Origin: Pontibacter arcticus
GTDB taxonomy: Bacteria > Bacteroidota > Bacteroidia > Cytophagales > Hymenobacteraceae
Direction: 5' to 3'
NCBI RefSeq assembly: GCF_003284895.1
Contig: NZ_QMDV01000003.1
Span: forward strand, 188,501-252,500
DNA length: 64,000 nt
Shown: piece after piece, positions 1 through 64,000 of the stretch
How positions within the stretch are numbered: position 1 is the stretch's first letter
Layout of the letters: every line of letters starts with the position of its first letter
The notes under the pieces: generated by a model
The model's input: only the letters and a program-made list of their open reading frames with translations
Database searches by the model: none
What the model was told of the DNA's origin: nothing
Program-made: the position numbers and the translations under genes

Positions 1-947
1 CCAAAGGCTACGGCGACTGCAAAGCCCTGACAAACTACATGCAGGCTATGTTGCAAACGGTAGGCATCCCTTCCTACCACGCGGTAATACGGGCCGGCGA
101 AAACGTACCGGATATTAAAACCGATTTCCCGAGCAGCCAGTTTAACCACGTTGTTTTGTGTGTGCCGATGCCGCAAGATACGGTATGGTTAGAGTGTACG
201 AGCCAGACAGTAGCAGCCGGTTATATGGGATCGTTTACGGGCGGCCGCCATGCACTACTGGTAACACCGGAGGGCGGCAAACTGGTAAAAACGCCTGCTT
301 ACAAAGCCATTGATAACACCCAGAAGCGAACCATACTTGTAAAGCTTGATGAGAAAGGAAACGCCAAGGCCAATATAACTACACTTTTTACCGGAACCCA
401 ACAGGAAGACCGCGATCAGGTCATGCAAAGTATGGCACCCGATGCGCAACGCAAATGGCTGTATCAGCAGATCGCAATTCCAGCCTTCGAAATTAACACT
501 CATGGCTTCAGCCAACAAAAAGCACGTTTGCCGCAACTCACCGAAAAACTTGAGCTTACGCTGCGCCAATGCGGCACCATGAGCGGCAAGAGAATGTTTG
601 TAGCGCCCAACCTGATGAACAAATGGACCTACACACCGGAAGACAAGGAAAACAGGCAAACCGATATTGTGCGCAGAATGGGCTTTCTGGATGTGGACTC
701 GGTTGAGTTTGAGCTACCGGAAGGCTATGCACTGGAGCATAAACCACAGGACATCAGCCTTACGTCTGAATTTGGCAAGTATACGGCAAGCACAAAAGTA
801 ACAGGCAACAAGATCAGCTATACACGCACGCTACAGATGGGAGATGGCCGGTTCAAGCCTACCGCGTATGCCAAGCTGATCGAGTTTTACAACAGCATTA
901 TCAAAGCCGACAGCCAGCAGATCGTTTTCGTGAAAAACACCCTTTAA
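1..947 (+). CDS. Transglutaminase-like protein, C-terminal part (5' truncated)
   Basis: The reading frame is open from base 3 and the start lies outside the window. The visible part opens with KGYGDCKAL, the catalytic-Cys motif of the transglutaminase-like superfamily. About 45 residues later F-N-H-V-V supplies the likely catalytic His, followed by W-L-E-C-T-S. The remaining 200 or so residues look like the beta-rich C-terminal domain found in Bacteroidota DUF3857/transglutaminase/DUF3858 proteins, which are usually exported. The substrate is unknown. A strong hairpin terminator follows at 1028-1079. The family assignment is fairly secure; the missing N-terminus prevents checking the signal peptide and the DUF3857 domain. 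Confidence 0.75.
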   Translation, partial: KGYGDCKALTNYMQAMLQTVGIPSYHAVIRAGENVPDIKTDFPSSQFNHVVLCVPMPQDTVWLECTSQTVAAGYMGSFTGGRHALLVTPEGGKLVKTPAYKAIDNTQKRTILVKLDEKGNAKANITTLFTGTQQEDRDQVMQSMAPDAQRKWLYQQIAIPAFEINTHGFSQQKARLPQLTEKLELTLRQCGTMSGKRMFVAPNLMNKWTYTPEDKENRQTDIVRRMGFLDVDSVEFELPEGYALEHKPQDISLTSEFGKYTASTKVTGNKISYTRTLQMGDGRFKPTAYAKLIEFYNSIIKADSQQIVFVKNTL

Positions 948-1027
948 CCAGGTTGATCACAAATCTATAAAGAACATAAATAAGAAGTATACTGCGTTAT
1001 AAGTTGACGTTAGTCTTCGTAAACCAT

Positions 1028-1079
1028 AAAAAAAGCATCAGGTATCGTATAAATTTATTCGTTACCTGATGCTTTTTTT
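1028..1079 (+). terminator. Rho-independent terminator
   Basis: Two 17-base arms (1028-1044 and 1063-1079) pair perfectly around an 18-base loop. The stem core is AGCATCAGGTA, bounded by an A-tract on one side and a T-tract on the other. It ends transcription of the transglutaminase-like gene before the next gene at 1104. Confidence 0.85.
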
Positions 1080-1103
1080 ATGAATTTTTGCCTTTTTTAA
1101 GTC

Positions 1104-1613
1104 ATGAAAACTGTTGTCGCTACTACCAAAATTACTACGCTGCTGCCGGAGCATTACGGGCAGGTGAAAGCAGTCTATGAACTGGGCATGGCTACGAACC
1201 TGGCCACACTGGAAACCCATGCACCCGATTGGGAAACCTGGGATGCCAAGTTTTTGCCTTCGTGCCGATTAGTTGCTCTGCAGGAGGATGTGGTAGTAGG
1301 ATGGGCTGCACTTACGGCCGTATCAGGCAGGTGCGTGTACCGGGGCGTGGCCGAAGATACCGTTTACATTCATCCAAAGTATAGCGGGCAGGGCATCGGG
1401 CATAAACTTTTAAACGAGCTGGTAGCCTGTTCCGAAGAAGAAGGATTCTGGACATTGCAGGCAGGCATTTTTAAAGAGAACGAAGCAAGTATAAAGTTGC
1501 ACGAAAAATGCGGTTTCCGGATAGTGGGTTTGCGCGAACGCATCGGACAATTACATGGCGCGTGGCGCGATATTTACCTGATGGAAAGGCGCAGCTTAAA
1601 AACCGGACTTTAA
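1104..1613 (+). CDS. GNAT N-acetyltransferase, phosphinothricin-acetyltransferase-like
   Basis: A 169-residue single-domain GNAT enzyme. The acetyl-CoA binding motif A is seen as VYIHPKYSGQGIG around residues 88-100, and the C-terminal half carries N-E-A-S-I-K-L-H-E and G-F-R-I-V-G-L-R-E-R-I-G, followed by W-R-D. That combination is characteristic of the Pat/Bar/MnaT subfamily, which N-acetylates phosphinothricin, methionine sulfone or similar amino acids. In chromosomes like this the physiological substrate is usually unknown. It sits alone between a terminator and a convergent operon. The ATG at 1104 is the only good start. The family is secure; the substrate is inferred. Confidence 0.85.
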   Translation: MKTVVATTKITTLLPEHYGQVKAVYELGMATNLATLETHAPDWETWDAKFLPSCRLVALQEDVVVGWAALTAVSGRCVYRGVAEDTVYIHPKYSGQGIGHKLLNELVACSEEEGFWTLQAGIFKENEASIKLHEKCGFRIVGLRERIGQLHGAWRDIYLMERRSLKTGL

Positions 1614-1676
1614 GAGTATGAAAATCTGTTTTTTATACTTTGAACTACTCTACCCAATAGCTGCTAATTATACTTT

Positions 1677-3752
1677 CTAAAACCTGTACCGCACCTGCGC
1701 TTTCACATCCGATCTGCGTGCACCCTCAATCGTATCTAATCCGGAGCCAACGCTATCTTGGTTTCGGTAATGCATGAAGCCATACTTTACCCAGAAATCT
1801 AGATCACGTAGCGGGCTCAGCTGCACCAGCAAGTATAAACGTGTGCCTTTCCCGCTGAAAGCTGGAATGGAGAAAGCTCCCAGTACATCGCGCTCAAAAG
1901 TATACTGGCGTGTGTCGTAATTATCCGTATCGAAAATGGCGTAGCGTGTACTCAACCGGATGCGGTTAAAATCAAAGTTAATGTCCTGCGCAATTAAATA
2001 GCCGGTGGTCGGAGCGGCGTTGTGTTCAAAGCTACTGAACTGTACCCTCGATTTAAGCTGCACTGTTTTAGTTGGCGCGAACTCATAGTATAAAAGATAA
2101 TTCCGGCGGAGTGCTTGCGCCACGTAATCGATTTTAGTGTCGTTATTGGGTGCGTTCAGGCCTTTGCTTTCTGTCCGGAACTGGGCGTACAGCGAGGTCT
2201 GGCGGTTTGGTTTAAAGTATAAACGCAGCAGATATTCGTTTCCGTAAGAGGGTGCATCCACGCGGTAGCGCAGCCACGGAAATCGGAACCTGTCGTAGTA
2301 AGCAGTAAGCTCCCATTTGGCAAAAGGCTTTAGTTTGATGCCGGTATAAAATCCCTGTTCGTTAATATTGCGACTGCCTTCTCCGAAAGCGCCGCCGTAG
2401 GAAGTATGAAAACTGCGGCCATAATACCGGTACAGCATTGCAAGTTCTACTTTATTGGATAAGTTGGCTATAAGGCCATTGACGCTCCCCACGCCGCCGC
2501 TTTTGCTCACAGCCGTCTCCCCGAACACGAATACATTCTGCCAGGTATAGCTGTAATTGGTGCCGAGGTTGAAGTTACTTTTGCCACCAAACTCGAATTG
2601 CTGGTAAGGCGCACCTGCTTTTCTGATAGCCGAACTGTAATGCGTGCCTAACCCCGTAATACCAATCTGCAAACTGTTGTTGCGGCTCAGGTAACTGATG
2701 TTGGTACCGAAAAGCTGCTCCCGTGCGCCGCCTTTATTTGCCAGCTCATTTGCCGTCCGGTGGAAGCCTGTGGTCTGGATGCCAGTAAAGAAGTCTTCCG
2801 AATTGGTTGCTAAACTATCCTGCTGTACCTGCACATTGGCATCCACGCGCTTGTTCGAGTAAAAGCCCGTTACATTGATTCTGCCCAACGTATATGTTGC
2901 CGCCGCTCCCCTGAAATACGCATACTCCAGCACAGAGCTGTAAGGCCGGATGCCCAGATTTGCCCTGCTGATGGTTGTGATGGTTTCGCTGCCCTTGCCC
3001 ACACTATAACCCGATGATAGCAGCAAACCCTGCCCGATCTGGAGTTGGTAATCACCTATAGCAATAGTTTTAAACTTGCCTTTGTTGTAGAGCTGCAGGT
3101 GGGCCGTATAAAAATCGAAGCCATACTGGCGTGTGCCGGGGCGCCAGGTAAATTGCTCTCCGGCGTCTTTTTCGGCGGTAATGCCCAGGCTATAATCACG
3201 GGTGTGGCTGTTGCGGTAGCGCAGTAAGACTTTGTCAGGTGAGCCCAGGTAACGACTTCCTTCCCCGGAAGTATAGCCGCGCCTTTGCTGCAAAGTACGT
3301 TCGTACCGAAGTATAAGTGCGTTGTTATCTTCGCCTATCACCCGTTGCCAGAGCGGCCGTTGATCCGAGTTCAGGCCGGCATCGTCTACCCGCACAAAAG
3401 CAACAAGCTTGTAAATGGTCACCAGATCGAAATCGGGGATGGCTTGCAGTTCGTAGATACTGATGAGTTTGCCGTTTTCCTGTTTATACTTTTGGAGCGA
3501 AGCAATTTGCGGCCGCGAAAGTATGAACAGCGACGCCAGCTCTTCGGAAGTGGCCGTGTTCAGGTCTAAAGGGCGTTGGTAGTATTGAAAAAGTGTTTCG
3601 TAAAAATCTTCGTAGGGGATGTTCTCGTCTTCCTGCTGCCCGAAAAGCTCCTGCACAAACAAATCAAAATCGATGTTGCGGCGCGGAAAATCCTGTGCGT
3701 TCGCGCTTTGTAAAGTATAGATCAGGATAAAAGAGAGCGCCCATACTTTCAT
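1677..3752 (-). CDS. Helix-hairpin-helix / outer-membrane barrel protein
   Basis: A 691-residue protein with a signal peptide (hydrophobic stretch ending in S-A-N-A-Q-D). Residues of roughly 55-120 form a helix-hairpin-helix segment beginning LDLNTATSEELA, of the ComEA type. The remaining 550 residues are alternating beta-strand sequence rich in Tyr, Arg and Gly, ending in the aromatic C-terminal Phe typical of outer-membrane barrels. The same architecture recurs in Bacteroidota and has no firm function that I know of. The start codon overlaps the stop of the upstream PorV-like gene by four bases (ATGA), so the two are translationally coupled. The HhH may bind DNA or may simply be a structural fold; this is not resolved by sequence. 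Confidence 0.75.
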   Translation of the reverse strand: MKVWALSFILIYTLQSANAQDFPRRNIDFDLFVQELFGQQEDENIPYEDFYETLFQYYQRPLDLNTATSEELASLFILSRPQIASLQKYKQENGKLISIYELQAIPDFDLVTIYKLVAFVRVDDAGLNSDQRPLWQRVIGEDNNALILRYERTLQQRRGYTSGEGSRYLGSPDKVLLRYRNSHTRDYSLGITAEKDAGEQFTWRPGTRQYGFDFYTAHLQLYNKGKFKTIAIGDYQLQIGQGLLLSSGYSVGKGSETITTISRANLGIRPYSSVLEYAYFRGAAATYTLGRINVTGFYSNKRVDANVQVQQDSLATNSEDFFTGIQTTGFHRTANELANKGGAREQLFGTNISYLSRNNSLQIGITGLGTHYSSAIRKAGAPYQQFEFGGKSNFNLGTNYSYTWQNVFVFGETAVSKSGGVGSVNGLIANLSNKVELAMLYRYYGRSFHTSYGGAFGEGSRNINEQGFYTGIKLKPFAKWELTAYYDRFRFPWLRYRVDAPSYGNEYLLRLYFKPNRQTSLYAQFRTESKGLNAPNNDTKIDYVAQALRRNYLLYYEFAPTKTVQLKSRVQFSSFEHNAAPTTGYLIAQDINFDFNRIRLSTRYAIFDTDNYDTRQYTFERDVLGAFSIPAFSGKGTRLYLLVQLSPLRDLDFWVKYGFMHYRNQDSVGSGLDTIEGARRSDVKAQVRYRF

Positions 3753-4582
3753 AAAGCCCCTTTCCGTAAGGTATAACCAACAGATAAATGGTGGCTGAAA
3801 CCAAGCAACGTAGTAGAACCAAATGCATAATCAACAGCAAACTGCCTGGCCAGAAAGCCTGCCCCAAACGTAGCTTTATTGGTAAGCGAACTAAACCCGG
3901 TGCGAAGTATAAGTTTCTGAAGTATGGCCTGGTACTCGATGCCTGCTTTAAAATCTGCGTCAAAGTCTATATGCTTTTCGGTTTCGATGGCCAGCAGCAG
4001 TTTTTTGTAAGGCCTATAGGCGATGCCGGCTTTCATGATGGTGGGCAGGCGTTCGTCTTCAAACTGAGCAAGTTTGGCCTGGTTCAGGTTATAAGCGTAG
4101 GCACCAAAGTATAAATCAGGTATGATTTCAGCCTGTCCGCCCACCGAAAAAGTTAGCGCTTTCCGGCTGCCGTAACCTTCTACGGCTACTTGCCATACTT
4201 CCGCTTTCGCGCCTAAACTGAACTGCCCCAGCTTATGTGCCCACCCAAAACCGATGTGTTGCTGGTTGTACAGTTCATCTCCGAACCGGCTCAGGCTTAT
4301 GCCATAGCTGCCATACTTTGTAGTTGGATATACTCCTTGAAAAGCGACTGTCGTAAATGCCCGCACCCCAAAACGGCTTTCGGCATACGCGCCCAGTTGT
4401 GGTTGTTCAAGGCTCGCAATTCCAGCAATGTTATTATTTAGAGCCCAGAGATCGGGAAGTGTAACGGAAGCGTTGCCCAGTGCGGCGGCGCGTGCTCCGG
4501 TTGGCGCAACAACCTGCGCCTGTAGCAGGCAAGGGAGCAGGAAAAGTATAAAGTATAAGCTGCGTCGTAGAAGTTTAACCAT
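3749..4582 (-). CDS. PorV/PorQ-like outer-membrane protein
   Basis: A 277-residue protein with an N-terminal signal peptide (L-Y-F-I-L-F-L-L-P-C-L-L-Q-A-Q). The mature start G-A-R-A-A-A-L-G-N-A-S-V is the hallmark of the PorV/PorQ and related FadL-like barrels of Bacteroidota, in which a loop packs into a 14-stranded barrel. PorV proteins act as shuttles in type IX secretion, but many paralogs are unassigned and this one lacks nearby type IX genes. It is the first gene of a two-gene operon with the HhH-barrel gene, overlapping it by four bases, so the pair probably acts together in the outer membrane. Confidence 0.7.
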   Translation of the reverse strand: MVKLLRRSLYFILFLLPCLLQAQVVAPTGARAAALGNASVTLPDLWALNNNIAGIASLEQPQLGAYAESRFGVRAFTTVAFQGVYPTTKYGSYGISLSRFGDELYNQQHIGFGWAHKLGQFSLGAKAEVWQVAVEGYGSRKALTFSVGGQAEIIPDLYFGAYAYNLNQAKLAQFEDERLPTIMKAGIAYRPYKKLLLAIETEKHIDFDADFKAGIEYQAILQKLILRTGFSSLTNKATFGAGFLARQFAVDYAFGSTTLLGFSHHLSVGYTLRKGAL

Positions 4583-4718
4583 CCCATCTTGCTTAGTACC
4601 TGTGTATTACAAAGTATGCTGTACGAAAGACGGATGGTGTAGGGAGAAAAATTTAGTTAAGTTTTGTGAAAATTCTTGCCTGGAGGGCAGAGGAGTGTTT
4701 GTGTATAAGAATTTCTAT

Positions 4719-4840
4719 GGCGCGAGCGTCTTCACTCCTGACTTGTAATAGTGGGGCCTCTGGCCCATACAGCAATAACATCATATTTAAAGCCCTCGCT
4801 CGCCTCTGGCGAGTGTGAGCTACTTTGGGCCTCTGGCCGC
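4719..4840. repeat. Left REP array flanking the RAYT gene
   Basis: Contains short imperfect palindromes: GGGGCCTCTGGCCC at 4753-4766, CTCGCTCGCCTCTGGCGAG within 4793-4823, GGGCCTCTGGCCGC at 4827-4840, and a GCGCGAGCGTCTTCACTCC block at 4720-4738. The last part reappears as the reverse complement at 5445-5492, and the outer parts reappear near 5554-5604. This is a BIME-like arrangement. Confidence 0.85.
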
Positions 4841-4855
4841 TAATGTGTATTGATA

Positions 4856-5425
4856 CTAAATTTCCATTACTTTGAGTGGGCTTTCAGCACATGCGCTACT
4901 GTGGAAATAATATTCCGGCTCTATTACTATTCCTGCCTTTACCGGGTTCATATGGATGTATTTTTTCTTCTGTTCTATAACTTCAGCTGAATAAAGTAAA
5001 GTAGGGTGATTGGTATATTGCCAGAAGTGGTATTTCCCGTACTGTTTATTTTTTAAGGCGAAGTGCTGGAACATAGCAAGCATCCACTCTTTTCTGCTTT
5101 CCTGCGGATTTGATTCAATAGCAGCAATTATTTTCTTGGCAGTATAACTTTTAAATCTTTTTAACAGCTCGCCTAGGTCTTTTTCCTGTCTTCTGGCGAT
5201 GAGGTGGAGGTGATTGGTCATGATAACATAAGCATAGATCTCAAGCCCCTCCTTACGTTGACAATAGTCTAAATTCTCAACCAAGATATCTTTATATTCC
5301 CTTCTTGTAAAGACATCTATCCAGCCTACTACCGACAGGGTTATAAAGTATAGTTCATCTTTATGAGCTTTGCGGTATTCACTCATGGAGGCTTTGTTGA
5401 TTCTAGTTAATTTAAAGTACGACAA
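4856..5425 (-). CDS. REP-associated tyrosine transposase (RAYT, Y1 HUH family)
   Basis: A single-domain HUH nuclease of the TnpA_REP/Y1 transposase family. The metal-binding HUH motif is in V-I-M-T-N-H-L-H-L-I-A-R, and the C-terminal part has the family's I-H-M-N-P-V-K-A-G-I block. RAYTs cleave and join single-stranded REP palindromes and are usually single-copy, domesticated genes. The gene is embedded between two REP arrays that are reverse complements of one another, which strongly supports the call. The first ATG is at 5425; an internal ATG at 5386 (M-S-E-Y-R-K) is an equally likely start and gives 176 residues. The protein looks intact. Only one copy is present in the window. Confidence 0.92.
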   Translation of the reverse strand: MSYFKLTRINKASMSEYRKAHKDELYFITLSVVGWIDVFTRREYKDILVENLDYCQRKEGLEIYAYVIMTNHLHLIARRQEKDLGELLKRFKSYTAKKIIAAIESNPQESRKEWMLAMFQHFALKNKQYGKYHFWQYTNHPTLLYSAEVIEQKKKYIHMNPVKAGIVIEPEYYFHSSACAESPLKVMEI

Positions 5426-5444
5426 GTAATCAATAAAGGCTTAA

Positions 5445-5604
5445 GCGGCCAGAGGCCGAAAGTAGCTCACACTCGCCAGAGGCGAGCGAGGGCGGTGATT
5501 TTATACTTTTCTGACATAGTCTGAATACGCAAGCAATTATAGTTAGATTAAATGCGAGGGCCAGAGGCCCCATTATAGTAAGTTACGAGCGAGGACGCTC
5601 GTGC
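5445..5604. repeat. Right REP array flanking the RAYT gene
   Basis: GCGGCCAGAGGCCG at 5445-5458 and the CTCGCCAGAGGCGAG palindrome within 5462-5492 are the inverse of the left array. A second unit, GCGAGGGCCAGAGGCCCC at 5554-5571 with GAGCGAGGACGCTCGTGCC at 5586-5604, mirrors 4720-4766. The whole island is therefore near-symmetric around the transposase gene. Confidence 0.85.
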
Positions 5605-5621
5605 CAGACTGTACCTCAAAA

Positions 5622-5656
5622 CAAAAAACGGCGCTGAGATTGCTCCCGGCGCCGCT
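5622..5656 (-). terminator. Terminator of the S46 peptidase gene
   Basis: A short CGGCGC/GCGCCG stem (5629-5634 with 5649-5654) is followed on the minus strand by a T-rich tract. It lies just beyond the stop codon of the peptidase. Confidence 0.6.
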
Positions 5657-5678
5657 TTCCAAAGTATGAAATGTATAC

Positions 5679-8009
5679 TTAGTCTTTGATCTGAAGTTTA
5701 ACCTTCACATCTCCTTTTTTCTTTTCGATCTTGAACTCGTCCTTGCCGTTGTTCAGGTTCTGTTTTGCTTCGGTCATAACAGCATCCAGCAGTTCGGCCT
5801 GTGGCGTATTTCCCTTTGAAACAGAAGCAGAAGCGGCATCGGCAGGGCCCGGGCTTGGCTTGTCTACAATCGTCATTTCTGAGATCAGGTTGTTGGCACC
5901 GGCATACTTTTCGATGATGAATAACAGGTAACGTGAGTCCATGTTAATACAACGCTTGTAATCGGCATCGTATACCAGGTCACCGGTCATTGCTTCCCAG
6001 TTGCCATCAAACGCAAGGCCTGTTAACTCGCCACGGCCGTTGATAACCGGAGAACCGGAATTACCACCCGTGATGTCGTTATCGGTGATAAAGTTAACCA
6101 CCATTTCGCCTTTCGAGTTGGCGTAACGGCCGTAGTCCTTCTTGTTGTAAAGCTCCTTTAATTTAGCCGGAACCTCAAACTCTTCGTTGTTCGGGTCTTC
6201 CTTGGCCATCAGGCCATCCATGGTAGTGTAGTAGTTGTATACCACGCCATCCTGCGGGCTGTAGTCTTTCACGGAGCCATAGCTTAAACGCAGCGTGGAG
6301 TTAGCATCCGGGTAAAATACTTTATCCGGGTTCATCAGGCGCACGCCGGCTACATACAAACGGTTTGCTGTTGCCAGTTTTGCATTGGCTTCGTCCAGCT
6401 TTGGTTTGATGGTGGTCAGGTAGTTTTCCAGGATAGAATTTACGATCGCGAAAGCAGGATCAGCCTCCAGTTTTTTCTGCGTCGGGTTCTTCAGGAAAGC
6501 TTCTGTTTTCTGCTTGTTCACTACAAACGAGTTGCTGTACACATGGTCGGCCAGCTTGTTGAAATCGCCTTTATACTTGGCAACCATCGCTTTGAAAGCG
6601 GCCGGCTGCTGGTCTTTGGCAATATCTTCGGAGTAGAACTTCATCATGGCAGCAAATACCTTTTTGTCGGTAGCGGCATTGTAGTCTTTAAAGAAACCAT
6701 CTAAACGGCCCTGTAAATCCTGAGCGGCTCTTTGCGCAGCGGCGGCATCACCAGATTTAAGCGCGTTGTTAAGTGCAGAAAAACGGTACGCCATCATCAG
6801 CGACTCGGTGCCTAAAACTGTTTCGTTCAGGTAGATGTTGTGCAGGTTATACTTTTCGATGGTGTTGTAAGCAGCCGCGATCTCGTTCAGAACATTGCCA
6901 TAGGTAGCTTTGCGCTGTGCATCGTTTGCCCACGCCTGGAACTTGTCTTCATCAACCAGTTTGCCTTCGATGGTGTGCATGCGGGTAATACCTTCGTTCT
7001 GGCCGATAGAGTATTTGTAGTAGTTGGCAGTAGAAGCATACTTAGAAGCATACTGGATGCGGGTAGCATCTGCTTTGTCCATGTCTTCTTTCCAGAGGGC
7101 CAGTTTACGCTCACGCAGTTTAATACGCGATTTGTTTAGCTGATTAACTTCCAGTTTCAGGCCATGCGAGGTCATGAAACGCTTGGTACGGCCCGGGAAA
7201 CCGAATACCATTGAGAAATCGCCTGGTGTTTTATCTGCAATGTTGATCGGCAGGTGGTGCTTTGGCTTGTAAGGTACGTTGCTCTTGCTGTATGCAGCAG
7301 GCTTGCCATCAGCAGCCATGTATACCCGGAACATAGAGAAGTCGCCGGTGTGGCGTGGCCACATCCAGTTATCCGTATCTCCGCCATACTTACCAACAGA
7401 AGATGGAGGCGTACCAACTAAACGAACATCCGTGAAGCGCTCGTAGATGAACAGGTAAAACTCGTTTCCGTTGTAAAAATCACGTACATAAGACACGTAC
7501 TGGCCATTGTTGCCTGCCTCTTTCGAGATAGCTGCCATGCGTTCTGCAACCAGTTTAGCGCGCTCAGTTTCTGATGTAGAAGCCGTAATGCCTTCCAGCA
7601 CTTTGCCTGTTACATCATCCATGCGCACTAAAATATCAACAAATAAGCCTTCGTTCGGTAATTCCTGGTCTTTGGAAGTTGCCCAGAAGCCGTTAGTCAG
7701 GTAATCGTTTTGCGGGGTAGAGTTGGCCTGGATGGCGCCGTAACCACAGTGGTGGTTGGTCAGCAGCAAGCCTTCCGGCGAAATGAACTCACCTGTACAG
7801 AAACCACCGAATTGTACGATCGCATCTTTCAGGCTCGAGTTGTTTACAGAGTAAATTTCTTCGGCAGTAAGCTTTAAGCCTTGCTTCTGCATATCTGTAT
7901 GGTTCAGACGCTTAATAAGCATAGGCAGCCACATACCTTCGTCTGCTTTAGCGGCGAAAGGCGCGCTCAGCGAAACTAAAAGTAAGAGAGAAAGGATTCT
8001 TTTAAACAT
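5679..8009 (-). CDS. S46 family dipeptidyl-peptidase (DPP7-like)
   Basis: A 776-residue exported serine peptidase with a signal peptide ending A-A-K-A-D. The catalytic His lies in TNHHCGY (residues 84-90) and the nucleophile is Ser651 in ITGGNSGSPV. S46 enzymes release dipeptides from peptide N-termini in the periplasm of Bacteroidota, feeding amino-acid metabolism. The residue 18 positions after the nucleophile, which is Arg in DPP11 and Gly in DPP7, is Gly669 here, so a preference for hydrophobic rather than acidic P1 residues is inferred. The last 60 residues are a Pro/Ala-rich then Lys-rich extension beyond the usual end of the family. It is transcribed alone, divergent from yidD. Confidence 0.92.
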   Translation of the reverse strand: MFKRILSLLLLVSLSAPFAAKADEGMWLPMLIKRLNHTDMQKQGLKLTAEEIYSVNNSSLKDAIVQFGGFCTGEFISPEGLLLTNHHCGYGAIQANSTPQNDYLTNGFWATSKDQELPNEGLFVDILVRMDDVTGKVLEGITASTSETERAKLVAERMAAISKEAGNNGQYVSYVRDFYNGNEFYLFIYERFTDVRLVGTPPSSVGKYGGDTDNWMWPRHTGDFSMFRVYMAADGKPAAYSKSNVPYKPKHHLPINIADKTPGDFSMVFGFPGRTKRFMTSHGLKLEVNQLNKSRIKLRERKLALWKEDMDKADATRIQYASKYASTANYYKYSIGQNEGITRMHTIEGKLVDEDKFQAWANDAQRKATYGNVLNEIAAAYNTIEKYNLHNIYLNETVLGTESLMMAYRFSALNNALKSGDAAAAQRAAQDLQGRLDGFFKDYNAATDKKVFAAMMKFYSEDIAKDQQPAAFKAMVAKYKGDFNKLADHVYSNSFVVNKQKTEAFLKNPTQKKLEADPAFAIVNSILENYLTTIKPKLDEANAKLATANRLYVAGVRLMNPDKVFYPDANSTLRLSYGSVKDYSPQDGVVYNYYTTMDGLMAKEDPNNEEFEVPAKLKELYNKKDYGRYANSKGEMVVNFITDNDITGGNSGSPVINGRGELTGLAFDGNWEAMTGDLVYDADYKRCINMDSRYLLFIIEKYAGANNLISEMTIVDKPSPGPADAASASVSKGNTPQAELLDAVMTEAKQNLNNGKDEFKIEKKKGDVKVKLQIKD

Positions 8010-8107
8010 GAATATGTGTTTAGATAAGTTAAACTGCTGCTAAATTAGCAAAAAAAATGCGTCCTCTTGCTAGCAGGCAGGAATTTAAGCGTATACCAAC
8101 CATCGTT

Positions 8108-8329
8108 ATGACCTGGATTTTAAAGAATTTTTTGCTGGCACTGATCTGGGTTTACCAGCATCTGATTTCCCCGCTCACACCATCTGCTTGCCGCTATACG
8201 CCCACCTGCTCTACGTATGCAGTGCAGGCTGTAAACAAGTATGGCCCTTTTAAGGGAGGCTGGATGGCCCTGAGACGCATCGGCCGTTGCCACCCCTGGG
8301 GCGGAAGCGGTTATGACCCGGTTAAATAA
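8108..8329 (+). CDS. yidD: Membrane protein insertion efficiency factor YidD
   Basis: A small protein of about 73 residues from the ATG at 8108; an in-frame ATG at 8057 would add 17 poorly fitting residues. It shows the complete YidD signature: an amphipathic N-terminus, [19 protein letters not shown], then [14 protein letters not shown] and a terminal G-Y-D-P-V. YidD is a peripheral inner-membrane protein that assists YidC in inserting membrane proteins. In many genomes it lies beside rnpA/yidC; here it stands alone, divergent from the S46 peptidase, which is common in Bacteroidota. Confidence 0.92.
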
Positions 8330-8428
8330 CTACCATTTTTGAGTTGCAGATGGTGGGAACCGGGATTTATATTTGCCCGCCCGGTGGGTTCTTCTTATAT
8401 TTAAAGTATACAATATACTGCTTTTTAC

Positions 8429-9907
8429 ATGAGTATACTTTTTACGCTTCTCCGGCAGCAATGGAAAGAAAATAAACGCTCTTCCGTTTTCCAGAAAAAC
8501 CTGGGCATCAATATTTTTATTGGGTTGCTGGTTTTATACTTTGGCGCGATCTTTTTGTCGCTTGGCTTTTTGGCGGACAACCTGCTGGCCGAGTTTTTCC
8601 CTGACCAGAACGTAGTTACCGCTTTTAACAGTTTCCTGCTGTTTTATTTCCTGACCGATCTTTTTACGCGGTTTATGCTGCAGGAACTTCCGGTGCTGGC
8701 CATTCAACCTTACTTGCACTTGCCCGTCCCGAAAAGTAAACTCATTCATTTTGTGCTCCTGAAATCGGTTACGAGCCTGTTTAATTTTATTGTGCTGCTG
8801 GTTTTTGTGCCTTTTATGGTAGAGGCGGTTATTCCGGCGCACGGCGCTTGCATGGCGGCGGCATGGTTAGGCGCGCTTATGGGTATAACGCTCGTAAATA
8901 ATTTCCTGCTGCTCTATTTTAAACGATTGCTCACCAGCAACCCACTTTATACTTTGGTGTTCGGGTTAGCAATTGCCAGCCTGATGCTGCTGGATTACAT
9001 GGGCGCTATTTCGTTGCGGATAGCTTCTTCGGAGGCATTTGGCGCTGTGTTAGCGCAACCCTGGCTGGTAGCTGTTCCGGTGCTGCTGCTGGTGGTGGTT
9101 TATACGTTAAATTTCCGTTACTTAAAAGGGCATTTGTACCCCGAAGAGCTGGCCGTGCACCAAACTAAAAATGCAAGCAGCAGCAATTTCAGCTTCCTCG
9201 ACCGTTTCGGAATAACAGGCAAACTGATCGCGTTGGAGTTAAAATTGATCTGGCGGCACAAACGCACAAAATCAACGGTTCTCCTGTCCAGCATTTTCCT
9301 GTTGTATGGCTTTCTGTTTTACAAGGATAGTTACCTGGATGGCTTCGCGATGTTGCTGTTTGTAGGCGTTTTCACGACTGGTATGTTTATGTTTAACTAC
9401 GGACAATTTATACCTGCCTGGCAAAGTGCCCACTTCGATGCGTTGCTAACCAAACGAATTTCGCCTTACCAGTTTTACCTGGCCAAGTTCTGGTTGTTTA
9501 TACCGGTTATGGGCCTTGCTTTCTTAGTTACCTTGCCCTACGGCCTCATCAGTTACAAAATCATACTTATCAACCTGGCTGCGCTGCTCTTTAACATGGG
9601 CATCAATGTGTTCATCGTATTTTACTTTTCGGTATTCAACAGCAAGCGCTTGGATCTGGCCAAAGGTGCCTCGTTTAACTGGCAGGGCGTGGGGGCTTCT
9701 AATTTTATACAAGGCATTCCGTTGCTGCTGTTGCCGCTGCTTATTTATGCGCCTTTCGGGTTCTTGGGTATACCTTACTGGGGCGTTTTCACGATTGGGG
9801 CGCTGGGCTTGGTTGGCTTTATTTTCCGGAAGCAACTGCTTTTGTTAACGGTAAAACGCTTCGAGGAGAACAAGTATAAACTGGCTACCGGTTTCCGGGT
9901 AAGCTAA
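8429..9907 (+). CDS. DUF5687 ABC transporter permease
   Basis: A 492-residue integral membrane protein with roughly a dozen hydrophobic segments, matching the DUF5687 family of Bacteroidota ABC exporter permeases. A cytoplasmic-looking stretch around residues 245-285 (K-L-I-A-L-E-L-K-L-I-W-R-H-K-R) separates two membrane halves. The ATPase gene begins 59 bases downstream on the same strand, so the two form an exporter of unknown substrate. An AGTATA/TATACT inverted pair (8405-8419) sits just upstream of the start codon. Confidence 0.8.
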   Translation: MSILFTLLRQQWKENKRSSVFQKNLGINIFIGLLVLYFGAIFLSLGFLADNLLAEFFPDQNVVTAFNSFLLFYFLTDLFTRFMLQELPVLAIQPYLHLPVPKSKLIHFVLLKSVTSLFNFIVLLVFVPFMVEAVIPAHGACMAAAWLGALMGITLVNNFLLLYFKRLLTSNPLYTLVFGLAIASLMLLDYMGAISLRIASSEAFGAVLAQPWLVAVPVLLLVVVYTLNFRYLKGHLYPEELAVHQTKNASSSNFSFLDRFGITGKLIALELKLIWRHKRTKSTVLLSSIFLLYGFLFYKDSYLDGFAMLLFVGVFTTGMFMFNYGQFIPAWQSAHFDALLTKRISPYQFYLAKFWLFIPVMGLAFLVTLPYGLISYKIILINLAALLFNMGINVFIVFYFSVFNSKRLDLAKGASFNWQGVGASNFIQGIPLLLLPLLIYAPFGFLGIPYWGVFTIGALGLVGFIFRKQLLLLTVKRFEENKYKLATGFRVS

Positions 9908-9966
9908 TGCTGGTTTTCTGAAGTATAAAACGCTCTTATAATTAAAAAATAGCGTCTTTTAAAAGT

Positions 9967-10674
9967 ATGAATCAGACAATACTTGAAGTACGAAATATAG
10001 AAAAAGCCTACAACGGCAAAACAGTAGTATCTATTCCGGCGCTCAGCGTGGCTACCCACGAAACCGTTGGCGTAGTCGGGAATAACGGTGCCGGCAAAAC
10101 CACTCTTTTCCGGATGATCCTGGATCTGATCCGGCCTTCAGACGGCGAGGTTTTTCTGAAAGGACTTAACGTAATGCAATCCGGAGCATGGAAATCGTAT
10201 ACCGGCTCACATTTAGACGAAGGCTTTCTGATTGATTACCTGACGCCGGAAGAGTATTTCAGATTCATAGGCGACCTGCATGGCCTTTCGGATGGCGATA
10301 TTACAGAGCGCTTGGCCCCATTCCTGGATTTTTTTAACGGTGAAATTTTAGCACAGCGCAAGTATATCCGCGATTTTTCGAAGGGCAACCAGAAAAAGAT
10401 CGGCGTAGCGGCAGCGGCATTATTTAACCCCGAACTGCTTATTCTGGATGAGCCTTTTGCTAACCTCGACCCTAGTTCCCAGATCCGGTTAAAGAACCTG
10501 CTCAAAACACTCCGCGACCAGCACGGCATGGCCATACTCATATCAAGCCACGACCTGAGCCACGTAACAGAAGTATGCGAGCGCATCATTATCCTGGAAA
10601 AAGGGCAGCTGATACAGGATATGCAAACAACCGAAAATACCTTGCAGGAACTGGAGAATTACTTTACAGTATAG
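9967..10674 (+). CDS. ABC transporter ATP-binding protein (partner of DUF5687 permease)
   Basis: A 235-residue ABC ATPase. Walker A is GNNGAGKTT (about residues 39-47), the signature loop is the divergent F-S-K-G-N-Q-K-K, Walker B is LLILDEPFANLDP, and the switch His is in S-S-H-D-L-S-H. It powers the upstream permease. The start codon is embedded in the iterated word, reading AAAAGTATGAAT, with the ATG inside AAGTATG. The role as an exporter rather than importer is inferred from the absence of a binding protein. Confidence 0.88.
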   Translation: MNQTILEVRNIEKAYNGKTVVSIPALSVATHETVGVVGNNGAGKTTLFRMILDLIRPSDGEVFLKGLNVMQSGAWKSYTGSHLDEGFLIDYLTPEEYFRFIGDLHGLSDGDITERLAPFLDFFNGEILAQRKYIRDFSKGNQKKIGVAAAALFNPELLILDEPFANLDPSSQIRLKNLLKTLRDQHGMAILISSHDLSHVTEVCERIIILEKGQLIQDMQTTENTLQELENYFTV

Positions 10675-10685
10675 TTGATAATCAC

Positions 10686-10697
10686 AAAGTATACTTT
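10686..10697. repeat. AAGTATA palindrome
   Basis: AAAGTATACTTT is a perfect 12-base palindrome made by fusing AAGTATA to its own complement, placed 11 bases after the ABC ATPase stop codon. Confidence 0.8.
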
Positions 10698-10716
10698 TCT
10701 TATAGTTAGTGGTTGC

Positions 10717-10760
10717 TACCACAAAGGCCGGACTGTTATACAGTACCGGCCTTTGTGGTA
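10717..10760 (+). terminator. Hairpin terminator after the ABC exporter operon
   Basis: Perfect 15-base arms, TACCACAAAGGCCGG at 10717-10731 and its complement at 10746-10760, enclose a 14-base loop. No long T-tract follows, so termination may be partly factor-assisted. Confidence 0.65.
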
Positions 10761-10939
10761 CGTAAGGATTTAGTTCATTCAAAGAATTTTCAGGATAATT
10801 TCAGCTTATTCCGGTCAGAAAACGTATGCAAAATGTTCATACCTCAAAACTACCTAAAAGCCTGAAGCAGTGTTGGCAGTGCTTGTAAAGTTTGTGGGGC
10901 GTTAGATAATTCAGCATTAACAATCTATATTAAATTGCT

Positions 10940-12310
10940 ATGAGAAAAATTACAGCGTTCGCCTCTGTTTTGTCGCTGCTTACCCTCTTTTCGTGTAACG
11001 AAGGAGACGATGTTATCAATCCAGGAAATCCTTCCGAGCAAAAAGCAGATACTTTGCAAGGTGTAATCACATCAGACCTTGCTCTTAAACAAGACCAAAC
11101 TTATTATTTAAAAGGACAGGTGTATGTGAAGAATAATGCCGTGCTTACCATACCGGCAGGCGTTACCGTAACAGCGGGTTCTTCTAAAGATAAACAGCTA
11201 GGTGCTCTTGTTATAACACAGGGTGCTAAATTATTTGTAAATGGTACTTCCGAGAGGCCGGTCGTGTTTACATCGGCTGCCGCAACGAAAGCGCCCGGCG
11301 ATTGGGCAGGTATTTTTGTATTGGGCAAAGCACCAACCAACCTTGGGCAACAGGCAAATTTGCCAGGCCTTGCCGTTTCAGCGGATACAAAGTTTGGGGG
11401 CGATGTGGCAACTGATAATTCGGGCTCGATCAGTTACCTGCGCGTAGCGTATACCGGTGGGCTTAACCCGGCCAACGAAGACGAGTGGGCAATAGACCTG
11501 GCCAGTGGTTTAACGTTGGCAGGTGTAGGTACCGGCACTAAAGTAAGCCATGTGATGGTGACAAACTCGAAAGATGATGGTTTTCAGTTTCTGGGAGGTA
11601 CCGTGAATGCTAAAAACCTGATTGCTTATAACAACGGTGACGATGATTTTGACTTTGACCGCGGCTATACCGGCAAACTGCAGTTCCTGATCTCGTACCG
11701 TACTAAAACAACCACGCATGCACTCAGAGCCAACGCCATGGAAAGCCTGAATGATTTTGATGCGCTTGGTCCGCAGCCTTTTACGCGTCCTGTTATTTCG
11801 AACATGACCATTATTGGCCCACAAGGTGCAGAAACCACAAAAACCAACCTGAACCAAGGTGTTTACATTCGTAAAGCAACGCGTTTTGCGGTACGTAACT
11901 CCATTATTGCAGAGTACCCGCAGGGTGGCCTGATGGTTTGTATGAAAACAAGACCTGTTTTACTGAAAAATGAAGGATCCGAGTTTAAGTACAACCTGGT
12001 GCACAGCGATAACGCGGCCAGAGCCTTTACCTGGGATCTGAACACGGAAGTAGTAGCTGACCCTGAGCTGGAAAAATTCGGCCTGAATGAAACCAATCAG
12101 AACAAAGTAATTTCTTCTTTCGCTGATTTTAAACTGAAAAGCCCGTATGCGCAAACCCCTGATTTTACTGTTTCCAGCGAATCGGTTGCAGCTACAGGCG
12201 CTAACTTCAGTGGGAATGATTATACCTCGTTTTTTTCGCCGGTGGCCTTTAGAGGAGCCGTTGGTGGCGAAAACTGGGCTGCAGCCAGCAACTGGGCAGT
12301 CTGGAAATAA
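10940..12310 (+). CDS. Secreted lipoprotein with beta-helix-like repeats
   Basis: A 456-residue protein with a lipoprotein signal peptide whose lipobox ends L-F-S-C at Cys19. The next residues N-E-G-D-D are acidic, resembling the Bacteroidota lipoprotein export signal, so surface exposure is plausible. The sequence has many short strands (Y-Y-L-K-G-Q-V-Y-V, V-L-T-I-P-A-G-V-T-V, G-A-L-V-I-T-Q-G-A-K-L-F-V) followed by repeated G-D-D-D-F-D-F-D-type turns, which suggests a right-handed parallel beta-helix. Homologs in this phylum are usually called hypothetical. It is a single-gene unit closed by a bidirectional terminator. No enzymatic residues were recognised. Confidence 0.65.
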   Translation: MRKITAFASVLSLLTLFSCNEGDDVINPGNPSEQKADTLQGVITSDLALKQDQTYYLKGQVYVKNNAVLTIPAGVTVTAGSSKDKQLGALVITQGAKLFVNGTSERPVVFTSAAATKAPGDWAGIFVLGKAPTNLGQQANLPGLAVSADTKFGGDVATDNSGSISYLRVAYTGGLNPANEDEWAIDLASGLTLAGVGTGTKVSHVMVTNSKDDGFQFLGGTVNAKNLIAYNNGDDDFDFDRGYTGKLQFLISYRTKTTTHALRANAMESLNDFDALGPQPFTRPVISNMTIIGPQGAETTKTNLNQGVYIRKATRFAVRNSIIAEYPQGGLMVCMKTRPVLLKNEGSEFKYNLVHSDNAARAFTWDLNTEVVADPELEKFGLNETNQNKVISSFADFKLKSPYAQTPDFTVSSESVAATGANFSGNDYTSFFSPVAFRGAVGGENWAAASNWAVWK

Positions 12311-12330
12311 ACACAGTTTATACTTTTAAA

Positions 12331-12365
12331 CAGAAGCCGCTCCTGTCAGTCAGGAGCGGCTTCTG
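12331..12365. terminator. Bidirectional terminator
   Basis: Perfect 15-base arms (CAGAAGCCGCTCCTG at 12331 and its complement at 12351) with a 5-base loop and T-tract, between convergent genes. Confidence 0.9.
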
Positions 12366-12381
12366 TTTTTTTATTGCAGGT

Positions 12382-13788
12382 TTACTTTTTCAGGGTTGAT
12401 TTTATCCAGTCGCTTATAGTTTGTAACGCCAGCGGTGCAAAGGTTTCCTCGAGTTGGCTGTACTCGTTCGGCAGTCCGGTTTTAGCTGTCTGGAAAAGGT
12501 GGTTAAGGGCAGGCATTTCCTTGATGGTATACGTTTTATTTCCTGCGGCTTTCAGGGCTTTCTCGGCAGCTGGTAAGTTCTGGCTGGCTGGTACCTGCAA
12601 ATCATTTGTACCATTCAGTACCAATACCGGTTGTTTTAGTTTCTGGAGCGTAAGCACAGGATCGTAGGCCAGAAAATGTTTAACCCACGGGGAGCTAAGC
12701 TGCGCGACAATAGCCTGCTCGCTTTGGGCAGTAAAGCCCAGTTGTGTTTTCTGTTCTGCCGTAAGGTTGGCAGTGGTTTCCTGTTCGAGCTTTCTGATTT
12801 TTTTTGCTGCTGCAAAAGCGTCGGTTTGGGTGGCGGCTACTTCAAATTGTTTTTTACGGAGCTCCAGGTAAGGTTTTAGCAAGGTTTCCGGCATACCTGC
12901 CGCTGTTAAAAGTGCTTCGTTTTGCGCTACAAGCAACTCGGTTCCGGGTACAGCATTGCCAGCCAGTAATACTACATAAGCCACATCTGGTTGTTGGTTT
13001 GCCACTTTTGCCGCTATCAAAGCGCCTTCGCTGTGCCCCACTAGCCCAATCTTTTTCTGATTTATACTTGGTTGCGCTTTCAGGAAAGTATAGGCTGCTG
13101 TTATATCGGTTGCAAAATCCAGAGTAGTTGCCGAAGCCGGGTTGCCAGTGGAGCCGCCCACACCACGGTCATCCAACCGAAGTACAGCCAGGCCCTGGCG
13201 CGTTAAATGATCAGCTAAGACTAAGTATGGTTTGTGGTCCATCACGGTGCCATCGCGGTCCTGGGCACCAGACCCCGAGATAAGTATAACTGCCGGAAAA
13301 GGCCCTTTGCCGGTTGGTAGCGTAAATGTGCCTGCCAGTTTAATGCCTGCTGTGCTATTCGTTATACTTACTTCCTGCTCTTTATAAGGATAGGGTTTAA
13401 CGGGTTCCTGCGGACGTTTGGGTTGTACGGCTTCGCCTTTCTTCAATTGCATGGCAAAAGTTTGGCCGCTTTGCTTCCAGGTGCCTTCGATGGTGCCAGG
13501 AGCTGTTAACTTTCCGGCATAACTACCTCCAATGGCTGGTAAATGTAAAAATAAGCTATCCTGCACCAGTTTTACTTCCTTTACCGGAATGCCTTTAGCG
13601 CTCTGTGCCGGTACATCCATTGTGGCTGTTAGCGCTCCGTTGCTTTCCTGAATATGGAAAACAAGGGCGAGTTGCATACCACCGGTTTGTATGGCGCCAT
13701 TCCAGAAGCCGGTTACCTGCGCCGCTGGTTGTGCGAGAGCAGATGAAGTATAAAGGAGCAACAGAAAGTATAGGAAATGTTTTTTCAT
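12382..13788 (-). CDS. Exported alpha/beta hydrolase
   Basis: A 468-residue protein with a signal peptide (F-L-L-L-L-Y-T-S-S-A-L-A-Q). Residues of about 20-110 form a small beta-rich N-terminal domain, and the rest is an alpha/beta hydrolase. The oxyanion region is I-L-I-S-G-S-G-A-Q-D-R-D-G, the nucleophile is Ser in GLVGHSEGA, and the expected acid and His are in N-G-T-N-D-L-Q-V-P and L-N-H-L-F-Q. This is the family of Bacteroidota exported acyl-peptidase/esterase-like enzymes. The substrate is unknown. It is convergent with the lipoprotein gene and separated from the sdpI-like gene by a short gap. Confidence 0.82.
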   Translation of the reverse strand: MKKHFLYFLLLLYTSSALAQPAAQVTGFWNGAIQTGGMQLALVFHIQESNGALTATMDVPAQSAKGIPVKEVKLVQDSLFLHLPAIGGSYAGKLTAPGTIEGTWKQSGQTFAMQLKKGEAVQPKRPQEPVKPYPYKEQEVSITNSTAGIKLAGTFTLPTGKGPFPAVILISGSGAQDRDGTVMDHKPYLVLADHLTRQGLAVLRLDDRGVGGSTGNPASATTLDFATDITAAYTFLKAQPSINQKKIGLVGHSEGALIAAKVANQQPDVAYVVLLAGNAVPGTELLVAQNEALLTAAGMPETLLKPYLELRKKQFEVAATQTDAFAAAKKIRKLEQETTANLTAEQKTQLGFTAQSEQAIVAQLSSPWVKHFLAYDPVLTLQKLKQPVLVLNGTNDLQVPASQNLPAAEKALKAAGNKTYTIKEMPALNHLFQTAKTGLPNEYSQLEETFAPLALQTISDWIKSTLKK

Positions 13789-13827
13789 CGGGAGGAAGTG
13801 AATTTATACTTTGATTTGAGCAAAATT

Positions 13828-14493
13828 TTAATGCGTTTCTTTTAGGTTCTGTTCTTTTTTGGATGCCCGGAAAGAGTAAACAAAAGGCACTACAATGAGT
13901 GCGCCTGCAATAAAATAGAACAGGTACTGGCGTAAATCTGTGTGTTGGATAAACGAAAGCAGCGCCATGGCTATGCCGCCTACTATCCAGAGGGGGCCGG
14001 CCATGCGGTGGGTTTTCCGCCAGACGTATTCACTTTCCAGGGTCCAGGGGGTGCGGAGGCCGATAAAGTAATTTGGTTTTATCGCCTGAAAATAATTACC
14101 CAGTACAGCGATCAGCGCACCAACCAGTATCAGTATAAATTCAGGATTCAAGGTTTGGTGATTATGGGCATTATAGATTATAAAAACCGCAAGGGCAGCC
14201 ATAAAAAACGAAAGTATAAAACGCAGGTGGTTATACTTATTGCCCATTTTGCTGATCTGCTTTTTGGGGTCGAGGAATGGCAGTACAAGCAGCAGCAGGT
14301 AAATGCCCAAGGTAATGCCCAGTGTAAGCCAGATCAAACCATTTTTGCCAGTCCAGCCGTCTGCTTCGCCCTGTAAATTAAAATGTACTGCCACACGCGC
14401 AGGCAGTTCGGCCCACGAAAGCCAGAGGTAAAGCAAAGGCAGCACGGTAAGTACCAGTAAAGCTGCTTCGGTTTTAAGTTGAATTTTCTTCAT
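13828..14493 (-). CDS. SdpI-family membrane protein
   Basis: A 221-residue protein with six hydrophobic segments. The N-terminal half matches DUF1648 (L-P-A-R-V-A-V-H-F-N-L-Q-G-E-A-D-G-W) and the C-terminal half the SdpI domain (N-Y-F-I-G-L-R-T-P-W-T-L, then W-R-K-T-H-R). In Bacillus subtilis SdpI gives immunity to the SdpC toxin and sequesters the repressor SdpR at the membrane. Here it follows the SdpR-like gene with a gap of one base, so the regulatory pair is conserved. No SdpC-like toxin is seen nearby, so its role here may be signal transduction or immunity to external toxins. Confidence 0.85.
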   Translation of the reverse strand: MKKIQLKTEAALLVLTVLPLLYLWLSWAELPARVAVHFNLQGEADGWTGKNGLIWLTLGITLGIYLLLLVLPFLDPKKQISKMGNKYNHLRFILSFFMAALAVFIIYNAHNHQTLNPEFILILVGALIAVLGNYFQAIKPNYFIGLRTPWTLESEYVWRKTHRMAGPLWIVGGIAMALLSFIQHTDLRQYLFYFIAGALIVVPFVYSFRASKKEQNLKETH

Positions 14494-14494
14494 G

Positions 14495-14749
14495 TCAGTC
14501 TTTTAAAGTTACAAGCCAGTTTAAAATATCATCCAGTACAGTTGTGGTAAGCGAGTAAATCACGAATTGCCCACGCTTCTCCGACGTTACCAGATCAGCC
14601 TGGTGCAGAATGTCGAGGTGGTGCGAAATGCTGGGCTTCGTGATGTTGAATGCATCTGCAATTTCGCCGGCAGTCAGGTCCTTTTCTTTTAACAACTGAA
14701 GGATGTCGCGCCGGGTAGGGTCGTTAAGTGCCTTAAATATTTTATTCAC
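14495..14749 (-). CDS. ArsR/SdpR-family transcriptional repressor
   Basis: An 84-residue winged-helix regulator. It begins N-K-I-F-K-A-L-N-D-P-T-R-R-D-I-L-Q-L-L, the ArsR/SdpR opening, and has the recognition helix region N-I-T-K-P-S-I-S-H-H-L-D-I-L. No metal-binding Cys cluster is present, which fits the SdpR branch rather than metal sensors. The start codon is GTG. A 22-base near-perfect palindrome sits directly upstream at 14760-14781 and is the probable autoregulatory operator. The downstream sdpI-like gene starts within two bases of its stop. Confidence 0.88.
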   Translation of the reverse strand: MNKIFKALNDPTRRDILQLLKEKDLTAGEIADAFNITKPSISHHLDILHQADLVTSEKRGQFVIYSLTTTVLDDILNWLVTLKD

Positions 14750-14759
14750 GGGTATTAGG

Positions 14760-14781
14760 TATTTAGGTAAATATCTAAATA
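14760..14781. promoter_or_regulatory. Candidate SdpR-like operator
   Basis: TATTTAGGTA, then AA, then TATCTAAATA: the arms match at 9 of 10 positions. It lies 10 bases upstream of the GTG start of the ArsR/SdpR-like gene, where repressor binding would block the sdpRI promoter. Confidence 0.65.
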
Positions 14782-14796
14782 ATCTAGTATAATAGC

Positions 14797-14813
14797 AAGT
14801 ATACTTTATACTT
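14797..14813. repeat. Palindromic and tandem AAGTATA copies
   Basis: AAGTATACTT (14797-14806) is a perfect palindrome, followed in register by another TATACTT (14807-14813). It lies in the divergent region between the sdpR-like and isoaspartyl-peptidase genes. Confidence 0.75.
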
Positions 14814-14924
14814 TTAGTTGCCGAATTTGAAAAGAATCACCAGCTTTCGGGGCTGCATCCAGGCTTAACATCGGTTGCCAAACATCGTATTAGTTCTACA
14901 GTTTAAAACTTAACCCAAAAAACG

Positions 14925-15872
14925 ATGGCAAAGAAAAAGCCACTGGCAATTGTGGTGCACGGCGGCGCTGGCCCGGATTCTGACCACATCCATGAAAACA
15001 AAAAAGGCTACGAAGAAGGTATAAAGCTGGCTGTTGAAGCTGGTTACAAAGTATTAGAAGAAGGCGGCTCTGCAGTAGATGCCGTGGAAGCAGCCGTAAA
15101 AGTGCTCGAGAATAACCCCTTGTTTAATGCAGGCCGTGGCTCAGCGCTGAATGCAAACGGCGAAGTAGAAATGGATGCCGCCATTATGCGCGGCAACGAC
15201 CAGGCATCCGGTGCAGTGGCGCTCGTGCGTAACATCCGGAACCCGATATCGCTGGCCAAAGCCGTGATGATGAATACCAAATACCGCTTTTTAGGGGATA
15301 TGGGTGCGCTGGAGTATGCCAAGAAACTGGATATACGCATGGAGCCCTCATCCTACTTTATAACCGAACACCAGTTTGATGCTTTCTCTAAAAAGCGCGA
15401 AGAAGAATTTACCAGCAGCGACCGCATTGGCCTGGATGAACTGAATGCGCGCATGCACGGCACTGTAGGTGCCGTTGCCCTGGATAGGGATGGCATAATG
15501 GCAGCAGCTACCTCTACAGGCGGCACCGAGAACAAGAAAATGGGCCGGATCGGAGATAGTTGTATTGTAGGAGTGGGCTGCTATGCCAACAACAAAACCT
15601 GTGCTATTTCCGGTACCGGCGATGGCGAACTGCTCATGAAAAATATAATTGCCTATGATATTTCTGCATTGATGGAATACAAAGGCCTGACCTTGCAGAA
15701 CGCTTGTGAGGAAGTGGTACTGGAACGCGTGAATACCAAAGAAGGCGATGTAGGCGTGATAGGTGTAGACCAGGCCGGAAACATTGCCATGGTTTTTAAC
15801 AGCGACCGCATGCACCGCGGCTGGAAAACCAGTTCAGGAAAATCGGGCGTAAAAATATATGGCGATAAGTAA
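14925..15872 (+). CDS. iaaA: Isoaspartyl peptidase / plant-type L-asparaginase
   Basis: A 315-residue N-terminal nucleophile hydrolase. The conserved start I-V-V-H-G-G-A-G, the motif N-A-G-R-G-S-A-L-N, and the autocleavage site at H-G-T-V-G-A-V are all present; Thr180 would become the N-terminal nucleophile of the beta subunit after self-processing between Gly179 and Thr180. The G-T-G-D-G-E element near residue 230 is the substrate-binding part. It hydrolyses beta-aspartyl dipeptides and, weakly, asparagine. No signal peptide is seen, so it is probably cytoplasmic. It is a single gene followed by a large palindromic repeat element. Confidence 0.92.
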   Translation: MAKKKPLAIVVHGGAGPDSDHIHENKKGYEEGIKLAVEAGYKVLEEGGSAVDAVEAAVKVLENNPLFNAGRGSALNANGEVEMDAAIMRGNDQASGAVALVRNIRNPISLAKAVMMNTKYRFLGDMGALEYAKKLDIRMEPSSYFITEHQFDAFSKKREEEFTSSDRIGLDELNARMHGTVGAVALDRDGIMAAATSTGGTENKKMGRIGDSCIVGVGCYANNKTCAISGTGDGELLMKNIIAYDISALMEYKGLTLQNACEEVVLERVNTKEGDVGVIGVDQAGNIAMVFNSDRMHRGWKTSSGKSGVKIYGDK

Positions 15873-15925
15873 ACGAAAGTATAATTTTACCTGAGCTAAA
15901 GTATAACACTTTACTTTAGCCAAAA

Positions 15926-16069
15926 AAGCTGTTTAGAATTTATTTATCGCCTAACCCGCTGTTGTTGGTGTTTTCACCGACAACTATACTTTCACCAACA
16001 GAAGCTTGCTGGTGAAAACACGCAGCAAGGGCAGCAGAAATTTATTTAGTTAAAAATTCCAAACAGCTT
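15926..16069. repeat. Intergenic palindromic element, copy 1
   Basis: The outer arms AAGCTGTTTAGAATTT (15926-15941) and AAATTCCAAACAGCTT (16054-16069) are inverted repeats matching at 15 of 16. Inside, 15959-16035 is a double-hairpin core containing GTTGTTGGTGTTTTCACC and GGTGAAAACACGCAGCAA. The core reappears in reverse complement at 23349-23430. Confidence 0.8.
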
Positions 16070-16160
16070 CAAAGTATAAATTAAAACTTTGCCGGCGCCG
16101 CGAGGTTACTCATACGTAAAGTATATATCTTTTTTTGAATCCGAAGTTAAAGCACCTGAA

Positions 16161-16808
16161 ATGCCTACATCAACCATTACCAAAGAGCAGCTTGACACCA
16201 GCATGACCTATACTTTTTACCGGGATATGACGGACAGGTTGCTGGCAGAACAGAAAACGACCGGCACAAACCATGCCCCTGAGATGGTAGCTTATACCCG
16301 CATGAATGCCCAGCGCATGCGCCGCGTAGAAAAGACCACCGTGCTGGATGATGAAATGGTGGAGTTGCTGCTGAGCGTAAACACCAAAATGATCTGGGTT
16401 GTGTTAACGGAGGCCTGGTGCGGCGATGCAGCGCAGATCGTGCCGGCGCTTGCCAAGTTTGCAGATGCCTCGCCATTGATAGAATTAAAACTGCTGCTGC
16501 GCGATGAAAACCTGGAACTGATGGACCAATACCTCACAAACGGCGGCCGCTCTATTCCAAAACTCATTTGCCTGAAAGCAGATACAGGGGAAGTTTTAGG
16601 AGACTGGGGACCACGGCCCGTACCTGCGCAGGAACTTGTAAACCAGGCCAAAACCGATAACCTGCCGTTTCCGGAGATGGCAGAGAAATTGCATGGCTGG
16701 TACGCTAAAGACCGCAGTAAAACCCTGCAGGAAGAATTTAAAGTATTGCTCCGCAACTGGTCTGAACTGGTTGATCCAAAACATCAGGATGCAGAACATT
16801 TAAGCTAA
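16161..16808 (+). CDS. Thioredoxin-fold protein with a single active-site Cys
   Basis: About 215 residues from the ATG at 16161 (M-P-T-S-T-I-T-K-E-Q); the frame extends upstream to a TTG at 16089, but that part is not thioredoxin-like. The centre has L-T-E-A-W-C-G-D-A-A-Q-I-V-P, aligning with the W-C-x-x-C redox motif of the Thioredoxin_9 family, but the second Cys is replaced by Ala. A cis-Pro element follows in S-I-P-K-L-I. A dithiol oxidoreductase mechanism is therefore unlikely; a monothiol or structural role is inferred. It stands alone between the palindromic element and a bidirectional terminator. Confidence 0.8.
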   Translation: MPTSTITKEQLDTSMTYTFYRDMTDRLLAEQKTTGTNHAPEMVAYTRMNAQRMRRVEKTTVLDDEMVELLLSVNTKMIWVVLTEAWCGDAAQIVPALAKFADASPLIELKLLLRDENLELMDQYLTNGGRSIPKLICLKADTGEVLGDWGPRPVPAQELVNQAKTDNLPFPEMAEKLHGWYAKDRSKTLQEEFKVLLRNWSELVDPKHQDAEHLS

Positions 16809-16825
16809 TAAGTAATTGAAACAAC

Positions 16826-16860
16826 GCATAAAGGCAGCCCCGTTCAGGCTGCCTTTATGC
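16826..16860. terminator. Bidirectional terminator
   Basis: Perfect 14-base arms (GCATAAAGGCAGCC at 16826 and its complement at 16847) followed by a T-tract, between convergent genes. Confidence 0.9.
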
Positions 16861-16881
16861 GTTTTTATACTTTCGAATTCG

Positions 16882-18828
16882 CTATTTCAGCTCTACGGAA
16901 ACAATTCTATCGCCTACTTCAAGCTGGTGCACCACATCCATCCCGGTAACCACTTTCGCAAAAATAGTGTAGCGCCCATCTAGGTGCGGTGCCGGCGAGT
17001 GCGTGATAAACCATTGGTTGCTTTCGGTATCTTTTCCGGCGGAGGCCATGCCGAGGTAGCCTTCGCGGTAGTTTAAAGGCGCAAACTCAGAACGGATCGA
17101 ATAATCGGAGCTGCCCCAGCCATCGCCGCGCTTATCGCCGCCCTGCGCCACAAAGTTCGGTACTACCCGATGGAAGTATAGATCATTAAAAAAGCTCTTA
17201 TTTGTCAGCTCCACGAAATTTGCAACCGAGCCCGGCGCATCTTCTACAAAAAGCTGGATGGTGATATCGCCTTTTTCGGTACGGATAAGTGCCAGTTGGT
17301 TCGCAGCAATCGTTTTTACCAGTGCCCAGTCGATAGGGTGTGTAAAGGGATTTTGCGGAGCCGGACTTTCTTTTATGCCTGCTAAGTAATCAAGTGTTTT
17401 CTGGAGCTCAATGTTGGTTTCCATGTCGCGGGGCAATACCAGTTTCTGCTGGGCATCCTTCAGGAAAGTATCGTTCTGGAAACGGCTGCGCAGGTTCAGT
17501 TTCGGGTCCCGGATTGCGCTGGCCGCCATCCCTACCAGGGCTACATCGCCGCTTCCTACTGCCCGTTTAAAAATATCGGCAAAAGGCTGTTCTAAATTTC
17601 TGGGAAAATCGGTTTGCTGGCGCATCGTAATAATGGCTTCCATGCCGGCAGTGGCAATAACCGGTTGCTGGGTAGCAAACAATTCAGACGATATAAAGCC
17701 ATAGTTGGCAATATCTCCTGAAAGCGCTTTTAACAGGTGGGCTTTATCGTAAGGCAGGCGCGCATTGCGGTATTGTTCCTGATAGCGGCTGCTGAGGTAT
17801 GCTTTGTTCTGACTGTTGCGAAGTATGACCCAGATCATACCGCCCCGCACACGCGCATCCTGCACCGTAGAGAGCGCCTGCAACAAAGATTCTGGCGGGA
17901 TGCCAGCAGGGTTGGCCTGTAAAAATTCAGCCGTAGCCACCGCTGTATTTATGTTCGGGTCTTTAAGCGCCTGCAGCACGGCCGCCTCTATCTCCCTGAA
18001 AGGCAAACCAGCCATGGCACGTACTGCACTTAAACGTACCCGGTAATCGGGGTCGCGGGTAACAATTGCAGAAAGGATCTGGCTTTTAGCGGGTGCTTTT
18101 ACTTTCGCCATACTTTGTGCTACGGCCATTCTTACTTCTGCAGAGGCATCGGTGGTGGCAGCGGTTTGTAACTGGGCCAGGTAAGGGGTAAGATCCAGCT
18201 TCGGGCTTCGGGCTACAAAATGCGCAGCTGCCAGGCGTGCTTCCAACGGGTTGCTGGCCTGCAGCATGTTTATACTTTGCTCGATGGCCTGCGTGTTGTA
18301 TTGTTGCCTTAAACCTGCGCGGTAAAGCCCCCATGCCTGTCCTGCCAGGGCCGTTTGGTTAGGGGCTTCATACGTCCCGAGGTAGTTCATGCCGTTTGTG
18401 GTGGCAATTTTACCGAGTGCTTCGAGTAAGGCTGCCTGCACTACCGGACGCTTTTCGGATTTGATATGCTGTATAAGTCCTGCTTCGGACTTGCTGTCGC
18501 CGATCTGGCCGAGGGCATAAGCGGCAGCCAGGCGCACAGCGGTAGTTGTATCAGATAACAAACTTAAAAGTGGTGGAATAGCAAGGGTATCCTGCACAGA
18601 GGCAAAAGCGAGGGCCGCTTCTTTTCTATAAACCGCTTTGGAATCTTGTAAGTAGGGGAGCAGTTCGGCGGTCTTGCGTTCGTCCTGCAAAGTATAAATT
18701 GTAACAAGTCGTTGATCGGTAAATTTATTCTGGCCGGTGCTTAGGTTTTTACTTTTACTGGGAAACTGTAACTGCTGGCAAGCCACCAGACTGCAAACCG
18801 CACCTGCTATTAGAAATATTTTTTTCAT
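16882..18828 (-). CDS. Lipoprotein fusing HEAT repeats to a cyclophilin-type prolyl isomerase
   Basis: A 648-residue protein. The signal peptide ends in a lipobox with V-A-C at Cys17. Residues of about 40-480 are HEAT-like helical repeats (for example A-A-A-Y-A-L-G-Q-I-G-D and A-L-L-E-A-L-G-K-I-A). From about residue 500 there is a cyclophilin domain with F-F-N-D-L-Y-F-H-R-V-V-P-N-F-V-A-Q-G-G-D, then the family's S-N-Q-W-F-I-T-H and D-G-R-Y-T-I-F-A-K-V-V-x-G-M-D. The catalytic Arg of the F-H-R element is present. The HEAT solenoid probably holds client or partner proteins in the periplasm. The cyclophilin core is secure; the partner is unknown. Confidence 0.9.
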   Translation of the reverse strand: MKKIFLIAGAVCSLVACQQLQFPSKSKNLSTGQNKFTDQRLVTIYTLQDERKTAELLPYLQDSKAVYRKEAALAFASVQDTLAIPPLLSLLSDTTTAVRLAAAYALGQIGDSKSEAGLIQHIKSEKRPVVQAALLEALGKIATTNGMNYLGTYEAPNQTALAGQAWGLYRAGLRQQYNTQAIEQSINMLQASNPLEARLAAAHFVARSPKLDLTPYLAQLQTAATTDASAEVRMAVAQSMAKVKAPAKSQILSAIVTRDPDYRVRLSAVRAMAGLPFREIEAAVLQALKDPNINTAVATAEFLQANPAGIPPESLLQALSTVQDARVRGGMIWVILRNSQNKAYLSSRYQEQYRNARLPYDKAHLLKALSGDIANYGFISSELFATQQPVIATAGMEAIITMRQQTDFPRNLEQPFADIFKRAVGSGDVALVGMAASAIRDPKLNLRSRFQNDTFLKDAQQKLVLPRDMETNIELQKTLDYLAGIKESPAPQNPFTHPIDWALVKTIAANQLALIRTEKGDITIQLFVEDAPGSVANFVELTNKSFFNDLYFHRVVPNFVAQGGDKRGDGWGSSDYSIRSEFAPLNYREGYLGMASAGKDTESNQWFITHSPAPHLDGRYTIFAKVVTGMDVVHQLEVGDRIVSVELK

Positions 18829-19131
18829 AGAATAAAGCTGATTGAGCTGTCAAGATACTAATATCAAGAAATATTGTGCGCGGTAAAAAACAGAGGCTAA
18901 ACAAATTTTGAAAAGCTAAGTGAATTAACTAACTTGGAAAAACGTTAGACATAAGAGATGTACAAAACGCAGCGGGTTTAGTTTAAGCTAATTATTTCTT
19001 AAATAAACAGCATAATCCGGCATGAGTGTGCTATTTTGGACAGTTGCTGAAATAGTGTATAAAAAAAGATTTTATTAATTATTGATATAGTTCAATTCAG
19101 GTTATCAGGGTTTTTCTTTATTTTTTCCGCT
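18829..19131. other. Intergenic region, no gene seen
   Basis: An AT-rich divergent intergenic region between the HEAT-cyclophilin gene and the gene at 19132. It probably carries both promoters. I found no clear palindrome, RNA gene or small ORF. Confidence 0.5.
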
Positions 19132-19632
19132 ATGAGCAACAACCTTTTTTTAATGAAACAGCTGCAACGCAGCAAAGGATTGATTCTAACGTTTGGTGCG
19201 TTGCTGATAGCAGGTGGCCTTTTCGGGTTATTGTATTCTGTGTTGGCAACAAGCGAGCCAGAGATTGGGCAAATGGTAATCAGCGGGCTTATTATGTTGG
19301 CCGGGGTTACGGTTTTTGCCTTAGCCATTGATAAGTTACAGGCACAGCACGCCTCTTATTCTGTAACGCCTGAAATGATCCGTTTTAAAACCGATTTGCT
19401 GGCCAATGAGCGGGAAGTATACTGGGAAAACGTGATTGGTGTGCGCTTAACCAACCGTCTGGCTGAATTTGAATTGCTTTCATCGGAGCGTGTAATTATG
19501 CCTTTTGCCAAAACGGAGAAGCCGGATGCAGTCCTGAAATTTTCTAACTGCTTACGCAGGGCTGCCAGCGAACGTAGAATTCCGGTTAACGGCGTTGTGC
19601 TCAACGATCAGGCTGCCTACGCTTTCGCTTAA
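19132..19632 (+). CDS. Small membrane protein, unknown function
   Basis: A 166-residue protein not assigned to a named family. Residues of about 15-40 (L-I-L-T-F-G-A-L-L-I-A-G-G-L-F-G-L-L) and 48-66 (G-L-I-M-L-A-G-V-T-V-F-A-L-A) are two membrane helices. The C-terminal 95 residues are a soluble, strand-rich domain reminiscent of bacterial PH-like domains (Y-S-V-T-P-E-M-I-R-F-K-T, then V-Y-W-E-N-V-I-G-V-R-L). ATG at 19132 is the best start. It is probably an inner-membrane protein with a cytoplasmic domain. Function is unknown. Confidence 0.65.
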   Translation: MSNNLFLMKQLQRSKGLILTFGALLIAGGLFGLLYSVLATSEPEIGQMVISGLIMLAGVTVFALAIDKLQAQHASYSVTPEMIRFKTDLLANEREVYWENVIGVRLTNRLAEFELLSSERVIMPFAKTEKPDAVLKFSNCLRRAASERRIPVNGVVLNDQAAYAFA

Positions 19633-19964
19633 TTTATACTTTACACGCTTCCAGGTCACATTACATAACAAGGCCTGCACTCTTCTCTGCCAGTTATACT
19701 ATTGCCTTCCAACCGCTTATCTTTGATATTGCAGCTTCTTTTATACTTTCTAATTTTAGCAGACTGCTAAAATTAACTGTTGCCTGTACTTAAGCTGTCC
19801 GGCTTTTCCTGTTAAGGCTTCTTTCCAGAAGCTGTATGAGCAGAACACGCTCTGTTTTTTTATACTTTCTGAAGGCCCATCAACGCTCTGGCGCTCTACC
19901 TTTTTACTTAATTTTCTGGTATGGCAACAGAAGCTTTCAGACATTTGCAGTCTAATTTATTTCG
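19633..19964. other. Intergenic region with a perfect 25-base palindrome
   Basis: No gene is supported. It contains three copies of TATACTT (near 19636, 19742 and 19861) and the palindrome at 19751-19775. A T-tract after GAGC-AGAACAC-GCTC near 19850 may be a weak terminator. The MFS promoter should lie in its right half. Confidence 0.5.
19751..19775. promoter_or_regulatory. Perfect inverted repeat, candidate operator
   Basis: TAATTTTAGCAG (19751-19762), one central A, then CTGCTAAAATTA (19764-19775). Twelve-base perfect arms with a single central base cannot fold into a normal hairpin loop, which favours a dimeric protein binding site. It lies 189 bases upstream of the MFS gene. Confidence 0.55.
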
Positions 19965-21143
19965 ATGCCACAACAGAAGGTGCGGGTCTATGGAATTCAG
20001 TTCGGGCTGCTTTGCTTAAGCTACTTTCTTTTCTTCGCCAGTTTTAACATGATCATTCCGGAGCTGCCAGATTACCTGAGCAGCCTTGGCGGAGCCGACT
20101 ATAAAGGCCTGATCATTGCGTTATTTACCCTTACAGCTGGTTTATCAAGGCCTTTCAGCGGGCAATTAGCCGATAAATTAGGCCGGATTCCGGTGATGGT
20201 AGTAGGTGGCGCTGTTTGTGTGCTGGCTGGTTTCATTTATCCGATAACCGGTTCGGTAGCGGCTTTCCTGTTATTGCGTCTGCTGCATGGCTTTTCTACG
20301 GGCTTTACGCCAACGGGCACTTCGGCTTATGTAGCAGATATCATACCCCTGGATCGGCGCGGCGAGGCAGTGGGCATGCTGGGCCTGGCGGGCAGTTTAG
20401 GTATGGCGGCAGGTCCGGCGGTGGGCGGCGCAATTGCCAATCATTTTTCCCTGAACGCCATGTTTTATACTTCCTCGCTTTTCGCTTTTCTGTCGGTGGC
20501 GGTGGTGGCACGCATGCGCGAAACTGTAACGGAGCCGCAGCGCTTCCGGATGGGCTTGTTAAAGCTTTCGGGCAAAGATATTTTTGAACCGCGCGTGCTG
20601 GCACCTTCCATCGTTATGTTTTTTACGGTTATTTCGTTTGGAGGCATACTTACCGTAGTTCCGGATTTTAGCGAGTACCTGGGCATTAAAAACAAAGGGC
20701 TTTTCTTTACAAGTTATACCTTGGCTTCGCTGGCCATTCGTTTTATGGCAGGGCGGGTTTCGGATAAGTATGGGCGCGTAAATGTGCTGCGGGTAAGTGC
20801 GGTGGTGCTGATCATTTCGATGGTGTGGATGGGGCTTTGTACTTCGGCTACAGACCTGCTTATTGCGGCAGCACTTTTCGGAATTGCTTCCGGCATGAGC
20901 TCGCCAACCGTTTTCGCCTGGACCATAGACCTGAGCCACGAGGCGCACCGTGGCCGCGCGATGGCTACCATGTACATCGCCATGGAAGCAGGCATCGGGT
21001 TGGGCGCCTTAAGTTCCGGCTGGCTTTATAACAACAAACCCGAAAACTTTATACTTGTGTTCTGGGTAGGAGCGGCATGCGCACTGGTGTCGTTGCTGTA
21101 TTTGCTCTTTAAAGTAAAAGCTACACGATTCTCCGTTTCCTAA
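19965..21143 (+). CDS. MFS transporter
   Basis: A 392-residue transporter with twelve hydrophobic segments. The motif-A equivalent between helices 2 and 3 is G-Q-L-A-D-K-L-G-R-I-P, and its second-half counterpart is G-R-V-S-D-K-Y-G-R-V-N. The first loop F-N-M-I-I-P-E-L-P-D-Y-L and the sequence R-L-L-H-G-F-S-T-G-F-T-P-T-G resemble drug and small-molecule efflux members of the DHA1-type family. The substrate is unknown. A candidate operator lies upstream. A hairpin at 21148-21188 follows the stop codon. Confidence 0.85.
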   Translation: MPQQKVRVYGIQFGLLCLSYFLFFASFNMIIPELPDYLSSLGGADYKGLIIALFTLTAGLSRPFSGQLADKLGRIPVMVVGGAVCVLAGFIYPITGSVAAFLLLRLLHGFSTGFTPTGTSAYVADIIPLDRRGEAVGMLGLAGSLGMAAGPAVGGAIANHFSLNAMFYTSSLFAFLSVAVVARMRETVTEPQRFRMGLLKLSGKDIFEPRVLAPSIVMFFTVISFGGILTVVPDFSEYLGIKNKGLFFTSYTLASLAIRFMAGRVSDKYGRVNVLRVSAVVLIISMVWMGLCTSATDLLIAAALFGIASGMSSPTVFAWTIDLSHEAHRGRAMATMYIAMEAGIGLGALSSGWLYNNKPENFILVFWVGAACALVSLLYLLFKVKATRFSVS

Positions 21144-21469
21144 AGCCTGATCTGAGAAAATCATTCCTGGCCATTTTCCTCAGGATCAAAGTATAACGCC
21201 AGTTGTGCTGATAGCAGAAGTATAAATTGCTAACTTTTGAAAGTATAAGCTGTTTCAGAAAAACATACTTTGCTTTCACAGTAAGCGATGTTGTAAAGCA
21301 TACTAATAGTTACCCTTCTGACTTTTGCATAACGTAAAAATTGTTTTTATACTTGGCTGGATGCGCTTAGCGTTACTAACCTAACAAAACATGGCATTCT
21401 GAAGTATGGAGATTATATTTTAGAGCACGCTACCTGCATGCAAAGTCAAGTTATCAGAAAACTACCCCT
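21144..21469. other. Intergenic region dense in AAGTATA copies
   Basis: No gene is supported. It starts with the hairpin at 21148 and carries AAGTATA or TATACTT near 21189, 21219, 21240 and 21346, plus the CATACTT/AAGTATG variant near 21266 and 21402. The cysE promoter must lie here; no clear TAnnTTTG box was recognised. Confidence 0.5.
21148..21188 (+). terminator. Imperfect hairpin after the MFS gene
   Basis: TGATCTGAGAAAAT (21148) pairs with ATTTTCCTCAGGATCA (21173) apart from two bulged bases. It is terminator-like but lacks a T-tract. Confidence 0.45.
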
Positions 21470-22303
21470 ATGGAATCGGAATTTCTACAGCATTTATATG
21501 AGCAACATCGGCGGGCGCAGCACCAGGTATCTGCTTCTTCGCTCTGCGATTTAGCGGAGCGCGTACTGCAACTGCTATTTCCGCCGTTGGCCGATATGCG
21601 TTTCGATTCTGAGAAAGCGTTGGAAGTATATGCCCTCGGTTTAAAGAACGACCTGCTCCTGCTCCTGCTGAACCTGGAAGCTGTATTGCCTGCTCCGGCC
21701 ACAGAGCTTGCCCAGCAACTGATGGAAAAACTAGCGCCCATCCATACGTTACTGTTGCACGATGCGCAGGCTATTGCCGCCGGCGACCCGGCAGCACAAA
21801 GTGTAGAAGAAGTGATCCGGACGTACCCGGGTTTTAAGGCGGTTGCGTTTTACCGATTGGCGCACGAGTTTTACCGGTTGGGCATCCCTTTGCTGCCGCG
21901 CGTACTCTCAGAATATGCGCATGCTAAAACAGGCATCGACATCCATCCGGGCGCACAAATAGGTTCTCACTTCTGCATCGACCACGGCACAGGCATCGTG
22001 ATCGGCGAAACCACCCACATCGGGAATTATGTAAAAATATACCAGGGTGTTACACTGGGCGCTTTAAGCGTGGATAAAACAATGGCCAACATCAAGCGCC
22101 ATCCTACCATAGAGCATCATGTGGTAGTGTATGCCGGGGCCACGATCCTGGGCGGTAATACTGTGGTCGGGGCGCATAGTATCATCGGGGGCAACGTATG
22201 GCTTACAGAGAGCGTACCTCCTTATTCCAGAGTATACCACAACCCACAAATAAACGTAAGGCGATCTCCCGAGCCTGCGGATGCAATCAATTATTCTATT
22301 TAA
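21470..22303 (+). CDS. cysE: Serine O-acetyltransferase
   Basis: A 277-residue protein. The N-terminal 145 residues are helical, and the C-terminal half is a left-handed beta-helix of hexapeptide repeats. The diagnostic stretch [11 protein letters not shown] followed by [14 protein letters not shown] is complete, including the catalytic His/Asp region. It transfers acetyl from acetyl-CoA to serine, giving O-acetylserine. The long helical N-terminus is of the type found in Bacteroidota EpsC/CysE proteins. cysK follows 21 bases downstream, so the two make a cysteine operon. Confidence 0.95.
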
Positions 22304-22324
22304 GTTAAAATCAAACGAACAGAT

Positions 22325-23242
22325 ATGAAAGCCAATTCAATACTCGAAACCATTGGGAACACGCCACACGTGCGTATAAACAGAATTTTTGGCGAAAAAG
22401 CAGAAGTATGGATGAAGCTGGAGCGTAGCAACCCCGGCGGAAGTATAAAAGACCGTATCGCCCTTTCTATGATCGAGGCTGCGGAAAGCAAAGGAATTCT
22501 GAAAAAAGACAGCGTTATAATAGAGCCGACATCAGGTAACACAGGCGTAGGCCTGGCCATGGTAGCCGCCGTAAAAGGGTACCAGGTCATACTCGTGATG
22601 CCCGAATCTATGTCGATTGAGCGCCGCAGGCTGATGATCGCATACGGTGCTAAACTGGAACTGACACCTCGCGAGAAAGGCATGAAAGGCGCCATTGAGC
22701 GTGCCCGCGAACTGGTAGCAGAACACGACAATGCCTGGATGCCGATGCAGTTCGATAACGAAGCCAACACGCAAATACACATCGATACCACAGCGCAGGA
22801 GATTCTGAAGGACTTCCCGGATGGGCTGGATTATATGATTACCGGCGTTGGTACCGGCGGACACATTACCGGCGTTGCCAAAGTCCTAAAAGCTAAATTC
22901 CCGAACCTGAAAGTATTTGCCGTTGAGCCTGCCGCATCTGCTGTGTTAAGCGGAGGCCAGCCGGGCCCGCACCCGATACAAGGCGTAGGAGCAGGGTTTA
23001 TACCAAGTATAATGGATACCACGTTGCTGGATGGGGTGATAAAGGTTCAGGCTGATGATGCGTTTGAATACACCCGGCGTGCTGCCCGCGAAGAAGGTAT
23101 TTTTGTAGGGATCTCGTCTGGCTCATCGTTGGCAGCGGTTGCTCAGAAGTTAGCGGAAGGCATTCCGGCAAATGCAAAAATCCTGACGTTTAACTACGAC
23201 ACTGGCGAACGCTATTTATCGGTAGAAGGATTGTTCGTGTAA
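22325..23242 (+). CDS. cysK: Cysteine synthase A
   Basis: A 305-residue PLP enzyme of the O-acetylserine sulfhydrylase family. The PLP-lysine is Lys42 in NPGGSIKDR, the substrate loop is T-S-G-N-T-G-V-G-L, and the phosphate-binding loop is [10 protein letters not shown]. The C-terminal S-S-G-S-S-L-A-A-V and [12 protein letters not shown] are also typical. It converts O-acetylserine and sulfide to cysteine. Translation is probably coupled to cysE. A strong terminator follows at 23291. Confidence 0.95.
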
Positions 23243-23290
23243 AGTATAAAGCCAAAGTATAAATTAGCGTTTAACGCTAGAAGTTTCCAA

Positions 23291-23331
23291 AACAAAAAAG
23301 CCTGCAACATTTGGTTGCAGGCTTTTTTGTT
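23291..23331 (+). terminator. Terminator of the cysE-cysK operon
   Basis: Arms AACAAAAAAGCCTGCAAC (23291-23308) and GTTGCAGGCTTTTTTGTT (23314-23331) pair perfectly around a five-base loop, ending in a T-tract. Confidence 0.9.
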
Positions 23332-23348
23332 TAAAAGAAAGCCAAATT

Positions 23349-23430
23349 GGCTGCCCTTGTTGTGTGTTTTCACCAGCAAGCTTTAAGGCTTAACGTATAG
23401 TTGTCGGTGAAAACACCAACAACGGCGGCT
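23349..23430. repeat. Intergenic palindromic element, copy 2
   Basis: This is the reverse complement of the core at 15959-16035. It contains CCTTGTTGTGTGTTTTCACC and GTTGTCGGTGAAAACACC, each half being nearly self-complementary. As in copy 1, the core is flanked by inverted arms, here related to the GCCTGCAA...GCAGGC hairpins at 23299 and 23433, although the arm sequences differ between the copies. Confidence 0.8.
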
Positions 23431-23469
23431 AATGCCTGTAACATTCAATTGCAGGCATTTCTGTTTTGA

Positions 23470-23522
23470 TAAAGTATAAATTGTTGTATTCTAAAGTATA
23501 AATCACAACAATTTATACTTTA
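23470..23522 (-). terminator. Long hairpin built on inverted AAGTATA copies
   Basis: TAAAGTATAAATTGTTGT (23470-23487) and its exact complement (23505-23522) form an 18-base perfect stem with a 17-base loop that holds a third AAGTATA. The right arm overlaps the stop codon of the lipoprotein gene at 23520. Terminator activity is inferred. Confidence 0.6.
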
Positions 23523-24299
23523 ATCTCCGGCTACAAGGGCGGTCATCAGCCATTTGCCTTGCTTGTTTTTATTGAAGAGCGCACGATACCCAACAGGGCT
23601 GTACAGGTCACTTTTGTTTATATATCCTTTCTGCTGCCCGTCCGGCGACTCTACATACCACCATTCTTTTTCCGGCACATTGTCTTGCTGCGGGTATGAT
23701 CTGGCATAATCCACGCGAAGTATAACACGTGGCAACATGCATAAAGCGGTTGCATTAATGTCAGGTTCCTGCCTGAGGGGTGCGTTATCATTTATAACAG
23801 CGCTAAACGTAAAAGCATCCAGGGTATCGGGCCAGGCGCTGTAAACGTATGGCATTGCAAATGAGCGATTCGTTTTATCTTCTTTCAGATGTGTGCCGCC
23901 CAGTTGCAGCAGTTTATTTAAGAGCGGCCATACTTCCGAATTCTTGTTTTCGGGCTTCCACTTTTTTCTAAAAGCTTCGATTCCGCCACTTCCGTCAAAA
24001 CCTGTACTTATTTTCGGATCGAGGAGGTTAAGCAGATCTTCGGCTTCCTGCGTTTTAACAGCATTTTCCAATTCTCTCAGGTAAGTCTGCAGCGCGGGAT
24101 CGGTTATGTTTTGCTTGACAGGCGCAAAGTGCGGAGCCCGCGTCTGGCAGGTTGCTGGAATTGGCGGCGCAGCTATTGTCGTATCTGATTCTGTAGAATC
24201 ACTTAAAGCGATTTCGGTTTGCTGCAGCTCTGGTTCCCTGGCCGATTCGTTGCAGGAAGTAAAGGCGAGAAGTATAAAAAAGCAGGCTGTTTTTTTCAT
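23520..24299 (-). CDS. Lipoprotein with SH3-like domain
   Basis: A 259-residue protein with a signal peptide ending in F-T-S-C at Cys16. A Ser/Thr/Glu-rich linker of about 35 residues follows. The middle region is helical, and the C-terminal part (N-A-P-L-R-Q-E-P-D-I-N-A-T-A, then W-W-Y-V-E-S-P-D-G-Q-Q-K-G-Y-I) looks like a bacterial SH3 domain. SH3-type domains of this kind often bind peptidoglycan, but no partner is visible here. The function is unknown. Its stop codon lies inside an 18-base hairpin made of inverted AAGTATA copies. Confidence 0.65.
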   Translation of the reverse strand: MKKTACFFILLAFTSCNESAREPELQQTEIALSDSTESDTTIAAPPIPATCQTRAPHFAPVKQNITDPALQTYLRELENAVKTQEAEDLLNLLDPKISTGFDGSGGIEAFRKKWKPENKNSEVWPLLNKLLQLGGTHLKEDKTNRSFAMPYVYSAWPDTLDAFTFSAVINDNAPLRQEPDINATALCMLPRVILRVDYARSYPQQDNVPEKEWWYVESPDGQQKGYINKSDLYSPVGYRALFNKNKQGKWLMTALVAGD

Positions 24300-24469
24300 A
24301 GGTGTGCGTTATTAACGTAAGATGCTCCGTTTATACGCGACTCAGCAGAATTTATACTTGCTTATTTATACTTTACTGGACAATGAGTGTTAGATGTTTT
24401 TGAAATGCTTTCGGGTTGAATTTATACTTTGATAAAGCTACTTGTTAGGGAGAAAGGCCATAAAACAAA

Positions 24470-24494
24470 AAAGGCAACCGTTGTGGTTGCCTTT
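24470..24494 (-). terminator. Terminator of the tRNA-Ala gene
   Basis: AAAGGCAACC (24470-24479) pairs with GGTTGCCTTT (24485-24494). On the minus strand it is followed by a T-rich tract, directly after the tRNA 3' end. Confidence 0.8.
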
Positions 24495-24496
24495 CG

Positions 24497-24570
<74 letters not shown>

Positions 24571-24639
24571 GTAGGAATGATGCAAAAATAGAACAATTAT
24601 TCGGAATGCAAAAAGAGGCAAGAGAAATTAATAAAATAA

Positions 24640-24669
24640 AAAAGGGCGGGGAAATTTCCCCGCCCTTTT
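24640..24669 (-). terminator. Terminator of the TonB-dependent receptor gene
   Basis: AAAAGGGCGGGGAAA (24640-24654) and its perfect complement (24655-24669) form a GC-rich hairpin; a T-rich tract follows on the minus strand. Confidence 0.85.
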
Positions 24670-24691
24670 AAAGTATAAGTTGAAAAGCTTC

Positions 24692-27600
24692 TTAGTTGAA
24701 GATGTAACGAACGCCAACCTGCATTTGGTAAACAGAAGAAGTGCTCAGGTTATTTCTAAAGCTTGAAGAAATTGGCTGGTTTCTGTCTGCGTTTAATCTG
24801 AATGTAGGAGCAGCGTTTGGTAAAGCAGCAGAGTTAGCAGGTGTTAAGATAGCTACCTGGTTTGTTTGGCTACGTACACCCCAATCGCGGTTCAGAAGGT
24901 TACCGAAGTTAAGTACGTCTAAGCTTAACTGAAGTGTGTTACGCTTGCCACCAACGTTTACATAGAAATCCTGTAGTAATCTTACGTCAAACTGGTTTAC
25001 CCATGGTAATAAAGCACCGTTACGCTCAGCATACTGGCCTCTTCTAGAGCTTAAGTAGTCATCCTGATCAACATACTGGAAGAACAGGTCACTTTGCTGC
25101 TGCGGGCTGTAAACCACACCACCGATTGTTGTTTCAACGAACGTGATCTCGCTTGCATCTCTTGGAATGTAGATAAGGTCAGCGTTAGCACCATCTCTGT
25201 TGAAATCACTTGAGTAAATATAAGAGAATCGGCCTTGCTCAGAACCATCGTATACCATAGAAAGTGTAGTAGCGAAATGCTTCGCGTATTCTTTCTTATA
25301 AGCTAAGGAAGCAATTACTCTGTTTGGTATTACATAGTTTGCATAACCAAGTTCCGGGGTGTTAGCACCGTTAACAGCTGTAGTTAAGTTCCAAGATGAT
25401 AAAGACTGGTCGCCGCTACCGTCGTAGGTGTTTTCAGCCTGGCTTCTTGTATAAGCAACTAAGGCAGATAAACCGTTTGCAAACGTTTTCTGTAATTGTG
25501 CTGTAGCAGACCAGTAGTAACCTTCCTGGTTGTTATCTAACACGATTGCATTTAAAGCACCACCTGAAGCAGTTCTGTTGATGAACCTTGCATTACCGTT
25601 CGGGTAGATTGGTCTGTGATCAGGATATGCTGTACCAGCTGCCAGGTTAGCTTGAGGCTGTGTTAAGTTAGCGTTTGTGAAAACAGCGTTGTTCAGGTCT
25701 TTAGAGTAGATACCTTCGATTGTCGCAACGATTCCACCTGGTAATAATTTATCAATGGCAAGGTTCGATTTCCAAACCTGTGGCATTTTAAAGTTATCAG
25801 AAGTAGCAGAGATAACAGAAGGTACAGATGTACCGGCTGCAGGAGGCGTTGCTGGTCTGTAGAAGTTAGGATCAGGATTGAATGGACCTGGAACCTGTGC
25901 GCCTTCTCTTGCATCTGTAATTTGCAGCATACCTGAGTCACCTGACTGGTTAACTAACCATACAAATGGAATACGGCCTGAGAAGATACCTGTACCACCA
26001 CGTAACTGAAGTGATCTGTCGCCTTTCACATCCCAGTTAAAACCAAGTCTAGGAGAGTATAATGGAGTTGACTTTGGAAGTGTAGCAGTATTTAATTTCT
26101 GACCACCGGCAAATGTTAACTGAGAAACAGCAGGGTTTTCTAACAGATCGATTGGATAGAAAGGAAGATCCACTCGTAAACCACCAGTTATTTTCAGGTT
26201 GTCCATCACTGCGTACTCATCCTGTACATAGATGCCCAGCTGAGAGAATCTGCCTTCCGGAATTGCCTGCTCGAAACCTGGTCTGAGTGAATAAGTTAGA
26301 CCAAAAGCCAATGGATTTGCACCACCTACAAAATCTTCCCAAGAAGCAAATCTGTAGTAGCTGGTACCCATACGCTGGAAACCGTTAGCGATTCTGAAAT
26401 CTTCGTAGTGAACACCAGCAGTTAAGGTATGATTTCCTGCATAGTAAGTAAAGTTGTTGGTAATGGTCAGGGTTTTATCATCCACTTTGTTACCAAAAGA
26501 GAACAGCTCATAACCAAATGAAGTATAAGGCTGGCCGTCTTTTAAGATATCAACAAAAGGGAAGATAGGGCCTTCTGAGCTACGGAAGTTTTTGATCTGC
26601 GTGTAACTTGCTCTGAACGTGTTAGAGAACTTGTTAGAGAAAGAAGAGTTTAACTCACCTACTAAAGAGTAAACGTTGTTGTTGTTTCTGTAGTTTGAGT
26701 TACTGTAATGAAGTGCGTTGATATCTGATCTGCCTACGCCAGAAGCGAAGTTAGTGATCGGAGAAGAAGAACCGCTCATGAAGCTGTCGCCGTAGCCTTC
26801 TACCTGGTTATAACGGATAGTGAAACGGTGATTGTTAGTGATGTTCCAGTCTAAGCGAGCTAAGAATTTGTTGCTGCGGTTTTCAAAACCATAACCCTGG
26901 TAAGCGCCGGTTTCATAACCGTATGTATCGCGCAGGTACTGGCTGAATCTGTCCAGGTCAGCAACCGATGGTCTTGTAACGTTGTTAGCGCTGCCGAATG
27001 GGTTGGCTGGTGAAGAGGCTATTCTCTGCTGGCCGGGAGTTGTTTCTCTTTCGAACTCAGCATTTAAGAAGAAGAATAATTTGTTTTTGATGATCGGGCC
27101 ACCAACGCGTACACCGTACTGCTTGTAATCTCTGTCAGTAACAATAAGCTCATCGTCACCAACTTTTGTACCCTGATAGTCCTGGTTTCTTAAGAAAGTA
27201 TAAACTGAACCAGAGAATTCGTTTGTACCTGATCTTGTAACTGCGTTAACGCCTGCACCTGTAAAGCCTGACTGGCGTACATCGTAAGGAGCAATGTTAA
27301 CTGAAATTTCTTCGATGGCATCTAATGAAATTGGCTGTGAAGAACCACCTGGAAGGTTGGCTGTACCTAAACCAAAGTTGTTGTTAAAGTTAGAACCATC
27401 AATGCTGATGTTGTTAGAACGTGCACTTCTACCACCAATGGCGTTACCATTGCTTTGTGGTGTAAGTCTTGTGAAATCATTAATACTTCTGCTAATAGTA
27501 GGAAGCGCCTGAATCTGTGCTCTTGAAACGTTGGTAGAAGCACCGGTTCTGTCTCCGTTCATTACCGGATCTTTTGTAGCCGTAATCACTACCTCGCCAA

Positions 27601-27952
27601 GCTCTGTTCCGGATTCGCTTAAGCTAACATTAAGTGTGAAAGCATCGCCCAAAGACAATGTAATGTTGTTTGTCGTTTTTGGCTGAAAACCTACATACGA
27701 TACTTCTACCGTATAAGGACCGCCAACACGCATGTTAGGTAAGTTAAAACGACCTTCAGCGTTAGTTGCTGTACCGTAGCGTGTCCCTGATGGCGTATGC
27801 ACAGCTACTACTGTTGCACCCGGAAGACTTTCACCTTTTGTATCGGTGATTGTTCCTGTCATCGAGGATGTTGTAATACCCTGTGCCCAAACCATCTGTA
27901 CTGATAACAGCATGGCCAGACACAAAATCAGACTTCTGTAAATAGATTTCAT
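24692..27952 (-). CDS. TonB-dependent receptor with carboxypeptidase-like N-terminal domain (Oar-type)
   Basis: A 1086-residue outer-membrane protein with a signal peptide ending V-W-A-Q-G. Residues of about 30-120 form a carboxypeptidase-regulatory-like beta-sandwich (G-T-I-T-D-T-K-G-E-S-L-P-G-A-T-V). A plug region follows with V-V-I-T-A-T and S-I-D-G-S-N-F-N-N, then a 22-strand barrel ending in V-R-Y-I-F-N. It resembles Oar-type receptors, often abundant in Bacteroidota, whose ligands are mostly unknown. No SusD partner is adjacent. The gene contains only two AAGTATA copies in 3.3 kb, far fewer than its neighbourhood, and uses a restricted codon set consistent with high expression. Confidence 0.9.
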   Translation of the reverse strand: MKSIYRSLILCLAMLLSVQMVWAQGITTSSMTGTITDTKGESLPGATVVAVHTPSGTRYGTATNAEGRFNLPNMRVGGPYTVEVSYVGFQPKTTNNITLSLGDAFTLNVSLSESGTELGEVVITATKDPVMNGDRTGASTNVSRAQIQALPTISRSINDFTRLTPQSNGNAIGGRSARSNNISIDGSNFNNNFGLGTANLPGGSSQPISLDAIEEISVNIAPYDVRQSGFTGAGVNAVTRSGTNEFSGSVYTFLRNQDYQGTKVGDDELIVTDRDYKQYGVRVGGPIIKNKLFFFLNAEFERETTPGQQRIASSPANPFGSANNVTRPSVADLDRFSQYLRDTYGYETGAYQGYGFENRSNKFLARLDWNITNNHRFTIRYNQVEGYGDSFMSGSSSPITNFASGVGRSDINALHYSNSNYRNNNNVYSLVGELNSSFSNKFSNTFRASYTQIKNFRSSEGPIFPFVDILKDGQPYTSFGYELFSFGNKVDDKTLTITNNFTYYAGNHTLTAGVHYEDFRIANGFQRMGTSYYRFASWEDFVGGANPLAFGLTYSLRPGFEQAIPEGRFSQLGIYVQDEYAVMDNLKITGGLRVDLPFYPIDLLENPAVSQLTFAGGQKLNTATLPKSTPLYSPRLGFNWDVKGDRSLQLRGGTGIFSGRIPFVWLVNQSGDSGMLQITDAREGAQVPGPFNPDPNFYRPATPPAAGTSVPSVISATSDNFKMPQVWKSNLAIDKLLPGGIVATIEGIYSKDLNNAVFTNANLTQPQANLAAGTAYPDHRPIYPNGNARFINRTASGGALNAIVLDNNQEGYYWSATAQLQKTFANGLSALVAYTRSQAENTYDGSGDQSLSSWNLTTAVNGANTPELGYANYVIPNRVIASLAYKKEYAKHFATTLSMVYDGSEQGRFSYIYSSDFNRDGANADLIYIPRDASEITFVETTIGGVVYSPQQQSDLFFQYVDQDDYLSSRRGQYAERNGALLPWVNQFDVRLLQDFYVNVGGKRNTLQLSLDVLNFGNLLNRDWGVRSQTNQVAILTPANSAALPNAAPTFRLNADRNQPISSSFRNNLSTSSVYQMQVGVRYIFN

Positions 27953-27976
27953 AAATACGTTTAAGTGATTTTTTCA

Positions 27977-27984
27977 CAAAAATA
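27977..27984 (-). promoter_or_regulatory. Possible -7 promoter box of the receptor gene
   Basis: TATTTTTG on the minus strand fits the Bacteroidota -7 consensus TAnnTTTG, 25 bases upstream of the start codon. No convincing -33 element was seen. Confidence 0.3.
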
Positions 27985-28089
27985 TTCATAAAGAATTTAA
28001 AAGTCCTTATGTCTGTGTTAATTTAATGTTACGGAGCAGACAATTCTTTGTGAATGTGTGTTAATCACTTGGTAATTATGTAATTATAC

Positions 28090-28731
28090 TTACAAAGGAG
28101 GCCTCACAGCCTTGATAAAAATCTTCTGATAGTGTTCTGCAAAAAAATTGTTTTCGATAACGCCCAGCGAGGTGGAGGCGTGTATAAACCTGATCTCATC
28201 ATCACTTATAACATCTGTTATCATGCCCACATGGGTAATCTCGCGGCTAAAGCGGTTTGCCCCAAAAAAAACCAGGTCGCCTTCCCGTAAATTTCTCACT
28301 TTAACTTCCTGGCCAAACCGGCTTTGCTCTTCTGATGTGCGGGGTAGCGTTACGTCTATACTTTGGAAGGAGGTGCACAATAATCCGGAGCAATCCATAC
28401 CTACCCGTGTAGTGCCGCCCCAGCGGTAAGGCGTGCCGGTATATGAGCGGGCCGTTTTAATAAGTGTAGCAATGTCCTGGTCTAGTTCGCGCGGATTTTT
28501 TACGCGGGTGCGGCTGCTGCGGTCTTTGGAAGCAAGTGTGCCTCCCCTCGATTTTCTAGTACGCTTGGCATACGTACCACTTTTACGGGCCTGTCTTTTT
28601 TCGGCGGCAATCTCACGGGCAGATTTATACGTTTCGCCACGCTTACTGAATACCGGCTGAGACGTTTGGCAGGAAACCAGCAATAAGATAAAAAAGATAA
28701 AGAGGACGGAGGTGGTAAATAATGTTTTCAA
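28090..28731 (-). CDS. NlpC/P60 cell-wall peptidase lipoprotein
   Basis: A 213-residue protein. The lipobox L-L-V-S-C gives Cys21. A basic linker of about 60 residues (rich in Arg and Lys) separates the lipid anchor from a C-terminal NlpC/P60 domain with Y-R-W-G-G-T-T-R-V-G-M-D-C-S-G-L and I-T-H-V-G-M-I. The Cys and His there form the catalytic pair, with the usual third polar residue in the R-F-I-H-A-S segment. These enzymes cleave peptidoglycan stem peptides. The start codon must be TTG at 28731, since an in-frame stop lies two codons upstream and no ATG occurs in the signal peptide. Confidence 0.9.
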   Translation of the reverse strand: MKTLFTTSVLFIFFILLLVSCQTSQPVFSKRGETYKSAREIAAEKRQARKSGTYAKRTRKSRGGTLASKDRSSRTRVKNPRELDQDIATLIKTARSYTGTPYRWGGTTRVGMDCSGLLCTSFQSIDVTLPRTSEEQSRFGQEVKVRNLREGDLVFFGANRFSREITHVGMITDVISDDEIRFIHASTSLGVIENNFFAEHYQKIFIKAVRPPL

Positions 28732-28851
28732 AGCTTACTTTAGCAATTGAGGTAAAACAAAGTATAATGGCTTGTTCAGAGTCTGATTAAACTTCCTGTT
28801 TTGCGCTGCAAATTGATCATTAAGGAACCTGACTTCACGCTTTTTTTGCCC

Positions 28852-28866
28852 CATAGCGCCGCTATG
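28852..28866. promoter_or_regulatory. 15-base perfect palindrome in divergent promoter region
   Basis: CATAGCG, C, CGCTATG. It lies between the divergent NlpC/P60 and glcD genes and follows a T-tract. It could be an operator; nothing else in the sequence identifies the regulator. Confidence 0.4.
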
Positions 28867-28969
28867 ATACGCTAAAACCGTTTCGCCAGAACCCTGTCTG
28901 ACCAATTTTCGCATTCATAAATGAAATTTAAGCAGGCTCTAAGTTACTCACAAGCCGCCCTTTTTAAAA

Positions 28970-30373
28970 ATGAAATTCAATTCTCTTACGCCCGAAGCTA
29001 TCGAAGTACTGTCTGCCATAGTAGGAACGGCACATGCTATACTTCCCGCTGCCACCGATGCAATGGCACGCTATACCCACGACGAAACAGAAGACCTGCG
29101 CTACGAGCCGGAGCTTGTTCTTAAACCTGAGAACGCCACCGAGATAAGCCGTATTGTGAAGTTTTGCCACGAAAATTATATTCCGGTAACGCCACGCGGG
29201 GCAGGAACAGGGCTTAGCGGCGGCGCACTGCCTGTGCATAAGGGAGTTGTGATCAGTACGGAGCGGTTAAATAAAATTATTCAGATTGATGAGCGCAACC
29301 TGCAGGCCACCGTTGAGCCGGGCGTTATCACGCAGGTTTTTCAGGAGGCTGTGATTGCCAAAGGGCTTTTTTATCCCCCAGACCCATCGAGCCGGGGCAG
29401 CTGCTTTTTAGGCGGTAACCTCAGCGAATCGAGTGGCGGGCCTCGCGCTGTAAAGTATGGCGTAACCAAAGACTACGTCCTGAACATGGAAGTGGTGCTG
29501 CCAACCGGCGAAATAACCTGGACCGGTGCCAACGTTCTGAAGAATGCCACCGGCTATAACCTGACCCAACTCATGATCGGGAGCGAAGGTACGCTGGGTA
29601 TCATCACCAAGATCGTATTCAAACTTATACCTTACCCAACTCAGAACCTGGTAATGTTGGCGCCTTTCCGGGATCAGGAAGAAGCGTGTGCAGCTGTATC
29701 ACGGATTTTTATGGCTGGCATTGTACCCTCCGCTTTAGAATTTATGGAGCGCGACGCGATTGTCTGGACAGACCAGTTCCTGAACCTCAACTTATCTTTA
29801 CCAGAAGATATAAAGGCACACTTGCTGATAGAGCTGGATGGCAACGAAATGGATTTGCTTTTTAAAGATGCGGAACGGGTGTACGAAGTGCTGGAAGGGT
29901 TTAATGTAGGCGAAATACTGGTAGCCGATACCGACAAGCAGAAAGCAGACCTTTGGCACCTGCGCCGCAATGTGGCCCATGCTGTAAAAGGCAATTCGGT
30001 TTACAAAGAAGAAGATACGGTAGTGCCGCGCGCCGAACTGCCTAAATTGCTGCATGGCGTAAAAGCGATCGGGGCGAAGTATAACTTCAAATCGGTTTGC
30101 TACGGCCACGCCGGCGATGGCAACCTGCACGTCAACATCATCAAAGGAGATATGAGTGACAACGACTGGAACAACAAACTGCCCGAAGGTATAAAAGAGA
30201 TTTTTGAGCTTTGCGTAAGCCTGGGCGGTACAATTTCCGGAGAGCACGGCATTGGGTTGGTGCAGCGCCCTTATATAAGTATCGCCCTGAACGAAGTACA
30301 ATTACGCCTCATGCGGGGTATTAAAACCCTCTTCGATCCGCACGGTATACTTAACCCCGGAAAAATATTTTAA
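28970..30373 (+). CDS. glcD: GlcD-type FAD-linked oxidase
   Basis: A 467-residue flavoprotein of the GlcD/D-lactate dehydrogenase family. The FAD-binding PCMH domain is in the first half, with P-R-G-A-G-T-G-L-S-G-G-A and D-P-S-S-R-G-S-C-F-L-G-G-N. The C-terminal FAD-oxidase domain has the substrate/metal elements C-Y-G-H-A-G-D-G-N-L-H-V-N and S-G-E-H-G-I-G. It oxidises glycolate, D-lactate or a related 2-hydroxy acid. GlcE and GlcF subunits are not nearby, so it may act alone or with distant partners. The exact substrate is not determinable here. Confidence 0.88.
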   Translation: MKFNSLTPEAIEVLSAIVGTAHAILPAATDAMARYTHDETEDLRYEPELVLKPENATEISRIVKFCHENYIPVTPRGAGTGLSGGALPVHKGVVISTERLNKIIQIDERNLQATVEPGVITQVFQEAVIAKGLFYPPDPSSRGSCFLGGNLSESSGGPRAVKYGVTKDYVLNMEVVLPTGEITWTGANVLKNATGYNLTQLMIGSEGTLGIITKIVFKLIPYPTQNLVMLAPFRDQEEACAAVSRIFMAGIVPSALEFMERDAIVWTDQFLNLNLSLPEDIKAHLLIELDGNEMDLLFKDAERVYEVLEGFNVGEILVADTDKQKADLWHLRRNVAHAVKGNSVYKEEDTVVPRAELPKLLHGVKAIGAKYNFKSVCYGHAGDGNLHVNIIKGDMSDNDWNNKLPEGIKEIFELCVSLGGTISGEHGIGLVQRPYISIALNEVQLRLMRGIKTLFDPHGILNPGKIF

Positions 30374-30386
30374 GTACAAATCAGAT

Positions 30387-30587
30387 TTAGTCAACCGGCA
30401 GGTCATCGTTTTGCTGGCTGGCTAGTTTGTTATCCAGTTTGCGCAGGTTCTGCCACGATTGCAGTACCGTATTTGGTTTTTCATCTACAGGCGCATGTCC
30501 GTTGGGTGTTATACTTTGGTTTACGGCCTCTTTGCCTGAGGTAGATGCTGTTTGAGCGTTTGTAGAGTTTTGGTTGGTAGCTTTCAT
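30387..30587 (-). CDS. Small hypothetical protein
   Basis: A 66-residue ORF starting at an ATG 13 bases after the stop codon of the upstream hydrolase. The N-terminal half is low-complexity, rich in Asn, Thr, Ser and Gln, and the C-terminal half (V-L-Q-S-W-Q-N-L-R-K-L-D-N-K-L) could form one amphipathic helix. The spacing suggests co-transcription with the hydrolase. No family was recognised, and it could still be non-coding. Confidence 0.45.
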   Translation of the reverse strand: MKATNQNSTNAQTASTSGKEAVNQSITPNGHAPVDEKPNTVLQSWQNLRKLDNKLASQQNDDLPVD

Positions 30588-30600
30588 AAAGAGTAGGGTT

Positions 30601-31500
30601 TTAATGCTCCAGTTGTGCTACAGAGCGTTTTAGTTGTTCTTCTTTTATAAAATTGCTGATATAGCTGGTTACTTCTTCTGCATTCTCTTCCTGCAGGAAA
30701 TGCCCGCTTTCCTCAAACTGGATTACATAACATTCATGGAAAAAGGCTTTCCAGCGTTGCAGGTCGCCCTGGCTGATCAGTTTGTCGCGGCCGCCCCAAA
30801 GTATAAGCGTTGGGATATTCTGTATCTTTTTGCGCTCTCTCCAAAGCTCATCATACCATTTGGTTATGCCAACAAGCTCGCGGGCGCAGGGCAGTTTATG
30901 TACACGGTCTTCGGGGTTGCCCAGCGCTTTTACATAATGGTGCCTGATGGTTTCCGGAAGCTCCGCTTCGCCCACAAAAAGCTCGTTCACCAATGCTTTA
31001 GCCGATACATTAAGCTTGGAGTGCATAAACTTGCCTAGCGGGCCAACCAGGTACTTGCTTGTTTTGCCAAACGTCTGCTGTTTCGAAAGCGACCATGCCC
31101 AGGAATTCAGCATGACAATGCTTTTTACGTTTTCAGGGTGATGGATGGCATAAGCAAACCCGATTGGGGCTCCAAAATCATGTACCACCAGCGTAATATC
31201 TTTTAGCTGGAGATGGTCCATCAGTGCCTCAAAATTGGCAGCATGCCCGCGCGGCTTGTAGTTCCAGTCTTCCGGTTTATCAGAAAGGCCGTACCCGATC
31301 AGGTCGAGGGCAATGCAACGGTAATTTCTACTTAAGATCTTGATCAGGTTCCTGTACAGGAAAGACCACGACGGCGTGCCATGCAACATCACAATTACAG
31401 GGCCTTCCCCTTCATCTATGTAATGCATATTGCCGGCATCAAGCGCCAGGTAATGAGATGTAAAGGGATATTCTTGTGTATCCAGCCAGTCAGGTTTCAT
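30601..31500 (-). CDS. Alpha/beta hydrolase, haloalkane-dehalogenase-like
   Basis: A 299-residue alpha/beta hydrolase. The oxyanion element is M-L-H-G-T-P-S-W-S-F, and the nucleophile position is Asp in V-V-H-D-F-G-A-P-I-G, the H-D-x-G pattern shared by haloalkane dehalogenases and some epoxide hydrolases. The base His lies in E-E-S-G-H-F-L-Q-E. It has no signal peptide, so it is cytoplasmic. True dehalogenase activity is not proven by the motif; many relatives act on other substrates. A small ORF follows 13 bases downstream. Confidence 0.85.
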   Translation of the reverse strand: MKPDWLDTQEYPFTSHYLALDAGNMHYIDEGEGPVIVMLHGTPSWSFLYRNLIKILSRNYRCIALDLIGYGLSDKPEDWNYKPRGHAANFEALMDHLQLKDITLVVHDFGAPIGFAYAIHHPENVKSIVMLNSWAWSLSKQQTFGKTSKYLVGPLGKFMHSKLNVSAKALVNELFVGEAELPETIRHHYVKALGNPEDRVHKLPCARELVGITKWYDELWRERKKIQNIPTLILWGGRDKLISQGDLQRWKAFFHECYVIQFEESGHFLQEENAEEVTSYISNFIKEEQLKRSVAQLEH

Positions 31501-31843
31501 AAAACGTTCGGGGTGTATCTACTATCCTATACTTTGAATAGAAAACGAGGTTGCTGATTTCACCCAAAATCCAGCCAGATACTATGTAAAAGCACACGGT
31601 TTTTCTTCGGATGTGAACAGATTCAGGTACGTAAGCCAGAAGTGTTTACAAAGCAAACAAGCCAGCAGCTACAGCCCATGTTAAGATAAAACGAAAGTAT
31701 AAACGCAGCAAAGTATAAAGTTAAGGCAGATTAAAGTATAAGATGTTGATTTCTAGATTATAGAATTTGTTATACTTTACAGCTTGCTATACTTTCTTCA
31801 GCGGCATCATTCCTAAAGTATAAAGTATAACTTTGTGCTACAT
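31501..31843. other. Intergenic region with eight AAGTATA copies
   Basis: No gene is supported. Copies are at 31528, 31695, 31711, 31734, 31771, 31788, 31816 and 31823; the last two form a perfect head-to-tail tandem just before the asnB start. This is the densest cluster in the window. The asnB and hydrolase promoters must lie here. Confidence 0.6.
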
Positions 31844-33754
31844 ATGTGTGGATTAACCGGTGTTATAGCATTTACAGAGCAGGGAAGGCTGGCCATTAGC
31901 CAGCTGCAGGCGGCTGCGGCTGCCCTGAGCCACCGTGGCCCCGATGCCGAAGGCTTTTACCGGCACAACAACATTGGGCTGGCGCACCGCAGGCTTTCCA
32001 TTATTTCTCCGCAAACGGAGGCTAATCAGCCGTTTATAGATAGTAGCCGCCGTTACGTGCTTGTTTTTAATGGCGAGATATTTAATTACAAAGCGCTACG
32101 CACAAAATTGCAGCATACGGGCGTAACCTTTCGTACCGATTCGGATTCTGAAGTTTTGCTGGAGCTCTACAAACAAAAAGGGCAGGATTGCTTGAAAAAG
32201 CTGCACGGTTTTTTTGCCTTCGCCATTTACGATACGTTTGACGGAAGCCTGTTTCTGGCCCGCGACCGTTTTGGCGAGAAGCCGCTGGTATACTATAAAG
32301 ATGCCGATAAATTTATTTTTGGTTCCGAGCTGGCGGCACTTTTCGCTTTAGATGTTCCCCGTGAAATAGATTATACTTCGCTGTTCCAGTACCTGCAGCT
32401 AACCTACGTGCCTGCGCCAGCTACCATGCTGAAAGGCGTTAAAAAGCTGTTACCCGGCCATTCGCTCTACATCAAAAATAACAAAGTGCAGCAAACGGTC
32501 TGGTACAGGTTGCCTTATGATGCTGCAAAAGCCGAAAGTAACCCGATGCCTTACAAACAGCAGCAACTTAAGTTAAAGCAATTACTGGAGCAAGCCGTTA
32601 CCGACCGGATGGTGGCTGATGTACCGGTTGGCGCTTTGCTGAGTGGTGGCCTCGATTCTTCTATTGTGGTGGCATTGGCAGCCCGGCAGAATCCGTCTTT
32701 AAAAACCTTTTCGGTTGGGTTTCCGGACCAGCCATACTTCGATGAAACTGCTTTTGCCCGTTTAGTGTCCACAAAGTATAAAACCGACCATACGGAAGTG
32801 CTTTTTACCAACCATGAGCTGGGCCAGCACTTATATAGTATGCTGAACAGCCAGAGCGAGCCCTTTGCAGATTCGTCGGCGCTGGCCGTGTATGCACTTA
32901 GCAGGCAGGTTGGGGCAAGTATGAAAACTGTTTTATCCGGTGATGGCGCTGACGAACTTTTTGCAGGCTACAACAAACACCGCGCAGAGTATAAAGTACT
33001 AACGGGCGGCCTGGATGTAAAAGCGGTAAAGAGTCTGAAAAGCCTGTGGTCTATGCTTCCAAAATCCAGAAACGATCGCTTCTCCAACACAGTGCGGCAG
33101 CTGCAGCGTTTTGCCGCCGGAGCAAATCTGTCGCCTGAAGAACGGTATTGGTTTTGGGCTGGCTGGCAAACAGAGCAGGAGGCTTTAGCACTATTCCGGA
33201 GTGATAGACGCGCCACTGTTTTTAACAAATTATATGTTGCCAGAAAAAACAGATTATTAATGAGCTTCCGTAGTAACCTTATAAGTTTTAATAACGTACT
33301 GTGTGCCGACTGGGAACTGGTGCTGGCTAATGATATGCTGCACAAAACAGACACAATGGGAATGGCAAACGGCCTGGAAATAAGAAGTCCCTACCTGGAT
33401 CACCGGCTCGTGAAGTTCGCATTTTCGCTGCCTGCTGCGTCTAAGATAGATGGCTCGCACCAGAAAAAGCTGCTGAAAGATACTTTTAGAACGATGTTGC
33501 CCCCGGAATTGTATAGCAGAGAGAAGAAAGGCTTCGAAATTCCGCTGTTATCGTTTCTGAAAAAGGAAGGCGCTGCATTAATACAGGAGTTTCTGTCCGA
33601 TACTTTTATCGCTGACCAAGGGATATTTGATCAGAAAGAGGTGAAACAGTTACGGAAAACCTTTGAATCCGGAGCAGCGGCAAACGTGCAAACCAAAGTA
33701 TGGAGTCTGCTTGTTTTTCAGTTCTGGTGGAAGAATAACATAAAATTAACATAG
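31844..33754 (+). CDS. asnB: Asparagine synthase (glutamine-hydrolysing) family protein
   Basis: A 636-residue enzyme. The ATG at 31844 makes M-C-G-L-T-G-V the start, so the catalytic Cys follows the initiator Met; a GTG nine bases earlier is not the real start. The class II glutaminase domain has H-R-G-P-D-A-E-G, F-N-G-E-I-F-N-Y and D-S-E-V-L-L-E. The synthetase domain has the pyrophosphate loop L-S-G-G-L-D-S-S and S-G-D-G-A-D-E-L-F-A-G-Y. It could make asparagine or, since it heads a sugar-nucleotide and glycosyltransferase cluster, amidate a glycan component. The second possibility is inference from context. Confidence 0.9.
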   Translation: MCGLTGVIAFTEQGRLAISQLQAAAAALSHRGPDAEGFYRHNNIGLAHRRLSIISPQTEANQPFIDSSRRYVLVFNGEIFNYKALRTKLQHTGVTFRTDSDSEVLLELYKQKGQDCLKKLHGFFAFAIYDTFDGSLFLARDRFGEKPLVYYKDADKFIFGSELAALFALDVPREIDYTSLFQYLQLTYVPAPATMLKGVKKLLPGHSLYIKNNKVQQTVWYRLPYDAAKAESNPMPYKQQQLKLKQLLEQAVTDRMVADVPVGALLSGGLDSSIVVALAARQNPSLKTFSVGFPDQPYFDETAFARLVSTKYKTDHTEVLFTNHELGQHLYSMLNSQSEPFADSSALAVYALSRQVGASMKTVLSGDGADELFAGYNKHRAEYKVLTGGLDVKAVKSLKSLWSMLPKSRNDRFSNTVRQLQRFAAGANLSPEERYWFWAGWQTEQEALALFRSDRRATVFNKLYVARKNRLLMSFRSNLISFNNVLCADWELVLANDMLHKTDTMGMANGLEIRSPYLDHRLVKFAFSLPAASKIDGSHQKKLLKDTFRTMLPPELYSREKKGFEIPLLSFLKKEGAALIQEFLSDTFIADQGIFDQKEVKQLRKTFESGAAANVQTKVWSLLVFQFWWKNNIKLT

Positions 33755-33810
33755 AGCATAACACAAAGTATAGTTCTGAAAAAATTAAGACACTTGTCTG
33801 TTTTAAAACA

Positions 33811-33818
33811 TAAATTTG
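33811..33818 (+). promoter_or_regulatory. Possible -7 box of ugd
   Basis: TAAATTTG fits TAnnTTTG and lies 22 bases upstream of the ugd start. A TTG at 33794 is closer than the usual -33 spacing, so support is weak. Confidence 0.3.
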
Positions 33819-33839
33819 TAAATCAAAAATAAACACATT

Positions 33840-35186
33840 ATGAGAATAGCTGTAGTTGGTACTGGGTATGTAGGCTTGGTAACGGGAACTTGTTTCGCCG
33901 AAGTAGGTATCGATGTAACTTGTATTGACATCGATCAGAAAAAGATCGAAAATCTGAAAAACGGCATTCTGCCAATTTACGAGCCAGGCCTGGAAGAAAT
34001 GGTAGTGCGCAATGCACAAAAAGAGCGCCTTTCTTTCTCCACAGATCTGGGTACCAGTATTCAGGGCAGTGATGTTGCCTTTATTGCGGTAGGAACACCT
34101 CCGGGAGAAGACGGCAGCGCAGATCTGAAGTATGTTTTAGCAGTAGCAAGAGCTATCGGCCAGAACATGACGGATTATATCGTTGTAGTTACTAAAAGTA
34201 CAGTACCGGTTGGTACAGCAAAAAAAGTACGTGAAGCTATTGAGCAGGAGCTGGAAGCACGTGGTGTAAACATTGCATTTGATGTAGCCTCTAACCCTGA
34301 GTTCCTGAAAGAAGGTGCTGCTATTGATGACTTCCTGAAGCCGGATCGTATTGTAGTTGGCGTTTCTTCTAAAAGAGCAGAAGAAGTAATGTCGAAGCTG
34401 TACAAGCCATTCTTGATGAACGGCCACCCGCTTATTTTCATGGATATCCCATCTGCTGAAATGACCAAGTATGCTGCAAACGCGATGCTGGCTACTAAAA
34501 TCAGCTTCATGAACGACATTGCCAACCTATGCGAAATTATGGGTGCCGATGTGAACATGGTGCGTAAAGGTATTGGTTCTGATGCCCGTATCGGTAACAA
34601 ATTTATTTACCCGGGTATTGGCTACGGCGGATCTTGCTTCCCGAAAGACGTGAAAGCGCTTATCAAAACGGCACACGAAAATGGCTATGATATGCGCGTA
34701 TTAAAGTCTGTGGAAGAAGTAAACGAAAACCAGAAATCGGTTCTTTTCAATAAGATCAACAACCACTTTAACGGCGACCTGGCTGGCAAAACGTTTGCGA
34801 TCTGGGGACTTTCTTTCAAGCCGAAAACAGACGATATGCGTGAAGCACCATCGTTGGTTATCATCGAAAAATTATTGGCAAAAGGTGCTAAAGTTCGCGC
34901 TTACGACCCGGTAGCCATGAAAGAGGCAAGCCATACGTTGGGCGATACAATTGAGTATGGCAAAGATGAGTATGAAACTTTGATTGATGCAGATGCTTTG
35001 TTACTGGTAACTGAGTGGCCTGAGTTCAGATCGCCTAACTTTACAGTAGTAAGCAAACTGCTGAAAGAGAAAGTGATCTTTGATGGCCGTAACATTTACG
35101 ATGCAGCAGATATGCAGGATAAAGGCTTTACTTACTACGGTATCGGTTTAAAGCAGCAGGTAGCCCAGGTAAACGAAGCTATCTAA
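33840..35186 (+). CDS. ugd: UDP-glucose 6-dehydrogenase
   Basis: A 448-residue nucleotide-sugar dehydrogenase. The NAD-binding start is [14 protein letters not shown], the substrate region has E-G-A-A-I-D-D-F, and the catalytic Cys is in [10 protein letters not shown]. Two NAD molecules are used to oxidise UDP-glucose to UDP-glucuronate. A UDP-glucuronate decarboxylase is the next gene, about 140 bases downstream, so this enzyme probably provides its substrate. GDP-mannose dehydrogenases share the fold, but the sequence and context favour UDP-glucose. Confidence 0.93.
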
Positions 35187-35198
35187 TTAAAATACAAA

Positions 35199-35223
35199 AA
35201 GTATAGGCCTACAGCTTATACTT
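35199..35223 (+). terminator. Inverted AAGTATA pair after ugd
   Basis: AAGTATA (35199-35205) and TATACTT (35217-35223) can pair across an 11-base loop, 12 bases after the ugd stop codon. Confidence 0.45.
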
Positions 35224-35229
35224 GTAAAT

Positions 35230-35280
35230 AGCCCTTGTTGTGTTTTTTTCTTAACTTTGAGAAAAACTACAGCAAGGGCA
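35230..35280. repeat. Hairpin element related to the double-hairpin repeat
   Basis: GCCCTTGTTGTGTTTTTTTC (35231) pairs imperfectly with GAGAAAAACTACAGCAAGGG (35259). The sequence GCCCTTGTTGTGT also begins the core repeat at 23353, so this is a possible third, reduced copy. Confidence 0.55.
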
Positions 35281-35330
35281 TTTTGCGTAGTATGGAGTTG
35301 GTGAAATTTATACTTTAGAATAGTTATAGA

Positions 35331-36302
35331 ATGGTGAAGAAACGCGTTTTAATTACAGGAGGAGCCGGTTTTCTGGGTTCTCACTTATGCGACAGATTCA
35401 TAAAGGAAGGCTACCATGTTATTGCCATGGATAACTTGATTACCGGAAATCTGGAGAACATTGAGCATTTGTTTAAGCTGCCCAATTTTGAGTTCTATCA
35501 CCATGATGTTTCCAAGTTCGTGCACGTGCCCGGCCACCTGGATTATATTTTGCACTTTGCCTCGCCGGCAAGCCCGATAGATTACCTTAAGATTCCGATC
35601 CAGACGCTTAAAGTTGGCTCTTTGGGTACGCACAACCTGTTAGGCCTGGCAAAAGCAAAAAATGCCCGCATGCTGATCGCTTCAACTTCCGAAGTATACG
35701 GTGACCCGCAAATACACCCTCAGCCGGAAGACTATTGGGGTAATGTAAACCCGGTTGGCCCGCGTGGTTGCTACGATGAAGCCAAGCGTTTCCAGGAAGC
35801 GATGACCATGGCTTACCATATGCACCACGGCCTTGAAACCCGCATTGTGCGTATCTTTAACACCTATGGCCCACGCATGCGCCTGAACGATGGTCGTGTA
35901 TTGCCTGCTTTCCTGAGCCAGGCCCTGCGCGGTGAACCTTTAAGTATATTTGGAGATGGCAGCCAGACACGTTCTTTCTGTTATGTGGATGACCTGGTGG
36001 AAGGCATTTACCGCCTGTTGCTGAGTGACTATGCATTGCCAGTAAATGTGGGCAATCCATCTGAAATTACGATCAAAGAGTTTGCTGAGGAGATCTGTAA
36101 ACTAACTGGTGTTGAGTTGAAGCTGGAGTACCAACCGCTACCAAAAGACGACCCGCAGATGCGCCGCCCTGATATTGCCAAAGCACAGGAAATACTGGGC
36201 TGGGAACCAAAAGTAGACCGTGCTGAAGGTCTGAAAAGAACTTTAGAGTACTTTAAAGAAAAAGTGCCGGTTGCTCCGAAAGAGAACTTGAACTTTAAAT
36301 AA
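35331..36302 (+). CDS. UDP-glucuronate decarboxylase (UDP-xylose synthase)
   Basis: A 323-residue extended SDR. The NAD motif is [10 protein letters not shown], the substrate loop A-S-P-A-S-P-I-D-Y, and the catalytic Tyr and Lys are in G-C-Y-D-E-A-K-R. The Y-D-E-A-K-R variant with P-V-G-P-R-G is characteristic of UDP-glucuronate decarboxylases, which convert UDP-glucuronate to UDP-xylose. It lies directly downstream of ugd. A terminator follows at 36307, separating it from a minus-strand glycosyltransferase gene. Confidence 0.92.
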
Positions 36303-36306
36303 AATT

Positions 36307-36344
36307 AAAACAAAGCCCGGTCAGAAATGACTGGGTTTTGTTTT
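36307..36344. terminator. Bidirectional terminator
   Basis: AAAACAAAGCCCGGTCA (36307-36323) pairs with TGACTGGGTTTTGTTTT (36328-36344) through two G-T pairs, with a GAAA loop. It separates the UDP-xylose synthase gene and the convergent gene at 36343. Confidence 0.8.
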
Positions 36345-37587
36345 ATAAGTCATCGCTCAGTAAGATATCCCGAAGGCGCTCGCCGGCTTTCCCGTCAAAT
36401 TTATACATCCACTCTTCTGTAAATTTTGCTTTGTTGAGTACTTGTTGCCGATGAAGTGCTTCTATATTCGGAAGTATAGTTTTGAGTTCTTCCAGCTCAT
36501 ATATAGGATGAGCCACACCGGCATCTACAAAGGGCGCTGAAACAGGAAAATTTCCTGCCGGATGCTTTACATATGTAATTACAGTAGTATGCGGGAAAGC
36601 AGCAAAGGGCATTAAGTAGGTTGAATAAAACCCAATAACGATTGGTATACTTGGTGCAAGGTTTATTAGTGTTTCCTCGTTAATAATTAAGCATTTTCTC
36701 TGGTTTTGTAGCTCTTCCCAACCCGCTGTTTCTTGTTTTGGATGAAGCTTTACATAAAGCTGATAATTGTGCTTCTGGCAAAGATCAGAAAGATCAGTAT
36801 TAAAAGTTTTCTTAATCTCGTTGTTCCATTGCAGTAAACTGTGCTCTGCTAAGGGCTGGTCAATAAACAGTATAATTTTGATTTGCTGTGCAGGATTTTG
36901 TTTAGCCAGAGCGTCGAAATAAGGTATACCGATAAAAGTTGCTTTTTTACTAAAATAAGGAGCCTCATGCGTAACAAATGCGTCATATATTTTAGAACTA
37001 AAACCAATATAATTTTCCGCTAGACGTTTTTCAGATGTTATACTTCTGAATGTATCTAAGTAATTATGTTTGCTTCTTATTTTAATGAAGTGCTTAGCAA
37101 AGGCCTTATCTTCAGGAGGCAATAACTTTATACTATTAAGCAAAAATAAGCGGGATTTAATGCGCGCTATAAAATTATGTGTAAGCTTATAGTAGGTCTT
37201 AATTTTAGCTATAAAGTTTTTTTTCGATGCTGGGCTAATATTAGCATCAAACCCAAATACGTAGTCAGCCCTTAAGCCATGTTCTAATAAATAAGTAGGT
37301 ATATTAAGCTGTCTGCAAGCCAGATTCAGGATAACATGGTTATAAGATTCAATGTATAGAAATACTACTTTGTGGGGGCGTATCTGATGGAGTAAGGCGA
37401 ATACGTCTTTAAAATTCTTCCAATATATGGCTTGCCCATATGCCTGATAACCATGATTTGTTTCTTCTTTTGGAGAAGTATAAAAAAGAAAATACAGGTA
37501 AATATCATTTTTTGCATCCTTTAGCAGGGATACATAATCAGTTCTGCAATAATCACCAATAAAGAGTATTTTCGGCTTGGAAGGCAT
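36343..37587 (-). CDS. Putative GT-B-fold glycosyltransferase
   Basis: A 414-residue cytoplasmic protein without a recognised family name. The layout suggests a two-domain GT-B fold: an N-terminal domain starting P-K-I-L-F-I-G-D-Y and containing T-Y-L-L-E-H-G-L-R, and a C-terminal domain with Y-V-K-L-H-P-K-Q-E. The last motif recurs in polysialyltransferase and CDP-glycerol-transferase-like proteins. It runs opposite to the neighbouring sugar genes and is visibly richer in A and T. A role in surface glycan assembly is inferred from context; the donor sugar is unknown. Confidence 0.55.
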   Translation of the reverse strand: MPSKPKILFIGDYCRTDYVSLLKDAKNDIYLYFLFYTSPKEETNHGYQAYGQAIYWKNFKDVFALLHQIRPHKVVFLYIESYNHVILNLACRQLNIPTYLLEHGLRADYVFGFDANISPASKKNFIAKIKTYYKLTHNFIARIKSRLFLLNSIKLLPPEDKAFAKHFIKIRSKHNYLDTFRSITSEKRLAENYIGFSSKIYDAFVTHEAPYFSKKATFIGIPYFDALAKQNPAQQIKIILFIDQPLAEHSLLQWNNEIKKTFNTDLSDLCQKHNYQLYVKLHPKQETAGWEELQNQRKCLIINEETLINLAPSIPIVIGFYSTYLMPFAAFPHTTVITYVKHPAGNFPVSAPFVDAGVAHPIYELEELKTILPNIEALHRQQVLNKAKFTEEWMYKFDGKAGERLRDILLSDDL

Positions 37588-37624
37588 TGTAAAGTCTGAA
37601 TAACCAAGTTATAAATTTAGCATA

Positions 37625-38809
37625 ATGGCAGTAGTAAATAACAATGTAATTGCAATTGTGGTGCCTGCTATTGCGCGTGAAGGTATATCCAAGCTAGTTT
37701 TAAGTCAGGTAAAGGCTTTAAGAGGTAGAGATTATACTGTCGTTATGGTTGTACTTTCTGATAGTTCTCAAAACGTGCTGGAAGATATGAAAGTACATTT
37801 TTCTAGTAGCCAACTATTAGTGTTAAAACAAAAAGAGGCTTATTTATCTGTCAGAAATTTATTTACCTCTTTCCAACTGATAGGACCAATTATAAAGTTT
37901 TTAAAGCGACATGAAATAAGTGTGGTTGTAGCACATGCCCCCTATTCACATTTTGTAATGCGATTAGTAAAATTAAGGCTACAGCTTACAAACTTTAATT
38001 TTAAGCTTGTACAGTATTTTCATATTACACAGTATGCACAATTCCCGCTTAACTCAATAAGAAGAACAGCTATAAATAAGATAAATCAGATATTGGGTCA
38101 ACTTTATGATGCTGATCATATATTTGTTTCTGAGGCCGTACAGGAGGATATAGGGCTTCATTTATTCAGACATCCTTCCTCTAAAGTTATTTACAATGCA
38201 TTACCCACTCTAAACAACCAAGCTCAAGGTTTGAATTGCAGTAAGGGTATACACATAGCGGATGGGGCTTATGTAATAGTAATACCAGGTAGGATTGAAC
38301 AGAGCAAAGGACAGTTATTTTTTATGGATGTGCTAAAGCTCTTCGTAGAGCAGAGAAAGCTTACACCCAATAACATTCAAATTCTGGTAATTGGTGATGG
38401 TGAGCAAAGACAGATGCTGGAGAAAAAAGTTAAGGCCTTTAATCTCGTTGAGTATGTTAATCTCTTGGGTTCCGTGCCAAATACGGAATTATTGGATTGG
38501 ATGAATAAAGCAGACACAGTAGTACTTCCATCTTTTTTTGAAGGCTTGCCACTTGTAGCATTAGAAGCTATGCAAACGAAAGCAATTGTTCTGACTTCTG
38601 ATATTAAACCTTTCAGGGAAATTATAGCACATGGCCAAAATGGATTCATGTTTAAAGCAGGTAATACAGATGACTGTTTGGAGAAGCTTCAGTTTATTTA
38701 TGATAACCGGTCTAATCACCTTATTGAGTTAGAAAAAGCAGCATTGCAGGTAGCAAAAAAAATCTCTTTTGAGCACCATATGGCGCAGCTAGTTCAGGTA
38801 ATTAATTAG
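37625..38809 (+). CDS. GT4-family glycosyltransferase
   Basis: A 394-residue GT-B glycosyltransferase. The C-terminal domain has V-I-P-G-R-I-E-Q-S-K-G-Q, then S-F-F-E-G-L-P-L-V-A-L-E-A-M, in which the E-x7-E pair and Gly-rich loop are typical of family GT4. It transfers a sugar from a nucleotide donor to a growing glycan. The base composition is clearly AT-rich (one 60-base line at 37681 is 35 percent GC), unlike ugd. The next glycosyltransferase gene begins one base after its stop, so they share a transcript. Confidence 0.85.
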   Translation: MAVVNNNVIAIVVPAIAREGISKLVLSQVKALRGRDYTVVMVVLSDSSQNVLEDMKVHFSSSQLLVLKQKEAYLSVRNLFTSFQLIGPIIKFLKRHEISVVVAHAPYSHFVMRLVKLRLQLTNFNFKLVQYFHITQYAQFPLNSIRRTAINKINQILGQLYDADHIFVSEAVQEDIGLHLFRHPSSKVIYNALPTLNNQAQGLNCSKGIHIADGAYVIVIPGRIEQSKGQLFFMDVLKLFVEQRKLTPNNIQILVIGDGEQRQMLEKKVKAFNLVEYVNLLGSVPNTELLDWMNKADTVVLPSFFEGLPLVALEAMQTKAIVLTSDIKPFREIIAHGQNGFMFKAGNTDDCLEKLQFIYDNRSNHLIELEKAALQVAKKISFEHHMAQLVQVIN

Positions 38810-38810
38810 T

Positions 38811-40025
38811 GTGAAGCAGAATAAAATGGAGCGGTGTATTTTGTTTATATGTTATTGGGGGTTGGATGATGGACTTACTACTTCAACTGTGTTGCCTGTA
38901 CTGGATGTACTGGAATCTTCAAAAGAGGTTAATAAAATTATACTTATTACAATTGAGCGGGAGCATGTAAAGTTGCGCACTACTTTAACTGAACAATCAA
39001 AAGTGCAGCACGTGCCTTTGTATTCTACCACCGGTTACTTTTCTAAAATTAAAGATTTTACAATTAAGCAGAATAAACTAGTAAAAATTTTAAATCGGTA
39101 TCAGGTTAATTTAATAATTGGGCATAGCAGTCAGGCAGGTGCTATGGTACATAAATTAGGGAAGGAATCACAAGTTCCGTATATAGTTTCGCTTTTCGAG
39201 CCCCACGCTGCTTATATGCTGGAGTCCAAAGTATGGAAACATTATGGCTTGAAGTATAAATTTCAAAAGCATTGGGAAAATCTTCAGAAAAAGAATGCCT
39301 TTGGCCTAATGCCAGTGGCAGAAGGTTATAAGCAGGAGTTAGTAAGTGAAGGCATTGCTGCTGAAAGAATTTTTGTAGTGCCTTGTTCTGTAGAACCTGA
39401 ACTATTTAAATATGATCTACAAAGAAGGATAGAAATACGGCGGCAATTAAGTTGGGAAAGCGCTACTATTGGTATCTATGTAGGCAAATTTGGAGGCTTG
39501 TATTATGATAACGAAGCATTTTATATCTACATAAGATGTTTCGAACTGATTCCCGGTTTCAGATTGCTTATACTTGCGCCTCATCCACAGCAGGAGATAC
39601 ACCAGCAATTACAAAAGCATACATTGGATATGGCGCATGTACATATTGCTTCAGTGCAGCACCACCAAGTAGCAGCTTACCTTTCAGCAGCCGATTTTGC
39701 TTTCGCAACCTACAAACCCGGCTCTTCTAAAAAGTACCTTTCCCCTGTAAAAATAGGCGAGTACTGGGCAAATGGCTTGCCGGTGCTTTTAACCGAGGGC
39801 GTGGGAGATGACAGTGATATTATCCAAAACGAAGGAGGTGGCGCCACTTTTAATCTTGAGAAGGAAGGAAGTTTAGAAAATGCAATAGCTAAAATAAAAT
39901 CCATACTTGGTGATCCAGTACATAGGCAGGAAATACCGAAGCTGGCCGCCAAGTATAGATCTCCTGATAAAATAAAGGAGGCGTACAGTTATTTCTTTAA
40001 GAAGTTAAACAACAAGCAGGCGTGA
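38811..40025 (+). CDS. Glycosyltransferase, GT4-like
   Basis: A 404-residue GT-B-type enzyme starting at GTG 38811, or at the ATG at 38826. The C-terminal region S-P-V-K-I-G-E-Y-W-A-N-G-L-P-V-L-L-T-E-G-V-G-D contains the expected donor-binding Glu. The N-terminal domain has no secure family motif. It sits between two other glycosyltransferases with one-base and overlapping junctions, so it is part of a coordinated set. AT-rich like its upstream neighbour. The acceptor and donor are unknown. Confidence 0.78.
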   Translation: MKQNKMERCILFICYWGLDDGLTTSTVLPVLDVLESSKEVNKIILITIEREHVKLRTTLTEQSKVQHVPLYSTTGYFSKIKDFTIKQNKLVKILNRYQVNLIIGHSSQAGAMVHKLGKESQVPYIVSLFEPHAAYMLESKVWKHYGLKYKFQKHWENLQKKNAFGLMPVAEGYKQELVSEGIAAERIFVVPCSVEPELFKYDLQRRIEIRRQLSWESATIGIYVGKFGGLYYDNEAFYIYIRCFELIPGFRLLILAPHPQQEIHQQLQKHTLDMAHVHIASVQHHQVAAYLSAADFAFATYKPGSSKKYLSPVKIGEYWANGLPVLLTEGVGDDSDIIQNEGGGATFNLEKEGSLENAIAKIKSILGDPVHRQEIPKLAAKYRSPDKIKEAYSYFFKKLNNKQA

Positions 40026-41086
40026 AAGTATTGTTTGTAGTGCCTTATCCAACAGGCAAAGCGGCTTCGCAGCGATACAGGGTAGAGCAATGGTTGCCAA
40101 TTCTGCAAAAGCAAAGTATAGGGTATAAAATTTCCCCTTTTTGGGATAATGCCACGTGGGCTATACTTTATACACCCGGCCATACAGTACATAAAATAAT
40201 AGGCTTGCTCAAAGGCTTTCTGAAAAGAGTATGGCTGCTGCCACAACTTGGGAAGTATGATTCTGTTTTCATTCACCGCGAAGCCATGCCCCTCGGGCCT
40301 CCCTGGTTTGAATGGATGGTAAGCAAAGTCTTCCGGAAAAAGCTGATCTATGATTTTGACGATGCGATCTGGCTTGAAAATACCACCACACATAATGAAC
40401 TGGCAACAAAGTTAAAATGGCCGGAAAAAGTAGCAGCGATCTGTAAATGGAGCTACAAAATTAGCTGTGGCAACCATTACATTCTTGATTTCGCGAAGAC
40501 CTACAACGACCAAAGTTTATACTTGCCCACCGTAGTTGATACGCAAAAACGTTATCATACTTTAAAAAAGCAGGATACAGAGAAATTGGTAATTGGCTGG
40601 ATCGGCTCGCACTCTACCTTGCCATACTTGAAATTAATAGAGCCTGTTTTGCAGGAGCTCGAACAGAAGTATAGTTTCGATTTTCTGGTGATTGCCGACC
40701 GTGCGCCGGATATCCACGTAAAATCGCTGGAGTATAAAGTATGGAGCGAAGCAACCGAAATTACTGATCTGCTGGAAATGAACATTGGCGTGATGCCGTT
40801 GCCGGATACGGAATGGACAAGAGGAAAATGTGCTTTTAAAGCGATTCAGTATATGGCTTTAGGGATTCCGGCAGTTGTATCGGCGGTTGGAGCAAACCAG
40901 GTTGCCGTTAGGAGTGGAGTTACGGGTTATACATGTAAATCCGATCAGGACTGGTATAACAGCTTGGAAGAGCTGCTAAACAATACTGCCCTGCGCATCA
41001 AAATGGGCAGGGCAGCACAGAAATTTATAGAGACGAACTTTTCTGTGGCAGCGCAGCAGGAAGTGTTTCTTCGTTTATTTCGTTAG
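40022..41086 (+). CDS. Glycosyltransferase
   Basis: A 354-residue GT-B protein. The donor-binding region reads W-T-R-G-K-C-A-F-K-A-I-Q-Y-M-A-L-G-I-P-A-V-V-S, with the N-terminal domain holding Y-D-F-D-D-A-I-W. It starts with GTG overlapping the stop of the previous gene by four bases (GTGA), which indicates translational coupling. Its base composition returns towards the window average. Its stop codon overlaps the stop of the convergent TPR gene (TTAG at 41083-41086). Substrate unknown. Confidence 0.82.
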   Translation: MKVLFVVPYPTGKAASQRYRVEQWLPILQKQSIGYKISPFWDNATWAILYTPGHTVHKIIGLLKGFLKRVWLLPQLGKYDSVFIHREAMPLGPPWFEWMVSKVFRKKLIYDFDDAIWLENTTTHNELATKLKWPEKVAAICKWSYKISCGNHYILDFAKTYNDQSLYLPTVVDTQKRYHTLKKQDTEKLVIGWIGSHSTLPYLKLIEPVLQELEQKYSFDFLVIADRAPDIHVKSLEYKVWSEATEITDLLEMNIGVMPLPDTEWTRGKCAFKAIQYMALGIPAVVSAVGANQVAVRSGVTGYTCKSDQDWYNSLEELLNNTALRIKMGRAAQKFIETNFSVAAQQEVFLRLFR

Positions 41087-42330
41087 CGTTTTTTATTTGC
41101 TTTCAGGTAATCCTTGGCTTCTTTGTAGCTACCGGATTTCTTTTCGCTGGCTTTTAATACTACAGTGTAATATTTTTTTGCAGCAGCAATATCTTTCTGC
41201 TGATTTGCCATCCGCCCTAAGTTCAGGTAAGAATTCACAAAGTAGCCCGAATCACGCTCATCCGTCATTTCGGCATACATAATAGCATTCTGGTAATAGC
41301 CTTTTGCTTTATCGAAATCGCGGTATTTATTCTGGTTTATGTAAGCCAGGATGTAAGAAGCATAGCGTCCGCTGATGGCTTCGTAGCCCGGCATGTTTTG
41401 GTCCAGTTTAGCTAAAATGTTAAGCGATACACGCTCAGCCGCAGTAAAATGGCCCTGTACAAAAAGTAACCTGGCGTAGTAGCGCTGGAAATAAGCATTG
41501 TCCGGATACTTGGTGGCTAATGATTGCGATATCTTCAGCGCCTGTTCCATGTTCTTTTCGTCGTTAGACTGGATCTTCATCAAAAAGAACTTGGCCTCGG
41601 TGCCCGTATAAAAACCATTATTTGCTACATAGCTCAGCTGTTTTATACCCAGTCGCTTATCGCCGCTCGGGAAAAAAGCCAGCACAGGGCGCAGCATCGG
41701 GTAGTTTTCGTTTATCCAGATAGAGTAGTAGTTAAAAAGCGACTCCCCGAATAAAAACTCAGGGCTAAGCCCGTTACCGGCTTTAGCTTTCTCCATAAAC
41801 TCAAGTGCTTTTTTGCTGGCAAAAGTAGCTTTACGCCAGTTGCTGCGCTCGGAGTGCAACCGACCTTCAAAACCATAGGCAGCTGCTAAAAAGAAAGCGG
41901 CTTCTACATCTTTCTCATTCTTATCATACATCGCTTCTGCTTTCTGAACGGTAGAGTCCATGTAAGCAAAGAAGAGGTCGTCATACTTTTTTGTCTGGAT
42001 ATTGGTCGGTACAATTTTCCACCACTGGCTTAAACCCATTAAAAAGTATGGGAGCGGGTGCTCCGGGTAGCGGCGGCGTATCGATTTAAACTGCTTCTCG
42101 GCAGTTGCATATTTAAAGTTATACATGTTATCCACGGCGCCTTCCAGTTCATACTGCACATCTGTGTTCAGCAGCAGCATGCCTTTAATTCTGGATGCAG
42201 TCGGCAATACCTCAATCGACTCAACAGTAACATTGCGCATCGCTGTTGTATCGGCGCGCTGAAGCTGATTTTGAGCGATACCTAAAACAGGCAGTGCTAA
42301 ACTGAAAATGAAAATTAAAAATTTCTTCAT
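41083..42330 (-). CDS. Exported TPR-repeat protein
   Basis: A 415-residue protein with a signal peptide (F-S-L-A-L-P-V-L-G-I-A-Q). The rest is helical and contains tetratricopeptide-like units, for example N-F-K-Y-A-T-A-E-K-Q-F-K-S-I and K-A-K-G-Y-Y-Q-N-A-I-M-Y-A. It is probably a periplasmic or outer-membrane scaffold; the partner is unknown. The stop codon is shared with the convergent glycosyltransferase gene and no terminator lies between them. A Bacteroidota-specific function is likely but not identified. Confidence 0.8.
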   Translation of the reverse strand: MKKFLIFIFSLALPVLGIAQNQLQRADTTAMRNVTVESIEVLPTASRIKGMLLLNTDVQYELEGAVDNMYNFKYATAEKQFKSIRRRYPEHPLPYFLMGLSQWWKIVPTNIQTKKYDDLFFAYMDSTVQKAEAMYDKNEKDVEAAFFLAAAYGFEGRLHSERSNWRKATFASKKALEFMEKAKAGNGLSPEFLFGESLFNYYSIWINENYPMLRPVLAFFPSGDKRLGIKQLSYVANNGFYTGTEAKFFLMKIQSNDEKNMEQALKISQSLATKYPDNAYFQRYYARLLFVQGHFTAAERVSLNILAKLDQNMPGYEAISGRYASYILAYINQNKYRDFDKAKGYYQNAIMYAEMTDERDSGYFVNSYLNLGRMANQQKDIAAAKKYYTVVLKASEKKSGSYKEAKDYLKANKKR

Positions 42331-42383
42331 TTAAAATAGGAAAATTCGATGCCAGACTAACTTTTTAACCTTGAAAGAAGCCG

Positions 42384-42417
42384 TTGTATTAAAAGTACAA
42401 CAATTATACTAAATTTG
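42384..42417 (+). promoter_or_regulatory. Candidate promoter of the M42 peptidase gene
   Basis: TTG at 42384-42386 and TAAATTTG at 42410-42417 match the Bacteroidota -33/-7 pattern with a 23-base spacer. The start codon is 25 bases downstream of the -7 box. Confidence 0.45.
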
Positions 42418-42441
42418 AATTCCATGAAACAAAAATAAAGT

Positions 42442-43356
42442 ATGAAACTGCTTCAGCAACTCTGCCAGCTACATGCCCCGTCGGGTAACGAAAAAAAACT
42501 CAAAGAATTCCTTTTAACCTATGTAGATGCCCATAAAGCACACTGGAAGGTGCAACCTGAAGTAATACACGGAGAGGCTTTTCAGGATTGTATCCTGCTG
42601 GTGTTCGGTAAACCCCGAAGTGCAATTTTTGCCCACATGGATTCGATCGGGTTCATGGTAAGGTATGGAAATCAGTTGGTAAAAATAGGCGGGCCGGATG
42701 TAAAAACAGGCTATACTTTAGTTGGCCGGGATGAACAGGGAGAAATTGAATGCACACTAAGCTATAACGAAGAAGAACACGAGCTTAGCTACGAATTTGA
42801 ACGCGAAATAGAGCGCGGCACCGAGCTTGTTTTTAAATGTGATTTCAGGGAAACAGCAGATACGGTACAGTCGTGCTACCTCGATAACCGGCTTGGCATC
42901 TGGAGTGCCCTGCAGGTAGCCGAAACGCTCGAAAATGGTATTATTGCCTTTAGCTGCTGGGAAGAGCATGGGGGAGGCTCCGTGGCGTACCTGGCCAAGT
43001 ATATTTATGAAACTTATGGCGTAAAGCAAGGCCTTATCTCCGATATAACCTGGGTTACCGAAGGTGTACAGGCAGGCAAGGGCGTTGCTATTTCGCTGCG
43101 GGATAGTTTAATTCCGCGCCGCTCGTATGTGCAACGCATTGTTCAGATTGCAAAAGAAGCTAATATAGCCTACCAACTGGAGGTAGAGGATGCCGGCGGA
43201 AGCGATGCCAAAGAATTACAGCACAGCGCTTACCCCTGGGATTGGTGCTTTATTGGCGCTCCCGAAGATCATGTGCATACCCCAAACGAGATCGTACATA
43301 AAAAGGACATCGAAAGTATGGTAGCGCTTTATAGAGTGTTGATGCAGAAATTGTAA
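42442..43356 (+). CDS. M42-like metallo-aminopeptidase
   Basis: A 304-residue enzyme resembling the M42 glutamyl-aminopeptidase/cellulase family. The start H-A-P-S-G-N-E and the metal ligand motif [10 protein letters not shown] are present. [15 protein letters not shown] and the final [10 protein letters not shown] supply the remaining ligands and catalytic Glu. It is shorter than typical 340-360-residue members. No signal peptide. The start codon is embedded in AAAGTATGAAA, an AAGTATG word. A strong terminator follows. Confidence 0.85.
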
Positions 43357-43393
43357 TTATTTGCGCCCGAAAGGGCTTAGATTTTAGTTAAAC

Positions 43394-43430
43394 AAAAAAA
43401 GCCGGCTCTGTAAAACAGCCGGCTTTTTTT
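43394..43430 (+). terminator. Rho-independent terminator
   Basis: AAAAAAAGCCGGCT (43394-43407) and its perfect complement (43417-43430), ending in seven T residues. Confidence 0.92.
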
Positions 43431-43627
43431 GTAGTCTTAAGGCAATTGGACAAGAGGTATGAGTTTTAAAGGGATTAATGTTGTAACATGCTAATATGTA
43501 ATTAAATAGCAGTGCTTATTCATTTGTTTCTTTGTGTTGAGATATTTGCAAAAACCAATATATTGGCTTTTATTTAATACAAGTATGTATACCTACACGA
43601 TGTAATTTCACCTTAACACACGCTTAT

Positions 43628-45883
43628 ATGGAATCAATTCTTTACGCAATTCCTGGGTTTGGGCTCGCAGCCCTGATTTATACTTTTATAAGGGCCGGAT
43701 GGGTAACAAAACAACCGTCAGGCAACGAGCGCATGAGCGAGATAGCGCGTTACATAGCAGATGGCGCTATGGCCTTCCTGAAAGCAGAGTATAAAGTGAT
43801 GCTATACTTTGTGCTGATCGCTTCTCTGTTTCTAGCTTACCTCGGCTATACCGGCGATAACTCCCATCCGTTAATCGTGGTTGCTTTTATTATCGGTGCC
43901 TGTTTGTCGGCGCTGGCTGGTTTTATAGGCATGCGCATCGCCACCAAAGCAAATGTGCGTACCGCCGAAGCAGCTAAAACAAGCTTACCTAAAGCACTGA
44001 GTGTCTCTTTTGCCGGTGGCTCTGTAATGGGCATGGGCGTAGCCGGGCTGGCTGTACTTGGCCTGGGTTCGCTGTTTATTGTGTTCTACTACATTTTCGT
44101 GCAGCATACGGGCGGCGATATCAATGGCCACGAAATGGAAGTAGCGCTGGAGGTACTCACCGGTTTCTCGCTGGGCGCTGAAAGTATCGCTTTGTTTGCC
44201 CGTGTGGGTGGCGGTATTTATACCAAAGCAGCCGACGTAGGCGCCGACCTGGTAGGAAAAGTTGAGGCCGGTATTCCGGAAGATGACCCGCGTAACCCTG
44301 CTACCATTGCCGATAACGTAGGCGATAACGTGGGTGACGTGGCCGGTATGGGTGCCGATTTATTTGGGTCTTATGTGGCTACTATACTGGCTACTATGGT
44401 TTTAGGAAGAGAAGTAGTGGTAGAAGATAACTTCGGAGGGCTTTCCCCGATTATACTTCCGATGCTGATCGCCGGCTTAGGTATTGTTTTCTCTTTGATA
44501 GGAATGTTCTTTGTCCGGATCAGTAACGAGAACGGCAACGTACAGGCGGCGCTTAACCGTGGCAACTGGGTTTCAGTTATCTTAACGGCCATCGGTTCAT
44601 ACTTTGCCATCCACTATCTTTTACCTGAAAACCTGCACCTGCGTAACTTCGGTTTCACAGCGAACGGGGTTTTTCTGGCCGTAATTGTAGGGTTGGTTGT
44701 GGGTGCTTTGATGGGCATTATTACCGAATACTACACGGCTATGGGCAAAAAGCCTGTTAATTCTATCATCCAGCAATCTTCTACGGGTCATGCCACCAAC
44801 ATTATTGCCGGTCTGGCGGTGGGCATGCACTCCACTGTTCTTCCGATCATCGTGCTGGCCGCCGGTATTGTGCTTTCTTATGCCGCTGCAGGCTTATATG
44901 GCGTGGCCATTGCTGCAGCCGGTATGATGGCTACAACAGCCATGCAGCTTGCCATTGACGCGTTTGGACCAATTGCCGACAACGCCGGCGGTATTGCCGA
45001 AATGAGCGAGTTACCGAAAGAAGTGCGCGAGCGTACCGATATTCTGGATGCCGTAGGAAACACAACAGCTGCAACCGGAAAAGGCTTTGCCATCGCTTCT
45101 GCGGCCCTTACTTCTTTGGCTCTGTTTGCTGCGTTTGTGGGTATTGCCGGTATCTCAAGTATAGATCTGTACAAAGCGCCTGTACTGGCAGGCTTATTTA
45201 TCGGGGCTATGATTCCGTTCATCTTCTCAGCACTGGCTATTTCGGCAGTAGGCCGGGCGGCCATGGCGATGGTGCATGAAGTACGCCGCCAGTTCCGCGA
45301 AATTCCGGGTATAATGGAGGGTACAGGCAAACCAGAATATGAAAAGTGTGTGGCGATCTCGACAGAAGCCGCTATCCGCGAAATGATGCTGCCGGGCGCC
45401 ATTGCGCTTATCGTACCGATTATCATTGGTTTCGGCTTCAGGAATGTGTTCGAGGATACTTCTTCGGCTGAGATTCTGGGTGGCTTGCTGGCTGGCGTTA
45501 CGGTATCCGGTGTGCTGATGGCGATGTTCCAGTCGAACGCCGGTGGCGCCTGGGATAACGCAAAAAAATCATTTGAAAAAGGGGTGATGATCAACGGCGT
45601 GATGGAGTACAAAGGCTCGGATGCGCACAAAGCGTCTGTAACCGGCGATACCGTAGGCGATCCGTTCAAAGATACCTCCGGCCCAAGTATGAACATCCTC
45701 ATCAAGCTGATGTCGATTGTATCGCTAGTAATTGCGCCGCACATTGCCGTAGAGCAAAGTCCGGCCATTCTGGAAGCACCCCTCGATCTGGAAAGAATTA
45801 ATAAGATAGAGCAGCAAGCTACTCCGTTGGGACATAATACAAGTGCCAATACAGTAACCATCAGTGGTGTAGCTGCAAAATAA
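43628..45883 (+). CDS. hppA: K+-dependent membrane pyrophosphatase (Na+-pumping type inferred)
   Basis: A 751-residue protein with about 16 hydrophobic segments. The pyrophosphate-binding block D-V-G-A-D-L-V-G-K-V-E-A-G-I-P-E-D-D-P-R-N-P is intact, followed by N-V-G-D-N-V-G-D-V-A-G-M. The residue set in G-N-T-T-A-A-T-G-K-G has Ala where K+-independent pumps have Lys, which marks the K+-dependent class. In that class most Bacteroidota members pump Na+, some also H+. It energises the inner membrane using pyrophosphate. It is a single-gene unit. Ion specificity beyond K+ dependence is inference. Confidence 0.93.
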   Translation: MESILYAIPGFGLAALIYTFIRAGWVTKQPSGNERMSEIARYIADGAMAFLKAEYKVMLYFVLIASLFLAYLGYTGDNSHPLIVVAFIIGACLSALAGFIGMRIATKANVRTAEAAKTSLPKALSVSFAGGSVMGMGVAGLAVLGLGSLFIVFYYIFVQHTGGDINGHEMEVALEVLTGFSLGAESIALFARVGGGIYTKAADVGADLVGKVEAGIPEDDPRNPATIADNVGDNVGDVAGMGADLFGSYVATILATMVLGREVVVEDNFGGLSPIILPMLIAGLGIVFSLIGMFFVRISNENGNVQAALNRGNWVSVILTAIGSYFAIHYLLPENLHLRNFGFTANGVFLAVIVGLVVGALMGIITEYYTAMGKKPVNSIIQQSSTGHATNIIAGLAVGMHSTVLPIIVLAAGIVLSYAAAGLYGVAIAAAGMMATTAMQLAIDAFGPIADNAGGIAEMSELPKEVRERTDILDAVGNTTAATGKGFAIASAALTSLALFAAFVGIAGISSIDLYKAPVLAGLFIGAMIPFIFSALAISAVGRAAMAMVHEVRRQFREIPGIMEGTGKPEYEKCVAISTEAAIREMMLPGAIALIVPIIIGFGFRNVFEDTSSAEILGGLLAGVTVSGVLMAMFQSNAGGAWDNAKKSFEKGVMINGVMEYKGSDAHKASVTGDTVGDPFKDTSGPSMNILIKLMSIVSLVIAPHIAVEQSPAILEAPLDLERINKIEQQATPLGHNTSANTVTISGVAAK

Positions 45884-45895
45884 ACCTTGTAGCAA

Positions 45896-45980
45896 AAGTA
45901 TAAACCATACTTTCAAAGTATAAGCAGGCCCGGTTTTATACTTTATAAGTACCTGTTTATACTGCTGAAGTGAAAGTATA
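45896..45980. repeat. Cluster of five alternating AAGTATA/TATACTT words
   Basis: Copies at 45896, 45906 (CATACTT variant), 45916, 45937 and 45974, in alternating orientation, lie just after the hppA stop. AAGTATA at 45896 can pair with the copy at 45906, and AAGTATA at 45916 with TATACTT at 45937. TTGTAGCAA and TTGCTACAA bracket the cluster. Confidence 0.7.
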
Positions 45981-46016
45981 AATAGGCTTCTTGCTACAAT
46001 TTAAGGTACATTACCA

Positions 46017-46048
46017 GACATAAGCCCGGCTCCGGTTGGGCTTATGTC
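46017..46048. terminator. Hairpin upstream of hpt
   Basis: GACATAAGCCC (46017-46027) pairs perfectly with GGGCTTATGTC (46038-46048). It could end hppA transcription or act in the 5' leader of hpt. Confidence 0.55.
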
Positions 46049-46090
46049 TATTTATACCTACCTTTGCCAGACAAAAAAAGAAATCAGCAC

Positions 46091-46633
46091 ATGGAGCCGC
46101 GTACCATCCGCCTGCACGATTGCGAGTTCAGCACGTACATCTTTGAAGAAGAAATCATTGCCCGTATTACCATGCTGGCCGAAAAAATCGACACAGATTA
46201 TCAGCACAAAAAACCTCTTTTCCTGGCCGTACTGAACGGTTCTTTCATGTTCGCTGCCGACCTGCTGAAGCGGGTTTCTGTGCCTTGCGAAATCGCTTTT
46301 ATCCGCCTTTCGTCTTACCAGGACATGAACAGCACCGGAAAAGTAAAAGAAGTGTTGGGTTTAACCGAGAACATAGAAGATCGCCATATCGTAATTCTGG
46401 AAGATATCGTAGATACCGGGCACACCGTGCACGGCCTTTTACAGAAACTAGCAGAGCAAAAACCGGCTTCTGTAGAGGTTGCAACCTTGCTGATGAAGCC
46501 CGAATGCCTGCAACACGAGCTTGCCGTGAAGTATGTGGCCCGAACTATTCCCAATGATTTTGTTGTTGGCTATGGCCTGGACTATAACGGACTTGGCCGC
46601 AACCTGCGCGATATCTATAAGATCGTATCGTAA
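46091..46633 (+). CDS. hpt: Hypoxanthine phosphoribosyltransferase
   Basis: About 180 residues from the ATG at 46091 (M-E-P-R-T-I-R-L); the frame extends to a TTG at 46064 that is unlikely to be used. The PRPP-binding signature I-L-E-D-I-V-D-T-G-H-T is intact, preceded by the F-L-A-V-L-N-G-S-F-M-F motif of the active-site loop. The C-terminal V-G-Y-G-L-D-Y-N-G-L-G-R is typical of HPRT. It salvages hypoxanthine and guanine to IMP and GMP. adk follows about 125 bases downstream. Confidence 0.93.
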   Translation: MEPRTIRLHDCEFSTYIFEEEIIARITMLAEKIDTDYQHKKPLFLAVLNGSFMFAADLLKRVSVPCEIAFIRLSSYQDMNSTGKVKEVLGLTENIEDRHIVILEDIVDTGHTVHGLLQKLAEQKPASVEVATLLMKPECLQHELAVKYVARTIPNDFVVGYGLDYNGLGRNLRDIYKIVS

Positions 46634-46758
46634 CTCTACAAGTATAGCAGCGTTCATACTCCTTTATATTCCTGAAGGCAAAGGACTGCCTGCAACAGAA
46701 AATTAAAAAAACCATCGAATTTATACTTACATTTGCCTCTTATTTTTAAACAGAAGCT

Positions 46759-47355
46759 ATGCTCAACATCGTTTTGTTTGGCCCTCCGGGCGCCGGAAAA
46801 GGCACCCAGAGTCAGAAACTGATAGATAAATATAACCTGATTCACCTTTCTACCGGTGATTTGCTCCGTTCAGAGATCGCGGCAGGCACTAGTTTGGGCC
46901 TGGAAGCAAAACAGCTGATGGACAAAGGCCTGTTGGTGCCGGATGAAGTAGTGATTGGCATGATCGATAACAAACTGAAAGAGCACCGCGAGGCTGCCGG
47001 GTTTATTTTTGATGGCTTTCCGCGCACAGTGCCACAGGCACAAGGCCTGGACAAACTGCTGCTCGAAAACAATACGGAAATATCGTGCATGATCGCTCTA
47101 AAGGTAGATGATGAGGAGCTAACCAAGCGCCTGTTGATCCGTGGCCAGACTTCAGGCCGTCCGGATGATCAGAACGAAGAATTAATAAGAAGACGTGTGC
47201 AGGAGTATAACTCCAAAACCACGCCTGTGGCAGACTATTATGCCGGACAAGGTAAATTTTGTTCGGTGCAGGGTATCGGCGATATCGAAGAAATATTCGC
47301 TAGCCTTTGCCGTGAAATAGATGCCCTGAAAGAAAGAGACGAAAAGAAAAATTAG
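46759..47355 (+). CDS. adk: Adenylate kinase
   Basis: A 198-residue enzyme. The P-loop is G-P-P-G-A-G-K-G-T, the AMP-binding segment is L-S-T-G-D-L-L-R, and D-G-F-P-R-T follows. The LID is of the short form ([10 protein letters not shown]), without the zinc-binding Cys cluster. It equilibrates ATP, ADP and AMP. It lies between hpt and obg, with obg starting 20 bases after its stop, so they are probably co-transcribed. Confidence 0.95.
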
Positions 47356-47375
47356 CATACTTACGCTTACACAAT

Positions 47376-48368
47376 TTGGCATCAAGCAACTTTATAGATT
47401 ACGTTAAAATCTGCTCACGCTCCGGACACGGAGGCGCAGGTTCCGCACACTTGCACCGCGATAAACTAACGGCCAAAGGTGGGCCGGATGGTGGCGACGG
47501 CGGCCGTGGCGGGCACGTAATACTACGTGGCAACTCACAACTCTGGACCCTGCTTCACCTGCAGTTCCGCAAGCATATTATGGCTGAAAACGGGTTAGGT
47601 GGCGGCCCAAGTCATTCGTTTGGTGCACAAGGCAAAGATATTATACTGGAAGTACCACTTGGCACAGTAGCCCGTAACGCTGAAACACGCGATATAAAGT
47701 GCGAAATTACAGAGCACGGCCAGGAAATCATACTTACTCCCGGTGGTAGAGGTGGTTTGGGTAACGCGCACTTTAAATCGCCAACCAACCAGACACCACG
47801 CCACGCACAACCCGGCGAGGAAGGTATAGAAGAGTGGGTTATCCTGGAACTGAAACTGCTGGCCGATGTAGGTCTGGTAGGTTTCCCGAATGCAGGTAAA
47901 TCCACTTTATTATCGGTAGTATCTGCGGCAAAACCAAAAATTGCCAACTATGCCTTTACCACCCTCGAGCCTAACCTGGGTGTAGTAGCTTACCGCGACT
48001 TCAGATCTTTTGTGATGGCTGATATTCCGGGGATTATAGAAGGCGCTTCGGAAGGTAAAGGTTTAGGAATACGGTTTTTACGCCACATCGAGCGGAACTC
48101 CATGCTGCTGTTTATGGTTTCATGTGATAGTCCGGACATCGCCAAAGAGTATGATATCTTGCTAAACGAGCTTCAGAAGTATAACCCGGAGCTGTTAGAT
48201 AAAAAACGCATACTTGCCATTACCAAAAGCGATATGCTGGATGATGAACTGGAAGAGGAGATGCGACAGACCTTGCCGGACGGCTTGCCAACTGTTTTCA
48301 TTTCCAGTATTTCGCAGAAGAACATCGCCAAACTGAAAGACATGATCTGGGAAGAGCTTAACAGCTAA
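47376..48368 (+). CDS. obgE: Obg-type ribosome-assembly GTPase
   Basis: A 330-residue protein. The N-terminal Obg domain is glycine-rich ([11 protein letters not shown]) and the G domain begins with G-F-P-N-A-G-K-S-T, followed by D-I-P-G-I-I-E-G-A and T-K-S-D. It binds the large ribosomal subunit and supports ribosome maturation and stress responses. The start codon is TTG at 47376; the protein then begins [11 protein letters not shown], the normal Obg start, and no ATG is available nearby. It is downstream of adk with a 20-base gap and followed by a terminator. Confidence 0.95.
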
Positions 48369-48394
48369 ATCCTGATTTTATACTTTACAAACGG

Positions 48395-48425
48395 ATCGGT
48401 AGAAGCTGCAAAGCTATCTACCGAT
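48395..48425 (+). terminator. Terminator of the adk-obg unit
   Basis: ATCGGTAGA (48395-48403) pairs with TCTACCGAT (48417-48425), extended internally by AGCT/AGCT, and is followed by a run of T residues. Confidence 0.9.
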
Positions 48426-48537
48426 TTTTTTATAGTGCCGAAAGCCTGCAATAAATGCCAGATTGACATAACAGGCTCTTTGGCAGATTAATTGACAAGA
48501 GACAGTATACACATCAACCTATTTTTTTTAAGGCATT

Positions 48538-49101
48538 ATGTCAGAAAAAGAGATGAAGAACGATCAGGAAAACGAAGAATTGCAGGATAATACGACAGAT
48601 ACGGAAGTAAACGAGCAGGAGCAGCAGGAAGAAGTAAAAGCAGCAGAAAATACTGATACTGCTGTGGCTGCAGAGCTGGCCGAGATGAAAGATAAATACC
48701 TGCGCTTAATGGCTGAGTTTGAGAACTTCAGACGCAGGACTGCCAAAGAGCGCATCGACCTTTCCAAAACAGCCACGCAAGATGTGATGACGGAATTGTT
48801 GCCTGTTCTGGATGATATGGAACGCGCAAGCCACTCTTTCGAAACTACAAAAGATACGGATGCGATGTTGCAGGGCCTGGAGCTTGTTTTCCATAAGCTG
48901 AAGCACGTAACGCAGCAAAAAGGCTTGCAGGCTATGCAGATACAGGCTGGGCACGACTTTGATACCGAAATGCACGAAGCAATTACACAAATACCAGCGC
49001 CAAGCGACGACCTGAAGGGGAAAATCGTGGATGTGGTAGAGAAAGGATATACTTTGAACGATAAAGTTATTCGTTTCGCAAAAGTTATAATAGGAGCTTA
49101 A
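48538..49101 (+). CDS. grpE: Nucleotide exchange factor GrpE
   Basis: A 187-residue protein. The N-terminal third is acidic and rich in Glu and Gln, with a long coiled coil. The conserved block R-L-M-A-E-F-E-N-F-R-R-R-T is followed by the C-terminal beta domain ending G-Y-T-L-N-D-K-V-I-R-F-A-K-V. It promotes ADP release from DnaK. dnaJ starts three bases after its stop, forming a co-chaperone operon. DnaK is not in the window. Confidence 0.95.
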   Translation: MSEKEMKNDQENEELQDNTTDTEVNEQEQQEEVKAAENTDTAVAAELAEMKDKYLRLMAEFENFRRRTAKERIDLSKTATQDVMTELLPVLDDMERASHSFETTKDTDAMLQGLELVFHKLKHVTQQKGLQAMQIQAGHDFDTEMHEAITQIPAPSDDLKGKIVDVVEKGYTLNDKVIRFAKVIIGA

Positions 49102-49104
49102 AAG

Positions 49105-50250
49105 ATGGCTAAGAGAGATTATTACGAGATTTTAGATATAAGCAAGGGGGCCAGCCAGGAAGAGATAAAGAAGGCTTACCGTAAGATCGCGATCAAATAC
49201 CATCCCGATAAAAACCCGGACGACCCAACTGCCGAAGATAAGTTTAAAGAAGCAGCTGAAGCGTACGAAATACTAAGCGACCAGCAGAAACGCCAGCGCT
49301 ACGACCAGTTCGGCCACCAGGGCATGAACGGTGGATTTGGCGGCGGAGGCGGCGGCATGAACATGGAAGATATTTTCTCCCAGTTCGGCGACGTTTTCGG
49401 TGGAGGTGGTTTTGAAGGCTTCTTTGGTGGACGCCAGGGAGGTGGAGGCCGCCGAGCGCGCAAAGGAAGCAACCTGCGCATTAAACTTAAACTCAGCCTG
49501 GAAGAAGTAGCCAATGGCGTTGAGAAAAAAATAAAAGTAAAACGTTACGTAGCGTGTAGTACCTGCGGCGGCAACGGCGCTAAAAACGGTACGGATATGC
49601 AGACGTGCGGCTCTTGCCAAGGATCAGGTCAGGTTCGCAAAGTAGTAAATACGATGCTGGGCCAGATGGTATCATCGGCAACGTGCCCAACCTGTAACGG
49701 CGAAGGCCGCATTGTAACCAAAAGTTGCGATGCCTGCCATGGCAGCGGCCGTGAATTGCAGGAAGAGGTGATCACGATTAACGTACCGGGCGGCGTAATG
49801 GACGGTATGCAACTGTCTATGTCGGGCAAAGGCAACGTGCCGGAACGTGGCGGCGTACCAGGCGACCTTCTGATTCAGATTGAGGAAGAAGAACACCCAA
49901 CGCTGAAGCGCGAAGGCAACAACATTATCTTCGATCAGTACATCAGCTTTGTAGATGCAGCCATTGGTGCCGATATCGAGGTGCCTACTATCACAGGCAA
50001 GGTTAAAATCAACATAAAACCAGGTACACAGAGTGGCGAAATTTTCAGGTTGCGCGGCAAAGGTATTAAAGATATCAACGGTTATGGCAAAGGCGACCAG
50101 CTGATCCATATCAATGTATGGACGCCGAAATCGCTGAACAGTGAGGAACGTGCCGTGCTGGAAAGCCTCCGCGATTCGGATAACTTTATGCCGCACCCGG
50201 GTAAAAATGACAAAGGCTTCTTCGAGAAAGTAAAAGATTATTTTCAGTAA
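49105..50250 (+). CDS. dnaJ: Chaperone DnaJ
   Basis: A 381-residue class I Hsp40. The J domain has Y-H-P-D-K-N-P (with the essential HPD), followed by a Gly/Phe-rich stretch of about 45 residues. Four zinc-binding repeats are all intact: [24 protein letters not shown] and C-D-A-C-H-G-S-G. The C-terminal domain binds substrate. It delivers unfolded clients to DnaK and stimulates its ATPase. It is downstream of grpE. A hairpin follows at 50269. Confidence 0.96.
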
Positions 50251-50268
50251 GAAAAAAGTATAAATAAG

Positions 50269-50310
50269 AACAGAAGCGGGTATTTTCGAAAGAGGATGCC
50301 CGCTTCTGTT
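50269..50310 (+). terminator. Hairpin after dnaJ
   Basis: AACAGAAGCGGG (50269-50280) pairs with CCCGCTTCTGTT (50299-50310) around an 18-base loop. Confidence 0.7.
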
Positions 50311-50480
50311 ATATACACTAAAGTATAAAGTACCAGCGTCGGTTTATATAGCGAAAGTATAGCAAGCTTCGTCGGGAGAATTGTTATTTCTGTCTGATAA
50401 AAAATAGCTAAAGTATAATATACATTGTTTTGTATGGGCGAAGCATGTATTTTTAAGAAAGTTTAAACTGAAAAATAGCT

Positions 50481-51392
50481 TTGAGCATTCTTAAAATTGA
50501 CAGCGTAACCAAGCGATACGCTAACCATACTGCCCTGAGTGATGTAAGTTTTGATATTCCGGCCGGTTGCATTTTTGGCCTGCTTGGCCCGAACGGTGCC
50601 GGTAAAACATCACTTATCCGAATCATCACCCAAATAACCGGTGCCGACAGCGGCGAAGTTCATTTTAAAGGAGAGCGCCTGCGCCCAGACCACATACGCC
50701 AGATGGGGTATTTGCCGGAGGAGCGTGGCCTTTACAAAAAAATGAAGGTAGGGGAGCAGCTTTTATACCTGGCGCAGCTAAAGGGGCTAAGCAAAACGGA
50801 AGCAACTGCCCGCATTAAAGCCTGGGTAGACCGTTTTGAGATGCGCGACTGGCTGAACAAAAACATCGAAGACCTATCGAAGGGGATGCAACAGAAAGTG
50901 CAGTTTGTGGCTACCGTGCTGCACGAGCCCTCGCTCATTATCCTGGATGAGCCTTTCTCCGGCTTCGACCCGATCAATGCAAATTTAATTAAAGACGAAA
51001 TTCTGGCTCTGCGCGATCGAGGCGCTACGATTATTTTCTCGACGCACCGCATGGAATCTGTGGAGGAGCTTTGCGATAACATTGCCCTGATTAACCGCTC
51101 ACGCAAAGTGCTGGATGGTCCTGTAAAAGAGATCCGCGATACTTACCGCACCGACACCTTCCAGATTATAGGAAACGGACAGCTACTCATACTATCCCCG
51201 GACTTTGAGGTACTGGAGCAACACGACAATCATGGTGTTTTCCGGGCAAATGTAAAACTGCTAAATGGCAGTACGCCAAACGACCTGTTACGCTACCTGA
51301 TCGAGCGGGTAGAGGTGCACTCTTTTGTAGAGCTGGTGCCAAGTATAAATGATATTTTCATCAGAAAAGTAAAAGAAACACACCATGGATAA
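50481..51392 (+). CDS. ABC transporter ATPase, NatA-like
   Basis: A 303-residue ABC ATPase. Walker A is G-P-N-G-A-G-K-T-S, the signature is L-S-K-G-M-Q-Q-K, and Walker B is L-I-I-L-D-E-P-F-S-G-F-D-P, with the switch His in F-S-T-H-R-M. The C-terminal 80 residues form the extra domain common in NatA-type exporters. Translation starts at TTG 50481, giving M-S-I-L-K-I-D-S; an in-frame stop lies four codons upstream. Its end overlaps the permease gene by eight bases. Function as a Na+ or drug exporter is inferred. Confidence 0.9.
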   Translation: MSILKIDSVTKRYANHTALSDVSFDIPAGCIFGLLGPNGAGKTSLIRIITQITGADSGEVHFKGERLRPDHIRQMGYLPEERGLYKKMKVGEQLLYLAQLKGLSKTEATARIKAWVDRFEMRDWLNKNIEDLSKGMQQKVQFVATVLHEPSLIILDEPFSGFDPINANLIKDEILALRDRGATIIFSTHRMESVEELCDNIALINRSRKVLDGPVKEIRDTYRTDTFQIIGNGQLLILSPDFEVLEQHDNHGVFRANVKLLNGSTPNDLLRYLIERVEVHSFVELVPSINDIFIRKVKETHHG

Positions 51393-52752
51393 GATTTGGC
51401 TGATAATACAACGCGAGTATATTACACGTGTCCGGAAGAAGAGCTTTTTGATCATGACCTTCCTGACGCCGTTGCTGCTGGCTGCTTTCATGATAATTCC
51501 GGCATGGCTGGCTACTTTCTCGGATAGCGACGATACCATTATGGTGCTGGATGAAAGCGGTTTGTTTGCAGATAAACTGATCAGCAAAGATGAGTTGAAA
51601 TTTGTAACGCTGGGCGGCTCGCTGGAGCAGGCAAAACTGGCTTACAAAGAAACCGACAACACTGCTTTACTGCACATCCCGAAGCTCAGCATCGAAAACC
51701 CGGAAGGCATTAAGGTATACGCCAAGAAAAATACCAGCATCCAGACCAAATTAAAACTGGAAAACATGCTGGAAAAAGAAGTGGAGAACCAGCGTTTTGT
51801 AGCATCTGGCATCGACCGCGAACTACTCTCCAAAATGAAAGCGAATATCAGCATCACGGCTGTTAACCTAAGCGACGAAGGCGAAAAAGACAACAATGCC
51901 TTCGTTACTTCCGGGGCTGGTATTGTAGCGGCGGTTATTATTTACTTCTTCATTTTTATGTATGGCGTGCAGATCATGCGCGGCGTGATCGAAGAAAAAA
52001 CCAACCGTATTGTAGAGATCATGATCTCGTCTGTAAAGCCTTTCCAGTTGATGATGGGCAAGATTATAGGCATTGCCGGTGTAGGTTTAACGCAGTTTTT
52101 GCTGTGGCTTATACTTTCTTCTATCGTGGTAACAGGCGTTCAGGCCGCTTTTGGCATTAAACCGGCACCAACGCCAATCGAGCAAATGGCTGCAGGACGC
52201 GAGGCTGCCACCGGCGAAACTCAGGAAGTACAAACAACCGAAGGCGAAGTAGCGGCAGCAGATGCCACCACCGATAACGAGGCAAATGCCGTGATGGGCT
52301 CTGCTTTTAAAGCTATCGGTAACTTAAATATCCCGTTGATCATCGGCTGTTTCCTGTTTTACTTTCTGGGAGGCTACCTGTTATACGGCTCCCTTTTCGG
52401 GGCAATCGGCGCTGCCGTAGATAACGAAACCGATACGCAGCAGTTCATGTTCCCGATCACGATTCCGCTTATCATCTCTTTTATCATGTCGTACACGGTG
52501 GTTATCCAAAACCCGGATGGGCCTGTGGCTTTCTGGATGTCGATGATTCCGTTTACCTCGCCTATTATTATGATGGTGCGTGTTCCGTTTGGCGTACCTG
52601 CCTGGGAGCTTGCCCTATCTATGGGCTTGCTTATACTTGGCTTCATTATCAGCACCTGGATTGCCGGCCGCATTTACCGCGTAGGTATTCTGATGTATGG
52701 CAAAAAAGTTAACTACAAAGAGTTATCAAAGTGGCTGTTTTACAGAGTATAA
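51385..52752 (+). CDS. ABC transporter permease, NatB-like
   Basis: A 455-residue ABC-2-type permease. The first membrane helix is followed by a long extracytoplasmic domain (about residues 45-165), then five or six further helices. The loop after residue 260 is acidic and low-complexity (E-T-Q-E-V-Q-T-T-E-G-E). This layout matches NatB and related exporters. It overlaps the ATPase gene by eight bases, a clear sign of coupling. The exported substrate is unknown. Confidence 0.85.
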   Translation: MDKIWLIIQREYITRVRKKSFLIMTFLTPLLLAAFMIIPAWLATFSDSDDTIMVLDESGLFADKLISKDELKFVTLGGSLEQAKLAYKETDNTALLHIPKLSIENPEGIKVYAKKNTSIQTKLKLENMLEKEVENQRFVASGIDRELLSKMKANISITAVNLSDEGEKDNNAFVTSGAGIVAAVIIYFFIFMYGVQIMRGVIEEKTNRIVEIMISSVKPFQLMMGKIIGIAGVGLTQFLLWLILSSIVVTGVQAAFGIKPAPTPIEQMAAGREAATGETQEVQTTEGEVAAADATTDNEANAVMGSAFKAIGNLNIPLIIGCFLFYFLGGYLLYGSLFGAIGAAVDNETDTQQFMFPITIPLIISFIMSYTVVIQNPDGPVAFWMSMIPFTSPIIMMVRVPFGVPAWELALSMGLLILGFIISTWIAGRIYRVGILMYGKKVNYKELSKWLFYRV

Positions 52753-52773
52753 AATAAAACTATTTGTACGTTT

Positions 52774-52807
52774 AAAAAGTAGCTGATCTGAAGGGTCGCT
52801 ACTTTTT
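52774..52807 (+). terminator. Terminator of the NatAB-like operon
   Basis: AAAAAGTAGC (52774-52783) pairs with GCTACTTTTT (52798-52807), followed by T residues. Confidence 0.8.
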
Positions 52808-52843
52808 TGCTTTAATATGCTTACACTTTCTTGCCCTGAGATT

Positions 52844-53719
52844 ATGAAACAAATCATACTTCCGCTTCTTCTTATACTTGTAACGTTTACGGCCATGGCA
52901 CAGGACAAACCAGCTTACATGCTTTTTTCTAAAGATGGTAAAAGTATAAAGTATGGCAAAATACTAAAAGAACTGCAGGAAGCGGATGTTATCCTTTTTG
53001 GCGAGCAGCACAACGACCCGATCGCGCACTGGCTGCAACTGGAGCTTACAAAAGACCTGCACAAAGTACACCAACAGCAATTTATACTTGGCGCCGAAAT
53101 GCTGGAAGCCGACATACAACTGGTTTTAAACGAGTACCTGGAAGGGAAAATACCGGAAACAAACTTTGCTCAGGAAGCCAGGTTGTGGCAAAACTACAAC
53201 ACCGATTACAAGCCTGTTGTAAAGTATGCCAAAGAGAATCGTGTGCCGGTTATTGCTACTAATGTGCCGCGCCGCTATGCAGCAGCCGTATCGGGTGGCG
53301 GGTTAGCTGTCCTTGAAAGTATGACACCGGAGGCAAAGCAGTTTATCGCGCCTTTGCCTGTAACCGTTGATATGGAGTTGCCGGGTTATAAAAATATGCT
53401 TTCGATGTTTGGAGCGAGTACCCACGGCAATACCAAAAGTATAAACATTGTGCAGGCCCAGGCTCTGAAAGATGCGACAATGGCGCATTTTATACTTCAG
53501 GAGGTAGGCAAAGGCCGTAAAATGCTGCACCTGAACGGCGCTTACCATTCTGATAACTACGAAGGCATTGGCTGGTACCTCAAACAAAAGCAGCCTAAAC
53601 TCAAAGTCATTACGATCACTACCGTACTGCAACCAGATCTGGTAAAGCTGGCCGATGAACATAAAACAAAAGCGGATTTCATACTTGCCGTACCCGAAAG
53701 TATGACCAAGACTTATTAA
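52844..53719 (+). CDS. ChaN-family haem-binding/iron-regulated protein
   Basis: About 291 residues from the ATG at 52844. The signal peptide ends T-A-M-A-Q-D; unlike Campylobacter ChaN it has no lipobox Cys, so it is probably soluble in the periplasm. Conserved ChaN features are I-L-F-G-E-Q-H-N-D-P, and L-N-G-A-Y-H-S-D-N-Y-E-G-I-G-W near the C-terminus, where His residues may bind haem. The gene is very dense in AAGTATA/AAGTATG words, which supply several of its Ser-Ile-Lys and Ile-Leu codon pairs. Haem binding is inferred from the family. Confidence 0.8.
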   Translation: MKQIILPLLLILVTFTAMAQDKPAYMLFSKDGKSIKYGKILKELQEADVILFGEQHNDPIAHWLQLELTKDLHKVHQQQFILGAEMLEADIQLVLNEYLEGKIPETNFAQEARLWQNYNTDYKPVVKYAKENRVPVIATNVPRRYAAAVSGGGLAVLESMTPEAKQFIAPLPVTVDMELPGYKNMLSMFGASTHGNTKSINIVQAQALKDATMAHFILQEVGKGRKMLHLNGAYHSDNYEGIGWYLKQKQPKLKVITITTVLQPDLVKLADEHKTKADFILAVPESMTKTY

Positions 53720-53752
53720 CCGTAAAGCAAAGTATAAACTCCCTTAAAAACA

Positions 53753-53782
53753 GCAAAGCCCGACTTTACAGCCGGGCTTTGC
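53753..53782. terminator. Bidirectional terminator
   Basis: GCAAAGCCCG (53753-53762) pairs with CGGGCTTTGC (53773-53782) between the convergent chaN-like and iscA-type genes. Confidence 0.8.
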
Positions 53783-53806
53783 CTATTACTAAGAAAAAAG
53801 GTACTA

Positions 53807-54154
53807 CTAAGAAGAGAACGAGCTGCCGCAGCCGCAGGTACTTTTAGCTTGTGGGTTACTGAATACAAAACCACGTGCGTTCAGGCCATCCTGGAAATCA
53901 ACTTCCATGCCCAGTACATACATCGCGTGTTTTTTATCCATGATCAGCTCAACGCCATCCAGTATAAAAACTTCGTCGGTTTCTTTTGCTTTATCAAAGC
54001 CAAGCAAATAAGACATGCCCGAGCAACCGCCACCCTGCACGCCTACGCGCAGGCCATAGCCGTCTGGCACACTCTTGTCTTGCATTATATTTTTAACCTC
54101 AGCTAAAGCTTTCTCCGTCAGGGTTATAGGTGCAGTTTTAGTTTCTGTTGTCAT
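53807..54154 (-). CDS. Iron-sulfur cluster assembly protein (IscA/ErpA/SufA type)
   Basis: A 115-residue A-type carrier. The three cluster-binding Cys are visible: one in G-G-C-S-G-M-S-Y and two in the C-terminal C-G-C-G-S-S-F. A-type proteins receive Fe-S clusters from the scaffold and deliver them to targets. The isoform (ErpA, IscA or SufA) cannot be separated by sequence alone. It is a single gene, convergent with chaN. Confidence 0.93.
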   Translation of the reverse strand: MTTETKTAPITLTEKALAEVKNIMQDKSVPDGYGLRVGVQGGGCSGMSYLLGFDKAKETDEVFILDGVELIMDKKHAMYVLGMEVDFQDGLNARGFVFSNPQAKSTCGCGSSFSS

Positions 54155-54311
54155 AATCGTTTCAGATCAATAATTTGTAGGCACAAACTTAAGCAATAAA
54201 TATGTAATATACTTCAGCAGCTTTCCGTAGTATGTAAACAGTGCAATCGTTTAAATGATTCATACAAGCTAAACCAATTTTTACGATATTCGCTCAACCT
54301 AATACATAACT

Positions 54312-54845
54312 ATGGAAGGAACAATCAGCTTAATTCTGGATTTAATAAAATTTGCCTTACCTGCCCTTATTTTGGTTGGAGGCCTCAACTTCCTGTTACA
54401 GAAGCACTACGAGCGCGAAGACCGCCTGCGTGCTTCCCAGCCGGAAGGCAAACAATCAGACGGACTTCTTTCTATCAGACTACAGGCATACGAGCGAATT
54501 GTTTTGTTACTGGAGCGAATTACGCCAAATAATTTATTGCTCCGCGTAGGCAGCAGCGGCTTAACGGCACCCGAATATCATAGTGTGTTGCTGAGCGAGA
54601 TCCGGAATGAGTTTAACCACAACATGTCGCAGCAGGTATACATGAGCGAAGCCGCCTGGCAGCAGGTAACGCACGCCCGCGAAGATGTGGTAAACCTGAT
54701 CAACCGCAAGTACCAGGAAATGCCTGAAGGTGCCCGAGGAACCGACCTGGCCAAGCGTATATTAGAGCATCTGCTTACCCAGCAAACCGACCCAACCTCG
54801 AAAGCGCTCAGCTACGTGAAACAGGAAATAGCGCAGCTGTTTTAA
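54312..54845 (+). CDS. Small membrane-anchored protein, unknown function
   Basis: A 177-residue protein. One N-terminal membrane helix (residues 5-28, L-I-L-D-L-I-K-F-A-L-P-A-L-I-L-V) is followed by a helical soluble domain with N-E-F-N-H-N-M-S-Q-Q-V-Y-M-S. This arrangement is conserved in Bacteroidota proteins of unknown function; I could not name the family firmly. The stop codon TAA overlaps the stop of the convergent serC-like gene in a shared TTAA at 54842-54845. Confidence 0.72.
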   Translation: MEGTISLILDLIKFALPALILVGGLNFLLQKHYEREDRLRASQPEGKQSDGLLSIRLQAYERIVLLLERITPNNLLLRVGSSGLTAPEYHSVLLSEIRNEFNHNMSQQVYMSEAAWQQVTHAREDVVNLINRKYQEMPEGARGTDLAKRILEHLLTQQTDPTSKALSYVKQEIAQLF

Positions 54846-55933
54846 GCCAGATCTAGTGCATGCAGGCTGCTGATCAGGGCTTTTACATGGTCAACGGTGT
54901 GTGCCGGAAAATTAGCGATCCTGATCTGGGTTTCTTTGTTTTGGCCGTAGCCGCTCCCCACAACCATATGATGAGGCGCCAGAAAATTATTTACTTCCGA
55001 AGCAGGCAAATGTGTAGTCGCTATAATGGTGGTTAAAGACCGATGTGCAGCTTCCTTCACAGCAGGGGCAAAGGTCTTGCTTGTCTCCAGGAAAGTATAA
55101 AGCAGCCGTGCTTTGAGTTCAGTTTCCTGCCGGATCAGGTCTAATCCTTTCTGGTTCATCGCCTCTACTACCTGGCCCAACAGGTAAATATTGAGTACGT
55201 TAGGTGTTTCAGGTGTTTGGTTTGAAAGCGCTTTTTTTAGAAGGGAAGGGATGCTGTGGTACGAACCGATAGATAATCCTTTTTGCAGCAACAATTCTGC
55301 TTTTTGAATGCAACGCTCGTTGAGCAGCCAGACACCTAATCCGGCAGGCAAGCCAAAACATTTCTGCACCGAGAAATAAGCTGCGTCTATTTTGGTGTAA
55401 TCAAACGCAGGAAAGGGCACCGATGAGACGGCGTCTACAAAAATCAAGGCTTCCGGGCTGGCTTTCTCCCTGAACAGGTGTATATCTGCTACAGGCATAC
55501 TCGCACCCGTGCTGGTTTCATTCTGGGTTAAAGCGATGAGTTCTGCTGTAGTGGGTACGTTAATCTGCGCGACATCAAATCCTTCGCCATCCGGCACTTT
55601 ATACTTTGTTGCGCTGCGCCCCAGTTCTCCCGAAATCTCAAAGAAGCGTTCTGAAAAAGCACCATTCACCAAATGAAAACTTTCTCTTTCCACGGTATTC
55701 TGAATGGCGCGTTCCCATACTTCGTTTGCCGATGAAAGAAACAAAATCTGGTAATTTTCAGGTAAGGCCAACAGTTTGCGAAGCCCGGTTACAGCATGCG
55801 CATATATTGATTTAAACTGCTGGCTCCGGTGCGAAATGCTGCCCAGTTTAGCAGCCATTGCCGCCTGTATATGTTCTTCTACACCAGGGTAAAGCTCCGA
55901 AGGGCCGGGAGTAAAGTATACGGGTTGTGCCAT
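54842..55933 (-). CDS. serC: Class V aminotransferase, phosphoserine-aminotransferase-like
   Basis: About 363 residues from the ATG at 55933 (M-A-Q-P-V-Y-F-T-P-G-P-S-E-L); a longer frame reaches into serB-serA and is unlikely. The start F-T-P-G-P-S and the V-D-A-V-S-S region with a Lys in F-S-V-Q-K-C-F-G are typical of the serC/alanine-glyoxylate branch, with PLP on that Lys. The adjacency to the serB-serA gene, 10 bases upstream, supports a role as SerC, converting 3-phosphohydroxypyruvate to phosphoserine. The name is inferred from context, since the branch includes other transaminases. Confidence 0.82.
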   Translation of the reverse strand: MAQPVYFTPGPSELYPGVEEHIQAAMAAKLGSISHRSQQFKSIYAHAVTGLRKLLALPENYQILFLSSANEVWERAIQNTVERESFHLVNGAFSERFFEISGELGRSATKYKVPDGEGFDVAQINVPTTAELIALTQNETSTGASMPVADIHLFREKASPEALIFVDAVSSVPFPAFDYTKIDAAYFSVQKCFGLPAGLGVWLLNERCIQKAELLLQKGLSIGSYHSIPSLLKKALSNQTPETPNVLNIYLLGQVVEAMNQKGLDLIRQETELKARLLYTFLETSKTFAPAVKEAAHRSLTTIIATTHLPASEVNNFLAPHHMVVGSGYGQNKETQIRIANFPAHTVDHVKALISSLHALDLA

Positions 55934-55943
55934 ACGTATCTGT

Positions 55944-57836
55944 TTAATAAAGCATCCTGAATTTGATAGTGGCCGGTATGCAGCGCAATTCTTCAATTAC
56001 TTTTTTGTTGTACGCCTTGTCAATATCCGTAATCACATAGCCAATTTGCTCGTTGGTTTTGAGGTACTGGCCCAGAATATTTACCTGGTTACTTGCTAAA
56101 GCACTGTTGATGCTGGCAAGCACGCCCGGTACGTTCCGGTGAATATGGATGAGGCGATGCGCATTTTTCAAGGCAGGCAACTGTATGTTAGGGAAATTAA
56201 CGCTCTGATAAGTATTGCCTGTATTAATGTACTGCATAATGCGGGTAGGAACAAAACGGGCAATGTTCTCCTGCGCTTCTATGGTGCTACCGCCGATGTG
56301 TGGTGTAAGTATAACATTGGGCAATCCGCGTAGTTCGTTTGTAAATTCTTCCTGGTTGGTAGCGGGCTCATACGGAAAAACGTCTACTGCTGCGCCGGCC
56401 ACTTTCCCGGATTTTAAAGCCTGAGTTAAAGCTGGTAAATCTACAATATGGCCGCGGCTGAGGTTCAGGAAAATGGCGCCGGGCTTCATATGTGCGAAGG
56501 CTTCTTCTCCGAAAAAACCTTTGTTACTTTCGCGGCCGTCTACGTGCAGCGTTACGACATCCACCGTTTCCAGGAGTTGCTCCAGGGTTTCGCATTTGCG
56601 GGCATTGCCAAGTTGCAACTTCTCTACTACATCATAATAATAGACCTGCATACCCAGGGCTTCTGCCAGCACCGATAACTGCGAACCAATGTTGCCATAC
56701 CCGATAATGCCTAACTTTTTATCCCGCACTTCCATGCTGCCGCTCGCCGATTTGTCCCAGTTGCCCTGGTGCATTTTCATACTTTTCTCAAACACGTTGC
56801 GGGAAAGCATGATGATCTCGCCTAGGGCAAGTTCTACCACGCTGCGGGTATTGCTGAAAGGCGCATTAAAAACGGTTATACCTGCCCACAGCGCCGCCTC
56901 CAGGTCAATCTGGTTAGTGCCGATACAGAAAGCCCCAATACTGATCAGTCGATTAGCCTGCTGTAATACTTTCGCTGTGACCTGCGTTTTGGAACGGATG
57001 CCAAGTATGGCGATGTCTTTTATTTTTTCGCAGAGCTCATCTTCACTTAAAGCACCTGCCATGGTTTCTACCTGGTAGCCTTCCTGTTTAAAAAGCGCCA
57101 GGGCACTGGGGTGCACATTTTCCAGCAGCAGCACTTTTATTCTGTTCTTAGGGTAAGAGATGGTCATGGGCAGGTTATTCTGGTACAGAAATTCGTCCAG
57201 ATTTGGTGCGATATGTTCGGCCACTTCTACTACTTTGTCACGGGCGATATTTTCGGTGAAGGCGTAAAACTTATTGGCCAGGCCGGCTTCCTTTATTTCA
57301 TAATCGGTATAGCCATCGCCTAACACATATACATCTCCCTGCAGCGCTAATTTCTGGAGTAACTTTATTTTGCCCTTATCCTGGCTAAGTTCATTGTCGG
57401 TATCAAAACCTGAAATGTAACCCTGCGCATCGAACACGAAGGTATTCGCATATACATTTTCTTCTTTTATACCATACGGCGTAACCACAGGCACAATAAA
57501 TTCTTTGAATCCGCTGGATACAATGAGAATCTGGTCGGTGTATTCCTCAAAGAAAGCTTTGTTCCGTTTGATGGAATCAGAAACTTTGTCTTCCAGGGTG
57601 CCGATCAGTTCCTGCAGGTGTTTTTTATGCGCCTGGAGTAAATGGATACGTTTTAGAAGGCCTTCGGAAAAAGAGCTGCTGCCATCCATACCGCTGTTGG
57701 TAATCGCTTTGATCTCCTCTAAAATCTGCTCTTTGCTTTCTGTGTGCTGCAGCGCTATTTCTCCCAGCAGATCAAGTGCCTCTACCTGCGTAAACGTGCT
57801 GTCGAAATCCAGGATAAAATATTTGTCTTTGCTCAT
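55944..57836 (-). CDS. serA: Fused phosphoserine phosphatase - D-3-phosphoglycerate dehydrogenase
   Basis: About 630 residues from the ATG at 57836; a TTG three codons upstream is not needed. Residues 1-210 are a HAD-family phosphatase with D-F-D-S-T-F-T (DxDxT), V-S-S-G and G-D-G-Y-T-D. Residues of about 235-545 form a phosphoglycerate dehydrogenase with I-I-G-Y-G-N-I-G and catalytic H in T-P-H-I-G-G. The last 70 residues look like an ACT domain. The protein would perform the first and third steps of serine synthesis, with the next gene as the second, so the pair would cover the whole pathway. ACT-mediated feedback by serine is likely but unproven. Confidence 0.93.
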   Translation of the reverse strand: MSKDKYFILDFDSTFTQVEALDLLGEIALQHTESKEQILEEIKAITNSGMDGSSSFSEGLLKRIHLLQAHKKHLQELIGTLEDKVSDSIKRNKAFFEEYTDQILIVSSGFKEFIVPVVTPYGIKEENVYANTFVFDAQGYISGFDTDNELSQDKGKIKLLQKLALQGDVYVLGDGYTDYEIKEAGLANKFYAFTENIARDKVVEVAEHIAPNLDEFLYQNNLPMTISYPKNRIKVLLLENVHPSALALFKQEGYQVETMAGALSEDELCEKIKDIAILGIRSKTQVTAKVLQQANRLISIGAFCIGTNQIDLEAALWAGITVFNAPFSNTRSVVELALGEIIMLSRNVFEKSMKMHQGNWDKSASGSMEVRDKKLGIIGYGNIGSQLSVLAEALGMQVYYYDVVEKLQLGNARKCETLEQLLETVDVVTLHVDGRESNKGFFGEEAFAHMKPGAIFLNLSRGHIVDLPALTQALKSGKVAGAAVDVFPYEPATNQEEFTNELRGLPNVILTPHIGGSTIEAQENIARFVPTRIMQYINTGNTYQSVNFPNIQLPALKNAHRLIHIHRNVPGVLASINSALASNQVNILGQYLKTNEQIGYVITDIDKAYNKKVIEELRCIPATIKFRMLY

Positions 57837-57885
57837 GGCATTCAAAGTGTTGGCAGGTAGAAGTATAAATCAGTAGTTAATATAG

Positions 57886-57922
57886 CATAAAAAAATCCGG
57901 CTATGTTTCCACAGCCGGATTT
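57886..57922 (-). terminator. Terminator downstream of bshA
   Basis: AAATCCGGCT (57893-57902) pairs with AGCCGGATTT (57913-57922); a T-tract follows on the minus strand. It separates bshA from serB-serA. Confidence 0.85.
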
Positions 57923-57945
57923 ATACTTGTATTGGCAAAATTTAT

Positions 57946-59082
57946 TTAATGGATTGCCAATTGCTGATCAATTATACTTTTGTAAAACTCTTCGTAAAGC
58001 GGTACGATCTTATCCGTATGAAAATCGTTGGCGCGGGCCAGGGCATTTGCCTTGAAGCGATCCAGGTTGGCATCGTCTAATATAAACAGGGCGTTTTGTA
58101 CCATTTCGTCTACAGCGCCAACCGGGCTTACAAAACCTGTAACGCCATCAATGTTAAGCTCGGGTATACCACCGGCGTTAGACGAAATAACAGGTACTTC
58201 GCAGGCCATTGCCTCCAGGGCAGCTAACCCAAAGCTTTCTTTCTCGGATGGCATCAGAAACAGGTCGGCTACCGAAAGTACTTCTTCTACTGCTTCCAGC
58301 TTACCCAGGAAACGCACATCGTTGTAAATCTGCAGCTCGCGGCACAGCTTTTCCATTTTAGGGCGTTCCGGGCCATCGCCTACCAGTAGCAGCTTGCTTG
58401 GCATGTGCTCCCGTACTTTCGCAAAAATTGAGATCACGTCTTCTACCCGTTTCACTGTACGGAAGTTGGAAGTATGAACCAGCAGTTTTTCGTTGTTCGG
58501 GCTGATGGCGGTGCGGAAGTGGTCTTTTTTCTGGCGCTTGAATTTTTCGAGGTTGATAAAGTTCGGGATAACCTTGATGTCTTTCTCGATCTGGAAGAAC
58601 TCATACGTTTCGGTGCGCAGGCTATCGGATACGGCCGTTACGCCATCCGATTGGTTTATACTAAAGGTAACTACCGGCTCAAACGAAGCATCTTTCCCCA
58701 CCAGCGTAATATCGGTGCCGTGCAGCGTTGTAATTACCGGAATGTTAATGCCTTTGGTGCGCAGGATCTGCTTGGCCATAAAAGCCGCCGAAGCGTGGGG
58801 GATGGCATAATGCACGTGCAAAATATCCAGCTTTTCGAACTGCACGATATCCACCATTTTGCTGGCAAGGGCCAACTCGTAAGGCGGGTACTGGAACAGC
58901 GGGTAAGACGGAATATATACTTCGTGATAAAAAAGGTTCTCGTTAAAAAAATCGAGGCGGGCGGGTTGGCTATAGGTTATAAAGTGTACTTTATGCCCTT
59001 TTACAGCGAGTTCTTTGCCAAGCTCAGTGGCTACTACGCCGCTTCCGCCGAAGGTTGGGTAACAGACGATACCGATTCTCAT
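57946..59082 (-). CDS. bshA: N-acetyl-alpha-D-glucosaminyl L-malate synthase BshA
   Basis: About 378 residues from the ATG at 59082 ([15 protein letters not shown]). It is a GT4 enzyme with the BshA hallmarks I-T-Y-S-Q-P-A-R-L and H-V-H-Y-A-I-P-H-A, and the C-terminal donor site [12 protein letters not shown]. BshA joins UDP-GlcNAc and L-malate, the first step of bacillithiol synthesis, implying that this organism uses bacillithiol. BshB and BshC are not in the window. It has its own terminators on both sides, so it appears independent of serB-serA. Confidence 0.93.
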
Positions 59083-59105
59083 AGTGTTGTAGTGCTGAAA
59101 AAAAT

Positions 59106-59134
59106 AAGTGCAGCTCACGGCTGTGGCTGCACTT
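59106..59134 (-). terminator. Terminator of the GH3-beta-lactamase gene
   Basis: AAGTGCAGC (59106-59114) pairs with GCTGCACTT (59126-59134), and a T-rich tract follows on the minus strand before bshA. Confidence 0.8.
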
Positions 59135-59153
59135 GCTAAATTACGTTTAAATT

Positions 59154-62105
59154 TTATGTTTTAGGCACGATGGATTTATATATCGCATCATGTATACGTG
59201 TCCGGATGTTATACTCTACCAGTTTGTTGTTACCCGCATCCGGATATACCCTGTTAGACAGGAAGATATAAATCAGTTTATTTTCAGGATCAACCCAGGC
59301 GCTTGTGCCCGTGAAACCCGTATGGCCGAAGGTGCTGAGCGGTGCCAGGGCAGAAGTTGGTCCGTTGCCGTCCGTTTCCGGTTTATCCCAGCCCAGGCCA
59401 CGGCGGTTGTTGATGAACTGCTTTTTAGAGAACTCAGGCACAACACTGGTGTTGTAATATTTGTGTCCGCCGTAATTGCCATTCTGTAAGTTCATCTGTA
59501 AAAGTATGGCCAGGTCGTTTGCGTTAGAGAATAAGCCTGCATGGCCTGCAACACCGCCCAGCATGGCCGCGCCCTGATCGTGTACCGTACCCCAGAGCAG
59601 GTTGTGCCGGAAATAATTGTCTTTCTCGGTTGGGGCTATGTTTTCCTGTTTGTGCTTCAGAAGCGGCTTATACGTCATGGTGCTCAGGCCAAGCGGCGCA
59701 TAGAAATTCTGATCCATAAACTCATCCAGCGGCTGGTTCAGAAGCGTTTCTGCCACGCGCTTCAATACATAAAAATCGAGGTCGCTATACTTGTACGGGT
59801 ATCCTTTGCTGTCTTTTTTACGAGCCAGTAACGGCGATTTTACGGTCCAGGCCCAAAGCGAATCTTCCATCGACTTCATCGAATAAAAACCGGGCGCTAC
59901 CTCGTGTGGGAAAGCATCTGTCTGGGCGCTTGCGTAAAATATCTTTTTTGTTGCCTGTGATTTTGAAGTTGTCTGCCAATGCGGTAAACCCGCTTGCAGG
60001 CCCGCCTGGTGGGTAAGCACATCCCGTAAAACCAGGTTCGCTTTGTTGGTGCCTTTGAGTTCGGGTAAGTAGGTAACCAGTTTTTCGTCCAGTTTCAGTT
60101 TGCCCTGGTCTTTCAGGAACATAATGGCCTGTAAGGTAGCCGCTACTTTTGTGATCGAAGCAATATCATATACTGTTTGGTTGGTAACAGGTTTTTTCTT
60201 GTCGTAGGTATAGTGGCCGTAAGATTTGTTGTAGACCACGGTCCCGTCTTTGATCACCATTACCTGGGCACCCGGCGTGGCAGCATACGCAATGGCTTCC
60301 AGGGCAATGTTATCAATCTGCTTCAGCGAATCAGAATCCATCCCTACACTTTCGGGTACGCCATACTTTAAACGGCCAAGCGTAGGCGTTACAATGCCAG
60401 TTCCGGTTTTAAATTTAGCAGAAGCCGTTACGGGTAGTTTGCCTTTGGCAGCGCGCGCTCCAAAAATAGCCTGTGGCACCAGCATCTGGGCAACCGGTTG
60501 ATCTTCGTAGCCACATAGAAGCCAGTTGCTGCCTTCAAAAAACTTCAGGCTATACGCATTGCCCATCACCGCAACAATCACTTTTTTATTGGTACGCTCC
60601 TGCAGAAACTGAATGAATGCGCGCGTACCTACGCCTATACCGAAGTCTTTGAAGGGCGTGTGGTTCATGTTATGGATACTGACCACTACTACGTTGCTAT
60701 TCTCGAGTTTTGGAAGTATACCTGTAAAAACTGAATCAGGTGCGAAGCGATCCGACACAGCAAACTTCTTAACAGCCGCATAGCTTCCCAGAATTTCCTG
60801 GAACGGGTTATTTTCTGTTACACCAATGGCAACAGAAGCAATACTTAGCGTATCGAGGTTACGGAGTGGAAGCAGGTTGTTTTTGTTTTTAAGTACTGTA
60901 ACGGCATGTTCGTAAAGCTGCTCTTGTATAACCGTGCTGATTGGCCGGTCCACATCTTTTTTCAGGTTGGCAAGCGCAACAGGTTTATACTTGTTTAGCC
61001 CGGCCCAGTACTTGGCATGCAATACCTTACGGATGCGTTGGTCCACATCAACCTGGTTTAATTTACCTTCGGCAAGGGCTGCTTTTATTTTTGAAACCGC
61101 CACCGGCACATTCTCCGAAAAAAGCAAAATATCGTTTCCGGCCATTAACGCTCTCAGATCAAGTTCGCCAGGTGTGTAGTATTTGCTAACGCCTTTCATA
61201 TTCAGCGCATCAGTAAACACCAGGCCTTTGTAGTTCATTTTCTCTTTCAGGAGGCCTGTTACCAAAGGTTTGGAAAGGGTAGTAGCTAAATTTTTGGTGC
61301 TATCTATACTTGGGATGTACAAATGCGCCACCATCACGCCCATTACGCCAGCATCAAACGATTTCCGGAAAGGGTATAGTTCTACCTCAGTCAGTCGTTT
61401 TACGCTGTGTTTGATAACCGGTAGCGCCAGGTGCGAGTCTGTATCAGTATCGCCATGGCCCGGAAAATGTTTAGCCACAGCAATAATGCCGTGGTCCTGT
61501 AAGCCTTGTATGTACGCAACGCCTCTGCGGCTCACTTCTTCTTTTGATTCGCCGAAAGAGCGGGTGCCAATGACCGGGTTCTGCGGGTTTACGTTTACAT
61601 CCATTACCGGCGAGAAGCTTACGTTTACGCCCATACGTTTCATTTTGAGCGCAATTTCACGGCCCATCATGTACACGTATTTCGGATCATCCATGGCACC
61701 CAATGTCATCTGGCGGGCAAACTGCATGCTGCTATCCAGGCGCATTCCAAGTCCCCATTCGGCATCCATGGCAATCAGCATCGGTACTTTAGCTAATCCC
61801 TGGAAACGGTTGGTGAGCGTAGTCTGGCGTACCGGGCCGCCCTGCATAAACATGATACCGCCAATGCCATACTTTACAACCAGGGAATCGATCTCGCGGA
61901 AGTGTCTTTTATCTTTATCGGAATAGGCAGCCACCATAAACAACTGGCCAATGCGCTGCTCCGGCGTCAGGCTGTTAAACACGCTGTCCACCCAGTTTTT
62001 TTCCTTGTCCGGCACCACAATTTCGTCTGATGGTTTTAAAGACATCAGCGGGCCCATCGAGAAAAAAACTAAAATCAAAAACCCTAAAGTAAAACGCTTC
62101 AACAT
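59154..62105 (-). CDS. Glycoside hydrolase family 3 fused to a class C beta-lactamase-like domain
   Basis: About 983 residues from the ATG at 62105; the frame extends to a TTG ten codons upstream. A signal peptide or anchor occupies the first 30 residues. Residues of about 45-390 form a GH3 domain with K-H-F-P-G-H-G-D-T-D-T-D-S-H, the NagZ-type motif carrying the His/Asp catalytic dyad, so beta-N-acetylglucosaminidase activity is inferred. After a linker domain, residues from about 600 form a serine-hydrolase fold with the Ser-x-x-Lys motif S-I-T-K. The combined layout is known in Bacteroidota, probably acting in cell-wall recycling. Confidence 0.9.
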   Translation of the reverse strand: MLKRFTLGFLILVFFSMGPLMSLKPSDEIVVPDKEKNWVDSVFNSLTPEQRIGQLFMVAAYSDKDKRHFREIDSLVVKYGIGGIMFMQGGPVRQTTLTNRFQGLAKVPMLIAMDAEWGLGMRLDSSMQFARQMTLGAMDDPKYVYMMGREIALKMKRMGVNVSFSPVMDVNVNPQNPVIGTRSFGESKEEVSRRGVAYIQGLQDHGIIAVAKHFPGHGDTDTDSHLALPVIKHSVKRLTEVELYPFRKSFDAGVMGVMVAHLYIPSIDSTKNLATTLSKPLVTGLLKEKMNYKGLVFTDALNMKGVSKYYTPGELDLRALMAGNDILLFSENVPVAVSKIKAALAEGKLNQVDVDQRIRKVLHAKYWAGLNKYKPVALANLKKDVDRPISTVIQEQLYEHAVTVLKNKNNLLPLRNLDTLSIASVAIGVTENNPFQEILGSYAAVKKFAVSDRFAPDSVFTGILPKLENSNVVVVSIHNMNHTPFKDFGIGVGTRAFIQFLQERTNKKVIVAVMGNAYSLKFFEGSNWLLCGYEDQPVAQMLVPQAIFGARAAKGKLPVTASAKFKTGTGIVTPTLGRLKYGVPESVGMDSDSLKQIDNIALEAIAYAATPGAQVMVIKDGTVVYNKSYGHYTYDKKKPVTNQTVYDIASITKVAATLQAIMFLKDQGKLKLDEKLVTYLPELKGTNKANLVLRDVLTHQAGLQAGLPHWQTTSKSQATKKIFYASAQTDAFPHEVAPGFYSMKSMEDSLWAWTVKSPLLARKKDSKGYPYKYSDLDFYVLKRVAETLLNQPLDEFMDQNFYAPLGLSTMTYKPLLKHKQENIAPTEKDNYFRHNLLWGTVHDQGAAMLGGVAGHAGLFSNANDLAILLQMNLQNGNYGGHKYYNTSVVPEFSKKQFINNRRGLGWDKPETDGNGPTSALAPLSTFGHTGFTGTSAWVDPENKLIYIFLSNRVYPDAGNNKLVEYNIRTRIHDAIYKSIVPKT

Positions 62106-62496
62106 CCTGGGCAGGTACTTTATTAATTGGAACAAGTCAAAATTAAGCCTATTTTTGCATAAGGGCGGTCAGGAAAAACGCTGTAAAAAACGTAACTGAA
62201 CTGCCCTATGCTGACCAGCAGTAAAAGGTGGCTAAACCTGGAATACTGCTTTCCGGAACAGATACGTTGCCTTTTCGGGCCAACGCCATTTCGCAGAACT
62301 TGGGTACATGCAGTGCTGCCTGGTAATGGCCTGAGCAGAAAAACGAACCCGATGTTCAGGCTTGTTTTGATAACTGGTCTCTAAATTAGTAATAAATTAA
62401 TTACTGAATAAGTTCTGCTTTCAACAATTTAGCTGAAACAAAAACGCGGCCATACTTGCAGAACCGGTTCCCTTAGCTTTAATAATAGTTTTAACG
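62106..62496. other. Divergent intergenic region, no gene seen
   Basis: A moderately AT-rich region between the GH3-beta-lactamase gene and mutL. It probably carries both promoters. I found no convincing palindrome, tRNA or short coding frame. Confidence 0.5.
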
Positions 62497-64000
62497 ATGC
62501 CTGACATCATACATTTACTACCCGATTTTCTTGCCAACCAGATTGCCGCCGGCGAGGTGGTGCAGCGCCCTGCCTCGGTAGTAAAAGAATTGCTCGAAAA
62601 CGCCATCGATGCTAATGCAACCGCTGTGCAACTGATTGTGAAAGAAGCGGGCAAGCAACTGGTACAGGTGGTGGATAACGGCGCCGGCATGTCTGAAACG
62701 GATGCCCGTATGTGTTTCGAGCGGCACGCTACTTCCAAAATAAGCACCACCGAAGATCTTTTCCGCATCCGCACCATGGGTTTCAGGGGCGAGGCCATGG
62801 CCTCTATCGCCGCTGTAGCGCAGGTAGAAATGAAAACCCGGCTCCATACTTCGGATACAGGTGTACGCCTGATGATTGAAGGCTCTGCCGTTACGTTACA
62901 CGAACCGGCGGCTGTGCCCGCGGGTACGTCTATCGCCGTTAAAAATCTTTTCTTTAATGTACCGGCCCGCCGCAACTTCCTGAAAACAAACGCTGTGGAG
63001 ATGCGTCATATCCTGGACGAGTTTCAGCGGGTGGCTTTGTCTTATCCTGAAATTGCTTTCTCGCTGCACCACAACGATACCGAAGTATTTAATTTACCGG
63101 CCACCAAACTGAGCCAGCGCATCATCGGCATCTTCGGAAGCAATTACAAAGAGCAAATGGCTTACTGCGAGGAAGATACCAACTTCCTGAATGTGCGGGG
63201 CTATATCGGGAAACCGGAGTTTGCACGCAAAACACGCGGCGAACAATTCTTTTTCGTGAACAACCGTTTTGTGAAAAGCGGCTACCTGCACCATGCGGTT
63301 ACCACGGCGTTCGAAGGTTTATTGCCAAAAGACAGCCATCCGTTTTATGTGCTCTTTATTGATATTGAACCCGAGAAGATCGATATAAACGTACACCCGA
63401 CCAAAACCGAAATTAAGTTTGAGGACGAGAAAACGGTATACGCCATTGTACATGCAGCAGTCCGGAAAGCGTTGGGCGCGCACAATATTGCACCGTCACT
63501 GGATTTTGACGGCGACGTGAATTTTGCCCCTTTGCAGCCGATCCGGATACAGGGCGGAAGTATAAATGAGTTCGACACCGAAAGCCATCACAATAGTTTT
63601 CCGGGGTTAACGATGCCGGCCACAGCCAAACGGGCTACTTCCAAGGGATGGGACCAACTCTATGAGCCTGTACACAAACCGCAGCACCACGAAGAAGAAA
63701 GTTATACTTCGGCCAGCTCCGGAATGGGCTTGCTGGACGATACCTTTGCCACTGAAACCACGACGGCTACGAACAAAGCTGTTCAGATTCATCAGAAATA
63801 CTTGCTGGTACAGGTAAAATCCGGGATGATGATCATTGACCAGCAGGCAGCGCAGGAACGCATCCTGTATGAAAAGTATAAAGCCCTGCTGCAAAAGAAA
63901 GCTGTGATCTCGCAGGCCTTGCTTTTCCCGCAGACCATTGACCTTTCGCCTTCGGATGCAGTGCTGATAAAAGAACTGGCCGGTGAGTTTAAGGAAATGG
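62497..64000 (+). CDS. mutL: DNA mismatch repair protein MutL, 5' part
   Basis: The frame opens at ATG 62497 and is still open at the right edge, so about 501 codons are visible. It begins M-P-D-I-I-H-L-L-P, with the GHKL ATPase motifs V-V-K-E-L-L-E-N-A-I-D-A, D-N-G-A-G-M, and T-M-G-F-R-G-E-A. After residue 330 the linker begins, and the final visible sequence is the start of the C-terminal dimerisation domain. MutL couples mismatch recognition by MutS to strand incision. Whether the C-terminal endonuclease motif is present cannot be seen. Confidence 0.95.
   Translation, partial: MPDIIHLLPDFLANQIAAGEVVQRPASVVKELLENAIDANATAVQLIVKEAGKQLVQVVDNGAGMSETDARMCFERHATSKISTTEDLFRIRTMGFRGEAMASIAAVAQVEMKTRLHTSDTGVRLMIEGSAVTLHEPAAVPAGTSIAVKNLFFNVPARRNFLKTNAVEMRHILDEFQRVALSYPEIAFSLHHNDTEVFNLPATKLSQRIIGIFGSNYKEQMAYCEEDTNFLNVRGYIGKPEFARKTRGEQFFFVNNRFVKSGYLHHAVTTAFEGLLPKDSHPFYVLFIDIEPEKIDINVHPTKTEIKFEDEKTVYAIVHAAVRKALGAHNIAPSLDFDGDVNFAPLQPIRIQGGSINEFDTESHHNSFPGLTMPATAKRATSKGWDQLYEPVHKPQHHEEESYTSASSGMGLLDDTFATETTTATNKAVQIHQKYLLVQVKSGMMIIDQQAAQERILYEKYKALLQKKAVISQALLFPQTIDLSPSDAVLIKELAGEFKEM

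Follow-up and report, generated by a model that had tools for sequence, protein, structure and literature searches.

Dialects of an iterated NNN-TATR word across Pontibacter genomes and its likeness to DNA uptake sequences

An iterated word in the Pontibacter arcticus window

The window, which is the whole 64,000-nucleotide stretch of Pontibacter arcticus DNA analysed here, carries 160 copies of AAGTATA (89 on the forward and 71 on the reverse strand) and 66 scattered copies of AAGTATG, as determined by word counts on both strands over 1..64000. On the forward strand, a block at 43628..50250 comprises an H+-pyrophosphatase (H+-PPase) gene, adk, a 330-aa frame, a 187-aa frame and dnaJ; the two unnamed frames are presumably obg and grpE, names assigned from gene order. 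The 330-aa frame, taken as obg, served as the search anchor for this block, which is present in 49 of 49 congeners and was used for dialect assignment, the tree and site conservation.

Copies of the word crowd together in several places. A first cluster at 777..4557 holds 17 copies, including a tandem pair at 4544-4557, and a second at 52632..53736 holds seven AAGTATA and six AAGTATG words, 11 of these 13 within a ChaN-like gene (52817-53719). The densest cluster packs seven copies into 135 bases (31695..31829) between open frames at 30601-31500 (reverse strand) and 31835-33754 (forward strand). Four copies occupy the gap after the H+-PPase gene (45896..45980), and another four, all on the forward strand, lie in the gap after dnaJ (50256..50417). 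Two copies overlap in opposite orientation to form AAGTATACTT at 10687..10696, and at 14797..14813 AAGTATACTT is followed by a tandem copy, giving three overlapping or adjacent copies. No other spacing within 45 bases is as common as that of this overlapping pair, with 28 pairs in the window plus 400 kb; apart from these overlapping palindromes, facing copy pairs showed no clear terminator spacing.

The first-pass annotation had called AAGTATA a highly iterated genomic word, citing at least 17 copies over the opening 4600 bases, and six copies with six AAGTATG variants near 53 kb. Exactly 17 starts were counted in the first segment, for which the scaled shuffle-based expectation is ~0.6; near 53 kb, the six AAGTATA copies were found at 52632-53497, with a seventh at 53730, and the six AAGTATG copies at 52855-53704. 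The excess of AAGTATA extends beyond both clusters to the entire window, where 100 dinucleotide shuffles gave a mean of 8.9 copies and a maximum of 18. The extended word AAAGTATAAA occurs 45 times in the window, compared with 0.3 expected under a first-order model.

Genome-wide counts are likewise far above expectation, so that the first outcome named as refuting in the first-pass annotation, counts close to expectation, did not arise. In the P. arcticus genome (G000), AAAGTATAAA occurs 2,020 times and its backward reading 12 times, whereas the 9-mer AAGTATAAA occurs 3,679 times, or once per 1.0 kb, against 42 copies of its reversed control. Reversed 9-mer controls were low in every genome of the genus (24 to 115). 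In a separate count AAGTATAAA was observed 476 times where 13.0 were expected, a 37-fold excess. The word is non-palindromic and, as first described, is found in both orientations within and between genes, occupying all six frames. Coding copies numbered 655 (328/327 per strand), whereas 20 synonymous-codon shuffles averaged 87. Gene gaps are the densest places for the word, and convergent gaps, with 118 copies over 9.2 kb, show enrichment. The copies have no common sequence past ~10 bases.

Counts per 20 kb gave variance-to-mean ratios of 1.1 in genome G366 and 1.5 in G000 C1, corresponding to a fairly even spread along the chromosome. The word lies slightly more often on the G-rich strand, at 346/302 in G366 (53%, p 0.09) and 517/426 in G000 C1 (55%), and for AAGTATAAA at 245/159 in G000 C1 (61%), with the replication strand assigned by GC skew only and, in G000 C1, by mean skew over 400 kb. 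This preference is greater than the single-base expectation; it is not predicted for a strand-blind word, and so speaks against an uptake reading.

Plasmids carry the word far more sparsely. In four plasmid samples, of which C6 alone was set against its own host, AAGTATR was enriched 1.5 to 2.8-fold compared with 7.3-fold on the own chromosome, and AAGTATAAA reached 0.06-0.12 per kb compared with 1.0, an 8- to 17-fold lower density. Another small contig, the fifth, is with its 5.9 kb too short to be informative. The AAGTATAAA copies on the four plasmids (3, 6, 6 and 6) were still above chance (0.8, 0.4, 1.4 and 1.8 expected), and the persistence of some words there is a further observation against an uptake reading.

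Dialects and the origin of word copies

Across 50 Pontibacter genomes, the spelling of the word differs by lineage within a common frame, NNN-TATR, and these dialects are the new finding of this analysis. The AAG, AAC and AGG spellings are each used by several genomes, and ATA and GGG by one genome each. The tally is 20 AAG genomes, seven that are AAC or bilingual (the bilingual ones being G310, G320 and G347), 12 AGG, two with single-genome dialects, one with a weak word (G363) and eight with none, word-less status being based on whole-genome counts of AAG and AAC and on 20-40 kb per genome for other spellings. Dialects follow clades, with bootstrap values of 99 for the AAC-plus-bilingual clade and 100 for the AGG clade. 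AACTATAR reaches 11,475 copies in a 4.5-Mb congener; the AAC-dialect counterpart of AAGTATAAA is AACTATAG.

Searches of the class and family used the single spelling AAAGTATAAA. Where counts exceeded 50, its ratio to the reversed control was at most ~2.6-fold in the remaining 294 of the 295 genomes of the class and in those genomes of the family, 45 of 60, that fall outside the genus, compared with 168-fold in G000. When 7-mers were scored in those of the loci L001-L068 that are at least 15 kb long, the top five 7-mers all came from Pontibacter (z 12 to 27); three more Pontibacter loci at z 10-11 did not rise above the best 7-mers of other genera, which were mostly codon-like and reached z 11. 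Weak words may yet occur in other Bacteroidota genera.

The first-pass annotation had proposed conservation at orthologous positions as a check, and the outcome depends on dialect: sites are kept in same-dialect relatives and are replaced or lost in others. Within dialects, the word was conserved at 479/1044, 214/378 and 273/387 sites in three sets, compared with 2209/8163, 709/2103 and 1840/4931 for control words, which were matched for composition rather than for position in genes. These site pairs share tree branches and are non-independent, hence the counts are given as they stand, with no p-values. Across dialects the relation is inverted. The AAG word was retained at 38/420 sites in AAC genomes and 34/402 in AGG genomes, below the controls (677/4030 and 519/4377, respectively), and in the reverse comparisons the old word was likewise retained less often than controls. 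The commonest one-base variant at AAG sites is the local spelling in each case: AACTATA in AAC genomes (41/420; AGGTATA 13) and AGGTATA in AGG genomes (31/402; AACTATA 0).

All but one of 11 comparisons had more than 90% of aligned sites free of gaps; the exception, AAC to AAG genomes, stood at 0.898, with gaps at 55/537. Within dialects, gap fractions resembled those of controls, at 59/1044 (0.057) vs 0.046, 15/378 (0.040) vs 0.035 and 7/387 (0.018) vs 0.019. Across dialects gaps were somewhat commoner than in controls in most sets (e.g. 37/420, 0.088, vs 0.066), whereas one set had fewer (6/376, 0.016, vs 0.043). Against the word-less genome G385, gaps occurred at 6/81 sites vs 0.037 in controls, about twofold on small numbers, and in a further set against genomes without a clear word at 36/429 vs 0.049. 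Copies of the word thus arise mostly by substitution, and a minority may stem from small indels. A mobile mini-repeat is mostly rejected by the control-like gap fractions within dialects.

Candidate readers and import machinery

The two proteobacterial families with uptake words offer precedents for a reader, since the pilins ComP (PMC3630211) and ComN (PMC12616744) are reported or predicted to read such words. In Pontibacter, no full ATPase of the pilus family PF00437 was found in any of the 50 genomes, with up to 31 candidates scored per genome and 14/14 control genomes positive; only weak partial matches were seen in all 50, the best being 25.9 bits over ~60 of 370 positions, and three of the 50 genomes were barely above the cut-off of 24.9. 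A pilus-type reader is therefore unsupported, and this result counts against an uptake reading.

ComEC is present in all 50 genomes, with one internal stop in the match in each of G335 and G367. Its presence in the eight word-less genomes is an observation against an uptake reading. A PF12705 nuclease of ~970-1000 aa, which from its family and length we take to be AddB, is also found in 50/50 genomes, including the eight without the word; loss of AddB is thus rejected as the cause of word loss.

Riemerella anatipestifer provides a closer comparison, as a member of the Bacteroidota that takes up DNA and has ComEC but in which a pilus was not detected; the sections of PMC8459023 available do not mention an uptake word for its natural transformation. 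Pontibacter resembles it in phylum, in having ComEC and in the pilus ATPase not being detected. The two differ in the outer-membrane receptor: with 17 candidates scored per genome, a homologue of the Riemerella-type receptor (RS04915-like) was seen, at E 1e-25, in no more than 15 Pontibacter genomes of the 50, comprising 9/20 AAG, 4/7 AAC or bilingual, 0/12 AGG, 1/2 single-genome dialects (G382), 1/8 word-less (G385) and not the weak-word G363. Among the same 17 candidates per genome, no homologue was found in G000, G359, G362 or G371. Matches spanned ~390 of 973 residues, with 29-33% identity. The query itself was an Aquimarina gene (L250) identified through its DUF5689 neighbour only. With this approximate query and 17 candidates per genome, the distribution observed for the receptor is not in step with the word.

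The Riemerella surface protein DUF5689 is similarly out of step and is rejected as the reader. Its domain occurs in 22 of 50 genomes: 6/20 AAG, 6/7 AAC or bilingual, 5/12 AGG, neither single-genome dialect, the weak-word G363 and 4/8 word-less genomes. Of the 22 loci, 13 (L187-L198, L208) had their flanks inspected, and in eight of these a SusD-like protein, called by eye, lies just upstream, so that these loci are doubtful as competence genes. That both Riemerella-type surface candidates are out of step with the word is a further point against an uptake reading.

Uptake, self-recognition and alternative readings

The dialect shifts strongly imply that some protein reads the word, as the first-pass annotation had supposed, although the candidates tested do not vary in step with it. 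That annotation had also likened the word to HIP1, DNA uptake sequences and Chi. The likeness to uptake sequences holds in most features tested, namely a density near one 9-mer per kb, occurrence in either orientation, emergence mostly by substitution, dialects with a common core and low plasmid density; HIP1 and Chi are poor matches.

In the available text of PMC3630211, the DNA uptake sequences (DUS) of Neisseriaceae number 1,543-3,269 copies, share a conserved core (CTG) with clade-specific spelling and are missing from some genomes. The Pontibacter word shares with them its thousands of non-palindromic copies in genic and intergenic positions, its clade spellings around a core (TATR vs CTG) and the existence of word-less genomes. 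It differs in belonging to Bacteroidota rather than Proteobacteria, in the absence of a full pilus ATPase match, in its shorter core, in its up to 11,475 copies of an 8-mer compared with the 1,543-3,269 of the longer DUS, and in being known from sequence alone. The uptake signal sequences (USS) of Pasteurellaceae are described in the consulted part of PMC1626085 as having Hin and Apl subclade spellings around a common motif, ANNNGCGGT, and as originating by mutation rather than insertion. Both properties are mirrored by NNN-TATR; unlike USS, Pontibacter has three well-sampled and two single-genome spellings in one genus, includes bilingual genomes, and retains ComEC where the word is missing.

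On these sequence features, NNN-TATR (here AAGTATR) is probably a pilus-independent uptake or self-recognition word of Pontibacter, similar to DUS. It looks like a tag by which DNA of the cell's own kind is taken up or recombined. Cells would preferentially take up or recombine DNA bearing their own word, and each such event would copy word-bearing alleles into the chromosome. Near-matches would become words by point mutation and be kept where the protein sequence tolerates them. When the specificity of the reader changed, the words would follow, producing dialects and bilingual intermediates, and when the reader was lost, the words would decay. A sequence-specific reader acting in DNA uptake is presumed, with import proceeding via ComEC and without a type IV pilus. 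A broader statement is offered tentatively: Pontibacter may possess pilus-independent, sequence-specific DNA import or self-recognition whose reader underwent two or more shifts of specificity, perhaps four, inside a single genus, with thousands of words following and bilingual species left in mid-change. The bilingual genomes do look like a specificity change in progress.

It is unlikely that the word is instead recognised by an orphan methyltransferase, with methylation-linked mismatch repair creating and keeping copies and dialects following methyltransferase changes. The alternate HIPs of cyanobacteria, as presented in the available text of PMC4390886, also combine very high iteration with lineage-specific word replacement, each alternate word having a matching methyltransferase, and the Pontibacter excess is closer in size to HIP1 than to Chi. 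In the same text, HIPs are GC-rich, methyltransferase-tied palindromes, whereas the Pontibacter word is AT-rich, and HIP1 is a poor match because this word is not palindromic: AAGTATA is followed by A in 65% of copies and by the palindrome-making C in 17%. Nor does such a process obviously predict that the word should be sparse on a resident plasmid.

A Chi-like word, at which AddAB (RecBCD-like) would stop degradation and start recombination, with dialects following AddB changes, is quite unlikely. Chi is likewise a short, oriented, chromosome-enriched word, the putative AddB is universal in the 50 genomes, and the weak G-rich-strand preference and low plasmid density fit equally. However, the orientation is only 53-61%, and the bias of Chi is usually quoted as stronger; moreover, the word is densest in gene gaps, has several dialects in one genus and is absent from eight genomes that keep the nuclease. 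Escherichia coli Chi is present at 1008 copies observed vs 151 expected, less than 7-fold, in the part of PMC1939737 consulted, compared with 37-fold for AAGTATAAA, although the expectation models differ. With its far larger excess and weak strand bias, the Pontibacter word fits Chi poorly.

A binding site for an abundant nucleoid or segregation protein of drifting specificity is very unlikely: the fairly even chromosomal spread, both orientations and preference for gene gaps would suit it, but resident plasmids should be bound too, and position-by-position replacement of spellings and bilingual genomes are not readily explained. An artefact of mutation or composition, or multiple insertion of a small mobile repeat, is highly improbable, as gap rates of up to double the control level, seen on small numbers in comparisons with genomes that lack a clear word, are outweighed by the low reversed-word controls, by shuffles and synonymous-codon shuffles that miss the counts, and by copies that share ~10 bases at most.

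Uptake words are, to our knowledge, known from two proteobacterial families. Openly licensed literature yielded nothing on AAGTATA as a genomic word, over-represented words in Pontibacter, DNA uptake sequences in Bacteroidetes or Pontibacter transformation. A dialect word accompanied by no pilus ATPase means either that import without a pilus can show sequence specificity, or that some other process of genome marking produces an identical footprint. If the import reading is true, this would be, as far as is known, the first uptake-word system beyond the Neisseriaceae and Pasteurellaceae type and the first without type IV pili. Rather than the new system suggested in the first-pass annotation, the best-supported reading is a new form of the uptake-word kind. 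The reader may come to light when dialects are correlated with candidate proteins over the 50 genomes. Named species differ in dialect, AAG being used at loci of P. vulgaris, P. cellulosilyticus and P. mangrovi and AAC at those of P. populi and P. burrus, so that the words are directly testable between species.

An iterated word and its placement

The word AAGTATA (reverse complement TATACTT) occurs 160 times in the window, where 8.9 copies are expected. A recount of the two clusters described in the first-pass annotation reproduced their copy numbers exactly, and the claim that the word is highly iterated holds for the whole genome, which contains 3,679 copies of AAGTATAAA versus 42 of the reversed control (the word read backwards). 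A profile built from 1,104 copies in the window and 400 kb of the same genome reads [ACG]-AAGTAT-[A>G]-A-A, with slightly A-rich flanks. In this sample, AAGTATA and AAGTATG reach 9.6 and 4.7 times expectation, single-base changes inside AAGTAT lie at 0.7–2.3 times, and no similarity among copies was found past ~10 bases.

With genes taken from a purpose-made simple caller, the word is ~4-fold denser in intergenic DNA (428 copies in 67.2 kb) than inside genes (654 in 396.8 kb), and 22 further copies straddle gene edges. Density is highest in the gaps between convergent genes (118 copies in 9.2 kb). Coding copies occupy all six frames, 328 in one orientation and 327 in the other, and these 655 compare with a mean of 87 over 20 synonymous shuffles. 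The word weakly prefers the G-rich strand, a bias somewhat above single-base composition that counts against a purely strand-blind process.

TCCGGA is also abundant in the window (72 versus 15.7 expected under a first-order model). GC drops to 0.375 at positions 36001–40000, an island that contains a polysialyltransferase-like gene (36343–37587). The word still occurs there, so the island may not be a recent arrival.

Dialects across the genus

Copies of AAGTATAAA number 84–4,337 per genome in the 49 congeners, with controls at 24–115. AAAGTATAAA showed no comparable enrichment in the remaining 294 genomes of the class (295 in total), nor in the 45 of 60 Hymenobacteraceae genomes lying outside Pontibacter, among which the ratio to control peaks at 2.6 in one genus. 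For a window protein, the closest match among the loci found was in Pontibacter cellulosilyticus (59% identity), and the window's genus was accordingly taken as Pontibacter.

A first reading of 20 kb around an anchor gene (a 330-residue frame taken as obg) in all 49 congeners revealed that many genomes without AAGTATA excess carry AACTATA or AGGTATA instead; longer samples revealed ATATATR in G296. A scan of all 64 NNN-TATR prefixes assigned AAG to 20 genomes (own genome counted), AAC to four, AAG plus AAC to three and AGG to 12. ATA (G296, from 120 kb) and GGG (G382, from 40 kb) are each based on one genome, G363 is weakly AAG/AAC, and eight genomes were assigned no word. Each of the 41 clear assignments has z of at least 9 for its word; every NNN-TATR stays at or below z 5.2 in the eight word-less genomes, where unrelated 7-mers reach 6.5–9.5. 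The exact word of G296 is less certain, since the adjacent registers CTATATR and TTATATR are high as well.

Whole-genome counts of AACTATAR confirmed the AAC group: its four members have 10,614–11,475 copies, and the three bilingual genomes have 9,803, 6,494 and 4,582. Elsewhere, counts were 2,403 in the AAG genome G330, 1,276 in G363 and at most 920 in the remainder. G330 and another AAG genome, G376, have a secondary AACTATAR excess (2,403 versus 501 and 860 versus 432 for the control), as if partly bilingual.

Five proteins gave a midpoint-rooted tree in which bootstrap support was 100 for the AGG group, 99 for the AAC-plus-bilingual group and 100 for a clade of G361, G305, G382 and G296; word-less G385 was sister to an 11-genome AAG clade (100 at both nodes). 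The deeper nodes tested are weak (33–77), and word losses are therefore left undated. The occurrence of AAG in separate lineages, together with residual AAGTATAAA in several other genomes, suggests that AAG is the ancestral dialect.

The eight word-less genomes, at 5.2–6.5 Mb, exceed in size the 41 word-bearing genomes, which have a median of 4.6 and a maximum of 5.6 Mb (Mann–Whitney p = 1.6e-5, with G363 excluded, sizes rounded and relatives non-independent). Word loss may go with more foreign DNA. An AddB-like nuclease (PF12705) is present in every genome of the genus examined, so its loss does not account for word loss.

Respelling at orthologous sites

Orthologous regions were aligned for chosen genome pairs, with 7-mers of the same composition as controls; the counts pool overlapping pairs and are descriptive. 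Conservation at orthologous positions, raised in the first-pass annotation, held within dialects, where retention exceeded controls (46 versus 27%, 57 versus 34% and 71 versus 37%), but not across them. From AAG to AAC and AGG, the word was kept less than controls (9 versus 17% and 8.5 versus 12%), as it was in the reverse comparisons (AAC to AAG, 8 versus 14%; AGG to AAG, 13 versus 16%). The commonest one-base variant across dialects was the other genome's own word (41/420, 31/402, 41/537 and 30/376).

The bilingual genomes agree with this replacement pattern. Their AAGTATA sites were retained in AAC genomes at 67 of 485 (14 versus 26% for controls) and read AACTATA at 74 of 485; conversely, AAC-genome sites were retained in bilingual genomes at 227 of 580 (39 versus 31%) and read AAGTATA at 75 of 580. 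In comparisons with genomes that lack a clear word, sites were retained as often as controls or less often: 11/81 versus 97/699 for G385, and 40/429 versus 613/4217 for G315, G377, G379, G361 and G382 pooled, a set that G382 entered before its GGG word was recognised. The gap fraction at sites equals controls within dialects, is mostly slightly higher across them, and rises up to twofold against genomes without a clear word. From these retention, replacement and gap data, words are gained and lost mainly through base changes in place.

Plasmids and the putative reader

Contig C6 of the own genome is taken as a conjugative plasmid because it encodes a relaxase, a ParA-like ATPase, TraG, TraM and a DUF4138 (TraN-like) protein. 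Genes on this 139-kb contig (read as loci L229–L232) repeat ~74.3 kb apart, so the plasmid is probably a ~74-kb circle assembled nearly twice. Six AAGTATAAA were counted in 80 kb of C6 that overlap themselves by ~5.7 kb, compared with 23–28 in each of four 20-kb samples of other contigs; C1 holds 404 in 400 kb. Samples of 50 kb from plasmids of P. kalidii and P. akesuensis hold 3 and 6 copies, and a 100-kb sample from a P. actiniarum plasmid holds 6. AAGTATR stands at 1.5–2.8 times expectation in the four plasmid samples, still above chance, versus 7.3 times on the chromosome, although the dialects of the three other hosts may differ from AAG. The highest values come from P. akesuensis, with z 6.1 for AAGTATR and likewise for AACTATR, and 6 AAGTATAAA versus 0.4 expected. 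TraG of C6 (L231) shares 97% identity with its counterparts on the P. kalidii and P. actiniarum plasmids, and 74% with the one in P. akesuensis (records including NZ_CP111080.1 and NZ_CP021236.1); judged by this gene, a conjugative plasmid backbone is common to Pontibacter across the genus.

The word is real, strong and dialect-structured. As far as the available accounts of the Pasteurellaceae USS and Neisseriaceae DUS describe them, these follow the same pattern: non-palindromic, independent of transcription and frame, mainly of base-change origin, chromosome-wide, thin on plasmids, and respelled from one clade to the next while the core stays fixed. By this analogy, a putative reader would bias DNA import or recombination towards the word. 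Of the three likenesses proposed in the first-pass annotation, an uptake-type explanation is thus the best supported by the word pattern and seems rather probable; a methyltransferase-linked, HIP-like process is unlikely to lie behind the word, and a Chi-like role slightly more doubtful still.

ComEC was found in every genome of the genus examined. The pilus ATPase family (PF00437) gave weak partial matches only, which makes a pilin, the type of reader known from other systems, unlikely here. Within Bacteroidota, the available text on Riemerella describes transformation without a detected pilus; two Riemerella surface components, a DUF5689 protein and a receptor homologue, were sought in the genus and, within the limits of the searches, neither tracks the word. 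Four AGG-dialect genomes (L195–L198) have a DUF5689 lipoprotein-like gene followed by one whose product by eye resembles a carboxypeptidase-regulatory-domain protein, a neighbourhood unlike that in the AAC clade.
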